A program made the position numbers and the translations under genes. A DNA stretch of 39,220 bases. Source: an uncultured Planctomycetia bacterium (GTDB lineage: Bacteria > Planctomycetota > Phycisphaerae > Phycisphaerales > SM1A02). Positions 1 through 39,220 of the stretch are shown here, piece after piece; the first letter of the stretch is position 1, and every line of letters starts with the position of its first letter. Location of the stretch: positions 1 through 39,220 of the forward strand of contig CALFOZ010000080.1 in NCBI GenBank assembly GCA_937919205.1, written 5' to 3'. Below the pieces are notes generated by a model that saw only the letters and a list, made by a program, of their open reading frames with translations, did no database searches and was not told the DNA's origin.

Positions 1-282
1 AATTTCTGTCAGAATTGCCGCAAGTTCCTCCACTTTTTCGGCGTTGGGCAAGTCCTTGAATTTGCCCCCTGAGTTGCCCCAAGGATTTTTCACCGTCTCA
101 GTTTGCGCTGTTCCGGTGGGCGTTTGAATTGCCGAGGGCGAAGCCGCGGCGAGAGTCGCGCGCGCGGATAATGCAAGCGCCAACACGCCAACCGCGGCGG
201 AAGTTGCCGCGAAAGTAAACGCCAACGCAACGCGCGCGCCGCCCAACATTTTCGTAAGGCGTGGCGATGTAGCACTCATCAT
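1..282 (-). CDS. Partial membrane-anchored hypothetical protein (N-terminal 94 residues, runs off the left edge)
   Basis: The frame is open from an ATG at 282-280 to the window edge and is missing from the ORF track only because it has no stop here. It begins MMSATSPRLTKMLGG and continues with a hydrophobic stretch at about residues 16-45 (VALAFTFAATSAAVGVLALAL). This looks like a signal anchor or signal peptide. A polar segment follows (TVKNPWGNSGGKFKDLPNAEKVEEL). The start overlaps the stop of the upstream kinase gene as TGATG, so translational coupling is likely. I do not recognise the family, and the visible part gives no catalytic motif. The product is probably an envelope protein. Confidence 0.6.
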   Translation of the reverse strand, partial: MMSATSPRLTKMLGGARVALAFTFAATSAAVGVLALALSARATLAAASPSAIQTPTGTAQTETVKNPWGNSGGKFKDLPNAEKVEELAAILTEI

Positions 283-1196
283 CAACCCACTTTTGCGGCT
301 TTTCGGAATTGCTCCATGCGCGCGTTAATTTGATTTCTGTCCAACTTGGCAAGCCGATCAAGACCAAAGGCCTCAATAGTGAAACTTGCCATGACGGTTC
401 CCCACGACAAACCCTCTTGCACAACTTCAAGATCGCCACTGCCAGTCGCCGCGATGTGCGCCATCATGCCGCCGGCGAAACTATCGCCCGCGCCAGTGGG
501 ATCAATCACATGCTTGGCGTCGGCGGGAAACGCGGGCAACACCGCGACGCCATCGCGGTGCACCAACACGGCGCCATGCTCGCCCTTTTTCACAACCACA
601 AATTGCGGACCCATGTCAAGAATTGCCTTGCCCGCGGTGACAGCGTTGCGGTGATCGGTCAATTGCGCGGCCTCTTGATCATTCAGCACCACGCCGTCCA
701 CTTGCTGTAAAAGCAGTAGTAATTCAGGGCGCGCGATGTTGATCCACAAATCCATGGTGTCGCACACGGCCAATTCGCGGTGTGGAAATTGCGAAAGCAA
801 ATCGATTTGAACCGCGGGATGCGTGTTGCCCAAGAAAACAAATTTTGAATCTTGATACTCCATTGGAACTTTTGGCGGCGCCTCTTCAAGCACGCCAAGT
901 TCGGTGAAAAGTGTCTCGCGCTGATTCATGTTGTCCAAGTAGCGCCCGCCCCATGCAAATGTTTTGCTGGCGGCGCGCTTCTGCAAACCTTTGGTGCAAA
1001 TGTTTGGAAATCCGCGCAATACTTTTTCGTGATGCGCGGGCCAATCGCCACCCACCACGCCGACAAGACGAACTGGCGAAAGAAAACTTGCGGCGGCGGC
1101 AAAATAACTGCACGAACCACCAAGCACTTTTTCGGCACTGCCGATTGGTGTGTGGAGCGTGTCAATTCCGATGGTTCCGGTGACAATAAGGGACAT
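282..1196 (-). CDS. PfkB-family carbohydrate/nucleoside kinase
   Basis: The 304-residue protein belongs to the PfkB/ribokinase superfamily, cytosolic kinases that phosphorylate a sugar or nucleoside hydroxyl with ATP. The N-terminal strand MSLIVTGTIGIDTL and the small-residue motif GGSCSYFAAAASFL form the substrate side. The signature DPTGAGDSFAGG at about residues 232-243 holds the anion hole and the catalytic Asp. The track ORF starts 25 residues earlier at 1271. I chose ATG 1196 because family proteins begin at the first beta strand and a TACACT -10-like hexamer lies nine bases upstream. The substrate cannot be read from sequence. The gene overlaps the partial gene downstream by one base. 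Confidence in the family is high, in the substrate nil. Confidence 0.88.
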   Translation of the reverse strand: MSLIVTGTIGIDTLHTPIGSAEKVLGGSCSYFAAAASFLSPVRLVGVVGGDWPAHHEKVLRGFPNICTKGLQKRAASKTFAWGGRYLDNMNQRETLFTELGVLEEAPPKVPMEYQDSKFVFLGNTHPAVQIDLLSQFPHRELAVCDTMDLWINIARPELLLLLQQVDGVVLNDQEAAQLTDHRNAVTAGKAILDMGPQFVVVKKGEHGAVLVHRDGVAVLPAFPADAKHVIDPTGAGDSFAGGMMAHIAATGSGDLEVVQEGLSWGTVMASFTIEAFGLDRLAKLDRNQINARMEQFRKAAKVG

Positions 1197-1205
1197 AGTG
1201 AGGCG

Positions 1206-1211
1206 AGTGTA
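1206..1211 (-). promoter_or_regulatory. -10-like hexamer TACACT of the PfkB kinase gene
   Basis: On the minus strand the sequence reads CGCTACACT, then nine bases, then ATG. The first transcribed base would fall only about three bases before the start codon. The CGC in front of the hexamer is shared with several other promoters in the window. Confidence 0.5.
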
Positions 1212-1317
1212 GCGGCGGCGCAAATAGTATTGGGAGTTGCGTGCGAAGAAAGTTGCCGCAAACAAAAGCAAATACTTTCGGACCGCGCGGATTGTGTCGG
1301 CGCAACAGTGGCGCTGT

Positions 1318-2223
1318 TTAATCTTGCATGGACGAAGGCTGGGGTTTCACCAAGCCTTTAGACCAACCCAAACCAATCGCCACGCCAAGCAAAGAACCCG
1401 CGGCAATGTCCATGGGCATGGGCACACGAATGGGCGAAAGCGTGCCGTTGACAAACGCAATATCAGGTGAAACTGCGGCGCCAGTGAAAGCCAAAACCAG
1501 TTGCGCCACGCCAATCACAAGCGCGGGCATGGCGAACAACAGTATTGGTTGCGCGCGCGGGGCGATCATTCGACCAATCACGGCGGTGATCACGCCTGCG
1601 ATGGCGCACGCGCCAATCGCCTGCCCTTTGCTGGCGCCGACCATGGTGAAAAGAAGAATAGGAATTGCGGCAAGACCCGCCAACAGCGACAGCATGGCGC
1701 GCTTGTGAAAAATTTCGCCAGCGAATGTTCCATCGCGATCATGCGCTGGCACGTCAACAAGAGCGCCGCCCACTCGGAATGTGATCATGGCCGCGAGCAT
1801 TATGAACACGCCCCACACAATTGTTTCGGCGGCGGCAAGTTTCATGTTTGCGCCAAGAAAAACAAAGTCGCTGATGGTGCCGGTTTGCATGGCGTATGCG
1901 GCGAAGGCGCAACCCAACGCAAAGAGCGACACGACCGCGTTGATAGGTTTGGCCAGCGTAAGCGTGATCAATAGCGCGATGATCATGGCCACAAGAACCG
2001 CGGCGATTGCCAGCATGGGTTGCGTTGCCACCAACAGCGCGGGCGAGGCGGCGCCGCGCGGCGACACGCAAAATCGCGAGGCGAACACGCCTACAAGCGC
2101 CACGATGATGATGACAATGCAGAGCACCACTGTGCGGAGAACGCTGGATTCGGCGGCGGGCGCGGTGATTTGTGGCGCGGTTGAATGATTGGTTTCAGAG
2201 GCTTCTTGCATTGATGGGTCCAT
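1318..2223 (-). CDS. Multi-pass integral membrane protein of unknown function
   Basis: The 301-residue protein has a polar N-terminal tail of about 27 residues followed by some seven or eight hydrophobic segments. They begin with VVLCIVIIIVALVGVFA (about 30-48) and include MLAIAAVLVAMIIALLITLTLA, MLSLLAGLAAIPILLFTMVGA and PILLFAMPALVIGVAQLVLAF. Short loops carry GGALVDVPAHDRDGT and a C-terminal GWSKGLVKP. I see no transporter signature or catalytic motif. The gene is divergent from hutH, and its stop lies 121 bases upstream of the kinase start. A TACACT hexamer sits 14 bases before the ATG, which would leave a leader of about seven bases. The function is not assigned. Confidence 0.75.
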   Translation of the reverse strand: MDPSMQEASETNHSTAPQITAPAAESSVLRTVVLCIVIIIVALVGVFASRFCVSPRGAASPALLVATQPMLAIAAVLVAMIIALLITLTLAKPINAVVSLFALGCAFAAYAMQTGTISDFVFLGANMKLAAAETIVWGVFIMLAAMITFRVGGALVDVPAHDRDGTFAGEIFHKRAMLSLLAGLAAIPILLFTMVGASKGQAIGACAIAGVITAVIGRMIAPRAQPILLFAMPALVIGVAQLVLAFTGAAVSPDIAFVNGTLSPIRVPMPMDIAAGSLLGVAIGLGWSKGLVKPQPSSMQD

Positions 2224-2237
2224 TGCGTGCAGAACAA

Positions 2238-2243
2238 AGTGTA
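2238..2243 (-). promoter_or_regulatory. Possible -10 hexamer TACACT of the membrane-protein gene
   Basis: The minus strand reads CATACACT with 14 bases to the ATG at 2223. The spacing is longer than in the leaderless-type promoters elsewhere, so the assignment is weaker. Confidence 0.35.
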
Positions 2244-2346
2244 TGGTTTTGCTGTCTTTGTGCGTTCACTGCTTGCGTATTCTAATTGCGGTTTTCGCAA
2301 GCGCATCATGCAAGCGGATGTCCGTGGCGGCAACTCGGGAACCCGC

Positions 2347-2352
2347 TATCTT
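2347..2352 (+). promoter_or_regulatory. -10-like hexamer TATCTT, leaderless-type start of hutH
   Basis: The sequence CGCTATCTTTTGCGCATG places TATCTT six bases before the ATG at 2359, so transcription would begin at or next to the A of ATG. No convincing -35 hexamer is visible at 16-18 bases. The same block, with one substitution, precedes the MFS gene at 3922. Confidence 0.6.
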
Positions 2353-2358
2353 TTGCGC

Positions 2359-3867
2359 ATGCCACACACGCAACCCATCCAACTCAACGGCGAGCCGCTC
2401 ACCATACGCATGGTTCACCAAGTGGCGCGCCTTGGCCGCGTCGCACAGATTGGCGCAACTGGCCGCGCGAATCTTTTGCGCGCGCGCGAAGCCGTGAATA
2501 AAGTCGCCGCCGGCAACACCGCCGTGTACGGAATTAACACGGGCTTTGGTTCGCTGGCTCACGTGCGCGTGCCCACGGATCAACTGCGCCAACTGCAACA
2601 CAATATTGTTCGCTCGCACGCGGCTGGCGTGGGCAAGCCGCTTCCAACCGATGTTGTACGCGGCATGCTGTTTATTCTTGCGGCAAGTTTGTGCCGCGGC
2701 CACAGCGGCGTGCGCGTGGAAGTGGTCGAGCGCATTCTGCACATGCTGGCGCACGACATCACGCCGGTTGTTCCAGAAATTGGCAGTGTTGGCGCCAGCG
2801 GTGATTTGGCGCCGCTTGCGCACGCCATGCTTTCACTACTTGGCGAAGGCGATGTGATTGTTGCGGGCAAAACAATCAGCGCCAACGCCGCGTTGAAAGC
2901 CGCCAACTTGCAACCGCTTCAACTTGAAGCCAAGGAAGGACTCGCGCTTCTCAACGGCACGCACCTTATGGCCTCGCGCGCCGCGCTTGCATTTGAGGAG
3001 ATCGACACACTGCGTGGCGCCACCATCAACGCCGCCGCCATGAGCATGGACGCGTGCCTGGCCAGCCACTCTCCGCTTGATGAGCGCATTCATATTGCGC
3101 GCAATCAGCCTGGGCAAATTACTGTGGCCGCCGCCTTGCGCGGACTTCTTGCGGGCTCCAATATTCCAGCCTCGCACAAGGACAATGATCCGCGCGTGCA
3201 AGATCCATACGGCCTTCGCTGTGCGGCGCAAGTGATTGGCGCGGCGTTTGATCAACTGGACAGTGCGCGGCTTGTTGTGGAGCGCGAGCTTGGCGCCGTG
3301 ACCGACAATCCGCTTGTTTTTGTTGATGATTCCGGAGCTTTCGAAATTGTGAGCGGCGGAAATTTTCACGGCATGCCACTGGCGCTTGCAATGGATCAAG
3401 CCAAGATCGCGCTTTGCCACATTGCGGGCATTAGTGAGCGCAGAACATTCTGGGTGCTGTCTGGACACGACACAGTGAATCGCGTACAGCCGCACCTTGC
3501 AACAAGTCCCGGTCTTGAAAGTGGCCTGATGATTACGCAGTACACCGCCGCCGCGTGTTGCAACGAGTTGCAAAGTTTGGCGCACCCTGCGAGTGTTGGA
3601 AATGTTTCCACCTGCGGCGGTATAGAGGATTACAACTCGTTTGGCCCCACCAGCGCAACGCAACTTGCGCGCTCGGTGGAATTATGCCGCAGTGTGATCG
3701 CCATTGAGTTGTATGTGATGACGCAAGCGCTTGAGGCACAGCGGCCGCTTCGCTCGGGCGCTGGCGTTGAAGCCATGCACGCGTTGGTGCGCTCGCACGT
3801 GAAGCCGTTGTCTGGCGATCGCAGTCCCGCGCCAGATCTTGCGGCGATTATTAAGTTGATCGATTGA
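2359..3867 (+). CDS. hutH: Histidine ammonia-lyase
   Basis: HutH deaminates L-histidine to trans-urocanate and ammonia in the cytosol, the first step of histidine degradation. The 502-residue protein is the usual family length. It shows YGINTGFG (residues 57-64, catalytic Tyr region) and VGASGDLAPLAHA with A146-S147-G148, the triad that cyclises into the MIO electrophile. NHAL-type features NGTHLM, TDNPLVF and SGGNFHG follow. The track ORF starts at 2227, adding 44 residues that do not resemble HutH. I chose ATG 2359 because MPHTQPIQLNGEPLT matches the family start and a TATCTT hexamer sits six bases before it. It is followed by a transporter and hutU in the same direction. Phenylalanine/tyrosine lyase relatives share the MIO fold, but the adjacent hutU supports histidine. 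Confidence 0.95.
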   Translation: MPHTQPIQLNGEPLTIRMVHQVARLGRVAQIGATGRANLLRAREAVNKVAAGNTAVYGINTGFGSLAHVRVPTDQLRQLQHNIVRSHAAGVGKPLPTDVVRGMLFILAASLCRGHSGVRVEVVERILHMLAHDITPVVPEIGSVGASGDLAPLAHAMLSLLGEGDVIVAGKTISANAALKAANLQPLQLEAKEGLALLNGTHLMASRAALAFEEIDTLRGATINAAAMSMDACLASHSPLDERIHIARNQPGQITVAAALRGLLAGSNIPASHKDNDPRVQDPYGLRCAAQVIGAAFDQLDSARLVVERELGAVTDNPLVFVDDSGAFEIVSGGNFHGMPLALAMDQAKIALCHIAGISERRTFWVLSGHDTVNRVQPHLATSPGLESGLMITQYTAAACCNELQSLAHPASVGNVSTCGGIEDYNSFGPTSATQLARSVELCRSVIAIELYVMTQALEAQRPLRSGAGVEAMHALVRSHVKPLSGDRSPAPDLAAIIKLID

Positions 3868-3909
3868 TGCGGCGCGAACAATATCTCGAACAAGGTTGGT
3901 GAATGCCGC

Positions 3910-3915
3910 TATCTT
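3910..3915 (+). promoter_or_regulatory. -10-like hexamer TATCTT, leaderless-type start of the MFS transporter
   Basis: CGCTATCTTTGGCGCATG differs at one position from the block upstream of hutH. TATCTT ends six bases before the ATG at 3922. The near identity suggests that the two genes are read by the same holoenzyme in the same way. Confidence 0.6.
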
Positions 3916-3921
3916 TGGCGC

Positions 3922-5295
3922 ATGAATGGCGTTGGCGTGAATAGCGAAATGAGAGGCATAAACCGCGCAAACACAACTGGCAACCCCTCCGCCAACTCAA
4001 CAAAAAAGATCTGGACCGTCATTGGCGCCTCCAGCGCGGGCACGCTGATTGAGTGGTACGACTTTTATATTTTTGGAAGCCTGGCCACCATCATCGCCAA
4101 AAATTTCTTTCCGCAGACCGACCCCACCGCCGCGCTGTTGTTCACGCTGGCCACATTTGCTACCGGATTTGTGGTGCGACCTTTTGGCGCGATCGTGTTT
4201 GGCCGCATCGGTGATTTGGTGGGTCGCAAACATGCATTCTTAGTCACGCTGTTAATCATGGGCTTCAGCACCACGCTGATTGGCGCGCTTCCAACCTATG
4301 ACCAAGTTGGAGTAGTGGCACCTATTTTGCTTTTAGCACTGCGGCTTTTGCAAGGTCTTGCTCTTGGCGGCGAATATGGCGGCGCGGCGACCTATGTGGC
4401 CGAGCACGCGCCAACTCATCGACGCGGTTTCTACACATCATTTATTCAGACCACTGCAACGCTTGGATTGTTTGCGTCGCTAGGAGTGATTCTGTTGTGC
4501 CGTTTGCAATTAGGCGACTCCACTTTCACGGCATGGGGTTGGCGCATTCCATTTCTATTGTCGCTGGCGTTGGTGGCGTTCTCTTATTTCGTGCGCAGAA
4601 AATTGCACGAGTCACCGGTGTTTGTGGAATTAAAAAACTCTGGAAAGGCTTCAAAACAACCGCTTCGAGATAGTTTTTGCAACCGCGAAAACCTAAAGTT
4701 GGTGTTGATCGCGCTATTCGCGGCCACCATGGGCCAAGGTGTGGTCTGGTACACGGGCCAGTTCTACGCGCTGTACTACATGCAGACCGTTCTGAAAATT
4801 GATTTTGTGCTGGCCAACAAAATCATGGCCGTGGCACTGCTTATGGCCACTCCATTCTTTGTGGTGTTCGGCGCGCTCAGCGACCGCGTTGGTCGCAAGC
4901 CACTCATGATGCTTGGATGTTTTCTAGCGCTGATTTTTTGGATTCCAATTTATAAAGCCATGACTGTGGCCGCCACGCAAGAGGGCGGACCAGATGCGAC
5001 AACATTAACGCTATTGATATTTGCGCAAGTGTTTTTTGTAACGCTGGTGTATGGACCCATCGCCGCGTTCTTGGTTGAAATGTTTCCCACGCGCATCCGC
5101 TACACATCTATGTCACTGCCCTATCACATTGGCAATGGCGTGTTCGGTGGATTGGTGCCGCTCATTGGAACGTGGGCGGTGGCAACTTTCAACAACACAC
5201 TCGCGGGCTTGTATTACCCAATGGCCATCACCGCTATCACCTTGGTGTTGGGATTGTTCCTACTGCGTGACCGACACCGCGAAGCGTTGAGTTAA
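3922..5295 (+). CDS. MFS transporter, metabolite:H+ symporter (MHS) type
   Basis: The 457-residue protein has the twelve-helix length of the Major Facilitator Superfamily. Its opening SSAGTLIEWYDFYIFG, the loop 2-3 motif GRIGDLVGRKHA, LALGGEYGGAATYVAEHAP and the second-half loop GALSDRVGRKP are typical of the MHS branch (ProP, KgtP, ShiA relatives). These proton symporters sit in the inner membrane and import organic acids, betaines or amino acids. The gene lies between hutH and hutU and has a promoter block almost identical to that of hutH. I infer uptake of histidine, urocanate or another hut-pathway compound, but the substrate is not shown by sequence. The first 30 residues are polar and variable. 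Confidence 0.88.
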   Translation: MNGVGVNSEMRGINRANTTGNPSANSTKKIWTVIGASSAGTLIEWYDFYIFGSLATIIAKNFFPQTDPTAALLFTLATFATGFVVRPFGAIVFGRIGDLVGRKHAFLVTLLIMGFSTTLIGALPTYDQVGVVAPILLLALRLLQGLALGGEYGGAATYVAEHAPTHRRGFYTSFIQTTATLGLFASLGVILLCRLQLGDSTFTAWGWRIPFLLSLALVAFSYFVRRKLHESPVFVELKNSGKASKQPLRDSFCNRENLKLVLIALFAATMGQGVVWYTGQFYALYYMQTVLKIDFVLANKIMAVALLMATPFFVVFGALSDRVGRKPLMMLGCFLALIFWIPIYKAMTVAATQEGGPDATTLTLLIFAQVFFVTLVYGPIAAFLVEMFPTRIRYTSMSLPYHIGNGVFGGLVPLIGTWAVATFNNTLAGLYYPMAITAITLVLGLFLLRDRHREALS

Positions 5296-5302
5296 CCTGT
5301 TG

Positions 5303-5322
5303 GGCGAAATGGGGTTTTCGCC
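5303..5322 (+). terminator. Small hairpin after the MFS gene, possible terminator
   Basis: GGCGAAA and TTTCGCC form a 7-bp stem with a 6-base loop, seven bases after the MFS stop. No T-run follows directly (ACAATTT), so it is weak as an intrinsic terminator. It may stabilise the mRNA end. Confidence 0.4.
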
Positions 5323-5384
5323 ACAATTTACGGCAAATGTGACAAATTTGAATACGCAAGAAGAAATCAACCACTCCCCTGCGC

Positions 5385-5390
5385 TAAAGT
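5385..5390 (+). promoter_or_regulatory. -10-like hexamer TAAAGT, leaderless-type start of hutU
   Basis: CGCTAAAGTGCTCGCATG gives CGC, then TAAAGT, then six bases to the ATG at 5397. There is no Shine-Dalgarno sequence upstream. Confidence 0.55.
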
Positions 5391-5396
5391 GCTCGC

Positions 5397-7070
5397 ATGT
5401 CCATGCTGAACAAAGTCGACGCCCCCACCCGCACCATTCGCGCGCCGCGCGGCAATCAACGCGTGTGTAAAAGTTGGGCGGCCGAAGCCGCCATGCGCAT
5501 GTTGATGAACAACCTTGACGCCGAAGTTGCGGAGCGTCCGCAAGATTTGGTTGTGTACGGCGGCCGCGGTCAGGCCGCGCGCAATTGGGAGTGCTATGAC
5601 GCCATCATCGCCTCGCTGAAATCACTGGATGTTGATGAAACGTTGCTGGTGCAAAGCGGCAAGCCTGTTGGAATTGTTCGCACGCAAGTGAACGCGCCGC
5701 GGGTGTTGATTGCAAATTCAAACTTGGTGCCGCACTGGGCCACGCAAGAACATTTTGACGATCTCGCTGGCCGCGGCTTGATGATGTATGGACAAATGAC
5801 CGCGGGCAGTTGGATTTACATTGGCACGCAAGGCATCTTGCAAGGCACGTATGAAACATACGCCGAGTGCGCGCGCCAACATTTTGGCGGCACATTACAA
5901 GGCACGCTGAATGTCACCGCGGGTTGCGGCGGCATGGGCGGCGCGCAACCGCTCGCTATTACCATGAATGAAGGCACCTGCCTGCTTGCGGATATCTGCA
6001 TGGAAAGGCTTGAAAAACGCAAGCATGACCGCTACTTGGACGAGATCTTCACGGACTTGGACAAAGCGATCGACCGCGCCATTGAATTGAAAAAAACAAA
6101 GCAAGCCATAAGCGTTGGCGTGCTTGCCAACGCGGTTGATTTGCTGGCGCGCCTGCACACGCGCAAAATTATTCCAGAGACGCTGACCGATCAGACCAGC
6201 GCGCACGATCCGCTTGAAGGCTATTACCCGCAAGGCATGTCGCGCGTTGAGGCGGACGAACTTCGCAAGAGCGATCCTGTTGAGTATCAGCGCCGCAGTT
6301 GCGCCAGCATGAAAGAGCATGTGCGCTTGATGGTTGGGTTTCAAAATGCCGGCAGTAAAGTTTTTGATTACGGCAATAACATTCGCCAGCGCGCCCTTGA
6401 TGCCGGCTTGACCAACGCGTTCGCATTTCCTGGCTTTGTTCCCGCGTACATTCGTCCGCAATTCTGCACGGGCCGCGGTCCATTCCGTTGGGTGGCGCTC
6501 TCTGGCGATCCCGCCGACATTCGCGCCACCGATGAAGCCGTGTTAAAATTATTTCCGCATGACAAATCGCTGGCGCGTTGGATTCACATGGCGCAAGAGC
6601 GCGTGGCGTTCCAAGGTTTGCCCGCGCGCATTTGTTGGCTGGGTCTGGGCGAGCGCGCCAAGGCCGGGCTTCGCTTTAACGAAATGGTGGCCAATGGGGA
6701 GGTAAAAGCCCCAATTGTGATTGGCCGCGACCATCTTGATTGCGGCAGTGTTGCCAGTCCAAATCGCGAGACAGAAGCCATGCTTGATGGCACCGACGCC
6801 GTGAGCGATTGGCCACTGCTGAACTTTGCGGTGAACATTGCAAGCGGCGCTAGTTGGACAAGTTTCCATCACGGCGGCGGAGTGGGAATTGGTTTCAGCC
6901 AGCACGCGGGCCAAGTTGTTGTTGCCGATGGCACGCCGTTGGCCGCGCAACAACTCGAGCGCGTGCTCACCAACGATCCAATGATGGGCGTGTTCCGCCA
7001 CGCGGACGCGGGCTATGAACTTGCCAAGGAATGCGCCGTGAAACTTGGCGTGCAAATTCCAATGCAGTGA
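5397..7070 (+). CDS. hutU: Urocanate hydratase (urocanase)
   Basis: HutU converts urocanate to 4-imidazolone-5-propionate with a tightly bound NAD+ acting as electrophile, the second step of histidine degradation. The 557-residue length and start region ([16 protein letters not shown]) match the family. [14 protein letters not shown] at about residue 175-187 is the NAD+-binding glycine-rich segment. [35 protein letters not shown] near the C terminus is a strongly conserved urocanase block. The start ATG 5397 is supported by the six-base spacing from TAAAGT. No hutI or hutG lies in the window, so the last steps are encoded elsewhere. The gene converges on the Sua5 gene with only 12 bases between stops. 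Confidence 0.97.
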
Positions 7071-7082
7071 TGAAATTACTTT

Positions 7083-8054
7083 TTACACACTGGCCGCGGC
7101 GCGGCGCAATCGATCAAGCACGGCGAACCATAAACCGTCCTGGCCTTGCGGCTCCTCAATGACAATGTGAGTCAGCCCCGAAATTTCCGCCTCGCGCAAC
7201 TTTGAATACAACATGTGCGCGTATGCGGACGCATCGGTTTGCATTTGAATGCCAATGTGCGGCGCCGACACGCGCGCGCTGTCAAGCGTGAGCACCGCGG
7301 CGGGCTCATTCAGCGTGGCCAGAAAAGATTCCAACCGATTGGACGGCACCAACATGGTTGGAATTTTTGGCGCGTAGTGAATCAGCCGCGTGCCTGGACT
7401 CACGCCCTGGCCAATGCCTTGCGCAACTTCCACCGCGCCCAACGCGCGCGCCAGTGACTCCAGCGTGATGGAGCCGGGCCTGCGAATCACAGGCTTTTCA
7501 CCTGTTAAATCAAGCACCGTGCTTTCAATTCCAAAGTTGGCGCGGCCGCCTTCAAGCACCAACAAATCTTCTTGCTCCGGAAAATCCGCCATCACATGCT
7601 CGGTGGTTGTGGGCGAAATATGTCCCGAACGATTCGCACTTGGCGCGCTGATGGGTCCATCAACGGCGTACAACAACGCGCGCGCAACGGGATGCATGGG
7701 CGAACGCACGGCGATGGTTTGCAAACCCGCGGTGGCCTCGTCGGGCACGTCAATGGCCTTGTTTAAAATCATGGTGAGCGGACCGGGCCAAAATTTTGCG
7801 GCCAGTCTGCTGCAGCGCAAGTCCCAACCAGACACAAGCGTGCGCGCCTCCACGGCGTCAAGCACGTGCGCGATCAACGGATTGTCGGACGGCCGCCCCT
7901 TGATTTCATAAATCAATTTCAAACCGTCAACAGCGAAAGTGCTGGCGCCAAGTCCGTATACGGTCTCGGTTGGGAACGCCACAACGCCGCCCGCTTCAAT
8001 GCGCGCCGCGGCCTCTTCAATTCCCGCGTGATTACTTTGCAATAGTCGTGGCAT
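7083..8054 (-). CDS. L-threonylcarbamoyladenylate synthase, Sua5 type
   Basis: The Sua5/YrdC/TsaC enzyme makes threonylcarbamoyl-AMP from Thr, bicarbonate and ATP, the first step of t6A37 tRNA modification. The 323-residue form is the long, two-domain Sua5 type. The YrdC domain spans about residues 10-210, with AFPTETVYGLGAST, KGRPSDNPLIAHV, FWPGPLTMIL, SAPSANRSGHISPTT and IESTVLDL. The linker SPGTRLIHYAPKIP is the Sua5 hallmark and closes over the active site. A smaller C-terminal Sua5 domain follows. I start at MPRLLQS (8054) rather than the track start 8090, because the family begins there. The start lies 23 bases inside the end of the TolC-like gene, so the two are probably co-transcribed. 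Confidence 0.93.
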   Translation of the reverse strand: MPRLLQSNHAGIEEAAARIEAGGVVAFPTETVYGLGASTFAVDGLKLIYEIKGRPSDNPLIAHVLDAVEARTLVSGWDLRCSRLAAKFWPGPLTMILNKAIDVPDEATAGLQTIAVRSPMHPVARALLYAVDGPISAPSANRSGHISPTTTEHVMADFPEQEDLLVLEGGRANFGIESTVLDLTGEKPVIRRPGSITLESLARALGAVEVAQGIGQGVSPGTRLIHYAPKIPTMLVPSNRLESFLATLNEPAAVLTLDSARVSAPHIGIQMQTDASAYAHMLYSKLREAEISGLTHIVIEEPQGQDGLWFAVLDRLRRAAASV

Positions 8055-9849
8055 TTTTTGCGGACCCATCATTGTCGGGATCAAACACATTCAACTCAAT
8101 GCGATTCATTTGCAAACCCGTTCCCATGTTCATCCACAGCGACGCGATGGCGTTGTTGTACTCAACCATGGAAAGGATTTCCTGATTTTGGGCGCCGGCC
8201 AATTCGTTCTGCCGCTGAAATTTCAAACTGAGAAACTCCGGCGTCAAACTTGGAATGGTTTGCTCATCCACCATGAGCGCGCGCATATTTTCTGCTTGCG
8301 CCAAACGAAACGCGCGCGTCTGCTCAATCAATCGATATTGCGTGTCAATGTTGCGCAGAGAATCTTTGACCAAGTACACCACCTGCTGAATCGCGGCGCG
8401 GTAGGTGATGACGGCCTTGGAACGCTCCAGCCGCGACCGACGGTAATTGGCTTCTGGAGCGCGGTTTCCGATAGGTTGACTGAAATTGGCGCCCACCAAA
8501 TAGCTCATGAAATTAGCCGCGCCAACCTCGCTCCATGCCTGGCTGTAGTCGCCGTTCTGCGTGTCCATGCCTTGAAATTGCAACTGCGCCGTCAAGTTCA
8601 GCGAGGGCAAGCGGCCGTTGTCGGCAACCACTTGGCGAATGCTTGCGTCATCAACGCCAAGCAACGCCTGCGTGATGATTGGACTTTGATCAACGCCCGT
8701 GCCAATGGCGTCCTTCAATGAAAATGCAAGCGGCTCATCCACCATGAAATCCGTCGGGACAATCATGGTCTCGTCGCCAACTGGAAAATTGGAATCGTTC
8801 AGCAGTACTTTTAATTTGTCCACAGCCGCGGTCACTTCGCGTTGCGCGCGAATCACTTGGCTCTTGCGGTCCTCCACCTTGGCCACGGCGTCGGCGTAGT
8901 TGGCAAGCGTGGCGTCAAAACTGCGCCGCTTGAAAAGCACGTCGCGCACTTCGGTGCCAACTTTCACAAGCCACTGCGCCACCACCACGCGCTGGCGCGC
9001 AAGCACAACTTGCCAATAGGCGGCCTCCACATCGCGGCACACCATGAGCAAGTTGGCGCGCAACTGTTGCAAACTGCGCCGATCATTGTTGCGCGCAATA
9101 CGAATGCCCGCCATGTTCACATCGCTTCCAAAACCCTGCAAAAGTGGCTGAGTTAGACCAAGTTGCACGCTGTTGATCCACGCTGGATTAGGCGTGTAGC
9201 CGCTGTCTGGATAGAGCTTGGTGTATTGATTTACGACAGTGGCGCTGAACTGTCCGCCTGTTTCCATGGGCGTTTGAATGCCGCTGGAAAAATTGAACTG
9301 ACGAAATTGATTCATGAAGTCAACGGGAATGGGGACAGTGCTTTGACCCAGATTGATGTCCTGCGCCGGCGCGTTAGAAATATTCGCCTGCGTGCTGGCC
9401 ACAAACGAAGAATCAAATGCGGCTTGCGCCGCCACCAACTCCGCTTGCGTAACGCCTTGTTGCAAACGTGCAACTTGCGTTCCAAGATTGTGCTCCACTG
9501 AAATTCGAATGGCGTCTTTTAAAGATAAATTCACTTCGGGATACGGCTTGCCATACAAGTCACTGCCAAGCGGCATGCCTGCTCCAGCCTCTGAGATTTG
9601 TGGTCCCAAAGAATCAAGTTGCACGCGGCGTTTCTGCAACGCGTTGAACACCTGATTCACTTCGCGCGTGACGGGCTTCACTGGATCTTGCGTTGGCGCC
9701 TGCGCCAATTCACGCGCCACGGCGGTATCCATGGCGTGGCGCAAACCCTCGGTTCCATCGGGATCGTCCATGGGCGAATTGCAAGAACACACGCAAACCG
9801 CCGCAAGAAGGGCAAATACGAGCGCCTGATATGGCCGACGGAGAATCAT
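8032..9849 (-). CDS. TolC-like outer-membrane efflux lipoprotein
   Basis: The 605-residue protein begins with a lipoprotein signal peptide, MILRRPYQALVFALLAAVCVCSC|N, with the lipidated Cys at residue 23. The mature part is an OEP-type channel protein of the TolC/CusC class. Repeated alpha-helical segments such as LARQRVVVAQWLVKVGTEVRDVLF and VAKVEDRKSQVIRAQREVTAAVDKLKVLL are interrupted by beta-rich stretches. It would trimerise as the outer-membrane duct of an efflux or type I secretion system. No inner-membrane pump or adaptor gene lies beside it, so its partner is unknown. The protein is longer than standard TolC (about 470-500 residues), mainly through the N-terminal region of about 100 residues. 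It is divergent from the SH3-domain gene across 45 bases. Confidence 0.87.
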   Translation of the reverse strand: MILRRPYQALVFALLAAVCVCSCNSPMDDPDGTEGLRHAMDTAVARELAQAPTQDPVKPVTREVNQVFNALQKRRVQLDSLGPQISEAGAGMPLGSDLYGKPYPEVNLSLKDAIRISVEHNLGTQVARLQQGVTQAELVAAQAAFDSSFVASTQANISNAPAQDINLGQSTVPIPVDFMNQFRQFNFSSGIQTPMETGGQFSATVVNQYTKLYPDSGYTPNPAWINSVQLGLTQPLLQGFGSDVNMAGIRIARNNDRRSLQQLRANLLMVCRDVEAAYWQVVLARQRVVVAQWLVKVGTEVRDVLFKRRSFDATLANYADAVAKVEDRKSQVIRAQREVTAAVDKLKVLLNDSNFPVGDETMIVPTDFMVDEPLAFSLKDAIGTGVDQSPIITQALLGVDDASIRQVVADNGRLPSLNLTAQLQFQGMDTQNGDYSQAWSEVGAANFMSYLVGANFSQPIGNRAPEANYRRSRLERSKAVITYRAAIQQVVYLVKDSLRNIDTQYRLIEQTRAFRLAQAENMRALMVDEQTIPSLTPEFLSLKFQRQNELAGAQNQEILSMVEYNNAIASLWMNMGTGLQMNRIELNVFDPDNDGSAKNATTIAK

Positions 9850-9858
9850 GAAGTGTGC

Positions 9859-9864
9859 ACTGTA
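9859..9864 (-). promoter_or_regulatory. -10-like hexamer TACAGT of the TolC-like gene
   Basis: On the minus strand TGTATACAGT is followed by nine bases and the ATG at 9849. It shares the 45-base divergent spacer with the promoter of the SH3-domain gene. Confidence 0.45.
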
Positions 9865-9881
9865 TACAAACCAAAAATGCG

Positions 9882-9887
9882 TAGAAT
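9882..9887 (+). promoter_or_regulatory. -10-like hexamer TAGAAT, leaderless-type start of the SH3-domain gene
   Basis: GCGTAGAAT is followed by seven bases and the ATG at 9895. It is one of the best -10 matches in the window. The predicted transcript begins at or one base from the start codon. Confidence 0.6.
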
Positions 9888-9894
9888 CGATTTC

Positions 9895-11289
9895 ATGAAA
9901 TTGGCTCTACTACTGATCGTTCTCGTTCTTCCCGTTTTCAGCGTTCACGCATTGGCGCAAGCGCCTGCCGCGGCGCCAAGCAAGGCGTACACCGGCACCG
10001 TGACCGCGGACAATGTGTACATCCGCTGTGGACCAAGCGCGTCAAGCGCGTACCCATTTGGCAAGTTGGCCTTGGGCGACATTCTTGAGGTGATCGATGA
10101 GGGATTTGGCTGGGCCACAGTTCGCACCAATGGTCCGGCATTTCGAAACATATATGGATACGTTTTGGCCAATGACAAGGTAGTGCTTTCACCAGACGGT
10201 CAAACTTTAACGGTGAACGCCGAGACCGATGTGCGCGCTCCAAATATTGGCGCCGATGGAAATGCAGACGCGTCTTTTAAGGCGATCGGCAAGGTGCCGG
10301 TTGGAAGTATGTTGCAAGTTGTCGCCACCATGAATGGCGAACGCGAAAAAGTTTACAAAATTGCGGTGCCCGCCAATTGCGTGGGCTATGTCAATTTAAA
10401 TTTTGTCCGACGCTCCAGCGCCGGCGAGGCCGCGAAGATGGCGCAGGCTGTGACCGCCCCCGCGACCAAGGCGCCAAACGCCAGCGGCGCGAATTCAAAG
10501 ACAATCGCCGTGATCGAGGAGAAGACAACGCAAGCCAGCGAGATTATTCCCGCTACTGACACCACTGCCGAAAAAATCATCACCGAGCAAACCAAGCAAG
10601 AGACCGTTGTTACGGAGACCGTGGTTGGCAGTGGCTCCGTTGATTTGCCAAAAGCGGCTGTAAAAGTCGAGGAAATTGTGATTGTTGCGCCTCAACCCGT
10701 GGTCAAGACCCCACAGATGATCGCCTCCGAAAAGCGCCGCCAGACGTTTAAGGATCTAGAGGTAATTTGGATCACCGTGAAAACGGAGCCCTTGGCTTCA
10801 AGCGAAGTTGGCGTGCTGAAGGATCGCTACATGATTCTGATGAACGATTCAGAATGTGAAGCTGATATTAAAAATGTTGTCGAGACCCGAGTGAAGCAGT
10901 TGATTGTTCAAATTGAAGCGCAACAACGCATTCGACAGTTGAAAGAAATGCGCGGCATGCTTGACGCTGACACTGAACAAGTTCGAGTTCTGAAGTTCGC
11001 GCTTGAGGCGCGCTCCGACTACACAGTTGTGGGCATCCTCAACGCCAGTAGCATCTACGATGGCAAGCGACTGCCGTTGCTGTATCGCTTGGTGGATCCA
11101 GCGGTAGGTCAGACCGTGGCGTATGTCAGCACAAAAAATCCCGCCCAACTTGCCATCATGCTTGGAACGTTGGTTGGAATTCGTGGAGAGAAACGTTATG
11201 ACGAGGCGTTGCGCGTGAGCGTGATTGAGCCAACCGCGATCGAAATTCTGACCACGCGCAAGCGCGATGCCGCGATCAACAAGCAATAA
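9895..11289 (+). CDS. Secreted protein with bacterial SH3-like domains
   Basis: The true start is most likely ATG 9895, giving 464 residues. The track ORF (from 9598) extends through the divergent promoter and the tolC gene. The N terminus is a clear signal peptide, MKLALLLIVLVLPVFSVHALA|Q. Residues of about 30-90 (TGTVTADNVYIRCGPSASSAYPFGKLALGD) form a bacterial SH3 domain, and a second SH3-like unit spans about 100-165 (TLTVNAETDVRAPN...IGKVPVGSML). A Thr/Lys/Val-rich linker follows. The last 150 or so residues have a heptad-like helix (RVKQLIVQIEAQQRIRQLKEM) and an alpha/beta domain without a family I can name. SH3_3 domains often bind peptidoglycan or act as spacers. A periplasmic role is likely; the exact function is not known. 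Confidence 0.8.
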   Translation: MKLALLLIVLVLPVFSVHALAQAPAAAPSKAYTGTVTADNVYIRCGPSASSAYPFGKLALGDILEVIDEGFGWATVRTNGPAFRNIYGYVLANDKVVLSPDGQTLTVNAETDVRAPNIGADGNADASFKAIGKVPVGSMLQVVATMNGEREKVYKIAVPANCVGYVNLNFVRRSSAGEAAKMAQAVTAPATKAPNASGANSKTIAVIEEKTTQASEIIPATDTTAEKIITEQTKQETVVTETVVGSGSVDLPKAAVKVEEIVIVAPQPVVKTPQMIASEKRRQTFKDLEVIWITVKTEPLASSEVGVLKDRYMILMNDSECEADIKNVVETRVKQLIVQIEAQQRIRQLKEMRGMLDADTEQVRVLKFALEARSDYTVVGILNASSIYDGKRLPLLYRLVDPAVGQTVAYVSTKNPAQLAIMLGTLVGIRGEKRYDEALRVSVIEPTAIEILTTRKRDAAINKQ

Positions 11290-11367
11290 AAATAATTGCT
11301 CAAATGAATTACTTCACATTCACCCATCATTTAAAAATGATTCACACGATGCACAGCAGTTTGCCCA

Positions 11368-11373
11368 TATACT
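11368..11373 (+). promoter_or_regulatory. -10-like hexamer TATACT upstream of tRNA-Ala
   Basis: CATATACT lies ten bases before the first base of the tRNA, so a transcript would start about three bases upstream of the mature 5' end. No clear -35 hexamer is seen. Confidence 0.5.
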
Positions 11374-11383
11374 TTGCCCCACT

Positions 11384-11456
11384 GGGGTGCTAGCTCAACT
11401 GGGAGAGCGCCGCCTTTGCAAGGCGGAGGTTATCGGTTCGATCCCGATGCACTCCA
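11384..11456 (+). tRNA. tRNA-Ala (anticodon TGC)
   Basis: A 73-base cloverleaf folds cleanly. The acceptor stem pairs GGGGTGC with GCACTCC (one G-T pair), followed by discriminator A. The D arm is GCTC-AACTGGGA-GAGC. The anticodon arm is CCGCC-TTTGCAA-GGCGG with TGC at positions 34-36. The T arm is ATCGG-TTCGATC-CCGAT. The CCA end is not encoded, because TTAC follows. The identity-defining G3-U70 pair of alanine tRNAs is present as G3 against T. The rsmE stop codon on the opposite strand begins at the very next base. Confidence 0.97.
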
Positions 11457-12185
11457 TTACTTCACGGGGCTTTGTGCGTACATGCGCACAAAGCCCGCGG
11501 CCATAACCGCCGCGGTTTCTATGCGAAGCGTGGTGGATCCAAGTGAAATTCGTGTGGCGTGCTCCGCGTGCGTGTCGGCAAGTTCGGTGTCGGTGAAGCC
11601 GCCCTCCGGACCAATCAAGATCATGCAACTGGGCTGATTCAATTTTATGTGCGCCAGTGGCTGTCCATCTGGATGTGCGATGAGCGCGGGAATATTTTTA
11701 GTGTGGCACATGTGCGCGCATGACTTGGGTGTGTGCGCGCTGGCCACTTGCGTGTTCCAAGCGCCGCGGCTTTGCTTCATGGCTTCCACAAAAATTCGGT
11801 GCGCGCGCGCGCCGTCAAATCGATCAGCCGGAACAACGCCACGCTCGCAATCAAGCGGCGTAAATGACGCGACGCAAAGTTGACCAAGCATGTCAAGCAT
11901 GGTGGCCAAACGATCGCCTTTGGGAATGGCGGCCGCCACATGGATGTCCGGAGTTTGGCGTGACTGAATATGGCAAGCGGAAACTTGCGCGCCAGTTTCA
12001 CCCGCGGCGTTTCGCGTTGGCAAAATCATGGACAGCGCCACGCCGCCCCTGCCGTCCACCAACTCAAGCGCGTCGCCCGCCTCAAGACGGCGACTGCCCA
12101 TGGCGTGCTTGGCCTCATCTTTGCTTAGCCACGCGATGTCGCCAACGGCGGGAAGTTTTTCAACAATGCATCGCGGATGGGCCAC
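11457..12185 (-). CDS. rsmE: 16S rRNA (uracil1498-N3)-methyltransferase
   Basis: RsmE is a SPOUT-fold, SAM-dependent enzyme that methylates U1498 of 16S rRNA in assembled 30S subunits. The 242-residue protein has an N-terminal PUA-like domain (about 1-70, HAMGSRRLEAGDALELVDGRG) and the trefoil-knot catalytic domain. That domain carries the motifs ILIGPEGGF and LGSTTLRIETAAVMA near the C terminus, which form the SAM pocket. The start is GTG at 12185, supported by TACACT exactly six bases upstream. The stop codon abuts the 3' end of the convergent tRNA-Ala gene with no gap. A 12-bp hairpin lies within its last codons. Confidence 0.94.
   Translation of the reverse strand: MAHPRCIVEKLPAVGDIAWLSKDEAKHAMGSRRLEAGDALELVDGRGGVALSMILPTRNAAGETGAQVSACHIQSRQTPDIHVAAAIPKGDRLATMLDMLGQLCVASFTPLDCERGVVPADRFDGARAHRIFVEAMKQSRGAWNTQVASAHTPKSCAHMCHTKNIPALIAHPDGQPLAHIKLNQPSCMILIGPEGGFTDTELADTHAEHATRISLGSTTLRIETAAVMAAGFVRMYAQSPVK
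11467..11496. terminator. Perfect 12-bp hairpin beside tRNA-Ala, inside the rsmE 3' end
   Basis: GGGCTTTGTGCG and CGCACAAAGCCC pair perfectly around a TACATG loop. It starts 11 bases after the tRNA 3' end and also encodes the C-terminal residues of RsmE. There is no T-run on either strand. It could therefore protect or mark the 3' ends of both converging transcripts rather than act as a classic intrinsic terminator. Confidence 0.5.
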
Positions 12186-12191
12186 GCGCGA

Positions 12192-12197
12192 AGTGTA
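12192..12197 (-). promoter_or_regulatory. -10-like hexamer TACACT, leaderless-type start of rsmE
   Basis: On the minus strand CACTACACTTCGCGCGTG places TACACT six bases before the GTG start codon at 12185. This lies in the 21-base gap between the rsmJ-like stop and the rsmE start, so rsmE may have its own promoter. Confidence 0.55.
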
Positions 12198-12206
12198 GTG
12201 CGCATT

Positions 12207-12926
12207 TCAAAGCGCGCCGGCCCGGTAGACATCAAAACGTAGCAATTTGCCTTTGATTATCCAATCCGGCGCGCGGCCCGCAAGCGGCGGCGCAAGGCGT
12301 GAGCGCTTCACAATCACGCGCTGGGTGGCGGCAGAAATGGCCATGTCAAGAAGCGCGTCGGCGTCGGCGTCGGCGCCCACCGTGGCGGCAAGCGCCTGAA
12401 TTTCTTTGGATGGTTTTGCCGCGCCGCGCTCGCCACCAAACATTGGATCAAGCAAGATCATGTCGGGCAAAATAAATTCGCGCGCCGTGAACAGCGGCAA
12501 TGTGAATCCAACTTTGGCGCGCAGTGTTGGCAAGCGCGCGTGCGCGCTGGCGTGTTCAATTTGCATGCGTCCAGCGACAGCGGATAATTTCTCGTCGCAC
12601 TTGGCGCGCGCCAACTCGGCCGCAAGCAATGCGAACACATTTGCGTCGCGCTCCCACGCCAACACTTCAACACCAAGCATGGCCAGCGCGAACGTGTCGT
12701 AACCCAAACCAGCGGTCGCGTCGAGGGCGGTGCGAATATCTTTTCCAACCGCGCGGCCAAGCGGTTGATTGCGCAGTGAGTTGGCGCCATCGGGTAGACG
12801 CAGTGATTTCCAATCAGCGCGCACGCCCGCGCCAGGCTTGCCGCCTGCTTGGCGCAACTCGGGCTGGCCTTGAAAATCTTCCAGGCTCCACGCACCGTGG
12901 CTGGACACTTTGTTCGGCGACTTCAT
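12207..12926 (-). CDS. RsmJ-like 16S rRNA (guanine1516-N2)-methyltransferase
   Basis: The 239-residue class I SAM methyltransferase matches the RsmJ family in its order of motifs. NQPLGRAVG is followed by the SAM-binding LDATAGLGYDTFALAMLG (about 85-105), then WERDANVFALLAAELARA, then the catalytic-type DMILLDPMFGGERGAAKPSKE (about 168-190). The end carries RVIVKRSRLAPPL. RsmJ methylates G1516 in the 30S subunit, so this gene and rsmE next to it both modify 16S rRNA. The first 50 residues are divergent. A CACAAT hexamer lies six bases before the ATG. Another class I RNA methyltransferase is possible, but the DPMF..K..KE arrangement favours RsmJ. Confidence 0.83.
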   Translation of the reverse strand: MKSPNKVSSHGAWSLEDFQGQPELRQAGGKPGAGVRADWKSLRLPDGANSLRNQPLGRAVGKDIRTALDATAGLGYDTFALAMLGVEVLAWERDANVFALLAAELARAKCDEKLSAVAGRMQIEHASAHARLPTLRAKVGFTLPLFTAREFILPDMILLDPMFGGERGAAKPSKEIQALAATVGADADADALLDMAISAATQRVIVKRSRLAPPLAGRAPDWIIKGKLLRFDVYRAGAL

Positions 12927-12932
12927 GGCGCT

Positions 12933-12938
12933 ATTGTG
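12933..12938 (-). promoter_or_regulatory. Weak -10-like hexamer CACAAT of the rsmJ-like gene
   Basis: On the minus strand CACAAT is followed by exactly six bases and the ATG at 12926. The first base departs from TANNNT, so this is a weaker member of the leaderless-type set. Confidence 0.35.
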
Positions 12939-12977
12939 ACCAAGAATTCAATGTTGGTATGCATGATTGCCAATCGT

Positions 12978-12983
12978 TACACT
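12978..12983 (+). promoter_or_regulatory. -10-like hexamer TACACT, leaderless-type start of the cystathionine beta-synthase gene
   Basis: CGTTACACTTGAAATATG puts TACACT six bases before the ATG at 12990. No Shine-Dalgarno sequence is present. Confidence 0.6.
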
Positions 12984-12989
12984 TGAAAT

Positions 12990-14396
12990 ATGAAGTCCAC
13001 TTCCACAATTACAGAGCGTTCGCTTGCCCCTGTTTTTGGCGGCATTTTGGAAATGATCGGCAACACGCCCATGTTGGAGTTGAAACATTTGGACACGGGA
13101 CCATGTCGGTTATTTGTGAAGATGGAGAACATGAATCCGGGCGGGTCTATTAAGGACAGAATTGCCGTGACCATGATTGAAGAGGCCGAGGCTTCGGGCG
13201 CGCTGAAGCCAGGCGGCACGCTTGTTGAGGCCACCGCTGGCAACACCGGCTTGGCGCTGGCGTTGGTGGCGGCGCAAAAAGGCTACAAGCTAGTGGTGGT
13301 TGTGCCCGACAAAATGAGCGACGAAAAAATCAGCCACTTGCGCGCCATGGGCGCCGAGGTGATTCTGACTCGCAGTGATGTGGCCAAGGGTCACCCAGAG
13401 TATTACCAAGACATTGCGGCGCGCATTGCCGCTGAGCGGCCCGAACATTTCTATGTGAATCAATTCGCCAACGAGGCGAATCCGCGCGCGCATGAAGAGA
13501 CCACGGGCCCGGAAATTTGGGAGCAAATGGGCGGCGACATTGACGCGTTTGTTTCGGGCGTTGGTTCTGGCGGAACGGTCTCTGGCGTTGGTCGATTTCT
13601 GAAATCTAAAAATCCAAAATTACAAATGATTTTGGCGGACCCTGTTGGCTCCATTCTTGAGCCACTCATCAATGAGGGCCGCACGGTGCAAGCGGGCTCA
13701 TGGTTGGTGGAGGGAATTGGCGAGGACTTTGTGCCCAGCATTCTTGACTTGAAACTGGTCGACAAGGCCTACGCCATCAGCGACGCGCAGGCCTTTCACG
13801 CCGCGCGCGAATTGCTGAAAAAAGAAGGCGTTTTGGCGGGTTCCAGCGTTGGCACATTGCTGGCGGCCACGCTTCAATTTTGCCGCGAGCAAACCAAACC
13901 ACTGCGCGTGGCCACGCTGATCTGCGACACCGGCGCCAAATATCTCAGCAAAATGTTCTCCGATCCTTGGATGATCGACAATGGATTTATTCAGCGCAAA
14001 ACATTCGGGGATCTGCGCGATTTAATTTCCAGGCGCCACTTGGATCGCGAGGACTTTGTGTTAAGTCCGCAGATGCCGATTCAGCAAGCCATCAAGAGAA
14101 TGCATATGTATGACGTGAGCCAATTGGTTGTGCTTGACGCGGCGGACCGCGTGGTTGGAATTCTGGATGAGAGCGATGTGCTGTTGGCGATGGTCAAGGG
14201 CGGTAATATTTCTAAATTGCCCGTAAGTGATTTTATGACCAGCCGCTTGGAAACCATTTCGCCAAAGTCCAGCGTGAACGACTTGCACCCAATTTTCCGC
14301 GCCGACCGCGTGGCTATTGTCGCCGATGACGATCATTTCTACGGCATCATCACGCGCATTGATTTAATCAACTACCTGCGCAAGCAACTTCTCTAA
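12990..14396 (+). CDS. Cystathionine beta-synthase (PLP domain plus C-terminal CBS pair)
   Basis: The 468-residue protein has a fold-type II PLP-dependent domain (about 15-320) followed by two CBS domains (about 335-468). NPGGSIKDRIA carries the PLP lysine at residue 55. EATAGNTGLALA binds the substrate carboxylate, GVGSGGTVSGVGRFL binds the PLP phosphate, and GSSVGTLLAA follows. CBS condenses serine with homocysteine to cystathionine. The first CBS domain reads QMPIQQAIKRMHMYDVSQLVVLD. A cystathionine gamma-lyase/synthase gene lies 700 bases downstream in the same direction, which makes reverse transsulfuration (homocysteine to cysteine) the likely pathway. Cysteine synthase activity with O-acetylserine cannot be excluded. 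CBS pairs often bind adenine nucleotides or SAM and may regulate activity. Confidence 0.9.
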   Translation: MKSTSTITERSLAPVFGGILEMIGNTPMLELKHLDTGPCRLFVKMENMNPGGSIKDRIAVTMIEEAEASGALKPGGTLVEATAGNTGLALALVAAQKGYKLVVVVPDKMSDEKISHLRAMGAEVILTRSDVAKGHPEYYQDIAARIAAERPEHFYVNQFANEANPRAHEETTGPEIWEQMGGDIDAFVSGVGSGGTVSGVGRFLKSKNPKLQMILADPVGSILEPLINEGRTVQAGSWLVEGIGEDFVPSILDLKLVDKAYAISDAQAFHAARELLKKEGVLAGSSVGTLLAATLQFCREQTKPLRVATLICDTGAKYLSKMFSDPWMIDNGFIQRKTFGDLRDLISRRHLDREDFVLSPQMPIQQAIKRMHMYDVSQLVVLDAADRVVGILDESDVLLAMVKGGNISKLPVSDFMTSRLETISPKSSVNDLHPIFRADRVAIVADDDHFYGIITRIDLINYLRKQLL

Positions 14397-14408
14397 AGCT
14401 CAAAATCA

Positions 14409-15122
14409 ATGGATATTCCTGGCATTTTGACCATCTTTGTTTCGCTGATCGCGCTGATTGATCCGCTGGGCACGGTGGGAATTTTCTTGGCGATCACATG
14501 CAACGATTCAACCGCCGTGCGCAAACGCACCGCGTTGCTTGGCTGCGTGTACGCATTTTGCATCTTGATTTTGTTCCTAGGATTTGGCGGCTCAATTCTT
14601 TCGTTCTTTGGAATAACCGTGTCGGCGGTGCAAGTGGGCGGCGGTTTAATTTTGGCCAAGATTGGACTGGATTTGATTGACGTAAAAATGGAGTCCAAAT
14701 CAAGTCCCGCGGAGGAACGCGACGCCGTAGTGCGTGAAAGTTCAGCGTTCTTTCCACTGGCCATGCCGCTACTGGCTGGACCCGGAGCCATGACCGTGGC
14801 CATTGCGGAAAGCAGTCACTTTCGCGGTGGTCACTGGAGTGATTTACTATCCGCCACTATCGCCGTTGCCTTGGCGTGCTTTGTCACTTGGATTGTGCTT
14901 GATAAAGCAATCTTGATTCAAAAAGTGCTGGGCAAGTCCGGCACCAACGCCATCACGCGAGTCATGGGATTCATTTTGGTGTGTATTGCGGCGCAAATGA
15001 CCATAGTTGGAATTCAAGGCGTGATTGCCAGCGTGGCACAAATACCCCCGTCGTTGCCGCCGAAAGACAGCATTTCTACAGCCGTTAGCATTCTGCCATG
15101 GCTCACCCACATCTGCATTTAG
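14409..15122 (+). CDS. MarC-family (UPF0056) integral membrane protein
   Basis: The 237-residue inner-membrane protein has about six hydrophobic segments. The MarC family signature includes the N-terminal ILTIFVSLIALIDPLGTVGIFL, a mid-protein FFPLAMPLLAGPGAMTVAIA and a C-terminal TRVMGFILVCIAAQMTIVGIQGV. The biochemical role of most MarC proteins is unknown, but the archaeal relative SnatA is reported to transport small neutral amino acids. The gene sits between the cystathionine beta-synthase and gamma-lyase/synthase genes. It starts 12 bases after the first and overlaps the second by 25 bases, so all three are probably one transcript. I infer a link to sulfur or small amino acid traffic. 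No Shine-Dalgarno is seen before the ATG. Confidence 0.88.
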   Translation: MDIPGILTIFVSLIALIDPLGTVGIFLAITCNDSTAVRKRTALLGCVYAFCILILFLGFGGSILSFFGITVSAVQVGGGLILAKIGLDLIDVKMESKSSPAEERDAVVRESSAFFPLAMPLLAGPGAMTVAIAESSHFRGGHWSDLLSATIAVALACFVTWIVLDKAILIQKVLGKSGTNAITRVMGFILVCIAAQMTIVGIQGVIASVAQIPPSLPPKDSISTAVSILPWLTHICI

Positions 15123-16303
15123 AAAGTCGTTGCGTTCATGGCGGTCAACACCCAGACCCCGTGACGGGCGCGGTCATGCCCGCGATTGCAACCAGTAGCA
15201 CATTCATTCAAGAAAGTCCTGGTGTCCATAAAGGGTTTGAATATTCGCGTAGCCACAACGCCACGCGCTTTGCGTTTGAACGCTCGATCGCCAATTTGGA
15301 ATCCAGCGGACTGTCAGAAGAACAAGAGCGCACGTGCGGCGGCTTTGCATTCGCCAGCGGACTTGCGGCCATTAGCACTTGCTTGGAATTGCTGGACACT
15401 GGCGACACGCTTGTGAGCATGGACGATGTGTATGGCGGAACCCATCGACTATTTTCAAAAGTTCGCCAACGTAGCGCTGGACTTGCGCCCGTGTATGTGG
15501 ACCTGACCAACCCCGCGCTCTTTGAGGCGGCGTTACAAAAGAAAAAGCCCGCCATGGTGTGGGTTGAAACTCCCACCAATCCAACGCTGAAAGTGGTCGA
15601 CCTTGCGGCCATCGCAACCATTGCCAAGAAGCATGGCATTATCAGCGTGTGCGACAACACATTCGCCACGCCCATGTTGCAGCGGCCGCTTGAAATGGGT
15701 TTTGATATTGTCATGCATTCGGTCACCAAATACTTGGGTGGCCACAGCGATGTGGTGGGCGGAGCGTTGGTGACAAATCGCGCTGATCTGGCTGAAAAAC
15801 TGCGGTTTTTGCAGAACGCCATTGGCGGTGTCATGGGTCCATTTGACGCCTATTTGGCTCTGCGTGGCGTGAAGACGTTGGCGGTGCGCATGCAACGGCA
15901 TTGCGAAAGCGGCATGCATATTGCGCAGTGGCTAGAGAAGCACCCAAAGGTTGAACGCGTGGTGTATCCAGGTCTTGCATCCCATGCGCAACACGCAGTT
16001 GCCAAAAAGCAAATGCAGTTGGCGGGAAAGCCGGCCTTTGGTGGCATGATCACAATTTTTATTCGCGGAGGCTTGGCGGAAAGTCGCAGATTCTTGGAAA
16101 ATGTGCACATGTTCGCGCTGGCTGAAAGTTTAGGCGGCGTGGAAAGTTTGATCGAGCACCCGGCCATCATGACGCACGCCAGTGTTCCCGCCGAAAGCAG
16201 AAAGGCGCTTGGTATTTCCGACAACTTGGTGCGCCTGAGCGTGGGCATTGAACATCAGCAGGACTTGATCAATGATCTTGAGAAGGCCCTTGCGCATGTA
16301 TGA
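15098..16303 (+). CDS. Cystathionine gamma-lyase / gamma-synthase family PLP enzyme
   Basis: The 401-residue enzyme belongs to the Cys/Met metabolism PLP family (fold type I). Key motifs are TRFAFERSIANLE, FASGLAAIST (PLP phosphate), YGGTHRLF, VWVETPTNPTLKVVD, CDNTFATP (Asp to PLP nitrogen) and SVTKYLGGHSDVVGG with the Schiff-base Lys at residue 211. The end SLGGVESLIEHPAIMTHASVP and LVRLSVGIE is typical. Family members differ in reaction. Because a cystathionine beta-synthase is in the same operon, cystathionine gamma-lyase (cystathionine to cysteine, 2-oxobutyrate and ammonia) is the likeliest role. Gamma-synthase is the main alternative. The start lies within the MarC gene. Confidence 0.9.
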   Translation: MAHPHLHLESRCVHGGQHPDPVTGAVMPAIATSSTFIQESPGVHKGFEYSRSHNATRFAFERSIANLESSGLSEEQERTCGGFAFASGLAAISTCLELLDTGDTLVSMDDVYGGTHRLFSKVRQRSAGLAPVYVDLTNPALFEAALQKKKPAMVWVETPTNPTLKVVDLAAIATIAKKHGIISVCDNTFATPMLQRPLEMGFDIVMHSVTKYLGGHSDVVGGALVTNRADLAEKLRFLQNAIGGVMGPFDAYLALRGVKTLAVRMQRHCESGMHIAQWLEKHPKVERVVYPGLASHAQHAVAKKQMQLAGKPAFGGMITIFIRGGLAESRRFLENVHMFALAESLGGVESLIEHPAIMTHASVPAESRKALGISDNLVRLSVGIEHQQDLINDLEKALAHV

Positions 16304-16373
16304 CTTTCATTTCGCTGAGCCAGCCTCACTTGCGTCACACAAAATCGTGCGCCACACATTCAAACTTTTAAAT

Positions 16374-16379
16374 TATATT
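16374..16379 (+). promoter_or_regulatory. -10-like hexamer TATATT of pyrH, with a 5' leader
   Basis: TATATT lies in an AT-rich stretch (TTTTAAATTATATTTCC), 41 bases before the pyrH start. A leader of about 35 bases then contains AAGGAG seven bases before GTG. This conventional layout contrasts with the leaderless-type genes. Confidence 0.5.
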
Positions 16380-16407
16380 TCCAACTTGCCGCACGCAACA
16401 CAATTTC

Positions 16408-16413
16408 AAGGAG
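16408..16413 (+). promoter_or_regulatory. Shine-Dalgarno AAGGAG fixing the GTG start of pyrH
   Basis: AAGGAG is followed by seven bases and GTG at 16421. It supports GTG as the start codon. Confidence 0.8.
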
Positions 16414-16420
16414 CCACTCT

Positions 16421-17143
16421 GTGAGCCAGAACTATCAACGCGTTGTATTGAAACTAAGCGGCGAAAGCTTTGCGCAAGAGGGCCAACTTGGGATTGCGCC
16501 TGAGCAATTGGCGCACATCGCATCGGAAATCGCCGATGCGTATCGCGCGGTGAATGGCTTGAAATTGGCCATTGTTGTGGGTGGCGGAAACATTGTTCGC
16601 GGCGCCAAGTTGGCCGAGAAGGGCCGCATTGCGCAAGCCACCGCCGACTACATGGGCATGATGGGAACAATCATCAACGGCCTTGCGTTGCGCGAGGCGC
16701 TTGAAGGAACTGGCGTTGCCAGCCGACTGATGACCGCGCTTGAAGTGAAGTCCGTGGCCGAGCCATTCATCCGCGCGCGCGCCCTGCGCCACATGGAAAA
16801 AGGCCGCGTGATTATTTTGGCGGCGGGCACCGGCAATCCATTCTTCACCACCGACACGTGCGCCAGTTTGCGCGGCGTTGAATTGCAAGCGCAAATGTTG
16901 TTGAAGGCCACCAAAGTGGACGGTGTCTACACCGCGGATCCAAAAAAGGATCCGACCGCGACCAAGTTGAACGAGATCAAGTTCTCCGAGGCCATCGCCA
17001 AGCGCTTGGCCGTGATGGATCTGACCGCGCTCACTATGTGCATGGAGCATTCACTGCCTGTGCGGGTGTTCAACTTTCATCAAAGTGGAAATGTCAAACG
17101 CGCCATGTGTGGCGAGGCCATCGGCACCTTGGTTTCAAATTAA
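16421..17143 (+). CDS. pyrH: UMP kinase
   Basis: PyrH phosphorylates UMP to UDP with ATP as a hexamer of the amino-acid kinase fold. The 240-residue length is standard. VVLKLSGESFA opens the nucleotide site. IVVGGGNIVRGAKL, ADYMGMMGTIINGLALREAL and the IILAAGTGNPFFTTDTCASLRGVEL block build the UMP and GTP-effector regions. VDGVYTADPKKDPTATK is the uridylate kinase ATP-loop signature. The gene starts with GTG behind a good Shine-Dalgarno. pyrH-frr is a common bacterial pairing. The usual upstream partners rpsB and tsf are absent and a transsulfuration operon takes their place. Confidence 0.97.
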   Translation: MSQNYQRVVLKLSGESFAQEGQLGIAPEQLAHIASEIADAYRAVNGLKLAIVVGGGNIVRGAKLAEKGRIAQATADYMGMMGTIINGLALREALEGTGVASRLMTALEVKSVAEPFIRARALRHMEKGRVIILAAGTGNPFFTTDTCASLRGVELQAQMLLKATKVDGVYTADPKKDPTATKLNEIKFSEAIAKRLAVMDLTALTMCMEHSLPVRVFNFHQSGNVKRAMCGEAIGTLVSN

Positions 17144-17251
17144 CTGGCGCGAGCGCGCATATTTCTGGCGCGCCATCCCGCGGCAATTGCCCATTGCCAT
17201 AAACAGTTCGCGCATCCACCAACACGTGGCTACGCCCTTCATTTTCCCTGC

Positions 17252-17257
17252 TATTCT
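17252..17257 (+). promoter_or_regulatory. -10-like hexamer TATTCT upstream of frr
   Basis: TATTCT sits 31 bases before the frr ATG. A short leader holding GAAGGAG (17269-17275, seven bases from ATG) follows. The 139-base pyrH-frr gap thus probably carries its own promoter. Confidence 0.45.
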
Positions 17258-17282
17258 CGCACACTCTTGAAGGAGAAATCGC

Positions 17283-17849
17283 ATGGACCTAGATACCATT
17301 TTGCTTGAATGTGAAGATCAGATGGAGAAGAGCGTGGAGCACCTGAGCAAGGAACTGCGTGGCATGCGCACTGGGCGCGCCACCACCGCAATGTTGGAGT
17401 ACATCAAGGTGGACTACTACGGGTCCATGACGGACCTGCGTGAACTCGCCGCCATCAGCGTGCCAGAGCCCACGCAACTTTTGGTGAAGCCATTTGATCC
17501 AGGCGCCAAAACCGAAATTGTGAAGGCCATTGAGAAGTCAGGCTTGGGTCTGAATCCGCAAACTGAAGGCACGCAAATTCGCATCATTGTTCCGTCGCCA
17601 AGTTCCGACAGGCGCAAACAACTTGCCACGCAAGCCAAGAAACTTTCCGAGGACACCAAAGTTGCCGTTCGCAACGCACGCCGCGACGCCAACAAACGCA
17701 TTGACACTTTGTTGGCCGACAAAAAAACTGGCCTGACCGAGGACGCCGCCGAGCGCGCCCAAAAAGATGTGGACGAAGCCACCAAGAAACATACATCGCG
17801 CGTGGAAGAAGTTGTGACCAAGAAAGTCACCGAGATTGAGGAGGCGTAA
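17283..17849 (+). CDS. frr: Ribosome recycling factor
   Basis: RRF splits post-termination ribosomes together with EF-G and acts in the cytosol. The 188-residue protein has the family layout. A helical arm opens with MEKSVEHLSKELRGMRTGRATTAMLEYIKVDYYG. The small beta domain carries TDLRELAAISVPEPTQLLVKPFDP. The long C-terminal helices include PSPSSDRRKQLATQAKKLSEDTKVAVRNARRDANKRI, which holds the conserved Arg residues. ATG is preceded by GAAGGAG at the ideal distance. nrdR begins three bases after the stop. Confidence 0.97.
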   Translation: MDLDTILLECEDQMEKSVEHLSKELRGMRTGRATTAMLEYIKVDYYGSMTDLRELAAISVPEPTQLLVKPFDPGAKTEIVKAIEKSGLGLNPQTEGTQIRIIVPSPSSDRRKQLATQAKKLSEDTKVAVRNARRDANKRIDTLLADKKTGLTEDAAERAQKDVDEATKKHTSRVEEVVTKKVTEIEEA

Positions 17850-17852
17850 TTC

Positions 17853-18359
17853 GTGCGCTGTCCTTTTTGCACCGCAGACAATGACAAGGTGATCGACAGT
17901 CGCCCGGGCGAAGATGGCGACACCATTCGCCGCCGCCGTGAGTGCATCGCCTGCGAAAAACGCTTCACAACCTATGAGCGATATGAGCGAACCGCCCGCT
18001 TAATGGTGGTCAAACGCGATGGAACTCGCGTTCCCTACTTGGCCGAAAGCCTGACGCGTGGCTTGCACGCCGCGTGCGGTAAGCGCCCCATTCGCGAAGA
18101 GGACAAAGAACGTTTGTGCCGCGAAGTGGAAGAGGAAATTCACCGCGACTTTGATCGTGAAGTGTTGAGCACCGAAATTGGTCAGCGACTTGCCAACAAA
18201 CTTCGAGTGCTTGATCCAATTGCCTACATTCGATTTGTCAGCGAGCACCATGGATTTAGTTCCATCGCCGAGTTCGCCGCGGAGATGGCGTCCATGCAAT
18301 CGCGTCCCCGACCTGTCGCCAACGAGCGCGATCTTTTTCCAGACACCAAAACAAAATAA
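17853..18359 (+). CDS. nrdR: Transcriptional repressor NrdR
   Basis: NrdR represses ribonucleotide reductase genes in response to ATP/dATP. The zinc ribbon MRCPFC...CIAC uses Cys3, Cys6, Cys31 and Cys34. RRRRECIACEKRFTTYE is the conserved DNA-contact segment. An ATP-cone domain follows (about 48-140), with VVKRDGTRVPYLAESLTRGLHAACGKRPI. The protein is 168 residues, slightly longer than usual (about 150) because of a polar tail. The start is GTG at 17853 with GAGGAGG eight bases upstream, overlapping the end of frr. No nrd genes lie in the window. The gene probably shares a transcript with frr and thrS. Confidence 0.95.
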   Translation: MRCPFCTADNDKVIDSRPGEDGDTIRRRRECIACEKRFTTYERYERTARLMVVKRDGTRVPYLAESLTRGLHAACGKRPIREEDKERLCREVEEEIHRDFDREVLSTEIGQRLANKLRVLDPIAYIRFVSEHHGFSSIAEFAAEMASMQSRPRPVANERDLFPDTKTK

Positions 18360-18371
18360 ATCCCCAACACC

Positions 18372-20465
18372 ATGCCAGTCATCACGCTTCCAGACGGAAC
18401 CACAAAAACTTATGACGCACCCGTAACCGCCGCGAAAGTGGCCGCCGACATTGGGGCGGGTCTGGCCAAGGCCGCCCTTGGCGCAAAGATTGACGGCGTG
18501 TTGTGCGACCTGTCCACCATCATTTCGCGTGACGCGCAGTTGGCCATTGTCACTCCCAAAAAACGCGACGGCACCATTGACCCCGACGCGTTGTTTCTTG
18601 TGCGGCATTCCGCGGCGCACATCATGGCTGAAGCCATCTGCAATTTATTTCCTGGCGTGCAACTGGTCTACGGTCCTCCCGTGGAGCAAGGCTTTTATTA
18701 CGACATGGCGTTCCCCGCGGGGCACATTCCAAGCGCCGACGATTTCACCAAAATCGAGCAGGAAATGGCTCGAATTGTGGCGCAAGACCGCCCCTTCACG
18801 CGCTATGAAATGAGCGCAACCGATGGCATGGCAAAGGCCAACAGCGAAGGCAGTAAATATAAAATTGACAACGCGCAACGCGCCTGCGATGCCGCAAAAA
18901 CTTCCGGCGCAGACGCCACACTGAGTTGGTACGCCACGGGAACGCCCGGGGAAAATTGGGAGGATCTTTGCCGCGGTCCGCACGTTCCAACCACAGCGCG
19001 CGTTGCCGCATACAAAGTGACCACGCTGGCCAGCAGTTATTGGCACGGCGACGAAAAAAGCGATCGACTCACGCGCGTCTACGGAACAGCCTTCGCATCA
19101 AAGGCGGAACTTGACGCGCACATGAAGCAACTTGAAGAAGCCAAGTTGCGCGACCACCGCGTGATTGGAAAGCAACTGCAACTTTTTCACATCGATGAAA
19201 TGGTTGGACAAGGTCTTGTGTTATGGAAACCAAATGGCGCCGTGATTCGCCAAGAGTTGCAAACATTCATCGGCGAGGCTCTGCGTCAACAGGGCTACCA
19301 CCAAGTGTTCACGCCGCACATTGGCAAGTTGGATCTGTATCGAACCAGCGGCCACTTTCCCTACTACCGCGAGAGCCAGTACCCGCCAATCATTGACCAC
19401 GACAGCATGAGCGCGCTGGCCAAAGAAGGTTGCACATGCGCGGACCTTTCAAATCGCTTGGAAAATGGCGAGATTGAGGGCTATTTACTGAAGCCCATGA
19501 ATTGCCCGCACCACATTCGCATCTTCGCCAGCGAGCCGCGCTCTTGGCGCGATTTACCCGTGCGTTTGGCTGAATTTGGCACGGTGTATCGCTGGGAGCA
19601 GTCTGGCGAAATTGGTGGCTTGACGCGCGTGCGCGGCTTCACGCAAGACGACGCGCATTTGTTCTGCCGCGAGGATCAAGTCGCTCACGAACTACAAGGC
19701 TGTTTGAAACTTGTCAAACTTATTTTTGGCACACTTGGAATGAAGGACTACCGCGTGCGCGTTGGCTTGCGCGGTCCGGACTCTGCTAAATATGTTGGCC
19801 TTGCGGAAAATTGGGACAAGGCCGAGCAAGCGTGCCGCGACGCCGCGCAATCCCTTGGCGTTCCATTTAGCGAGGAGCCAGGCGAGGCCGCGTTCTACGG
19901 ACCCAAGATTGATTTTGTGGTGCGCGATGTCATCGGTCGATCTTGGCAACTTGGCACCGTGCAAGTGGATTACAACTTGCCGATTCGATTTGATCTTTCA
20001 TATCAAGGCGCTGACAACAAGTCGCACCGACCTGTGATGATTCACCGCGCGCCGTTTGGAAGTCTGGAACGATTCACGGGCGTGTTGATTGAGCACTTCG
20101 CCGGCGCGTTTCCATTGTGGCTCAGTCCAGAGCAAGTGCGCGTGCTTCCAATTAGTGAAAAGAGCGACGCCTACGCGCAAGAATTGCACGCCGCGCTTCA
20201 CCAAGCTGGCCTGCGCACCACGCTTGACACAACTTCAGAACGAGTTCAGAACCGCATTCGCATTGCCGCCGAGCAAAAGATTCCTGTGACCGCAATTGTT
20301 GGTCCGCGCGACGCCGAGCGGCGCGTGGTCAGCATTCGCCTGCATGGAAAGGCTGAAAATGCGGGCGAAATGCCATTTGATGACTTTGTCACGGCGCTGG
20401 TTTCTGACTATCGAACCCGAGCCAGTGAAACGCTTGCGGGCAAGATTACGCCAACTACTAAGTGA
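18372..20465 (+). CDS. thrS: Threonine-tRNA ligase
   Basis: ThrRS charges tRNA-Thr and is a class II synthetase. The 697-residue protein carries all domains in order. The TGS domain (about 1-65) begins MPVITLPDGTTKTYD. The editing domain (about 66-230) has RHSAAHIMAEA and the Cys/His pair in DLCRGPHVP that hydrolyses Ser-tRNA-Thr. The catalytic core has the zinc/threonine motif KPMNCPHHIRIF, motif 2 FGTVYRWEQSGEIGGLTRVRGFTQDDAHLF, and motif 3 HRAPFGSLERFTGVLIEHFAG. The anticodon-binding domain forms the last 110 residues. It follows nrdR after 12 bases and has no visible Shine-Dalgarno. The tail TLAGKITPTTK is unconserved. Confidence 0.97.
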   Translation: MPVITLPDGTTKTYDAPVTAAKVAADIGAGLAKAALGAKIDGVLCDLSTIISRDAQLAIVTPKKRDGTIDPDALFLVRHSAAHIMAEAICNLFPGVQLVYGPPVEQGFYYDMAFPAGHIPSADDFTKIEQEMARIVAQDRPFTRYEMSATDGMAKANSEGSKYKIDNAQRACDAAKTSGADATLSWYATGTPGENWEDLCRGPHVPTTARVAAYKVTTLASSYWHGDEKSDRLTRVYGTAFASKAELDAHMKQLEEAKLRDHRVIGKQLQLFHIDEMVGQGLVLWKPNGAVIRQELQTFIGEALRQQGYHQVFTPHIGKLDLYRTSGHFPYYRESQYPPIIDHDSMSALAKEGCTCADLSNRLENGEIEGYLLKPMNCPHHIRIFASEPRSWRDLPVRLAEFGTVYRWEQSGEIGGLTRVRGFTQDDAHLFCREDQVAHELQGCLKLVKLIFGTLGMKDYRVRVGLRGPDSAKYVGLAENWDKAEQACRDAAQSLGVPFSEEPGEAAFYGPKIDFVVRDVIGRSWQLGTVQVDYNLPIRFDLSYQGADNKSHRPVMIHRAPFGSLERFTGVLIEHFAGAFPLWLSPEQVRVLPISEKSDAYAQELHAALHQAGLRTTLDTTSERVQNRIRIAAEQKIPVTAIVGPRDAERRVVSIRLHGKAENAGEMPFDDFVTALVSDYRTRASETLAGKITPTTK

Positions 20466-20475
20466 CATTTGTCAC
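20462..20475. promoter_or_regulatory. GTGA-N6-TCAC palindrome at the thrS stop codon
   Basis: AGTGACATTTGTCACA contains GTGAC-ATTT-GTCAC and, in regulator terms, GTGA-N6-TCAC. This is the core pattern of CRP/FNR-superfamily operators. It overlaps the thrS stop and lies about 275 bases before infC. It may equally be a small RNA hairpin. Confidence 0.35.
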
Positions 20476-20556
20476 AAGAATGCAAAATCCCCGCAAAAAA
20501 GACTTGCAATTCCTATTGCATCGGTCATGCTTGATCAGGTACTTTGTACTGTGTAG

Positions 20557-20575
20557 GTGGTGAGCGTTTCACCAC
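20557..20575 (+). promoter_or_regulatory. Hairpin GTGGTGA/TCACCAC in the thrS-infC spacer
   Basis: A 7-bp perfect stem with a 5-base loop lies in the 274-base spacer between thrS and infC. Possible promoter elements (TACTTT, TACTGT) lie just upstream of it. It may be part of a structured infC leader. Confidence 0.35.
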
Positions 20576-20688
20576 TCAAAATTGACTCAAGGACAACGAC
20601 TGCATGTTTCAGAAATTCTTCGTACAGGCATGATGATTCTGCCCACGTTGCCTCGCGTTTCTCCGGTCAATCCGGTTTGCACAGCAAT

Positions 20689-20701
20689 CGCTTTTAAAGC
20701 G
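20689..20701 (+). promoter_or_regulatory. CGCTTT-T-AAAGCG inverted repeat followed by a T-rich run, possible attenuator before infC
   Basis: The inverted repeat ends 38 bases before the proposed infC start and is followed by TTGTGTTTTCTTATTG. The arrangement resembles a weak terminator or attenuator, or alternatively an infC promoter with TATTGT as -10 (20713-20718). Confidence 0.3.
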
Positions 20702-20726
20702 TTGTGTTTTCTTATTGTCTCCACAT

Positions 20727-20733
20727 AAAGGAT
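20727..20733 (+). promoter_or_regulatory. Shine-Dalgarno AAAGGAT that points to an ATC start of infC
   Basis: AAAGGAT ends six bases before ATC at 20740. No comparable site precedes ATG 20770 (CCACGCCGTCCGCCC). The ten codons between them encode ISAFPPRRPP. Confidence 0.6.
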
Positions 20734-20739
20734 TCTTCC

Positions 20740-21537
20740 ATCTCAGCATTTCCTCCACGCCGTCCGCCCATGTCACGCCCTGATTCAGGTTCCAGTTTTG
20801 GTCCCCGCATCAATGATCGCATTCGCATTACCCCTGTTCGTTTGATCGACGAGACGGGAACAATGCTTGGTGTTGTTGAAACAGAAGAAGCGCGCCGACT
20901 TGCCATGGTGGCTGGTCTTGACCTTGTGGAGATCGCGCCCGATGTGCGGCCGCCCGTGTGCAAGATCATGGACTTTGGAAAATATAAATACGAGCAGGCC
21001 AAGAAAGACAAACAAGGTCGCAAGACCAAGACCTTTGAAATGAAGGAAGTTCGCTTGGGCCGCAGTATGAAAGTGGATCCGCACGATGTTGAGATTCGCG
21101 TGCAACAAGCGCGGCGATTTTTGCTTGAGGGTCACAAAGTGCAACTGGTGGCCAGTTACAAGGGCCGCGAAATGGCGCACAAGGAAATTGGCGCCGTGAA
21201 ATTAAACGACGCCATCGCAAAGTTGGTTGATCTGGCGCGCTTGGATAGTCCGCCGCGCTTCAACGGCAAGCGACTCTCCGCCATGTTGTCGCCAGATCGC
21301 GCGCGCATTGACGCGTATAAGCGCAAGCATCCAACGCCAAAGCCTGCGCCAACCAAGGCGGAAAAAGCCGCGGCTGTAAAGCCAGAGGGCGACGCCGTTG
21401 ACAATGGCGAATCAGCGACTACGGCCACGGGTGAAACCGCTGTGAAGAAGCCAAAGAAAGCGGCCAAGCCAAAGAAAGTTGTTGCTACCACGGATGCGCC
21501 CGTTGCAACTCCAACTTCAACTAAGGCCAATTCCTAA
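20740..21537 (+). CDS. infC: Translation initiation factor IF-3 with basic C-terminal extension, probable AUC start
   Basis: IF3 binds the 30S subunit and checks start codons. The N domain opens GPRINDRIRITPVRLIDETGTMLGVV. VDLVEIAPDVRPPVCKIMDFGKYKYEQAKK is the signature, and the C domain has GREMAHKEIG. The canonical part ends near PPRFNGKRLSAMLSP. About 70 residues rich in Ala, Lys and Pro follow (KHPTPKPAPTKAEKAA...KKPKKAAKPKK). The track start 20704 lacks support. ATG 20770 has no Shine-Dalgarno, whereas ATC at 20740, in frame, follows AAAGGAT with seven bases between. I propose AUC, giving 265 residues, because infC often uses rare AUU/AUC starts for autoregulation. rpmI and rplT do not follow; a terminator does. 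Confidence 0.9.
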   Translation: MSAFPPRRPPMSRPDSGSSFGPRINDRIRITPVRLIDETGTMLGVVETEEARRLAMVAGLDLVEIAPDVRPPVCKIMDFGKYKYEQAKKDKQGRKTKTFEMKEVRLGRSMKVDPHDVEIRVQQARRFLLEGHKVQLVASYKGREMAHKEIGAVKLNDAIAKLVDLARLDSPPRFNGKRLSAMLSPDRARIDAYKRKHPTPKPAPTKAEKAAAVKPEGDAVDNGESATTATGETAVKKPKKAAKPKKVVATTDAPVATPTSTKANS

Positions 21538-21563
21538 ACTGGTTGTTTGAATTTTTTAAACTT

Positions 21564-21608
21564 GCAATAAAAAACCAGGACGTCCCACACGTCCTGGTTT
21601 TTTATTGC
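21564..21608. terminator. Strong bidirectional intrinsic terminator between infC and the porin gene
   Basis: GCAATAAAAAACCAGGACG and its exact reverse complement form a 19-bp perfect stem around the loop TCCCACA. The stem ends in a T6 run on the plus strand and, through A6 on the other arm, a T6 run on the minus strand. It therefore serves both convergent units. Confidence 0.93.
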
Positions 21609-21693
21609 TGTGCAACGTTTTTTTATCCAAGTGTTGTGAATTGGTTTGTTGTGCGACACCCACGCGATGCGTTACACAAACCAACCTTGTCAA

Positions 21694-23121
21694 TTAAAAT
21701 TTTATTTTTGATCGCAGGCCAAATACCCACGTCGCTCCGCCCTTGGCTTGCGGATTGGATGGATCATCAATCAATTGAAGATCCGCGGTCAATTCCAGAC
21801 TGCCCGTCAAACGCAATCGATAGTAGGTTTCGATTGTTTTTTGCTGGCGATCCCCCGCCGTGGATGAATCGGTCCAGGCCAAGCCAAGACCAACGCCATC
21901 GCCATGGCGGCCAAACGCATTTTCCAAACTGACGCCCGTGGTGATTTCCTGCGAGGCGGGGCTGATATTGGAGTCGCTTAATTGATACGCCAACCACACG
22001 CCCATGTCGCGGTCAAGAAATTGCTGGGCGATAAGCGTCATGGCGTTGCCGGACTGCTTGGTGTTGGTGCTGGGCGTATCGTTGCCGGCGTTGGTGTTGC
22101 ACACAAAAACGGAATAGCGGCCAATGAGATCCTTGTCCGCGCCAAGGGCCGTGACAATGCCAGCTTCCGCGCCGACAAGATAGAAGCCGTCGCCCACAGT
22201 TCCAAATCCGCCGCCCGAATTCAACGCGCCAAGCGGACTGGTCAACAGTGTGTTGACATAGAAACCATCAACAGGAATAAATTGCGCGAAGGCGCCAGGC
22301 AGATAGTTGTTCCAGCCAATGGGCATGGCGTCGCCACCGTCAAAGCAACTGGCAAGAAATTGGTTGGTTTCATCGTCGGCGAAAAAATTAACCGCGGTGG
22401 TGTCGTTGGGAAGAATTTTTCCGGCGCCAACAAGAATGCGGTCATCGCAAAAACCTTGCTGTGCATAGAGACGCGTCAGAAATGCATTCATTGAATTTTC
22501 AACCGAATCCACAATGACAATATTTGAACCAATCGCCGCGCCGAGATTCACATTCTGCGCGCTCCAATTGTTGTTGGCGCGAAATTGCGCGGTGATGGAG
22601 CCCAGTCCAATTCCCTCTATTTCCCAGGCTTTCCAATCAATTCGGTAGCTGAAGCGATTGCTGACGGCGCCACGAACCTGGCCCGCAATGCTACTGCTGG
22701 CTTGCTGGGCTACGGTGCAATTATACAAGTCGGTCTTCACACTCAATCTTTCACGCATCCACAATTCCAAGTTGCGAAGCGGCGACGTGATGGGGGAAAA
22801 TGGATCGATTGAAAGAAGCGGATCAATTCGACCTTCATCAATTGGAAGTGGTTGCGGCGCGTCCAACGCCAAGCGAATGAAGGGCTTGTGCGCGCCAAAG
22901 AATGGATCCACATTTGGAACCAGCCAAAATGTTCCAAAGTCCTGCGTTTCCCTCAGCGTGCCAAATCGGGAATCTCCCATCTTTGTGGTGGAGAGCGCCT
23001 TAAGAAAACGATCCGTTGCATCGTCAGCGAAGGCAATGGTGGCGCAAGAGATGGCGGCGAGTAACGCACTTCCAATTGCAAGTCGTTGCGTGGAGCGATT
23101 CAACAATTTTAAAATTACCAA
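21694..23121 (-). CDS. OprB-like outer-membrane porin
   Basis: The 475-residue protein has a signal peptide (RLAIGSALLAAISCATIAFA|DD) and a beta-barrel pattern typical of carbohydrate-selective OprB porins. These features include repeated aromatic strands, FSYRIDWKAWEIEGIGLGSITAQFRANNNW, and the late block DRDMGVWLAYQLSDSNISP...TGVSLENAFGRHGDGVGLGLAW. The terminal strand ends in KIKF, with the C-terminal Phe expected of barrel proteins. It would form a diffusion channel in the outer membrane, most often for sugars. The start is uncertain. The track start is TTG at 23121 and no ATG is available in frame, so a TTG slightly downstream is equally possible. It is divergent from argR and shares the bidirectional terminator with infC. 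Confidence 0.83.
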   Translation of the reverse strand: MVILKLLNRSTQRLAIGSALLAAISCATIAFADDATDRFLKALSTTKMGDSRFGTLRETQDFGTFWLVPNVDPFFGAHKPFIRLALDAPQPLPIDEGRIDPLLSIDPFSPITSPLRNLELWMRERLSVKTDLYNCTVAQQASSSIAGQVRGAVSNRFSYRIDWKAWEIEGIGLGSITAQFRANNNWSAQNVNLGAAIGSNIVIVDSVENSMNAFLTRLYAQQGFCDDRILVGAGKILPNDTTAVNFFADDETNQFLASCFDGGDAMPIGWNNYLPGAFAQFIPVDGFYVNTLLTSPLGALNSGGGFGTVGDGFYLVGAEAGIVTALGADKDLIGRYSVFVCNTNAGNDTPSTNTKQSGNAMTLIAQQFLDRDMGVWLAYQLSDSNISPASQEITTGVSLENAFGRHGDGVGLGLAWTDSSTAGDRQQKTIETYYRLRLTGSLELTADLQLIDDPSNPQAKGGATWVFGLRSKIKF

Positions 23122-23159
23122 AAATAATAAAATTATCTTCTTGCTTTTTTATACAGTTG

Positions 23160-23174
23160 TTGCATAATTATACC
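23160..23174. promoter_or_regulatory. Candidate ArgR box between argR and the porin gene
   Basis: TTGCATAATTATACC has a full TTGCAT half-site and a degenerate second half compared with the imperfect palindromes bound by ArgR family proteins. It lies 5-20 bases before the argR start, where autorepression would be expected. The match is by eye and only one box is seen. Confidence 0.35.
23167..23172 (-). promoter_or_regulatory. Consensus -10 TATAAT of the porin gene
   Basis: The minus strand reads GGTATAATTATGCA, the only perfect TATAAT promoter noted here. It predicts a leader of about 40 bases before the TTG start at 23121. It overlaps the candidate ArgR box. Confidence 0.55.
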
Positions 23175-23178
23175 TCCT

Positions 23179-23655
23179 ATGGATTCCTCCAAACCAACTC
23201 GTCGGCGCATGATTGAACGGCTTCTGCAAACGGGCCGCGTTACAAGTCAACATGGCTTGCTGAAACAATTGCGCGCCGAGGGCGTGGATGTGACACAAGC
23301 CACTTTATCGCGGGATTTGGCTGATCTGGGTGTGATGAAGGGCCCCACTGGTTGGCAGTTGCCAGGCTCCGCCGCCGTGAATAATTCAGACATCAGCGCC
23401 GCAGTGCAAACCTATCTGCTGGATGTGGAGGTTGGTGGACAAATGGTGGTCTTGCGCACGCGCACCGGCCACGCCACTCCGCTTGCGGTTGAGCTTGATC
23501 GAATTCGCTTGGAGGGTTCGCTGGGCACGCTCGCCGGCGATGACACTATTTTGTTGGTCGCAAAGAGCGCGTCGCTGGCGCGCAACTTGGCCACTCGTCT
23601 AAAAAATATTTTGCAGGGCAACGGGGAACGGCCGCGTAGGCCAATTCGCAAATAA
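23179..23655 (+). CDS. argR: Arginine repressor
   Basis: ArgR is an arginine-dependent hexameric repressor of arginine biosynthesis. The 158-residue protein has an N-terminal winged helix (about 1-70) with RRRMIERLLQTGRVTSQHGLLKQL and the recognition segment VTQATLSRDLADLGV. The C-terminal oligomerisation domain contains RTRTGHATPLAVELD and GTLAGDDTILLV, the Gly-Asp-Asp loop that binds arginine. The tail NILQGNGERPRRPIRK is basic. It is the first gene of a seven-gene arg cluster, and argC begins two bases after its stop. Its own start is preceded by an AT-rich region with a candidate ArgR box. ATG 23179 has no Shine-Dalgarno; a CATAAT hexamer ten bases upstream would leave a leader of only a few bases. 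Confidence 0.94.
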   Translation: MDSSKPTRRRMIERLLQTGRVTSQHGLLKQLRAEGVDVTQATLSRDLADLGVMKGPTGWQLPGSAAVNNSDISAAVQTYLLDVEVGGQMVVLRTRTGHATPLAVELDRIRLEGSLGTLAGDDTILLVAKSASLARNLATRLKNILQGNGERPRRPIRK

Positions 23656-23656
23656 C

Positions 23657-24724
23657 ATGCAACACAACTTGAACGAGACACCAATTCAAATAGCAATTGT
23701 TGGCGCGGCTGGATACACCGGCGCCGAATTAGCCAGCATTGCCGCGGCCCATCCTTTGGTGGAGGTCGTGGCCTTGTTCGCCTCGGAGCGCGCAAGCAAC
23801 GCGGTGGTGCGCGTCATGTCGGATATTTTTCCACGCCTACGTGGTGTCAACGACTTGCCCATTCATACGGCCACTGTGGAGGCAATCGTGGCGTGCGGCG
23901 CCAAAGTTATTTTCTTGGCCACTCCGCATGAGGCCAGCGCCGAGTTGGCGCCCGCCCTGCTTGCGCACGGACTGATTGTCATTGATCTGTCAGCGGCGTT
24001 TCGCTTGCGTGACGCCGCGGCGTATCCAGCGCATTACGGATTCACGCATCCTGCAAGTGATTTGCTTGCGCAAGCGGTGTATGGCTTGCCGGAACTGAAC
24101 CGCACTGCATTGGCTGATGCCGACTTGATCGCTTGCGCGGGTTGCTATCCAACCTCCGTCATTCTGCCCTTGCGTCCACTGATGAATGCAAAACTTCTGC
24201 TTAGTTCACGACCCGTGATTGTGGATTCAGCAAGTGGTGTAAGCGGCGCGGGCCGTGGCGCCACCACCAAAAATTTATTTTGCGAAGTGAGTTTCCAACC
24301 GTACAGCCCCCTGCAACACCGGCATCAACCAGAGATGCGACAAGAAACAGGGTTAGACATTTTGTTCACGCCACATTTACTGCCGCTTGATCGCGGCATT
24401 GTCAGCACCATTCATGTTGAACTTGTGCCTGGCGTGAGCGAGTCCATGGTTCGCCAAACGCTTGCTACGCACTATGCCGATGAACCATTTATACGATTGC
24501 TTGACGCGGGAGTGTGGAGCTCTATTGCCGCCGTGGAGCGCACCAACTACTGCGATATTTCGCTCATGGTGGACTGCGCGCACAATCACTTGGTCATTGC
24601 GTCGTCCATTGACAACTTGGTCAAAGGCGCGGCAGGCCAAGCCATGCAGTGCATGAATATACGAATGGGATGTGCGCAGACCATGGGATTGCTACCCAAG
24701 CACTCAGTTGGAGTGGCATCTTGA
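23657..24724 (+). CDS. argC: N-acetyl-gamma-glutamyl-phosphate reductase
   Basis: ArgC reduces N-acetylglutamyl phosphate to the semialdehyde with NADPH, the third arginine step. The 355-residue protein is of the long type. IAIVGAAGYTGAELASI (about 11-27) is the Rossmann nucleotide loop. FLATPHEASAEL and DLSAAFRLRD follow. The catalytic Cys is residue 163 in ACAGCYPTSVILPL. VDSASGVSGAGRGATTKNLFCEV and the late FTPHLLPLDRGI are conserved substrate-side blocks. The C-terminal sequence NLVKGAAGQAMQCMNI is standard. The gene is two bases from argR and overlaps argB by four bases (TTGA). Confidence 0.96.
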   Translation: MQHNLNETPIQIAIVGAAGYTGAELASIAAAHPLVEVVALFASERASNAVVRVMSDIFPRLRGVNDLPIHTATVEAIVACGAKVIFLATPHEASAELAPALLAHGLIVIDLSAAFRLRDAAAYPAHYGFTHPASDLLAQAVYGLPELNRTALADADLIACAGCYPTSVILPLRPLMNAKLLLSSRPVIVDSASGVSGAGRGATTKNLFCEVSFQPYSPLQHRHQPEMRQETGLDILFTPHLLPLDRGIVSTIHVELVPGVSESMVRQTLATHYADEPFIRLLDAGVWSSIAAVERTNYCDISLMVDCAHNHLVIASSIDNLVKGAAGQAMQCMNIRMGCAQTMGLLPKHSVGVAS

Positions 24725-25590
24725 AGCCCTCCATGCGCACGCACACAGAGCCAAAACCAATAGGAAAAAAGCCAATTGTTATTAAATTGGGCGGCGCGTT
24801 GCTGGATGAACCCGCGCAGAACGCCGCCTTCTTTCAAACGCTTGCCAACTTTATGCAACACGATCACCAAGTCGTGTTGGTGCATGGCGGTGGAAAGAGT
24901 GTCGACCGACATTTGCAATTGCTTGGCCACACCAGCCAAAAGCGCGATGGTATTCGCATCACTCCACCAGAACACATGCGGGAAATTGCCGGCGTATTGG
25001 CGGGGCAACTGAACGCGCGGCTTGTGGGATTACTGCGTGCTCGCGGCGTGAACGCGGTTGGTCTTACGCTGGCCGATGGCGCCACAACCACGGCGCGCAA
25101 AAGTGAGAAGTTTTCATTTGACGCCGGTCGCGTTGGTGAGATCACTGGCGGCGATCCGAACCTTATTCAAACCCTGCTACGCAATGGGTGCGCTCCTATT
25201 TTCTCCAGCATCGCCATGGATGACGCGGGTGAACTTCTCAATGTCAACGCCGATGAAGCCGCCGCCGCAATCGCACGCATTGTGTCGGCGCGCCTACTTG
25301 TGTTGCTGACAGATGTCGCGGGCGTGAAAGATGGCGCGGGCAACATTATTCCCTCCCTGGATTGGGCTGGTGTTGAGCGCCTTACAAATAGTGGCGCCAT
25401 CACTGGCGGCATGATCGCCAAAGTTCGCTCGGCGCTAGAAGCCAGCGAGCAATCGGGCGTTGCCACCCTGGTCGCCAGTTGGAATGATGCCAATATCGCG
25501 GACGTGCTACGCAATAGTGGTAGTAAAACCGCGGCAGGAACGCTGTTTCTGCCATCCAACCACCTGTGCGATATCGGAGGACATTTCTAA
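24721..25590 (+). CDS. argB: Acetylglutamate kinase
   Basis: ArgB phosphorylates N-acetylglutamate. Motifs are IVIKLGGALLDE, VVLVHGGGKSVDRHL, KRDGIRITPPEHM, GAPIFSS-like CAPIFSSIAMDDAGELLNVNADEAA and GAITGGMIAKVRSA. I place the start at TTG 24721 because GGAG lies seven bases upstream and the TTGA overlap with argC repeats the pattern of later junctions. ATG 24733 is the alternative. The track start (24649) is too far upstream. The predicted 289-residue protein has only about 15 residues before the first strand. It therefore seems to lack the N-terminal kinked helix of arginine-inhibited hexameric kinases, and it reads more like the E. coli dimeric type. Confidence 0.95.
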   Translation: MKPSMRTHTEPKPIGKKPIVIKLGGALLDEPAQNAAFFQTLANFMQHDHQVVLVHGGGKSVDRHLQLLGHTSQKRDGIRITPPEHMREIAGVLAGQLNARLVGLLRARGVNAVGLTLADGATTTARKSEKFSFDAGRVGEITGGDPNLIQTLLRNGCAPIFSSIAMDDAGELLNVNADEAAAAIARIVSARLLVLLTDVAGVKDGAGNIIPSLDWAGVERLTNSGAITGGMIAKVRSALEASEQSGVATLVASWNDANIADVLRNSGSKTAAGTLFLPSNHLCDIGGHF

Positions 25591-26585
25591 TGCATGCGCA
25601 CACTCGTTTAGCCACCAAAGATGTCACGCGCATCATGGATTTCAGTTCGCATGAAGTGATGCCGCTGATTGAACTTGGTCGCGCGCTGAAGGCGGACATC
25701 CGCCCATACAAGGATCACTTCGCGCAACGCTCACTTGTCATGTTGTTTGAAAAGCCGTCGCTACGCACGCGCGTCAGCTTTGAGATTGGCTTCGCGCGCT
25801 TGGGCGGACACGCCGTGTACTTGGACCATGAAAAGTTGCGCATTGGAGAGCGTGAAACCATCGCCGACTACAGCCGTAACCTTGAGCGATGGTGCGACTG
25901 CATTGTGGCGCGCACCATGAGCCACGACACCATCACCGCGCTAGCATCCAACGCCACCATTCCTGTCATCAACGCGCTTTCGGACATTCACCATCCGTGC
26001 CAAGCGCTTGCCGACTATATGACGTTGGTGGAACTTGGATTTGATTGCCGCCAACATCAACTGGCTTGGGTGGGCGATGGAAACAATGTCTGTCACTCGC
26101 TTATGGAACTCACGGCGACATTGGGCGCGTCTATGATCGTGGTCACGCCGCCGGGGGTTGCGCCATCCGCGGACATTGTTCGTGATTGCCAAGCGCGCGC
26201 CTGCCGCACCGGCGCCACACTGCAATACACCAACGACATCCATCGCATTCAAGGGTCATTCGCCGTCTACACCGACACCCGAACCAGCATGGGCCAAACC
26301 GAAAACACGACAAAAGAAGCCATATTCAAGCCCTATTGTGTCACCCCTGATGTCATGGCTGTGGCTGGATCAAACGCGTATTTCATGCATTGCCTTCCCG
26401 CTCACCGCGGCCATGAAGTGGTGGACGCTGTCATTGATGGTCCACACAGCGTGGTCTTTGATCAGGCGGAAAATAGAATGCACATTCAAAATGCGTTGCT
26501 TCTGAATCTTCTCACAACTCAAACACAAGACTCGTTGGGTAAAAATACAACTCGCACCTCTCACACAACTCGGAGTCCCTTATGA
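25590..26585 (+). CDS. argF: Ornithine carbamoyltransferase
   Basis: ArgF joins ornithine and carbamoyl phosphate to give citrulline. The 331-residue protein has the carbamoyl-phosphate motif as KPSLRTR (residues 55-61, Leu in place of the usual Thr of STRTR). It also has ARTMSHDT, the catalytic [13 protein letters not shown], the [11 protein letters not shown] loop and the ornithine-site [11 protein letters not shown]. The start is ATG 25590, which shares its A with the argB stop (TAATG) and has GGAGG nine bases upstream. The last 20 residues are a Thr/Ser-rich tail without family counterpart. It overlaps argG by four bases (ATGA). Acetyl- or succinyl-ornithine transferases are less likely given the canonical HCLPAHRG. 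Confidence 0.94.
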
Positions 26586-27904
26586 ATAGCGTCACCAAAA
26601 ATAATCCACCCGCCCCCACCCCCGTAGCGCCAACGCATTCCAAAAAACCCAAGCGCGTGTGCGTGGCCTACTCCGGTGGCCTTGATACCAGTTGCGTTAT
26701 TCCGTGGTTGCGCGAAACCTACGACTGCGAAGTGGTGGCGTGCGTGGCGGATGTTGGTCAAGGCGCGCAAGAACTTGTCGGCATTGAAAAGAAAGCCGCC
26801 GACTCCGGCGCCTGCGCATGCGTGATCAAAGATTTGAAGCAATCATTCTTGACGGACTTTGTATTTCCAATGGTCATGTCTGGCGCCGTGTATGAGGGGC
26901 GCTACCTTCTTGGCACCAGCATCGCGCGTCCTTGCATTGCGCAAGCGCAGGTCATGTGCGCGTTGGAAGAACAGTGCGACGCCGTGGCCCACGGTTGCAC
27001 TGGCAAAGGCAATGATCAAGTGCGATTTGAAAGCGTGTATGCGGCGTTGGCGCCGCAATTGCGCGTGATTGCGCCGTGGCGTGAAAGTTCCTGGAATTTG
27101 CGCAGTCGTGAAGCCATGCTTGGCTATTTGGCACAGCGCAATATTCCATGCGCCGCAAGCGCCACAAAAATTTATTCGCGCGACGCCAACTCCTGGCATG
27201 TTTCACATGAAGGCGCGGAACTGGAAGATCCGTGGAACGCGCCACCAGAAGATTTGTGGATTCGCACAACCGATCCAAAGAGCGCGCCCAATGAGCCGGA
27301 AGAAGTGGTTGTTGGATTTGAACATGGATTGCCCGTGAGCGTGAATGGCAAAAAACTTTCAGCGGTCGCACTGCTTGACGCGCTGAATGACATTGGCGCG
27401 CGCCATGGCGTGGGCCGAGTTGACCTGGTTGAGAACCGACTTGTGGGAATGAAGAGCCGCGGTTGCTACGAGACTCCAGGCGGAACTATTCTTATGGAAG
27501 CACTGCGCGGCTTGGAACAAATTGTTCTTGACCGCGACTCCATGCGCTTTCGCGAGGAACTTGCCAATGATTTTGCGCGCGTCATTTATGATGGCCGTTG
27601 GTTCGCGCCGTTGCGTGAGGCGCAGTGGGCGGCCATTCAATCGCTGGCACAACCACTTACTGGCGAAGTGGCTGTGCGCGCCTATAAAGGAAGCGCCACC
27701 ACCACGCGTCGGCGCAGTCCAAATTCGCTGTATTCGCAGGCATTTGCCACCTTTGGCGAGGACGATGTGTACAACCAACAGCACGCCGAAGGCTTCATTC
27801 GTTTGTTTTCTTTGCCCAGCCGCATTCGCGCCATGCTTGGCCTAAATAAAGTGTTTGGTATTCACAATGCGCATACATCTGGCAAAAGTGGAGCAAGTCG
27901 GTGA
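26582..27904 (+). CDS. argG: Argininosuccinate synthase
   Basis: ArgG condenses citrulline and aspartate with ATP. The 440-residue protein shows the PP-loop [15 protein letters not shown] (residues 29-42), [26 protein letters not shown], the aspartate/citrulline segment [12 protein letters not shown], and [12 protein letters not shown]. The first 22 residues ([22 protein letters not shown]) are a Pro-rich extension. The end has [13 protein letters not shown] and a C-terminal oligomerisation helix. GGAG lies six bases before ATG and the start overlaps the argF stop as ATGA. It overlaps argH as GTGA. Confidence 0.97.
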
Positions 27905-29784
27905 CCTCTATTTGGCAAGGACGAGTTCAAGGCCAGCAAGATTCACTCTTTCGAACGTTCAATGATAGTCTTCCATTTGATCGTCGACTGATTCAAGAGG
28001 ACATTGAAGGCTCCATTGCTTGGGCCCTTGCGTTGGCGCGCGCCGAAGTGATCAGCGACGGCGACCGCGCGCGACTTGAAAAAGCCCTGCGTGAAATTGC
28101 GGCGTTGGCGGAGAAGGATCCCACGCTCTTAAGCAAAGCCACTGATGAGGATGTGCACAGTTGGGTGGAGCGCGAATTGGTGGCGCGTATTGGTGATTTG
28201 GGCAAACGTCTTCACACGGGTCGCAGTCGCAACGATCAAGTGGCAACGGATTTGCGTCTGTGGTGCCTGAAGCAAACGCGCGTTCGCCTTGCGGAAATTG
28301 ACGCCGCTAATTTAAGTTTGCTTGAATTGGCCGAGCGTGAGCGCGACACGGTGTTTCCAGGATTCACGCATTTACAGCGGGCACAGCCCATTTTGTTCGC
28401 ACATTGGTGCTTGGCCTACGTTGAAATGTTGCGCCGCGACGCCGACCGTTTCTCCGACGCGCTTGACCGCGTGGCGCGTTGTCCGCTTGGTTCGGGCGCC
28501 CTGTCTGGCACCGCGTATCCAATTGATCGACAGAAGCTGGCCAAGGATTTGGGCTTTGATGGCCCAAGCGCCAACAGTCTTGATGCGGTCAGCGACCGCG
28601 ACTTTGTCGTGGAGCTCATCGCGTCTGCATCCGTGTGCATGCTACATCTCAGCCGCATGGCGGAAGATATTATTTTTTACGCCACGGGCGAAGCCGCGTA
28701 TGTTGAACTTTCCGACGAGGTCAGCACCGGTAGTAGTTTGATGCCGCAGAAAAAAAATCCTGACGCGCTGGAACTGATCCGCGGCAAGACTGGTCGCGTG
28801 ATAGGCGCTCTCACGGGAATTCTTGTCACGCTCAAGGCGCTTCCACTTGCCTACAACAAAGATTTGCAAGAGGACAAGGAGCCGCTCTTTGACGCCATGG
28901 ACACGCTGTCGATATGTCTGCGAATGATTCCGCGCGTGCTACAAGGTCTGAAAGTTGACCGCGCGCGCGCGCGCAAGGCGGCCATTGCCAGTTACGCAAA
29001 TGCCACTGAATTGGCTGATTATCTGGTAAGAAAGGGAGTCGCCTTTCGCGACGCGCACCATCAAGTTGGGCTGTTGGTGCGCGAAGCCATTCGTCAAGGC
29101 AAGCCGCTTGAAGATTTGTCCGTGCAAGAGATGGTCAAACTTGCGCCACTGGTCAGCAGTGATGTGTTTGTCACGTTGACGGTTGATAGCGCGCTGAGTC
29201 GTCGATCTGTTTCGGGTGGCACCGCGCCAGAACAAGTGAACGCACGCGTGAAGGAAGCCAAGCGAAGTTTGCGCGCGACGCGCCGACCCAAGCGCCGTAG
29301 TGCTGGTGGTGCCACTGGATTAAGAGACGCGGTGGTGGAAGACTTGGATGAGATCAAACGCCTGGTGGATTTATGGAGTCAGCGCGGAGAAAATTTGCCG
29401 CGCACGCGCGACGAAATCATGGAGAAGATCACCGACTTCGCCATCGCCGCGGTGGATGGAAACGTGCGCGGTTGTGCCAGCTTGTGGATCTATGAATCCG
29501 ACCTCGCGGAAATTCGCTCGCTTGGAGTGGACGAAGGCTTTCAAGGCCGCGGCCTAGGAAAGCAACTTGTGCAATATTTTATTGAGAAGGCGCGCAGTAT
29601 TGGCATTGAGCGTTTGTTTGTGCTCACGCGCATGCCGGCATTCTTTGAGAAGTGTGGATTTCGCACGGTCAGTATCAATAGTTTGCCGCAGAAAGTCACT
29701 AAAGATTGCGCACAGTGCCCCAAGAATCAAAACTGCGACGAGATTGCCATGGTGCTTGACTTAAAGGAGAGCGAAACGTCTTGA
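27901..29784 (+). CDS. argH: Argininosuccinate lyase fused to a C-terminal GNAT (N-acetylglutamate synthase-like) domain
   Basis: The first 460 or so residues are argininosuccinate lyase, which splits argininosuccinate into arginine and fumarate. This part holds [48 protein letters not shown] and the signature [20 protein letters not shown] (about 278-297). A basic linker [16 protein letters not shown] leads to a GNAT domain (about 475-627). The acetyl-CoA loop is [14 protein letters not shown], and the domain also has [14 protein letters not shown] and a C-terminal cysteine set, [10 protein letters not shown]. That arrangement is typical of short ArgA-type acetylglutamate synthases and of ArgH(A) fusions known from some marine gammaproteobacteria. 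I infer lyase plus acetyl-CoA:glutamate acetyltransferase in one polypeptide. The start is GTG with GGAG seven bases upstream. Confidence 0.93.
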
Positions 29785-31034
29785 GCCAGCAAGAATTCAT
29801 ATGGCCACTGGGATTTCGCGCCGCAGGAATATCCGCGGGCATTAAATCAAGTGGCGCCCCGGATCTGGCCATGCTACGCATGGATGATGGCGCGGTGGCC
29901 GCGGCCATGTTCACCACCAATCAATTTGCCGCGGCACCCGTGCACATTTCGCGCGATCACTTGCGTAATTCATGCGGGTACGCCAGCGTGTTGATTGTGA
30001 ATTCTGGTTGCGCCAACGCCGCCACTGGTCCGCATGGATACGCGGATGCTCAAACAATTGGTGATTACGTTGCGCAAGAATGTGGCTGTGCGCCCGACGC
30101 GGTGCTGATGAATTCCACTGGCATCATTGGCAAGCGATTGCCCATGACAAATATTCAGAAGGTTATTGCTCCGCTTGCGCAACAATGCGTGCCTGGAAGC
30201 GCTGAGCCATTCGCCCGCGCCATCATGACTACGGACACGCGCCTAAAAATGTCCACGCGCTTGGTGGCGTCTGGTGTAACCAGCGGCGCTGGCACAACTC
30301 GTACCACGCAAGCCACTGCCAACACCACTCAAAATCCAGCACATTCCAAGCAAATCCGCGTAACTGGCGTGGCCAAAGGCGCGGGCATGATTCACCCCAA
30401 CATGGCCACCATGATCGCGGTCATTGCCACCGACGCCGCGCTTGAGCCCCATGAACTGAACGCCATGTTGCGCGTGGCCGTGGAGCAATCATTTCACCGC
30501 ATCTCAATTGATGGCGACACCAGCACCAATGATTCCGTGTTTGCATTCGCCTCCGCGCAACGCGGCGCGGCCGCCGACCATGGCGAGTTACAGCGCGCTT
30601 TCTGTGAAGTGGCGCGCGAATTGGCGCGCATGATTGTGTGCGATGGCGAGGGATTCACGCGCGCATTTGAAGTGCGTGTTCGTGGCGCGGCCAGCGCCAC
30701 CGACGCGCTTGATGTGGCCAAGACCGTAGCTACAAGTATGTTGGTTCGTTGCGCCATCACTGGCGGCGATCCAAATTGGGGGCGTATGCTTGCGGCGGCT
30801 GGCAGAAGCGGCACGCGCCTCAATCCGGAACGCGTCTGCCTTCGTGTGGGCGAGCTTGTTTTATTTCATAATGGACAACCAGCCGATATTCGCAAAGACA
30901 TTGCGCAAGCGGAATTTTGCAAACCCAACGTGATTGTTGAATTTGATCTTGGCCAAGGCGACCACGACGATTTCTTTATTTCCAGCGGTTTAACGCAGGA
31001 ATACGTGAAATTAAACAGCGAATACAGCACCTGA
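29781..31034 (+). CDS. argJ: Ornithine acetyltransferase (ArgJ)
   Basis: ArgJ transfers the acetyl group from acetylornithine to glutamate, which closes the arginine acetyl cycle; some forms also use acetyl-CoA. The 417-residue precursor self-cleaves before the nucleophile Thr210 in GVAKGAGMIHPNMATM. Other family blocks are NSGCANAATG, VLMNSTGIIGKRLPM, SIDGDTSTNDSVFAF, CAITGGDPNWGRMLAA and the final GLTQEYVKLNSEYST. The start is TTG 29781 in a TTGA overlap with argH. AAAGGAG lies upstream. A Thr-rich insert (SGAGTTRTTQATANTTQNPAHSKQ) precedes the cleavage motif. The gene ends the arg cluster; argD is not in it. Confidence 0.95.
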   Translation: MSQQEFIWPLGFRAAGISAGIKSSGAPDLAMLRMDDGAVAAAMFTTNQFAAAPVHISRDHLRNSCGYASVLIVNSGCANAATGPHGYADAQTIGDYVAQECGCAPDAVLMNSTGIIGKRLPMTNIQKVIAPLAQQCVPGSAEPFARAIMTTDTRLKMSTRLVASGVTSGAGTTRTTQATANTTQNPAHSKQIRVTGVAKGAGMIHPNMATMIAVIATDAALEPHELNAMLRVAVEQSFHRISIDGDTSTNDSVFAFASAQRGAAADHGELQRAFCEVARELARMIVCDGEGFTRAFEVRVRGAASATDALDVAKTVATSMLVRCAITGGDPNWGRMLAAAGRSGTRLNPERVCLRVGELVLFHNGQPADIRKDIAQAEFCKPNVIVEFDLGQGDHDDFFISSGLTQEYVKLNSEYST

Positions 31035-31255
31035 CATTTCTAGATGGATCGCAGAATCAGGCTCTCACGATTGCCTTCGACTTCATGTGCACATTAAACC
31101 ACTCACTGCGGATCTTTTAAATACGCCCACACTGCCCCACATCAACAATCATCAATATGAGTCGCAAGTTCATCTCACACAAACACGGCCGTAGCCAATC
31201 CATATTTTCAACGCACTTACTGTACCCTTCTTACATCGTATTCAATGTGAAACGG
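31035..31255. other. Intergenic region after argJ with no gene seen
   Basis: No credible coding sequence, tRNA or strong terminator was found in this 221-base stretch. It is more AT-rich than its surroundings and ends in the promoter of the nuclease gene. Confidence 0.6.
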
Positions 31256-31261
31256 TAGAAA
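31256..31261 (+). promoter_or_regulatory. -10-like hexamer TAGAAA, leaderless-type start of the nuclease gene
   Basis: CGGTAGAAAGTCTCCATG puts the hexamer six bases before the ATG at 31268. The last base departs from TANNNT, but the spacing and the preceding CGG fit the series. Confidence 0.45.
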
Positions 31262-31267
31262 GTCTCC

Positions 31268-32458
31268 ATGCGATTTCAAATCATCACCTTGTCGTGCGCA
31301 ACTTTATTTCTTGCCATGCCAGTATTTCCTTACGGCGCCTTGGGTCACGAAACAGTTGGCGCCATAGCGGACATGAAGTTGGCGGGCACCCCCACTGGCG
31401 CGCAGGTCACCAAACTTCTTGATGGCATCACATTGTCGCGCGCCTCGGTGCTGGCGGATGAAATAAAGGGGTGGGACAGATTGCCCAAAGGCAAGCCCAA
31501 GTCTGTCCTGTTGAAAGACCACCCGCAACTTCAAGAGCAACTTGTTGCATTTTGGGAGGCAAATCCCCCCACAAAAGCAAAGGGTAGCGACGCGCCAACC
31601 CACAAGGAATTTCATTACACCGATGTTCCCGCGGTGGATGGAAGCACCTATGTCAAGGGCAAACTTGGCACGGAGCCCTACGACATTGTGCAAATGATTC
31701 CGTTCTGCGTGCGTGTGTTGTCTGGCGCGGAGCCAGAAACCAACCAACGCAAGATCACAAAGCCCATCGCGCTGATTTTGCTGGCGCATTATGTGGGCGA
31801 CATTCACCAACCGCTTCATGTTGGCAACGCCTACTTCAGTTCCGCCGGCAACTTAGTCAACCCAAGCAAAGGCGGGAAAAGTTTTCCCGACCACGGCGGC
31901 AATGGCTTCAACATCATTTTGACTGACGAAAAAAATTCCAAGAGCGCCGCCAAAGGCGACAGCAAATCTGGCGCAAAGTCCTCCGGAAAAAAATCAAGCA
32001 AGAGCAAAGGCAACAACCTGCATAGTTTTTGGGACACCGAGGCGGTGGTGGAGGCGCTTGACCAAGTAGAAAAAAAGATCCAATCCCAGCCAAATAGCAA
32101 GGGAAAATCCACGGATGAGGAGGTGATCGCCTGGTTCGCCAACACCGAGCCAACCGATTGGAAACCAAGCGCGCAATCCAAGCCAACCGATTGGGCGCAG
32201 GCATGGGCCAATGACATTCTTCCAATGTCCACACAAGCCCACGAACGCTTGGAGTTCAGCAATGTCACCATAAAAAATGAAAGCGCATATGGCGACGCCA
32301 CCGAAAAAAAGATGCCAGATGGAATTTCCTACACGCAGTGGTCGGGCCAGCGCACTGAGGAAGAATTGCACAAGGCTGGCTGGAGACTGGCCGCAATTAT
32401 TGAAGCCAGTTTAAATGCCAAAAATTCAGAAATAAAAAAGCCAGCCTCAAATAAATAA
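31268..32458 (+). CDS. Secreted S1/P1-type zinc nuclease
   Basis: The 396-residue protein has a signal peptide (MRFQIITLSCATLFLAMPVFP) and then YGALGHETVGAIA, the position where family members have an N-terminal WG..GH. Zinc-ligand motifs follow in order: ADEIKGWD, KEFHYTDVP, LLAHYVGDIHQPLHVGNAY, DHGGNGFN and NLHSFWDTE. S1/P1 nucleases use three zinc ions to cleave single-stranded nucleic acids and 3'-nucleotides, usually outside the cytoplasm. A role in phosphate or nucleotide scavenging is inferred. Two oddities are visible. The first mature residue would be Tyr rather than Trp, and a Ser/Lys/Gly-rich insert of about 30 residues (KSAAKGDSKSGAKSSGKKSSKSKG) precedes the NLHSFWD motif. It is monocistronic and converges on the next gene. 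Confidence 0.9.
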   Translation: MRFQIITLSCATLFLAMPVFPYGALGHETVGAIADMKLAGTPTGAQVTKLLDGITLSRASVLADEIKGWDRLPKGKPKSVLLKDHPQLQEQLVAFWEANPPTKAKGSDAPTHKEFHYTDVPAVDGSTYVKGKLGTEPYDIVQMIPFCVRVLSGAEPETNQRKITKPIALILLAHYVGDIHQPLHVGNAYFSSAGNLVNPSKGGKSFPDHGGNGFNIILTDEKNSKSAAKGDSKSGAKSSGKKSSKSKGNNLHSFWDTEAVVEALDQVEKKIQSQPNSKGKSTDEEVIAWFANTEPTDWKPSAQSKPTDWAQAWANDILPMSTQAHERLEFSNVTIKNESAYGDATEKKMPDGISYTQWSGQRTEEELHKAGWRLAAIIEASLNAKNSEIKKPASNK

Positions 32459-32490
32459 ATTGCATCCAACCACGCGCACTCGCATTCACC

Positions 32491-33567
32491 TTATGGCGAC
32501 ATGGGCGCGTACAAAATCTGATCGCGTTGGTCTGCGGCTTGCATAGCCAGTGGGTCTTGCTCGCCCAATGCCGTCGCCAAATCCGCCGACAACACAGATG
32601 CGCTTCCTTTGGCGCGCTCAATTTGCCCAACTTGTCGCAAGCAATCAACGCGGTCCATGGCCACCAACGCCAACACTTGCAGACGCCACGGCGCCACACG
32701 TTTTTCACGTAGCCATTGATTGATATCAAAGCCCTCAAGGGCTTGGTTGTACAACTTGATGGCCGTTGCGCAATCACCACGCATCTTGGCCAACGTGCCC
32801 AACGTAGCCAGTGGCAATTGCGGATCTTGCAATGTTTTCAAGGCAATTCCAGCCTCCACAGTGGCGCGCAATCGCGTCTCCAAATTCGCAATTTGTTCGT
32901 TGGCGCCAGCCATGCCCGCGATGCGGATGGCTTGCTCAAGCGCCAACGCCTCTTTCATTTGCGCGGATCCCGGCTTGGTGAAACAGGCCAAAAGATTTTT
33001 GGATTCATCCCACGACTCTTGCAACTTGCCCATGGCAACAAGCGCCTCAATCTTCATTCTGACGCGATCGATCGACACCACGCCACACACATCCGTGTCC
33101 ACAAGCGCCGCCTCCGATGTGGCAAGCCACGCCAGCATTGCTTCGGGTCCAGCCTTGCAATATTCAATACGCATCAACATGTTTCGCAACACATCCAACT
33201 GTGCGGCGGGCGCGCCTTGTTCGCTGGCCATACCAATGGCCACACGCATTTCAATTTGCGATTGCGCGGGGTTGCCCTCCTCAAGAAACTGCACCGATTT
33301 TTTTGCGGCCACTTTATATGTGTCTTCTTTTGTATCTGGCTCTTTGCCAATTGATGGCGCGCTGGACGACGCGGCCTCGGTCTCATGTGGCGCGGAGGGT
33401 TGCGCGCTTGTCAACTTGGAGCCGGGCGTGATTGTGTTCAACGTGGCGGGCGGTTGATTGCTGTGCTTGTCGGCGTTGTTGCTTTGCAACACAATTGAAA
33501 TGCCATAGATCACTGCGATGACGCTTAAAACCAACACCACCAACTTCAAAAGCAATGTGGCGCGCAT
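32491..33567 (-). CDS. Membrane-anchored hypothetical protein, probably helical-repeat (TPR-like)
   Basis: The 358-residue protein has one N-terminal membrane segment (LLLKLVVLVLSVIAVIYGISIVL, about 5-27) and a Ser/Pro/Thr-rich linker to about residue 80. A long alpha-helical part follows, with segments such as VAAKKSVQFLEEGNPAQSQIEMRVAIGMA, LATLGTLAKMRGDCATAIKLYNQALEGF and LQVLALVAMDRVDCLRQVGQIERA. The spacing of Ala, Leu and Gly in these helices resembles tetratricopeptide repeats. I do not recognise a family. The ATG shares a base with the pheS stop (TAATG), so the two genes are coupled. The protein would sit at the inner membrane with its helical domain in the periplasm. Confidence 0.75.
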   Translation of the reverse strand: MRATLLLKLVVLVLSVIAVIYGISIVLQSNNADKHSNQPPATLNTITPGSKLTSAQPSAPHETEAASSSAPSIGKEPDTKEDTYKVAAKKSVQFLEEGNPAQSQIEMRVAIGMASEQGAPAAQLDVLRNMLMRIEYCKAGPEAMLAWLATSEAALVDTDVCGVVSIDRVRMKIEALVAMGKLQESWDESKNLLACFTKPGSAQMKEALALEQAIRIAGMAGANEQIANLETRLRATVEAGIALKTLQDPQLPLATLGTLAKMRGDCATAIKLYNQALEGFDINQWLREKRVAPWRLQVLALVAMDRVDCLRQVGQIERAKGSASVLSADLATALGEQDPLAMQAADQRDQILYAPMSP

Positions 33568-34556
33568 TAAAATTGCCTAAGAAATCGCGCGTCATTCTCA
33601 TACAACCAACGAATGTCGGAGATTCCGTGGCGACGCATAGCGATTCGCTCCACGCCCAAGCCAAAGGCGTAGCCCGACCACACTTCAGGATCAATTCCCA
33701 CGGATTCAAACACCGCCGGATCCACCATGCCGCAACCGCCCAACTCCACCCAACGCCATTCGCCTTTGATCTTCATCTTCATGTCCACTTCGGCGCTGGG
33801 CTCGGTGAATGGAAAAAAGCTGGGACGCATGCGCACCTCCGCCTCCGGACCAAAGCACGCGCGCGCGAATTGCCACAGCGCGGTCTTCAAGTCAACCATG
33901 GAAACATTTTTGTCAACGCATAACCCCTCCACTTGGTGGAACATGGAGAAGTGCGTGGCGTCATGCGTGTCTGGTCTGTACACGCGCCCCACCGCAACGA
34001 TCTTCAGCGGCGGCTTTTCTTTTTCCATGGTGCGAATTTGCACGGTGCTGGTTTGCGTGCGAAGCAATCTGCGAATGCCGCCCTGCTCGGCCATGTAAAA
34101 ATTATCCGTGCCCTCGCGCGCGGGGTGCCCCTCTGGAATATTCAGCGCGGTGAAATTGTGCCACTCGTCCTCCACTTCGGGACCCTCGGCCACGCGAAAA
34201 CCCATGCGCCCAAAAATATCGACAATGTCGGCGATGGTGCGCGTGAGCACATGACGGCGACCAACACCCGCGGGCAAACCAGGCTCGGTCATGTCAATGT
34301 CTGGCCCACTTTCAGCGCCGCCCGAGGCTTTTGCAAGCGCAAACTGCGCCTCCAACTTTTGCTTCATGGCGTTGAGTTGCTTGCCCAGCATTGGTTTTTT
34401 TTCTTTAGGCGCGCCACGCAACGCCTCCATCATGGCGCCAACTCGACCTGATGTTCCAAGCCATGCAATGCGCCATGCCTCCACTTGCGCGGAAGTTGTG
34501 GCGGCGGCAAGTGTTGCCAGCGCCTCTTGTTCGTGTGTGTCAATGGAATCGAGCAC
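33567..34556 (-). CDS. pheS: Phenylalanine-tRNA ligase alpha subunit
   Basis: PheS is the catalytic subunit of the heterotetrameric class II enzyme. The predicted 329 residues include the N-terminal coiled coil (about 1-90), GVGRRHVLTRTIADIVDIFGRMGFRVAEGPEVEDEWHNF, TRTMEKEKPPLKIVAVGRVYRPDTHDATHFSMFHQVEGL (motif 2), RPSFFPFTEPSAEVDM and the motif 3 region AFGLGVERIAMRRHGISDIR. The track starts at TTG 34562. I prefer GTG 34556, because TAAACT lies exactly six bases before it and the -10 overlaps the stop of the regulator gene. pheT, the usual neighbour, is absent and a hypothetical gene follows instead. Confidence 0.95.
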   Translation of the reverse strand: MLDSIDTHEQEALATLAAATTSAQVEAWRIAWLGTSGRVGAMMEALRGAPKEKKPMLGKQLNAMKQKLEAQFALAKASGGAESGPDIDMTEPGLPAGVGRRHVLTRTIADIVDIFGRMGFRVAEGPEVEDEWHNFTALNIPEGHPAREGTDNFYMAEQGGIRRLLRTQTSTVQIRTMEKEKPPLKIVAVGRVYRPDTHDATHFSMFHQVEGLCVDKNVSMVDLKTALWQFARACFGPEAEVRMRPSFFPFTEPSAEVDMKMKIKGEWRWVELGGCGMVDPAVFESVGIDPEVWSGYAFGLGVERIAMRRHGISDIRWLYENDARFLRQF

Positions 34557-34562
34557 GCGCAA

Positions 34563-34568
34563 AGTTTA
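34563..34568 (-). promoter_or_regulatory. -10-like hexamer TAAACT, leaderless-type start of pheS
   Basis: On the minus strand CGCTAAACTTTGCGCGTG mirrors the hutH block CGCTATCTTTTGCGCATG, including the TTGCGC spacer. TAA of the hexamer is also the stop codon of the upstream regulator gene. Confidence 0.5.
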
Positions 34569-35243
34569 GCGATTTTGTTGCCCTTGAGCCTGCACCAAAA
34601 TCTTGGCCGCCGCCAATTGCGATAGCGTGATTGGCTTGCCGCGCCCCGCGCGCACGGTCACGGAATTCGCCTGCGCGCTAACGCTTTGCACCAGCAAACT
34701 TGCTCCAGGCTTCAAATCACTTTCGGCGACAAACTTTAAGAACGCTCGGTTCTGATCCATGATGCGCACAATGCACACGCGGTCACGCGCGCGGCATTTG
34801 GCCAGCGGCTTGCTACGCGTCTCGGAGACATTTCCAGCCGCATCAGGAATTGGGTCGCCATGCGGATCGGTCAAGGGCCGGCCAAGAAATTCATCAAGGC
34901 GATCCAAAATGCGCGCGGACAAGGCGTGCTCAAGACGCTCGGCCTCCTCATGCACATCGGCCCAATCTAGTTTCAACGTGCGCACTAAAAATGTTTCAAT
35001 CACGCGGTGGCGGCGCAGGACATCCAGCGCAATCTTATTGCCCTTGGCGGTCAGCACAATGCCGCTATAGGGTTCGGCTTTCACCAAGCGCGCCAAAGAA
35101 AGCCGCTTCATCATGCTGGTGGCGGTGCCTTTGGTCACGCCCACCTCCTGCGCCAAACGCACCACGCCCGCTTCACCACTGGGTGATTCTCGGCACAAGG
35201 CATAGAGCGCCTTGATGTAATTTTCTACGGTTTCCGTGGCCAT
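34566..35243 (-). CDS. DtxR/MntR-family metal-dependent regulator
   Basis: The 225-residue protein has the DtxR family architecture. An N-terminal winged helix (about 1-65) reads ATETVENYIKALYALCRES...LAQEVGVTKGTATSMMKRLS. A dimerisation and metal-binding domain follows (about 66-145), with VLRRHRVIETFLVRTLKLDWADVHEEAERLEHALS, including the E..xxE..H ligand pattern. A C-terminal FeoA/SH3-like domain (about 150-220) has VAESDLKPGASLLVQSVSAQ. Such proteins repress metal uptake when Mn2+ or Fe2+ is bound. The gene is divergent from an Nramp transporter across 160 bases that hold a perfect palindrome, which makes MntR-like control of Mn2+ uptake the best reading. IdeR/DtxR-like iron control is the alternative. 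Confidence 0.9.
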   Translation of the reverse strand: MATETVENYIKALYALCRESPSGEAGVVRLAQEVGVTKGTATSMMKRLSLARLVKAEPYSGIVLTAKGNKIALDVLRRHRVIETFLVRTLKLDWADVHEEAERLEHALSARILDRLDEFLGRPLTDPHGDPIPDAAGNVSETRSKPLAKCRARDRVCIVRIMDQNRAFLKFVAESDLKPGASLLVQSVSAQANSVTVRAGRGKPITLSQLAAAKILVQAQGQQNR

Positions 35244-35252
35244 TGCGCCTGC

Positions 35253-35258
35253 ATGGTA
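35253..35258 (-). promoter_or_regulatory. -10-like hexamer TACCAT of the DtxR-family gene
   Basis: On the minus strand CGCTACCAT is followed by nine bases and the ATG at 35243. This matches the layout of the PfkB kinase gene. Confidence 0.45.
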
Positions 35259-35306
35259 GCGAACGAGGCGCTTTCAACAAAATGTTTTAGCGCATGTCCA
35301 TTAAAT

Positions 35307-35322
35307 GTTTGATGAATCAAAC
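35307..35322. promoter_or_regulatory. Perfect palindrome GTTTGAT-GA-ATCAAAC, candidate operator of the DtxR/MntR-like regulator
   Basis: The two 7-base arms match perfectly. The site lies in the divergent regulator-mntH spacer. It overlaps the position of a -35 element (TTGATG, 35309-35314) that is 16 bases from TAGACT at 35331-35336, so a bound repressor would block that promoter. Confidence 0.55.
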
Positions 35323-35330
35323 TTATTTGG

Positions 35331-35336
35331 TAGACT
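35331..35336 (+). promoter_or_regulatory. -10-like hexamer TAGACT of the Nramp gene
   Basis: TAGACT is 16 bases downstream of TTGATG inside the palindrome. It predicts a leader of about 60 bases. A second hexamer, TATTTT (35393-35398), lies five bases before the ATG and could give a leaderless transcript. Confidence 0.45.
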
Positions 35337-35403
35337 TATTCCCAAAGCATTGGCGCTTGAGTTGGCCGCGCCACACGCATTTCACGCGAATGTATTTTGA
35401 TTC

Positions 35404-36741
35404 ATGAGCACACCCCAGAACACAAACTCCGCTTGGCGCAAAAATACAAACGCGCATTCCTTGCCAGAGGCGTACGCCACCGTGCCCGTGCCCATGCATG
35501 GATCGCGTTGGCGCAAACTGATGGCGTTCAGCGGTCCAGGACTCATGGTGGCCGTGGGCTATATGGACCCTGGCAACTGGGCCACGGACTTGGCGGGTGG
35601 CGCGCAATTTGGTTACACCCTGCTGAGCGTCGTTCTGATCTCCAACATCATGGCCATCTTGCTACAGCACTTGGCGGTGAAACTTGGCGTGGTGGCTGAG
35701 CGGGATTTAGCGCAGGCCTGCCGCGATCACTTCAGCGCGCCCGTTTCATTTTGCTTGTGGGTGCTGTGCGAAATCGCGATCGCCGCGTGCGACCTTGCGG
35801 AAGTCATCGGCTCCGCCATCGCGCTCAACTTGCTCTTTGGAATTCCGCTGGTGTGGGGCGTGTGCATCACGGCCACCGATGTGTTGATGATTCTCTTTTT
35901 ACAAACCAAAGGCTGGCGCTATCTGGAGGCGCTTGTCGCCGGACTTGTCTTTCTGATTGGCGCTTGTTTTGCCTATGAAATCATCGCTTCGCGCCCCGAA
36001 CTTCCAGCGCTGTTGCGTGGACTTGTGCCCACGCCAGAAATCGTGGTGAACCCAGCCATGCTTTATATTTCAATCGGCATTCTGGGAGCCACGGTCATGC
36101 CGCACAATTTATATTTGCACTCCGCCATTGTGCAAACGCGCGACTATCCGCGCGACGACGCTGGCAAGTCCATGGCTATTCGTTACGCCACGGCTGATTC
36201 CACCATCGCCCTGCTATTCGCGTTCTTCATCAACGCCGCCATTCTTGTTCTGGCCGCATCCGCGTTTCACACGTCAGGCCATCAAGATGTCGCTGGAATT
36301 GAGGACGCTTACAAATTGCTCACCCCCGTGTTGGGTGCGACGTTGGCAAGCACCGTGTTCGCCATCGCCCTGCTGGCCTCGGGACAAAATTCCACGCTCA
36401 CTGGAACACTCGCGGGGCAAGTGGTCATGGAAGGATTCCTGAATATCCGACTCACTCCGTGGTTGCGCCGCTTGATCACGCGGCTGATCGCCATTATTCC
36501 CGCGGTGATTGTGGCCGCCATGTACGGCGCCACAGGCGTGAACAAATTATTGATCTTAAGCCAAGTTATTTTGTCACTGCAACTTTCATTCGCGGTGGTG
36601 CCACTGGTGTGGTTCACAAGCAGTAAGTTAAAAATGGGCCGCTTCGCCAACTCCGCCACGCTTGCAACCACGGCGTGGATTGTGACGGCGATCATTGTCA
36701 CGCTGAACGCCTATTTACTTGTGCAGATCTTTCAAGGATGA
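35404..36741 (+). CDS. mntH: Nramp-family Mn2+/divalent metal transporter
   Basis: The 445-residue inner-membrane protein has about eleven membrane helices and both metal-site motifs of the Nramp family. These are MDPGNWATDLAGG in helix 1 (Asp and Asn ligands) and VMPHNLYLHSAIVQTR in helix 6 (Met and His). GQNSTLTGTLAGQVVMEGFL is the other hallmark loop. Such proteins import Mn2+, and sometimes Fe2+, with protons. The N terminus (about 1-35) is polar and variable. Divergence from a DtxR/MntR-type regulator gene, with a palindrome over the promoter, supports metal-controlled expression. Confidence 0.95.
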   Translation: MSTPQNTNSAWRKNTNAHSLPEAYATVPVPMHGSRWRKLMAFSGPGLMVAVGYMDPGNWATDLAGGAQFGYTLLSVVLISNIMAILLQHLAVKLGVVAERDLAQACRDHFSAPVSFCLWVLCEIAIAACDLAEVIGSAIALNLLFGIPLVWGVCITATDVLMILFLQTKGWRYLEALVAGLVFLIGACFAYEIIASRPELPALLRGLVPTPEIVVNPAMLYISIGILGATVMPHNLYLHSAIVQTRDYPRDDAGKSMAIRYATADSTIALLFAFFINAAILVLAASAFHTSGHQDVAGIEDAYKLLTPVLGATLASTVFAIALLASGQNSTLTGTLAGQVVMEGFLNIRLTPWLRRLITRLIAIIPAVIVAAMYGATGVNKLLILSQVILSLQLSFAVVPLVWFTSSKLKMGRFANSATLATTAWIVTAIIVTLNAYLLVQIFQG

Positions 36742-36776
36742 ACGCGTCCATGCTGGCCCAGATCCAGATCCAGATC

Positions 36777-36802
36777 TTGCAAGTGCCAGTGTTGGCATGC
36801 AA
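36777..36802 (+). terminator. Hairpin after mntH
   Basis: TTGCA-AG-TGCCA pairs with TGGCA-TGCAA around GTGT, giving ten pairs with a two-base bulge. Three CCAGAT copies lie just upstream. No T-run follows. It is located in the 115-base gap between convergent mntH and the exonuclease gene. Confidence 0.4.
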
Positions 36803-36856
36803 CAATCGCGCGTAATTGCAACCAATGAATCTTCCACTTGCCAACCCAGCGCATAT

Positions 36857-37429
36857 TTATTGCATCACTTCACGCTTGCGCAATTCCAAGTAGCACCTCA
36901 CGCAGGCGCGCACATCCACCAACGCGTCGTGGTCGCCTTCAAATGAATCGCCAAACAATTTCATATGCAACTCCTGCAACTTGGGCCATTTGTAGCCATA
37001 GTTGCCGGCGAAAGCGCAGAAGTCCGTTGAACCCTGCATGGTGCAGGCGCGCGGTTTCTGCAACACAACATTGGGCCGCCCCGCCCGCAAAAACTCCGCG
37101 CCCAGAATATTTTCGTCAAAGGACATGTTGTGCGCGAACAACATGTCCGCGTCCAAAATGTCCGAGGCAATCTCATCGAGCGCCTTGTGCAACTGAACAC
37201 CATCGCGCATGGCCATCTCCGTGGTAATGCCATGAATGCGCGACACCACCTCTGGAATCATAAATCCATCCGGGCGAATAATGTGGTTGGTCGCTTTCAA
37301 CTCCTGCCCCTGTTGGTCCGTGACAACCCATCCCAACTGCACCACGCGCGGCCAGTTCAACAAGTCCGATGGCGGCGCCTTGTAATTTTTGGGAACGCCA
37401 GTTGTCTCTGTGTCAAAAAATAAATACAT
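36857..37429 (-). CDS. DEDDh-type 3'-5' exonuclease (DNA polymerase III epsilon-like)
   Basis: The 190-residue protein carries the five acidic/His residues of the DEDDh (DnaQ) fold. They are Asp and Glu in LFFDTETTG (residues 6 and 8), Asp in LFAHNMSFDENILG, and His/Asp in GDHDALVDVRACVRCYL. The track start (37480) adds 17 residues. I chose ATG 37429 because AAAGGAG lies six bases upstream and the fold starts there. The enzyme would remove 3' nucleotides from DNA or RNA. It is a stand-alone domain, and I see no BRCT or polymerase part, so proofreading or repair are both possible. The gene starts 10 bases after the APC permease stop and is probably co-transcribed with it. Confidence 0.88.
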   Translation of the reverse strand: MYLFFDTETTGVPKNYKAPPSDLLNWPRVVQLGWVVTDQQGQELKATNHIIRPDGFMIPEVVSRIHGITTEMAMRDGVQLHKALDEIASDILDADMLFAHNMSFDENILGAEFLRAGRPNVVLQKPRACTMQGSTDFCAFAGNYGYKWPKLQELHMKLFGDSFEGDHDALVDVRACVRCYLELRKREVMQ

Positions 37430-37439
37430 GCTTGCTCCT

Positions 37440-39068
37440 TTAATGCCTAAACGCCGCGCCCGCGTCGCTGTCCGCGCCAACTTCCGCGCGCAAATGCTCC
37501 AATTCCACGCGCACTTGATCCGCGGGTTGCGCGCAATGCGTGGCCATCCAAAAGAGCGGCACCGACAGGACCGCGATAATCACTGTGTCCATCGAATTTT
37601 TCAGATCACCCGTGCCGCCAAAGTCCTCGCTACCAAACCATCCAACTCCAATCACCACCAGCGCGGTTGGAACAAGCCATGCAAGCGGCTTCCACGCGTT
37701 GACCACCTGCGGCTTGCCGCGCAACTTTGGAAGCGCGTAAGCACAAAACACAATCACGCACAGCGCCACGATCACTGGAATGTACGACTTCACTCCGCTC
37801 CAATACACAATCAACAAGTTGGATGCGAACGCCACGAACGCCATGAACATTCCGCCTGGCATTTGAAATGGACGCCGCGACCTTGGCTCAATGCGACGCA
37901 ACACCACCACGCTCACTGGAACGGAAATCACATTCAAGAAATACGCCGCGGCGTTTAGGTTGGCAAGCTCCGTCCACTTTGGATACGCGAACACCACCAC
38001 CGAACTTACAAACCATGAGAACACCAAGGCCAACACGGGCACGCCCTGCTTGTTCAACTGCAATAAAATATTCCACGCAAATCTCTGCTGTGCGGCCGCG
38101 TACACCACGCGCCCGGTGCTACCCACATACGCCAAGCAACTTCCGCCCGGCGAAATGACCGCGTCAAAATATAAAATCTTCACCATCAGCGGCAAACCCG
38201 CCACCATGAGAATGGCCAAAAACGGCGCGTTTGCCTGCGGAATTACAATGTTTTTCCAGCCATTCGCGTACTCGGCCGTGTCAAGCGCGCCCAGAAAAGC
38301 CAACTGCACAATCAAGTACAGAACCAGCGCGAACAGCGTGGACATAAAAAACGCAAACGGAATATCTTTCGCTGGATTTTTCGCCTCGCCCGCCAAGTCT
38401 CCAATGATTCGAAAACCACACAGCGTGAACACAATGCCGCCCATGGACAGCGCGGCAAAAATACTTTGCACGCCGCCCGGCATGAATCCCTCGCCATTGG
38501 ATGTGAGATTGGCGCTGTCAAACTTGGTGAACATCAACACCAACCCAACGCTCGCGGGAATGGCGATCTTCCACCATGTGATCACGCTGTTCATGCGTAT
38601 CAACCAGCGCACGCCAAAGAAATTTAGCACCGTGAAAAATGCGATCAGCAACACCGTGACCACTTGCCCCGTGTGGCTTAAGTTGGCTTCTTTGCCAACA
38701 GTCAACTGCGGAAAATACATGGCGCTGTACGTGACAATGCTTGTGGCTTCAATGGACGGAGTGGTGACATATGCAAAAAACAACAGCCACATATTGATAA
38801 GCGACATGCCGCGCCCATGCGTGGCCGATGAAACTTGCGCGCTTGAACCCGAGACTGGAAATGCGCACGCCAGTTCCGCCAAGCAATATCCCATGATCAA
38901 CATCAAGCCCGCGCCCACCACCCACGCCAACAACGCGGCGGGACCCGCTTGCTTCACCGCCTCCATGGGCGCGTACAACCAGCCCGACCCCACAACGCCT
39001 GAAATTCCCAGCGCCACAAGTCCCCAGCGACTGACATCACGTCGCAGTTGCGTGCTTGGTGTGTGCAT
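37440..39068 (-). CDS. APC-superfamily amino acid permease
   Basis: The 542-residue protein has about twelve membrane helices. It opens VSRWGLVALGISGVVGSGWLYAPMEAVKQAGPAALLAW, the conserved helix 1 region of amino acid-polyamine-organocation carriers with the unwound GVVGSGW backbone site. Other family blocks are ELACAFPVSGSSAQVSS, FRIIGDLAGEAKNPAKDIPFAF (helix 6 region) and AAAQQRFAWNILLQLNKQGVPVLALVFSW. The C-terminal tail (VRVELEHLRAEVGADSDAGAAFRH) is cytosolic. The substrate cannot be told from sequence; an amino acid is likely. The start ATG 39068 is supported by TACCAT six bases upstream. The exonuclease gene follows. Confidence 0.92.
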   Translation of the reverse strand: MHTPSTQLRRDVSRWGLVALGISGVVGSGWLYAPMEAVKQAGPAALLAWVVGAGLMLIMGYCLAELACAFPVSGSSAQVSSATHGRGMSLINMWLLFFAYVTTPSIEATSIVTYSAMYFPQLTVGKEANLSHTGQVVTVLLIAFFTVLNFFGVRWLIRMNSVITWWKIAIPASVGLVLMFTKFDSANLTSNGEGFMPGGVQSIFAALSMGGIVFTLCGFRIIGDLAGEAKNPAKDIPFAFFMSTLFALVLYLIVQLAFLGALDTAEYANGWKNIVIPQANAPFLAILMVAGLPLMVKILYFDAVISPGGSCLAYVGSTGRVVYAAAQQRFAWNILLQLNKQGVPVLALVFSWFVSSVVVFAYPKWTELANLNAAAYFLNVISVPVSVVVLRRIEPRSRRPFQMPGGMFMAFVAFASNLLIVYWSGVKSYIPVIVALCVIVFCAYALPKLRGKPQVVNAWKPLAWLVPTALVVIGVGWFGSEDFGGTGDLKNSMDTVIIAVLSVPLFWMATHCAQPADQVRVELEHLRAEVGADSDAGAAFRH

Positions 39069-39074
39069 GAATCA

Positions 39075-39080
39075 ATGGTA
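39075..39080 (-). promoter_or_regulatory. -10-like hexamer TACCAT, leaderless-type start of the APC permease
   Basis: On the minus strand CGTTACCATTGATTCATG places TACCAT exactly six bases before the ATG at 39068. It lies just past the stop codon of the partial gene to the right. Confidence 0.55.
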
Positions 39081-39091
39081 ACGCACAAAAA

Positions 39092-39220
39092 TTAATTCAG
39101 ATCCAAGTCGGCCTTTAAAACTGGTTGAGCAGGCACGGCGTCAGGCGCAGGCATTGCATCAGGCACAGGCATTGCATCAGGCGCAGGCATTGCATCAGGC
39201 GCAGACACGGCGTCAGGCGC
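39092..39220 (-). CDS. Partial protein: C-terminal 42 residues with hexapeptide repeats
   Basis: This frame is open from the right edge to TAA at 39094-39092 and is not in the ORF track because its start is outside the window. It encodes APDAVS, APDAMP, APDAMP, VPDAMP, APDAVP and then AQPVLKADLDLN. The repeats keep codon phase through variable third bases, which supports translation. Pro/Ala/Asp-rich tails of this kind are usually extended spacers or surface tails. The protein itself cannot be identified. Its stop lies 23 bases before the permease start. Confidence 0.6.
   Translation of the reverse strand, partial: APDAVSAPDAMPAPDAMPVPDAMPAPDAVPAQPVLKADLDLN
39131..39220. repeat. 18-bp tandem repeat, five units, cut by the window edge
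   Basis: Five consecutive 18-base units of the form AGGCATTGCATCAGGCGC occur. Units 3 and 4 are identical, unit 2 differs by one base and units 1 and 5 by four or five. Each unit encodes one hexapeptide of the partial minus-strand protein. Confidence 0.9.

Follow-up and report, generated by a model that had tools for sequence, protein, structure and literature searches.

A TANNNT box six bases before start codons in a Phycisphaerales genome, read as a candidate leaderless promoter

Mycobacteria reportedly make leaderless ATG/GTG transcripts alongside Shine-Dalgarno (SD)-led ones, the transcripts having been mapped by RNA-seq and ribosome profiling. The extended -10 promoter of sigma-70 has the form TGnTATAAT. 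A class of leaderless (TA-led) bacterial genes has been recognised by a TANNNT motif some 12 bp ahead of the start codon; such genes make up about 20% in Actinobacteria, and Planctomycetes are missing from the groups for which that study lists leaderless genes (Zheng et al. 2011; PMC3160421). For Deinococcus-Thermus, another paper (PMC12340547) describes an ORF-adjacent -10 motif, TANNNT with TACACT the commonest form, which lies 6-7 bp before about 30% of ORFs, coexists with an RBS motif and was studied in reporter experiments. The one planctomycete examined by Nakagawa (2017; PMC5397173) had a leaderless-and/or-S1 bias, and for Phycisphaerae an SD in 46% of genes and the anti-SD CCUCCUUU have been reported (PMC10783764). 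No description of leaderless promoters in Phycisphaera or Planctomycetes was found in the freely searchable literature.

A first-pass annotation of the DNA studied here likened a recurrent start module to the leaderless promoters of Deinococcus and actinobacteria. The comparison was correct, yet TANNNT about 12 bp upstream was already published as a bacteria-wide class. Like TA-led genes (PMC3160421), the genes described below have TANNNT about 12 bp upstream with weak middle bases, and they coexist with SD-led genes; the share of box genes, about 17%, is close to that in Actinobacteria, and the difference is in the taxa, which now extend to Phycisphaerales and parts of Planctomycetota. Four features of TA-led genes, namely TANNNT at -12, absence of an SD, operon-proximal enrichment and conservation among orthologs at a fixed distance, were found; a fifth, a transcription start at the start codon, is predicted. 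Compared with the Deinococcus-Thermus motif (PMC12340547), our figure is an excess over background obtained from sequence alone, and a CG preference precedes the hexamer. The mechanism is already known; the lineage and the patchy distribution within Planctomycetota appear to be new to the searchable literature.

Coexistence with SD-led genes is also common to the mycobacterial transcripts, for which the counterpart here is sequence evidence only. With the extended -10 promoter the boxes share an enriched G two bases before the hexamer and the lack of a detected -35; they differ in having C instead of T before that G, and in having the G at under half of the sites.

Boxes and gene starts in the window

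The source MAG comprises 2.49 Mb in 241 contigs and is 95.6% complete. The window, the whole stretch of DNA analysed, is the entire contig C80 (39,220 bases). Its hutU has its closest counterparts in MAGs of Phycisphaerales and other planctomycetes (83%, 83% and 78% identity), which places the organism among the Phycisphaerales; from the nearest relatives, mostly lake MAGs, our guess is that the MAG is of freshwater origin. The hut cluster, the arg cluster, pheS, thrS and infC are unremarkable.

Table 1. Boxes upstream of gene starts in the window, with one SD site
Gene	Element	Sequence	Coordinates	Strand	Spacer	Bases in front	Start	Model posterior
hutH	box	TATCTT	2347..2352	+	6	CGC	ATG 2359	
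MFS transporter	box	TATCTT	3910..3915	+	6	CGC	ATG 3922	0.99
hutU	box	TAAAGT	5385..5390	+	6	CGC	ATG 5397	
rsmE-like	box	TACACT	12192..12197	-	6	no G two bases before	GTG 12185	0.99
Cystathionine beta-synthase-like	box	TACACT	12978..12983	+	6	CGT	ATG 12990	0.98
Cys/Met-metabolism PLP enzyme	box	TAGCAT	15086..15091	+	6	CGT	ATG 15098	0.98
S1/P1-nuclease	box, one base off	TAGAAA	31256..31261	+	6	CGG	ATG 31268	
pheS	box	TAAACT	34563..34568	-	6	CGC	GTG 34556	0.99
APC permease	box	TACCAT	39075..39080	-	6	CGT	ATG 39068	1.00
SH3-like secreted protein	box	TAGAAT	9882..9887	+	7		ATG 9895	0.64
TolC-like outer-membrane lipoprotein	box	TACAGT	9859..9864	-	9		ATG 9849	
PfkB-family kinase	box	TACACT	1206..1211	-	9	CGC	ATG 1196	0.98
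DtxR-family regulator	box	TACCAT	35253..35258	-	9	CGC	ATG 35243	0.98
Exonuclease	SD	AAAGGAG	37436..37442	-			ATG 37429	SD 0.97

The boxes of the window are collected in Table 1. The first-pass annotation had claimed TANNNT, or a hexamer one base off, exactly six bases before eight starts. The match is exact for hutH, the MFS gene, hutU, rsmE, the cystathionine beta-synthase-like gene, pheS and the APC permease, and the nuclease hexamer is one base off, as claimed; the spacers given for the SH3 gene (7) and for the PfkB, TolC and DtxR genes (9) were also read correctly. A box absent from that list, CGTTAGCATTCTGCC-ATG in front of the PLP-enzyme start, lies within the 3' end of marC, so that the window holds eight exact spacer-6 TANNNT boxes plus the one-off nuclease box. 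The nuclease site is ambiguous, the model giving 0.38 for a -10 box and 0.54 for an SD. Among the 33 called genes of the window seven have TANNNT at -12, where 0.33 was expected and the maximum across 500 resamplings was 3; the hutH box is not in this count because the gene caller took a longer hutH ORF.

The longest hutH ORF begins 132 bases ahead of what is likely the true start (window 2227-2358). The NCBIfam hutH match begins at residue 51 of the longer ORF, six codons past ATG 2359, which fits ATG 2359 as the start. Misannotated starts, of which hutH would be an example, are expected where leaderless starts are ignored.

The TolC-like and SH3 genes are divergent and lie 45 bp apart (window 9849-9895). 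Read from ATG 9849, the TolC-like protein has a lipoprotein-signal-like N-terminus; the SH3-like protein has a weak SH3_3 match and a signal-peptide-like N-terminus. Their -10-like hexamers are exactly 17 bp apart, so each sits at the expected -35 position of the other promoter, and the two promoters are probably mutually exclusive.

Position and sequence of the box across the genome

Genes were called in 857 kb of the MAG, taken in stretches, with a caller that picks starts by coding potential alone, without an upstream model. The genome-wide enrichment that the first-pass annotation had predicted was found as a sharp TANNNT peak at -12 to -7. TANNNT stood at -12 of 36 of 364 first genes, against a background of 3.63 per offset (P ~1e-23; 857 kb). 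The corresponding counts were 8/69 for genes lying 21-60 bases behind a co-directional neighbour and 6/128 for genes closer than that. Before in-frame internal ATG/GTG codons TANNNT was found at -12 in 27 of 13,309 cases (0.2%).

Because -12 shares the reading frame of the start, and because TAA or TAG accounts for 22 of the 56 TANNNT sites at -12, the peak could in principle be an artefact of gene calling or composition, e.g., of in-frame stops upstream of starts. Against this, TANNNV is flat (16 at -12, 10-21 at neighbouring offsets), i.e., the peak needs the final T, and TA[CT]NNT, which is never a stop, likewise peaks at -12 (34 vs 0-12). Upstream in-frame stops are therefore not the cause. 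Further, internal ATGs lack the box, the T at -7 is retained among orthologs, and the low-GC planctomycete genome G145, passed through the same gene-calling code, had no -12 peak. In Pedobacter, Neobacillus, Bradyrhizobium, Anaerolineaceae and Paenibacillus genomes the spacer-6 excess was absent or negligible. These controls ruled out the artefact reading, whose probability we put close to nil. Searched over the whole genome, CGNTANNNT-N6-ATG occurred 61 times, compared with 3 occurrences at spacer 3 and 17 at spacer 12, control spacers that share the reading phase of spacer 6. They replaced a reversed-pattern control, whose counts were dropped because a codon bias particular to the reversed pattern makes them unreliable.

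Expectation maximization (EM) from uniform starting positions converged on CGNTANNNTT, placed at -12 in 51%, at -13 in 15% and at -15 in 11%. When seeded with the reversed motif, EM gave a diffuse fit to noise in which no one position was dominant. The raw EM fraction (33%) was rejected as overfitted, and the excess over shifted sequence was used instead: the same model made about 54 false calls on shifted upstream sequence, compared with 161 real ones. The calibrated excess is about 107 of 636 genes (~17%), or 75 of 375 first genes (20%) and about 5 of 133 close internal genes (4%); the raw enrichment of the box in first genes has a Fisher P of 0.015. Spacer 6 accounts for 98 of the 161 calls. 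Spacer 7 is clearly over background (27 calls vs 8-14 in shifted controls). The spacer-9 sites of the window are present as first described, but genome-wide this spacer is just weakly above background (18 calls vs 6-14). A bimodal spacing, 6 and 9 but not 8, was striking in raw counts; calibration left spacer 9 barely above background, and the bimodality is not explained by near-cognate starts lying one codon upstream.

A G two bases before the hexamer, noted at first in nine of twelve sites, is indeed present in those nine, but as a rule it does not hold: genome-wide G at -14 is a preference only, found at 24 of 56 sites (43%) and at 37 of 172 (22%) at control offsets. Three bases before the hexamer, C has a frequency of 0.39-0.41 and T of 0.27, so that the TGn of an extended -10 is not reproduced. 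The 43% G and its upstream partner C, in place of the canonical T, count against the promoter reading put forward below. No clear base preference was seen over -36 to -28, where a -35 hexamer would lie, and no conservation was found there. A depletion of TTG starts (1/155 vs 7/203) was not significant.

Shine-Dalgarno sites and conservation among orthologs

Box genes tend to lack an SD. SD4 was found in 7 of 98 box genes and in 126 of 524 others (odds ratio 0.24, P 8e-5), and its share rises from 16% of first genes to 28% of genes 21-60 bases behind a neighbour and 40% of closer genes. The claim that two initiation modes coexist held in that SD sites dominate close internal genes, for which the exonuclease gene, internal and 10 bp behind the APC permease, provides the contrasting mode. 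The box is not limited to operon-first genes, however: pheS and rsmE follow their neighbours at 9 bp and 21 bp, and the gene starting at 15098 overlaps the one in front of it. A pyrimidine at -1 was found in 80% of box genes and 61% of SD genes (P 8e-5), an excess that is expected if the purine of the start codon is the transcription start.

Since the box occupies the ribosome-binding-site position in place of an SD, it might be no promoter but an element acting in translation, namely an AT-containing site for the ribosome (non-SD) or for S1; Nakagawa (2017; PMC5397173) could not tell leaderless from S1 signals, in a single planctomycete. From an S1 site one would expect a diffuse U-rich tract, whereas three fixed bases, a -10 consensus and the extended-10-like G fit a promoter, as do the first-gene enrichment and the -1 pyrimidine excess, and we regard a translation element as improbable.

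Conservation was assessed in 400 kb from relatives and at the hutU and APC loci, the counts being drawn from 95 ortholog pairs that share a start and have diverged upstream DNA. The box at -12 was kept in 15 of 20 pairs, six of them contributed by the APC gene, compared with 2 of 23 for TANNNT at -50 to -19 (Fisher 1e-5). Of 19 genes whose box stands at -12, -13 or -15, 18 have an ortholog box between -12 and -15. Ortholog identity was 65-85% over -12 to -6, mostly 15-50% over -45 to -18, and 25-55% over -5 to -1. In six same-genus orthologs of the APC permease, CGYTACCATT-N5-ATG is the sole recognisable upstream block, the flank having diverged; in the exonuclease gene that follows, AAAGGA/GAAGGA is retained in five orthologs. 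By conservation the box is real and functional, and it is best read as marking leaderless promoters.

The hutU orthologs were read by eye, automated pairs having landed on internal Met codons. Their boxes have spacer 6 in L005, 7 in L004 and 9 in L003. L010 and L013 share this -10 box but have an SD-bearing leader of about 12 bases after it. A -10 near a gene is thus not always leaderless, and hutU apparently switches between leaderless and leadered initiation among relatives.

These variable spacers bear on how strictly leaderless the transcripts would be. Spacers 7-10 could leave leaders of 1-4 bases, and it is possible, if somewhat doubtful, that the same box starts transcription a few bases off the start codon, giving 1-10-base leaders tolerated by the ribosome. 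The occurrence of spacers 7, 9 and 10, the clear excess at spacer 7 and the differing hutU spacers speak for such leaders. Against them stand the predominance of spacer 6 and the fixed length of a spacer whose sequence is unconserved, which suggests selection for this very distance to the start codon. Short leaders would be a refinement of the main explanation, and the two readings overlap.

The leaderless reading of the box is supported by these data, and CGNTANNNT-N6-ATG/GTG is very probably a core promoter that starts transcription on, or a few bases from, the start codon. CGNTANNNT would be the -10 element of the housekeeping sigma factor, often with an extended-10-like G and with no recognisable -35, and RNA polymerase would start on the A or G of the start codon, or at most a few bases away. 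The resulting mRNA, leaderless or nearly so, would be translated without an SD; its 5'-terminal AUG or GUG would presumably be read by 70S ribosomes or else by 30S subunits that already carry initiator tRNA. Roughly one in five first-of-unit genes would use this promoter, as would genes that have an internal promoter, tightly packed internal genes being mostly SD-led. If this is right, Phycisphaerales and related genomes need their gene starts re-annotated with a leaderless model, and in uncultured planctomycetes promoters can be recognised from the sequence. Planctomycetota would join the phyla that use both leaderless and SD initiation, here with differences between close relatives, and the antibiotic response and heterologous expression of such genes would likely be affected.

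Distribution across Planctomycetota and beyond

Three same-genus genomes repeated the -12 peak (15 of 240 genes, P 2e-13). Spacer 6 exceeded spacer 12 (P<0.01) in 15 of 15 same-genus, 17 of 21 same-family and 18 of 24 same-order genomes; among the positive Phycisphaerales MAGs are ACE_PLA17 (54 at spacer 6 vs 10 in the control) and OFTM92 (50 vs 9). In a phylum sample of 118 genomes, the source MAG included, 38 were significant after Bonferroni correction. By family, the spacer-6/spacer-12 ratio reached 12 in f22 and was about 1 at the low end: the signature is strongly marked in families f22, f35, f45, f28, f25 and f19 and in Phycisphaerales, and near absent from f26, f38, f16 and f7, in a test that has little power in AT-rich genomes. 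In much of Planctomycetota, first genes may have leaderless initiation without a -35 as a major default that is toggled clade by clade; the chances of this seem evenly balanced. If so, the phylum would offer a natural series for the gain and loss of leaderless translation.

Outside the phylum, the Holophagaceae MAG L052 had a spacer-6 excess of 31 vs 7, which suggests that this Acidobacteriota lineage carries the same signature.

Two minor observations concern other genes. Cysteine-synthase-like paralogs with one in-frame TGA were seen in the same-genus genomes G002, G005, G007, G011, G013 and G015, and with TAG in G001; the stop may simply be a terminal stop within the match. In the window's arg cluster, which has argR, argC, AA-kinase, OTCase and argJ genes, the argininosuccinate lyase (window 27901-29784) has a GNAT acetyltransferase domain fused at its C-terminus, a fusion of the argH-argA type.

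Follow-up and report, generated by a model that had tools for sequence, protein, structure and literature searches.

The infC gene of a Phycisphaerales-type planctomycete very probably starts at an AUC codon

The window, that is, the whole 39,220-nt stretch of DNA analysed here, carries on its forward strand the gene for translation initiation factor IF3, infC (20740..21537), which would encode 265 aa if read from the AUC start proposed below, with an IF3 core at about residues 22-187 followed by a C-terminal tail. The identity of this open reading frame (ORF) is indicated by Pfam matches to IF3_N (1.3e-29) and IF3_C (5.3e-22) and by a match to the NCBIfam infC equivalog TIGR00168 (3.9e-49; 166.7 bits against a cut-off of 60), which places the product in the IF3 family; PDB IF3 chains also match it, and infC is present as one copy in its own genome. 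The gene lies behind nrdR and thrS, and a convergent ORF on the opposite strand is found on its 3' side. With thrS directly upstream, the locus resembles that of E. coli, where thrS occupies the same position. Unlike in E. coli, infC is not part of an infC-rpmI-rplT operon, as rpmI and rplT do not lie directly 3' of it; they stand together (G000:C66:10948 and C66:11185, respectively) on a contig separate from that of infC (L172 1495-2106). The tail of the protein (window 21298-21537) extends about 78 residues past the core, is rich in Lys, Ala, Pro and Thr, and differs in length between relatives.

The sequence at window positions 20727-20772 is AAAGGAT TCTTCC ATC TCA GCA TTT CCT CCA CGC CGT CCG CCC ATG. 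On the forward strand, it contains a putative Shine-Dalgarno sequence (SD), AAAGGA (20727..20732), which is invariant in the eight closest members of the genus while its flanks vary, the predicted AUC initiation codon (20740..20742), and the first in-frame ATG (20770..20772), which is probably an internal Met codon and not the start. The last base of AAAGGA, at 20732, leaves a spacer of 7 nt to the ATC, and the 30 bases (10 codons) from ATC 20740 to ATG 20770 are in the same frame and free of stops. No SD precedes this ATG, the bases in front of it being CGCCGTCCGCCC. The earlier note, made from the DNA alone, had proposed that infC starts at AUC 20740, ten codons before the ATG, having seen AAAGGAT seven bases from the in-frame ATC and no ribosome-binding site at ATG 20770. 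Both observations are confirmed by the sequence, the N terminus predicted from AUC (M-SAFPPRRPPMSRPDSG...) agrees with the one given there, and the proposed start is borne out by the conserved ATC/ATT/ATA (ATH) or CTG codons, the SD and the substitution pattern described below. An anti-SD, CACCTCCTTT, is carried on another contig of the same genome, in which GGATCACCTCCTTT is located at G000:C124:38-51. The sole other in-frame ATG, GTG or TTG upstream in the infC ORF is a GTG (20704..20706, forward strand), which is the pick of an ORF caller restricted to NTG starts (277 aa); it is preceded at best by a 4-base AAAG without a GG core, and relatives have TTG or other codons at this position. An in-frame codon of the AUU/AUC/AUA class is found at a distance typical of an SD, and no NTG codon makes a better start. 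A structured operator in this region was considered and rejected, the RNA of 20690-20800 folding no better than its shuffles (z = +0.98). In addition, no Rfam leader RNA was matched near infC, and no sigma-70-like promoter was matched in the thrS-infC gap.

The start site was compared among relatives, infC being recovered in 97 of 101 genomes that belong to the same genus, family or order as the window. Upstream regions were taken from the infC-bearing genomes and a few extra contigs and anchored on the conserved ..RINDRIRI.. of the protein; after duplicates and contig-end cases had been dropped, the final sample comprised 94 genomes including the window, all from its order or near it, with 13 members of its genus besides the window. 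At the site homologous to 20740, 68 genomes have ATC (L162 being assigned by hand), 16 have ATT (L040, whose SD is 12 nt away, was likewise assigned by hand), seven have ATA and two have CTG, and in one the codon is out of frame, so that 93 of the 94 retain one of these four codons in frame; ATG, GTG or TTG occurs at the homologous site in none of the 94. Within the genus of the window, eight members have ATC and five have ATT. Relatives without ATC or ATT at this position had been named in the earlier note as evidence that would count against AUC, and the proposal survived this comparison, with an ATH codon at the site in 91 of the 94 genomes and the two CTG cases besides. An SD of at least 4 bases lies 4-11 nt before the start codon in nearly all genomes, most commonly at 7-8 nt. 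An in-frame ATT, ATC, ATA or CTG with an SD was observed in 92 of 94 genomes, against a mean of 13 and a maximum of 20 out of 94 in base-shuffled upstream regions, which demonstrates that the arrangement is not due to chance. When the same procedure of choosing the start with the best SD was applied to rplT in 30 relatives as a control, ATG was obtained in 26 and ATT, ATC or ATA in none, implying that the procedure has no bias towards ATH codons. When the codons were placed on a maximum-likelihood IF3 tree, at least 16 switches were counted among ATC, ATT, ATA and CTG, indicating that a non-NTG start has been retained rather than one particular codon. The position and frame of the start, its SD and the selective retention of a non-NTG codon are shown by these comparisons.

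The pattern of substitutions among the eight closest genus members points to the ATC as the place where coding constraint begins. In the nine codons (27 sites) upstream of the SD, variable sites are spread evenly over the three codon positions (6/6/5), the SD and its spacer together vary at a single one of their 12 bases, and the corresponding counts for the nine codons that separate the ATC from the ATG are 0/1/5; this third-position bias immediately after the ATC indicates a coding signature that starts there and not at the ATG. If GTG 20704 were instead the start, with the ATC merely an internal isoleucine codon, the stretch from GTG to the SD should also be coding. The frame is indeed open back to this GTG, 37 codons separating the core from the preceding stop, but the codon rhythm is absent upstream of 20727, the GTG is neither conserved nor provided with a GG-core SD, and in 19 members of the order a stop precedes the ATH by five codons at most. 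A conserved isoleucine would also leave the SD at 7-8 nt and the two CTG cases unexplained, and initiation at the GTG is considered extremely improbable.

Initiation at ATG 20770, with the ATC and the ten codons as an untranslated leader, is likewise very unlikely. The codon is canonical and has been kept in 12 of the 13 other genus members whose sequence covers it, but it has no SD, its counterpart is GTG in L008, and most of the family beyond the genus, like most of the order, lacks this ATG and retains the ATH codon; moreover, the stretch from ATC to ATG evolves in the manner of a coding sequence, all of its variable sites but one being third positions. The region from the upstream stop (or over 45 codons) to the IF3 core is devoid of any ATG, GTG or TTG in 39 genomes, and 13 of these also have an in-frame stop at most five codons before the ATH, which leaves the ATH (CTG in L031) as the only possible start in these 13. 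The genus member that departs from this picture, L012 (the same as L034, genome G010), has an apparent 7-nt deletion at about 1420-1520, just after its ATT start. The ATT of this 77%-complete draft genome is not in the reading frame of the IF3 core, and a start is possible only at the downstream ATG, which would be the sole usable one, a point in favour of the ATG; the frame shift may be a draft error or a natural move to the downstream ATG.

The infC gene of this planctomycete thus very probably starts at AUC, as far as can be judged from its sequence and that of its relatives. According to the proposed explanation, infC would be translated from AUC 20740 with AAAGGA seven bases upstream as a guide, giving fMet-SAFPPRRPPMSRP..., and IF3 would destabilise those 30S complexes whose initiator tRNA is placed opposite a codon other than AUG, GUG or UUG. 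Because of the AUC, plentiful IF3 would then most likely reduce infC translation and scarce IF3 would increase it, which amounts to translational autocontrol. The use of AUC in vivo is inferred from the comparison of genomes and the feedback loop from other bacteria (E. coli, Streptomyces), and we hold with high confidence that infC is initiated at AUC 20740 under SD guidance, most likely with IF3 autocontrol as in these two organisms. Alternatively, the AUC may be used and simply set a constant low expression without IF3 feedback. This is rather unlikely, although feedback in Planctomycetota is a prediction and the C-domain positions corresponding to R112, R129 and R147 of E. coli IF3 hold Q, S and D in this protein and mostly residues other than Arg in the rest of the order, so that the strength of IF3 discrimination should not be assumed. 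GTG, TTG or a weaker SD could equally fix a low expression level, yet only IF3-rejected codons occur at the site throughout at least 16 switches in the order sample; nearly all IF3 cores retain P63, Y75 and R133 (E. coli numbering), and weak codon-anticodon pairs were reported to be excluded by IF3 (Katoh and Suga, PMC10158994). Position 99 of IF3 appears to be Ser here, the alignment at that position being uncertain. Reporter tests of AUC versus AUG in a planctomycete become straightforward with the start located in this way.

An AUC-started infC is of a known kind, and the mechanism is not new. The dsg/infC gene of Myxococcus xanthus also combines an AUC start with a C-terminal extension. 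Autoregulated infC genes start at ATT in E. coli and at ATC in Streptomyces (PMC5472188), the former case going back to Butler et al. 1987 and Sacerdot et al. 1996 on AUU and IF3 autocontrol, as these are cited in PMC5472188, and AUU was given for infC of both E. coli and B. subtilis (PMC1805508). The present gene shares with E. coli infC a near-cognate AUH start and SD-led initiation and differs from it in having AUC instead of AUU, a ten-residue stretch before the first Met and a long C-terminal tail; with Streptomyces it shares the identical codon in a different phylum. In S. aureus, a start of the same class was seen experimentally, as AUA with an extended SD mapped by ribosome profiling (Ribo-Ret, PMC13009471). 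The infC start was found to be misannotated in most Streptomyces species (PMC5472188), and gene callers limited to NTG codons would similarly give a wrong IF3 N terminus throughout the Phycisphaerales-type group. With dense comparative support, the classic signature of IF3 autocontrol is extended to these planctomycetes.

Starts of the ATH class were also observed for infC in Rhodobacteraceae (ATA), Micrococcaceae and relatives (ATT/ATC), Rokubacteria (ATC) and many Planctomycetota families, and Gemmatimonadales and some planctomycete families apparently use GTG, TTG or ATG. Phylum-wide automatic choice of the start with the best SD is noisy (10 of 97 unresolved, some picks competing with an aligned ATH) and serves for qualitative use only; among the other Planctomycetota, the apparent starts include GTG (L180, L181, L187, L199, L209), TTG (L246, L255, L263) and ATG (L196). 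As a point against the proposed explanation, the trait is not indispensable in the phylum, as some of its families look GTG-, TTG- or ATG-started. It is possible, although somewhat doubtful, that the order has kept the rule of no AUG, GUG or UUG start for infC over dozens of genera and at least 16 switches, with CUG in two genomes, and that related planctomycete families have dropped it, perhaps because another device replaced IF3 autocontrol. If this is true, Planctomycetota would represent a natural experiment on when IF3 feedback is needed. In addition, the ATA-started N-terminal stretch of Rhodobacteraceae (L048-L107), IARRPHNAPP..GPRVNDRI, resembles IARRRFFRP..GPRVNERI of Phycisphaerales-type genomes.
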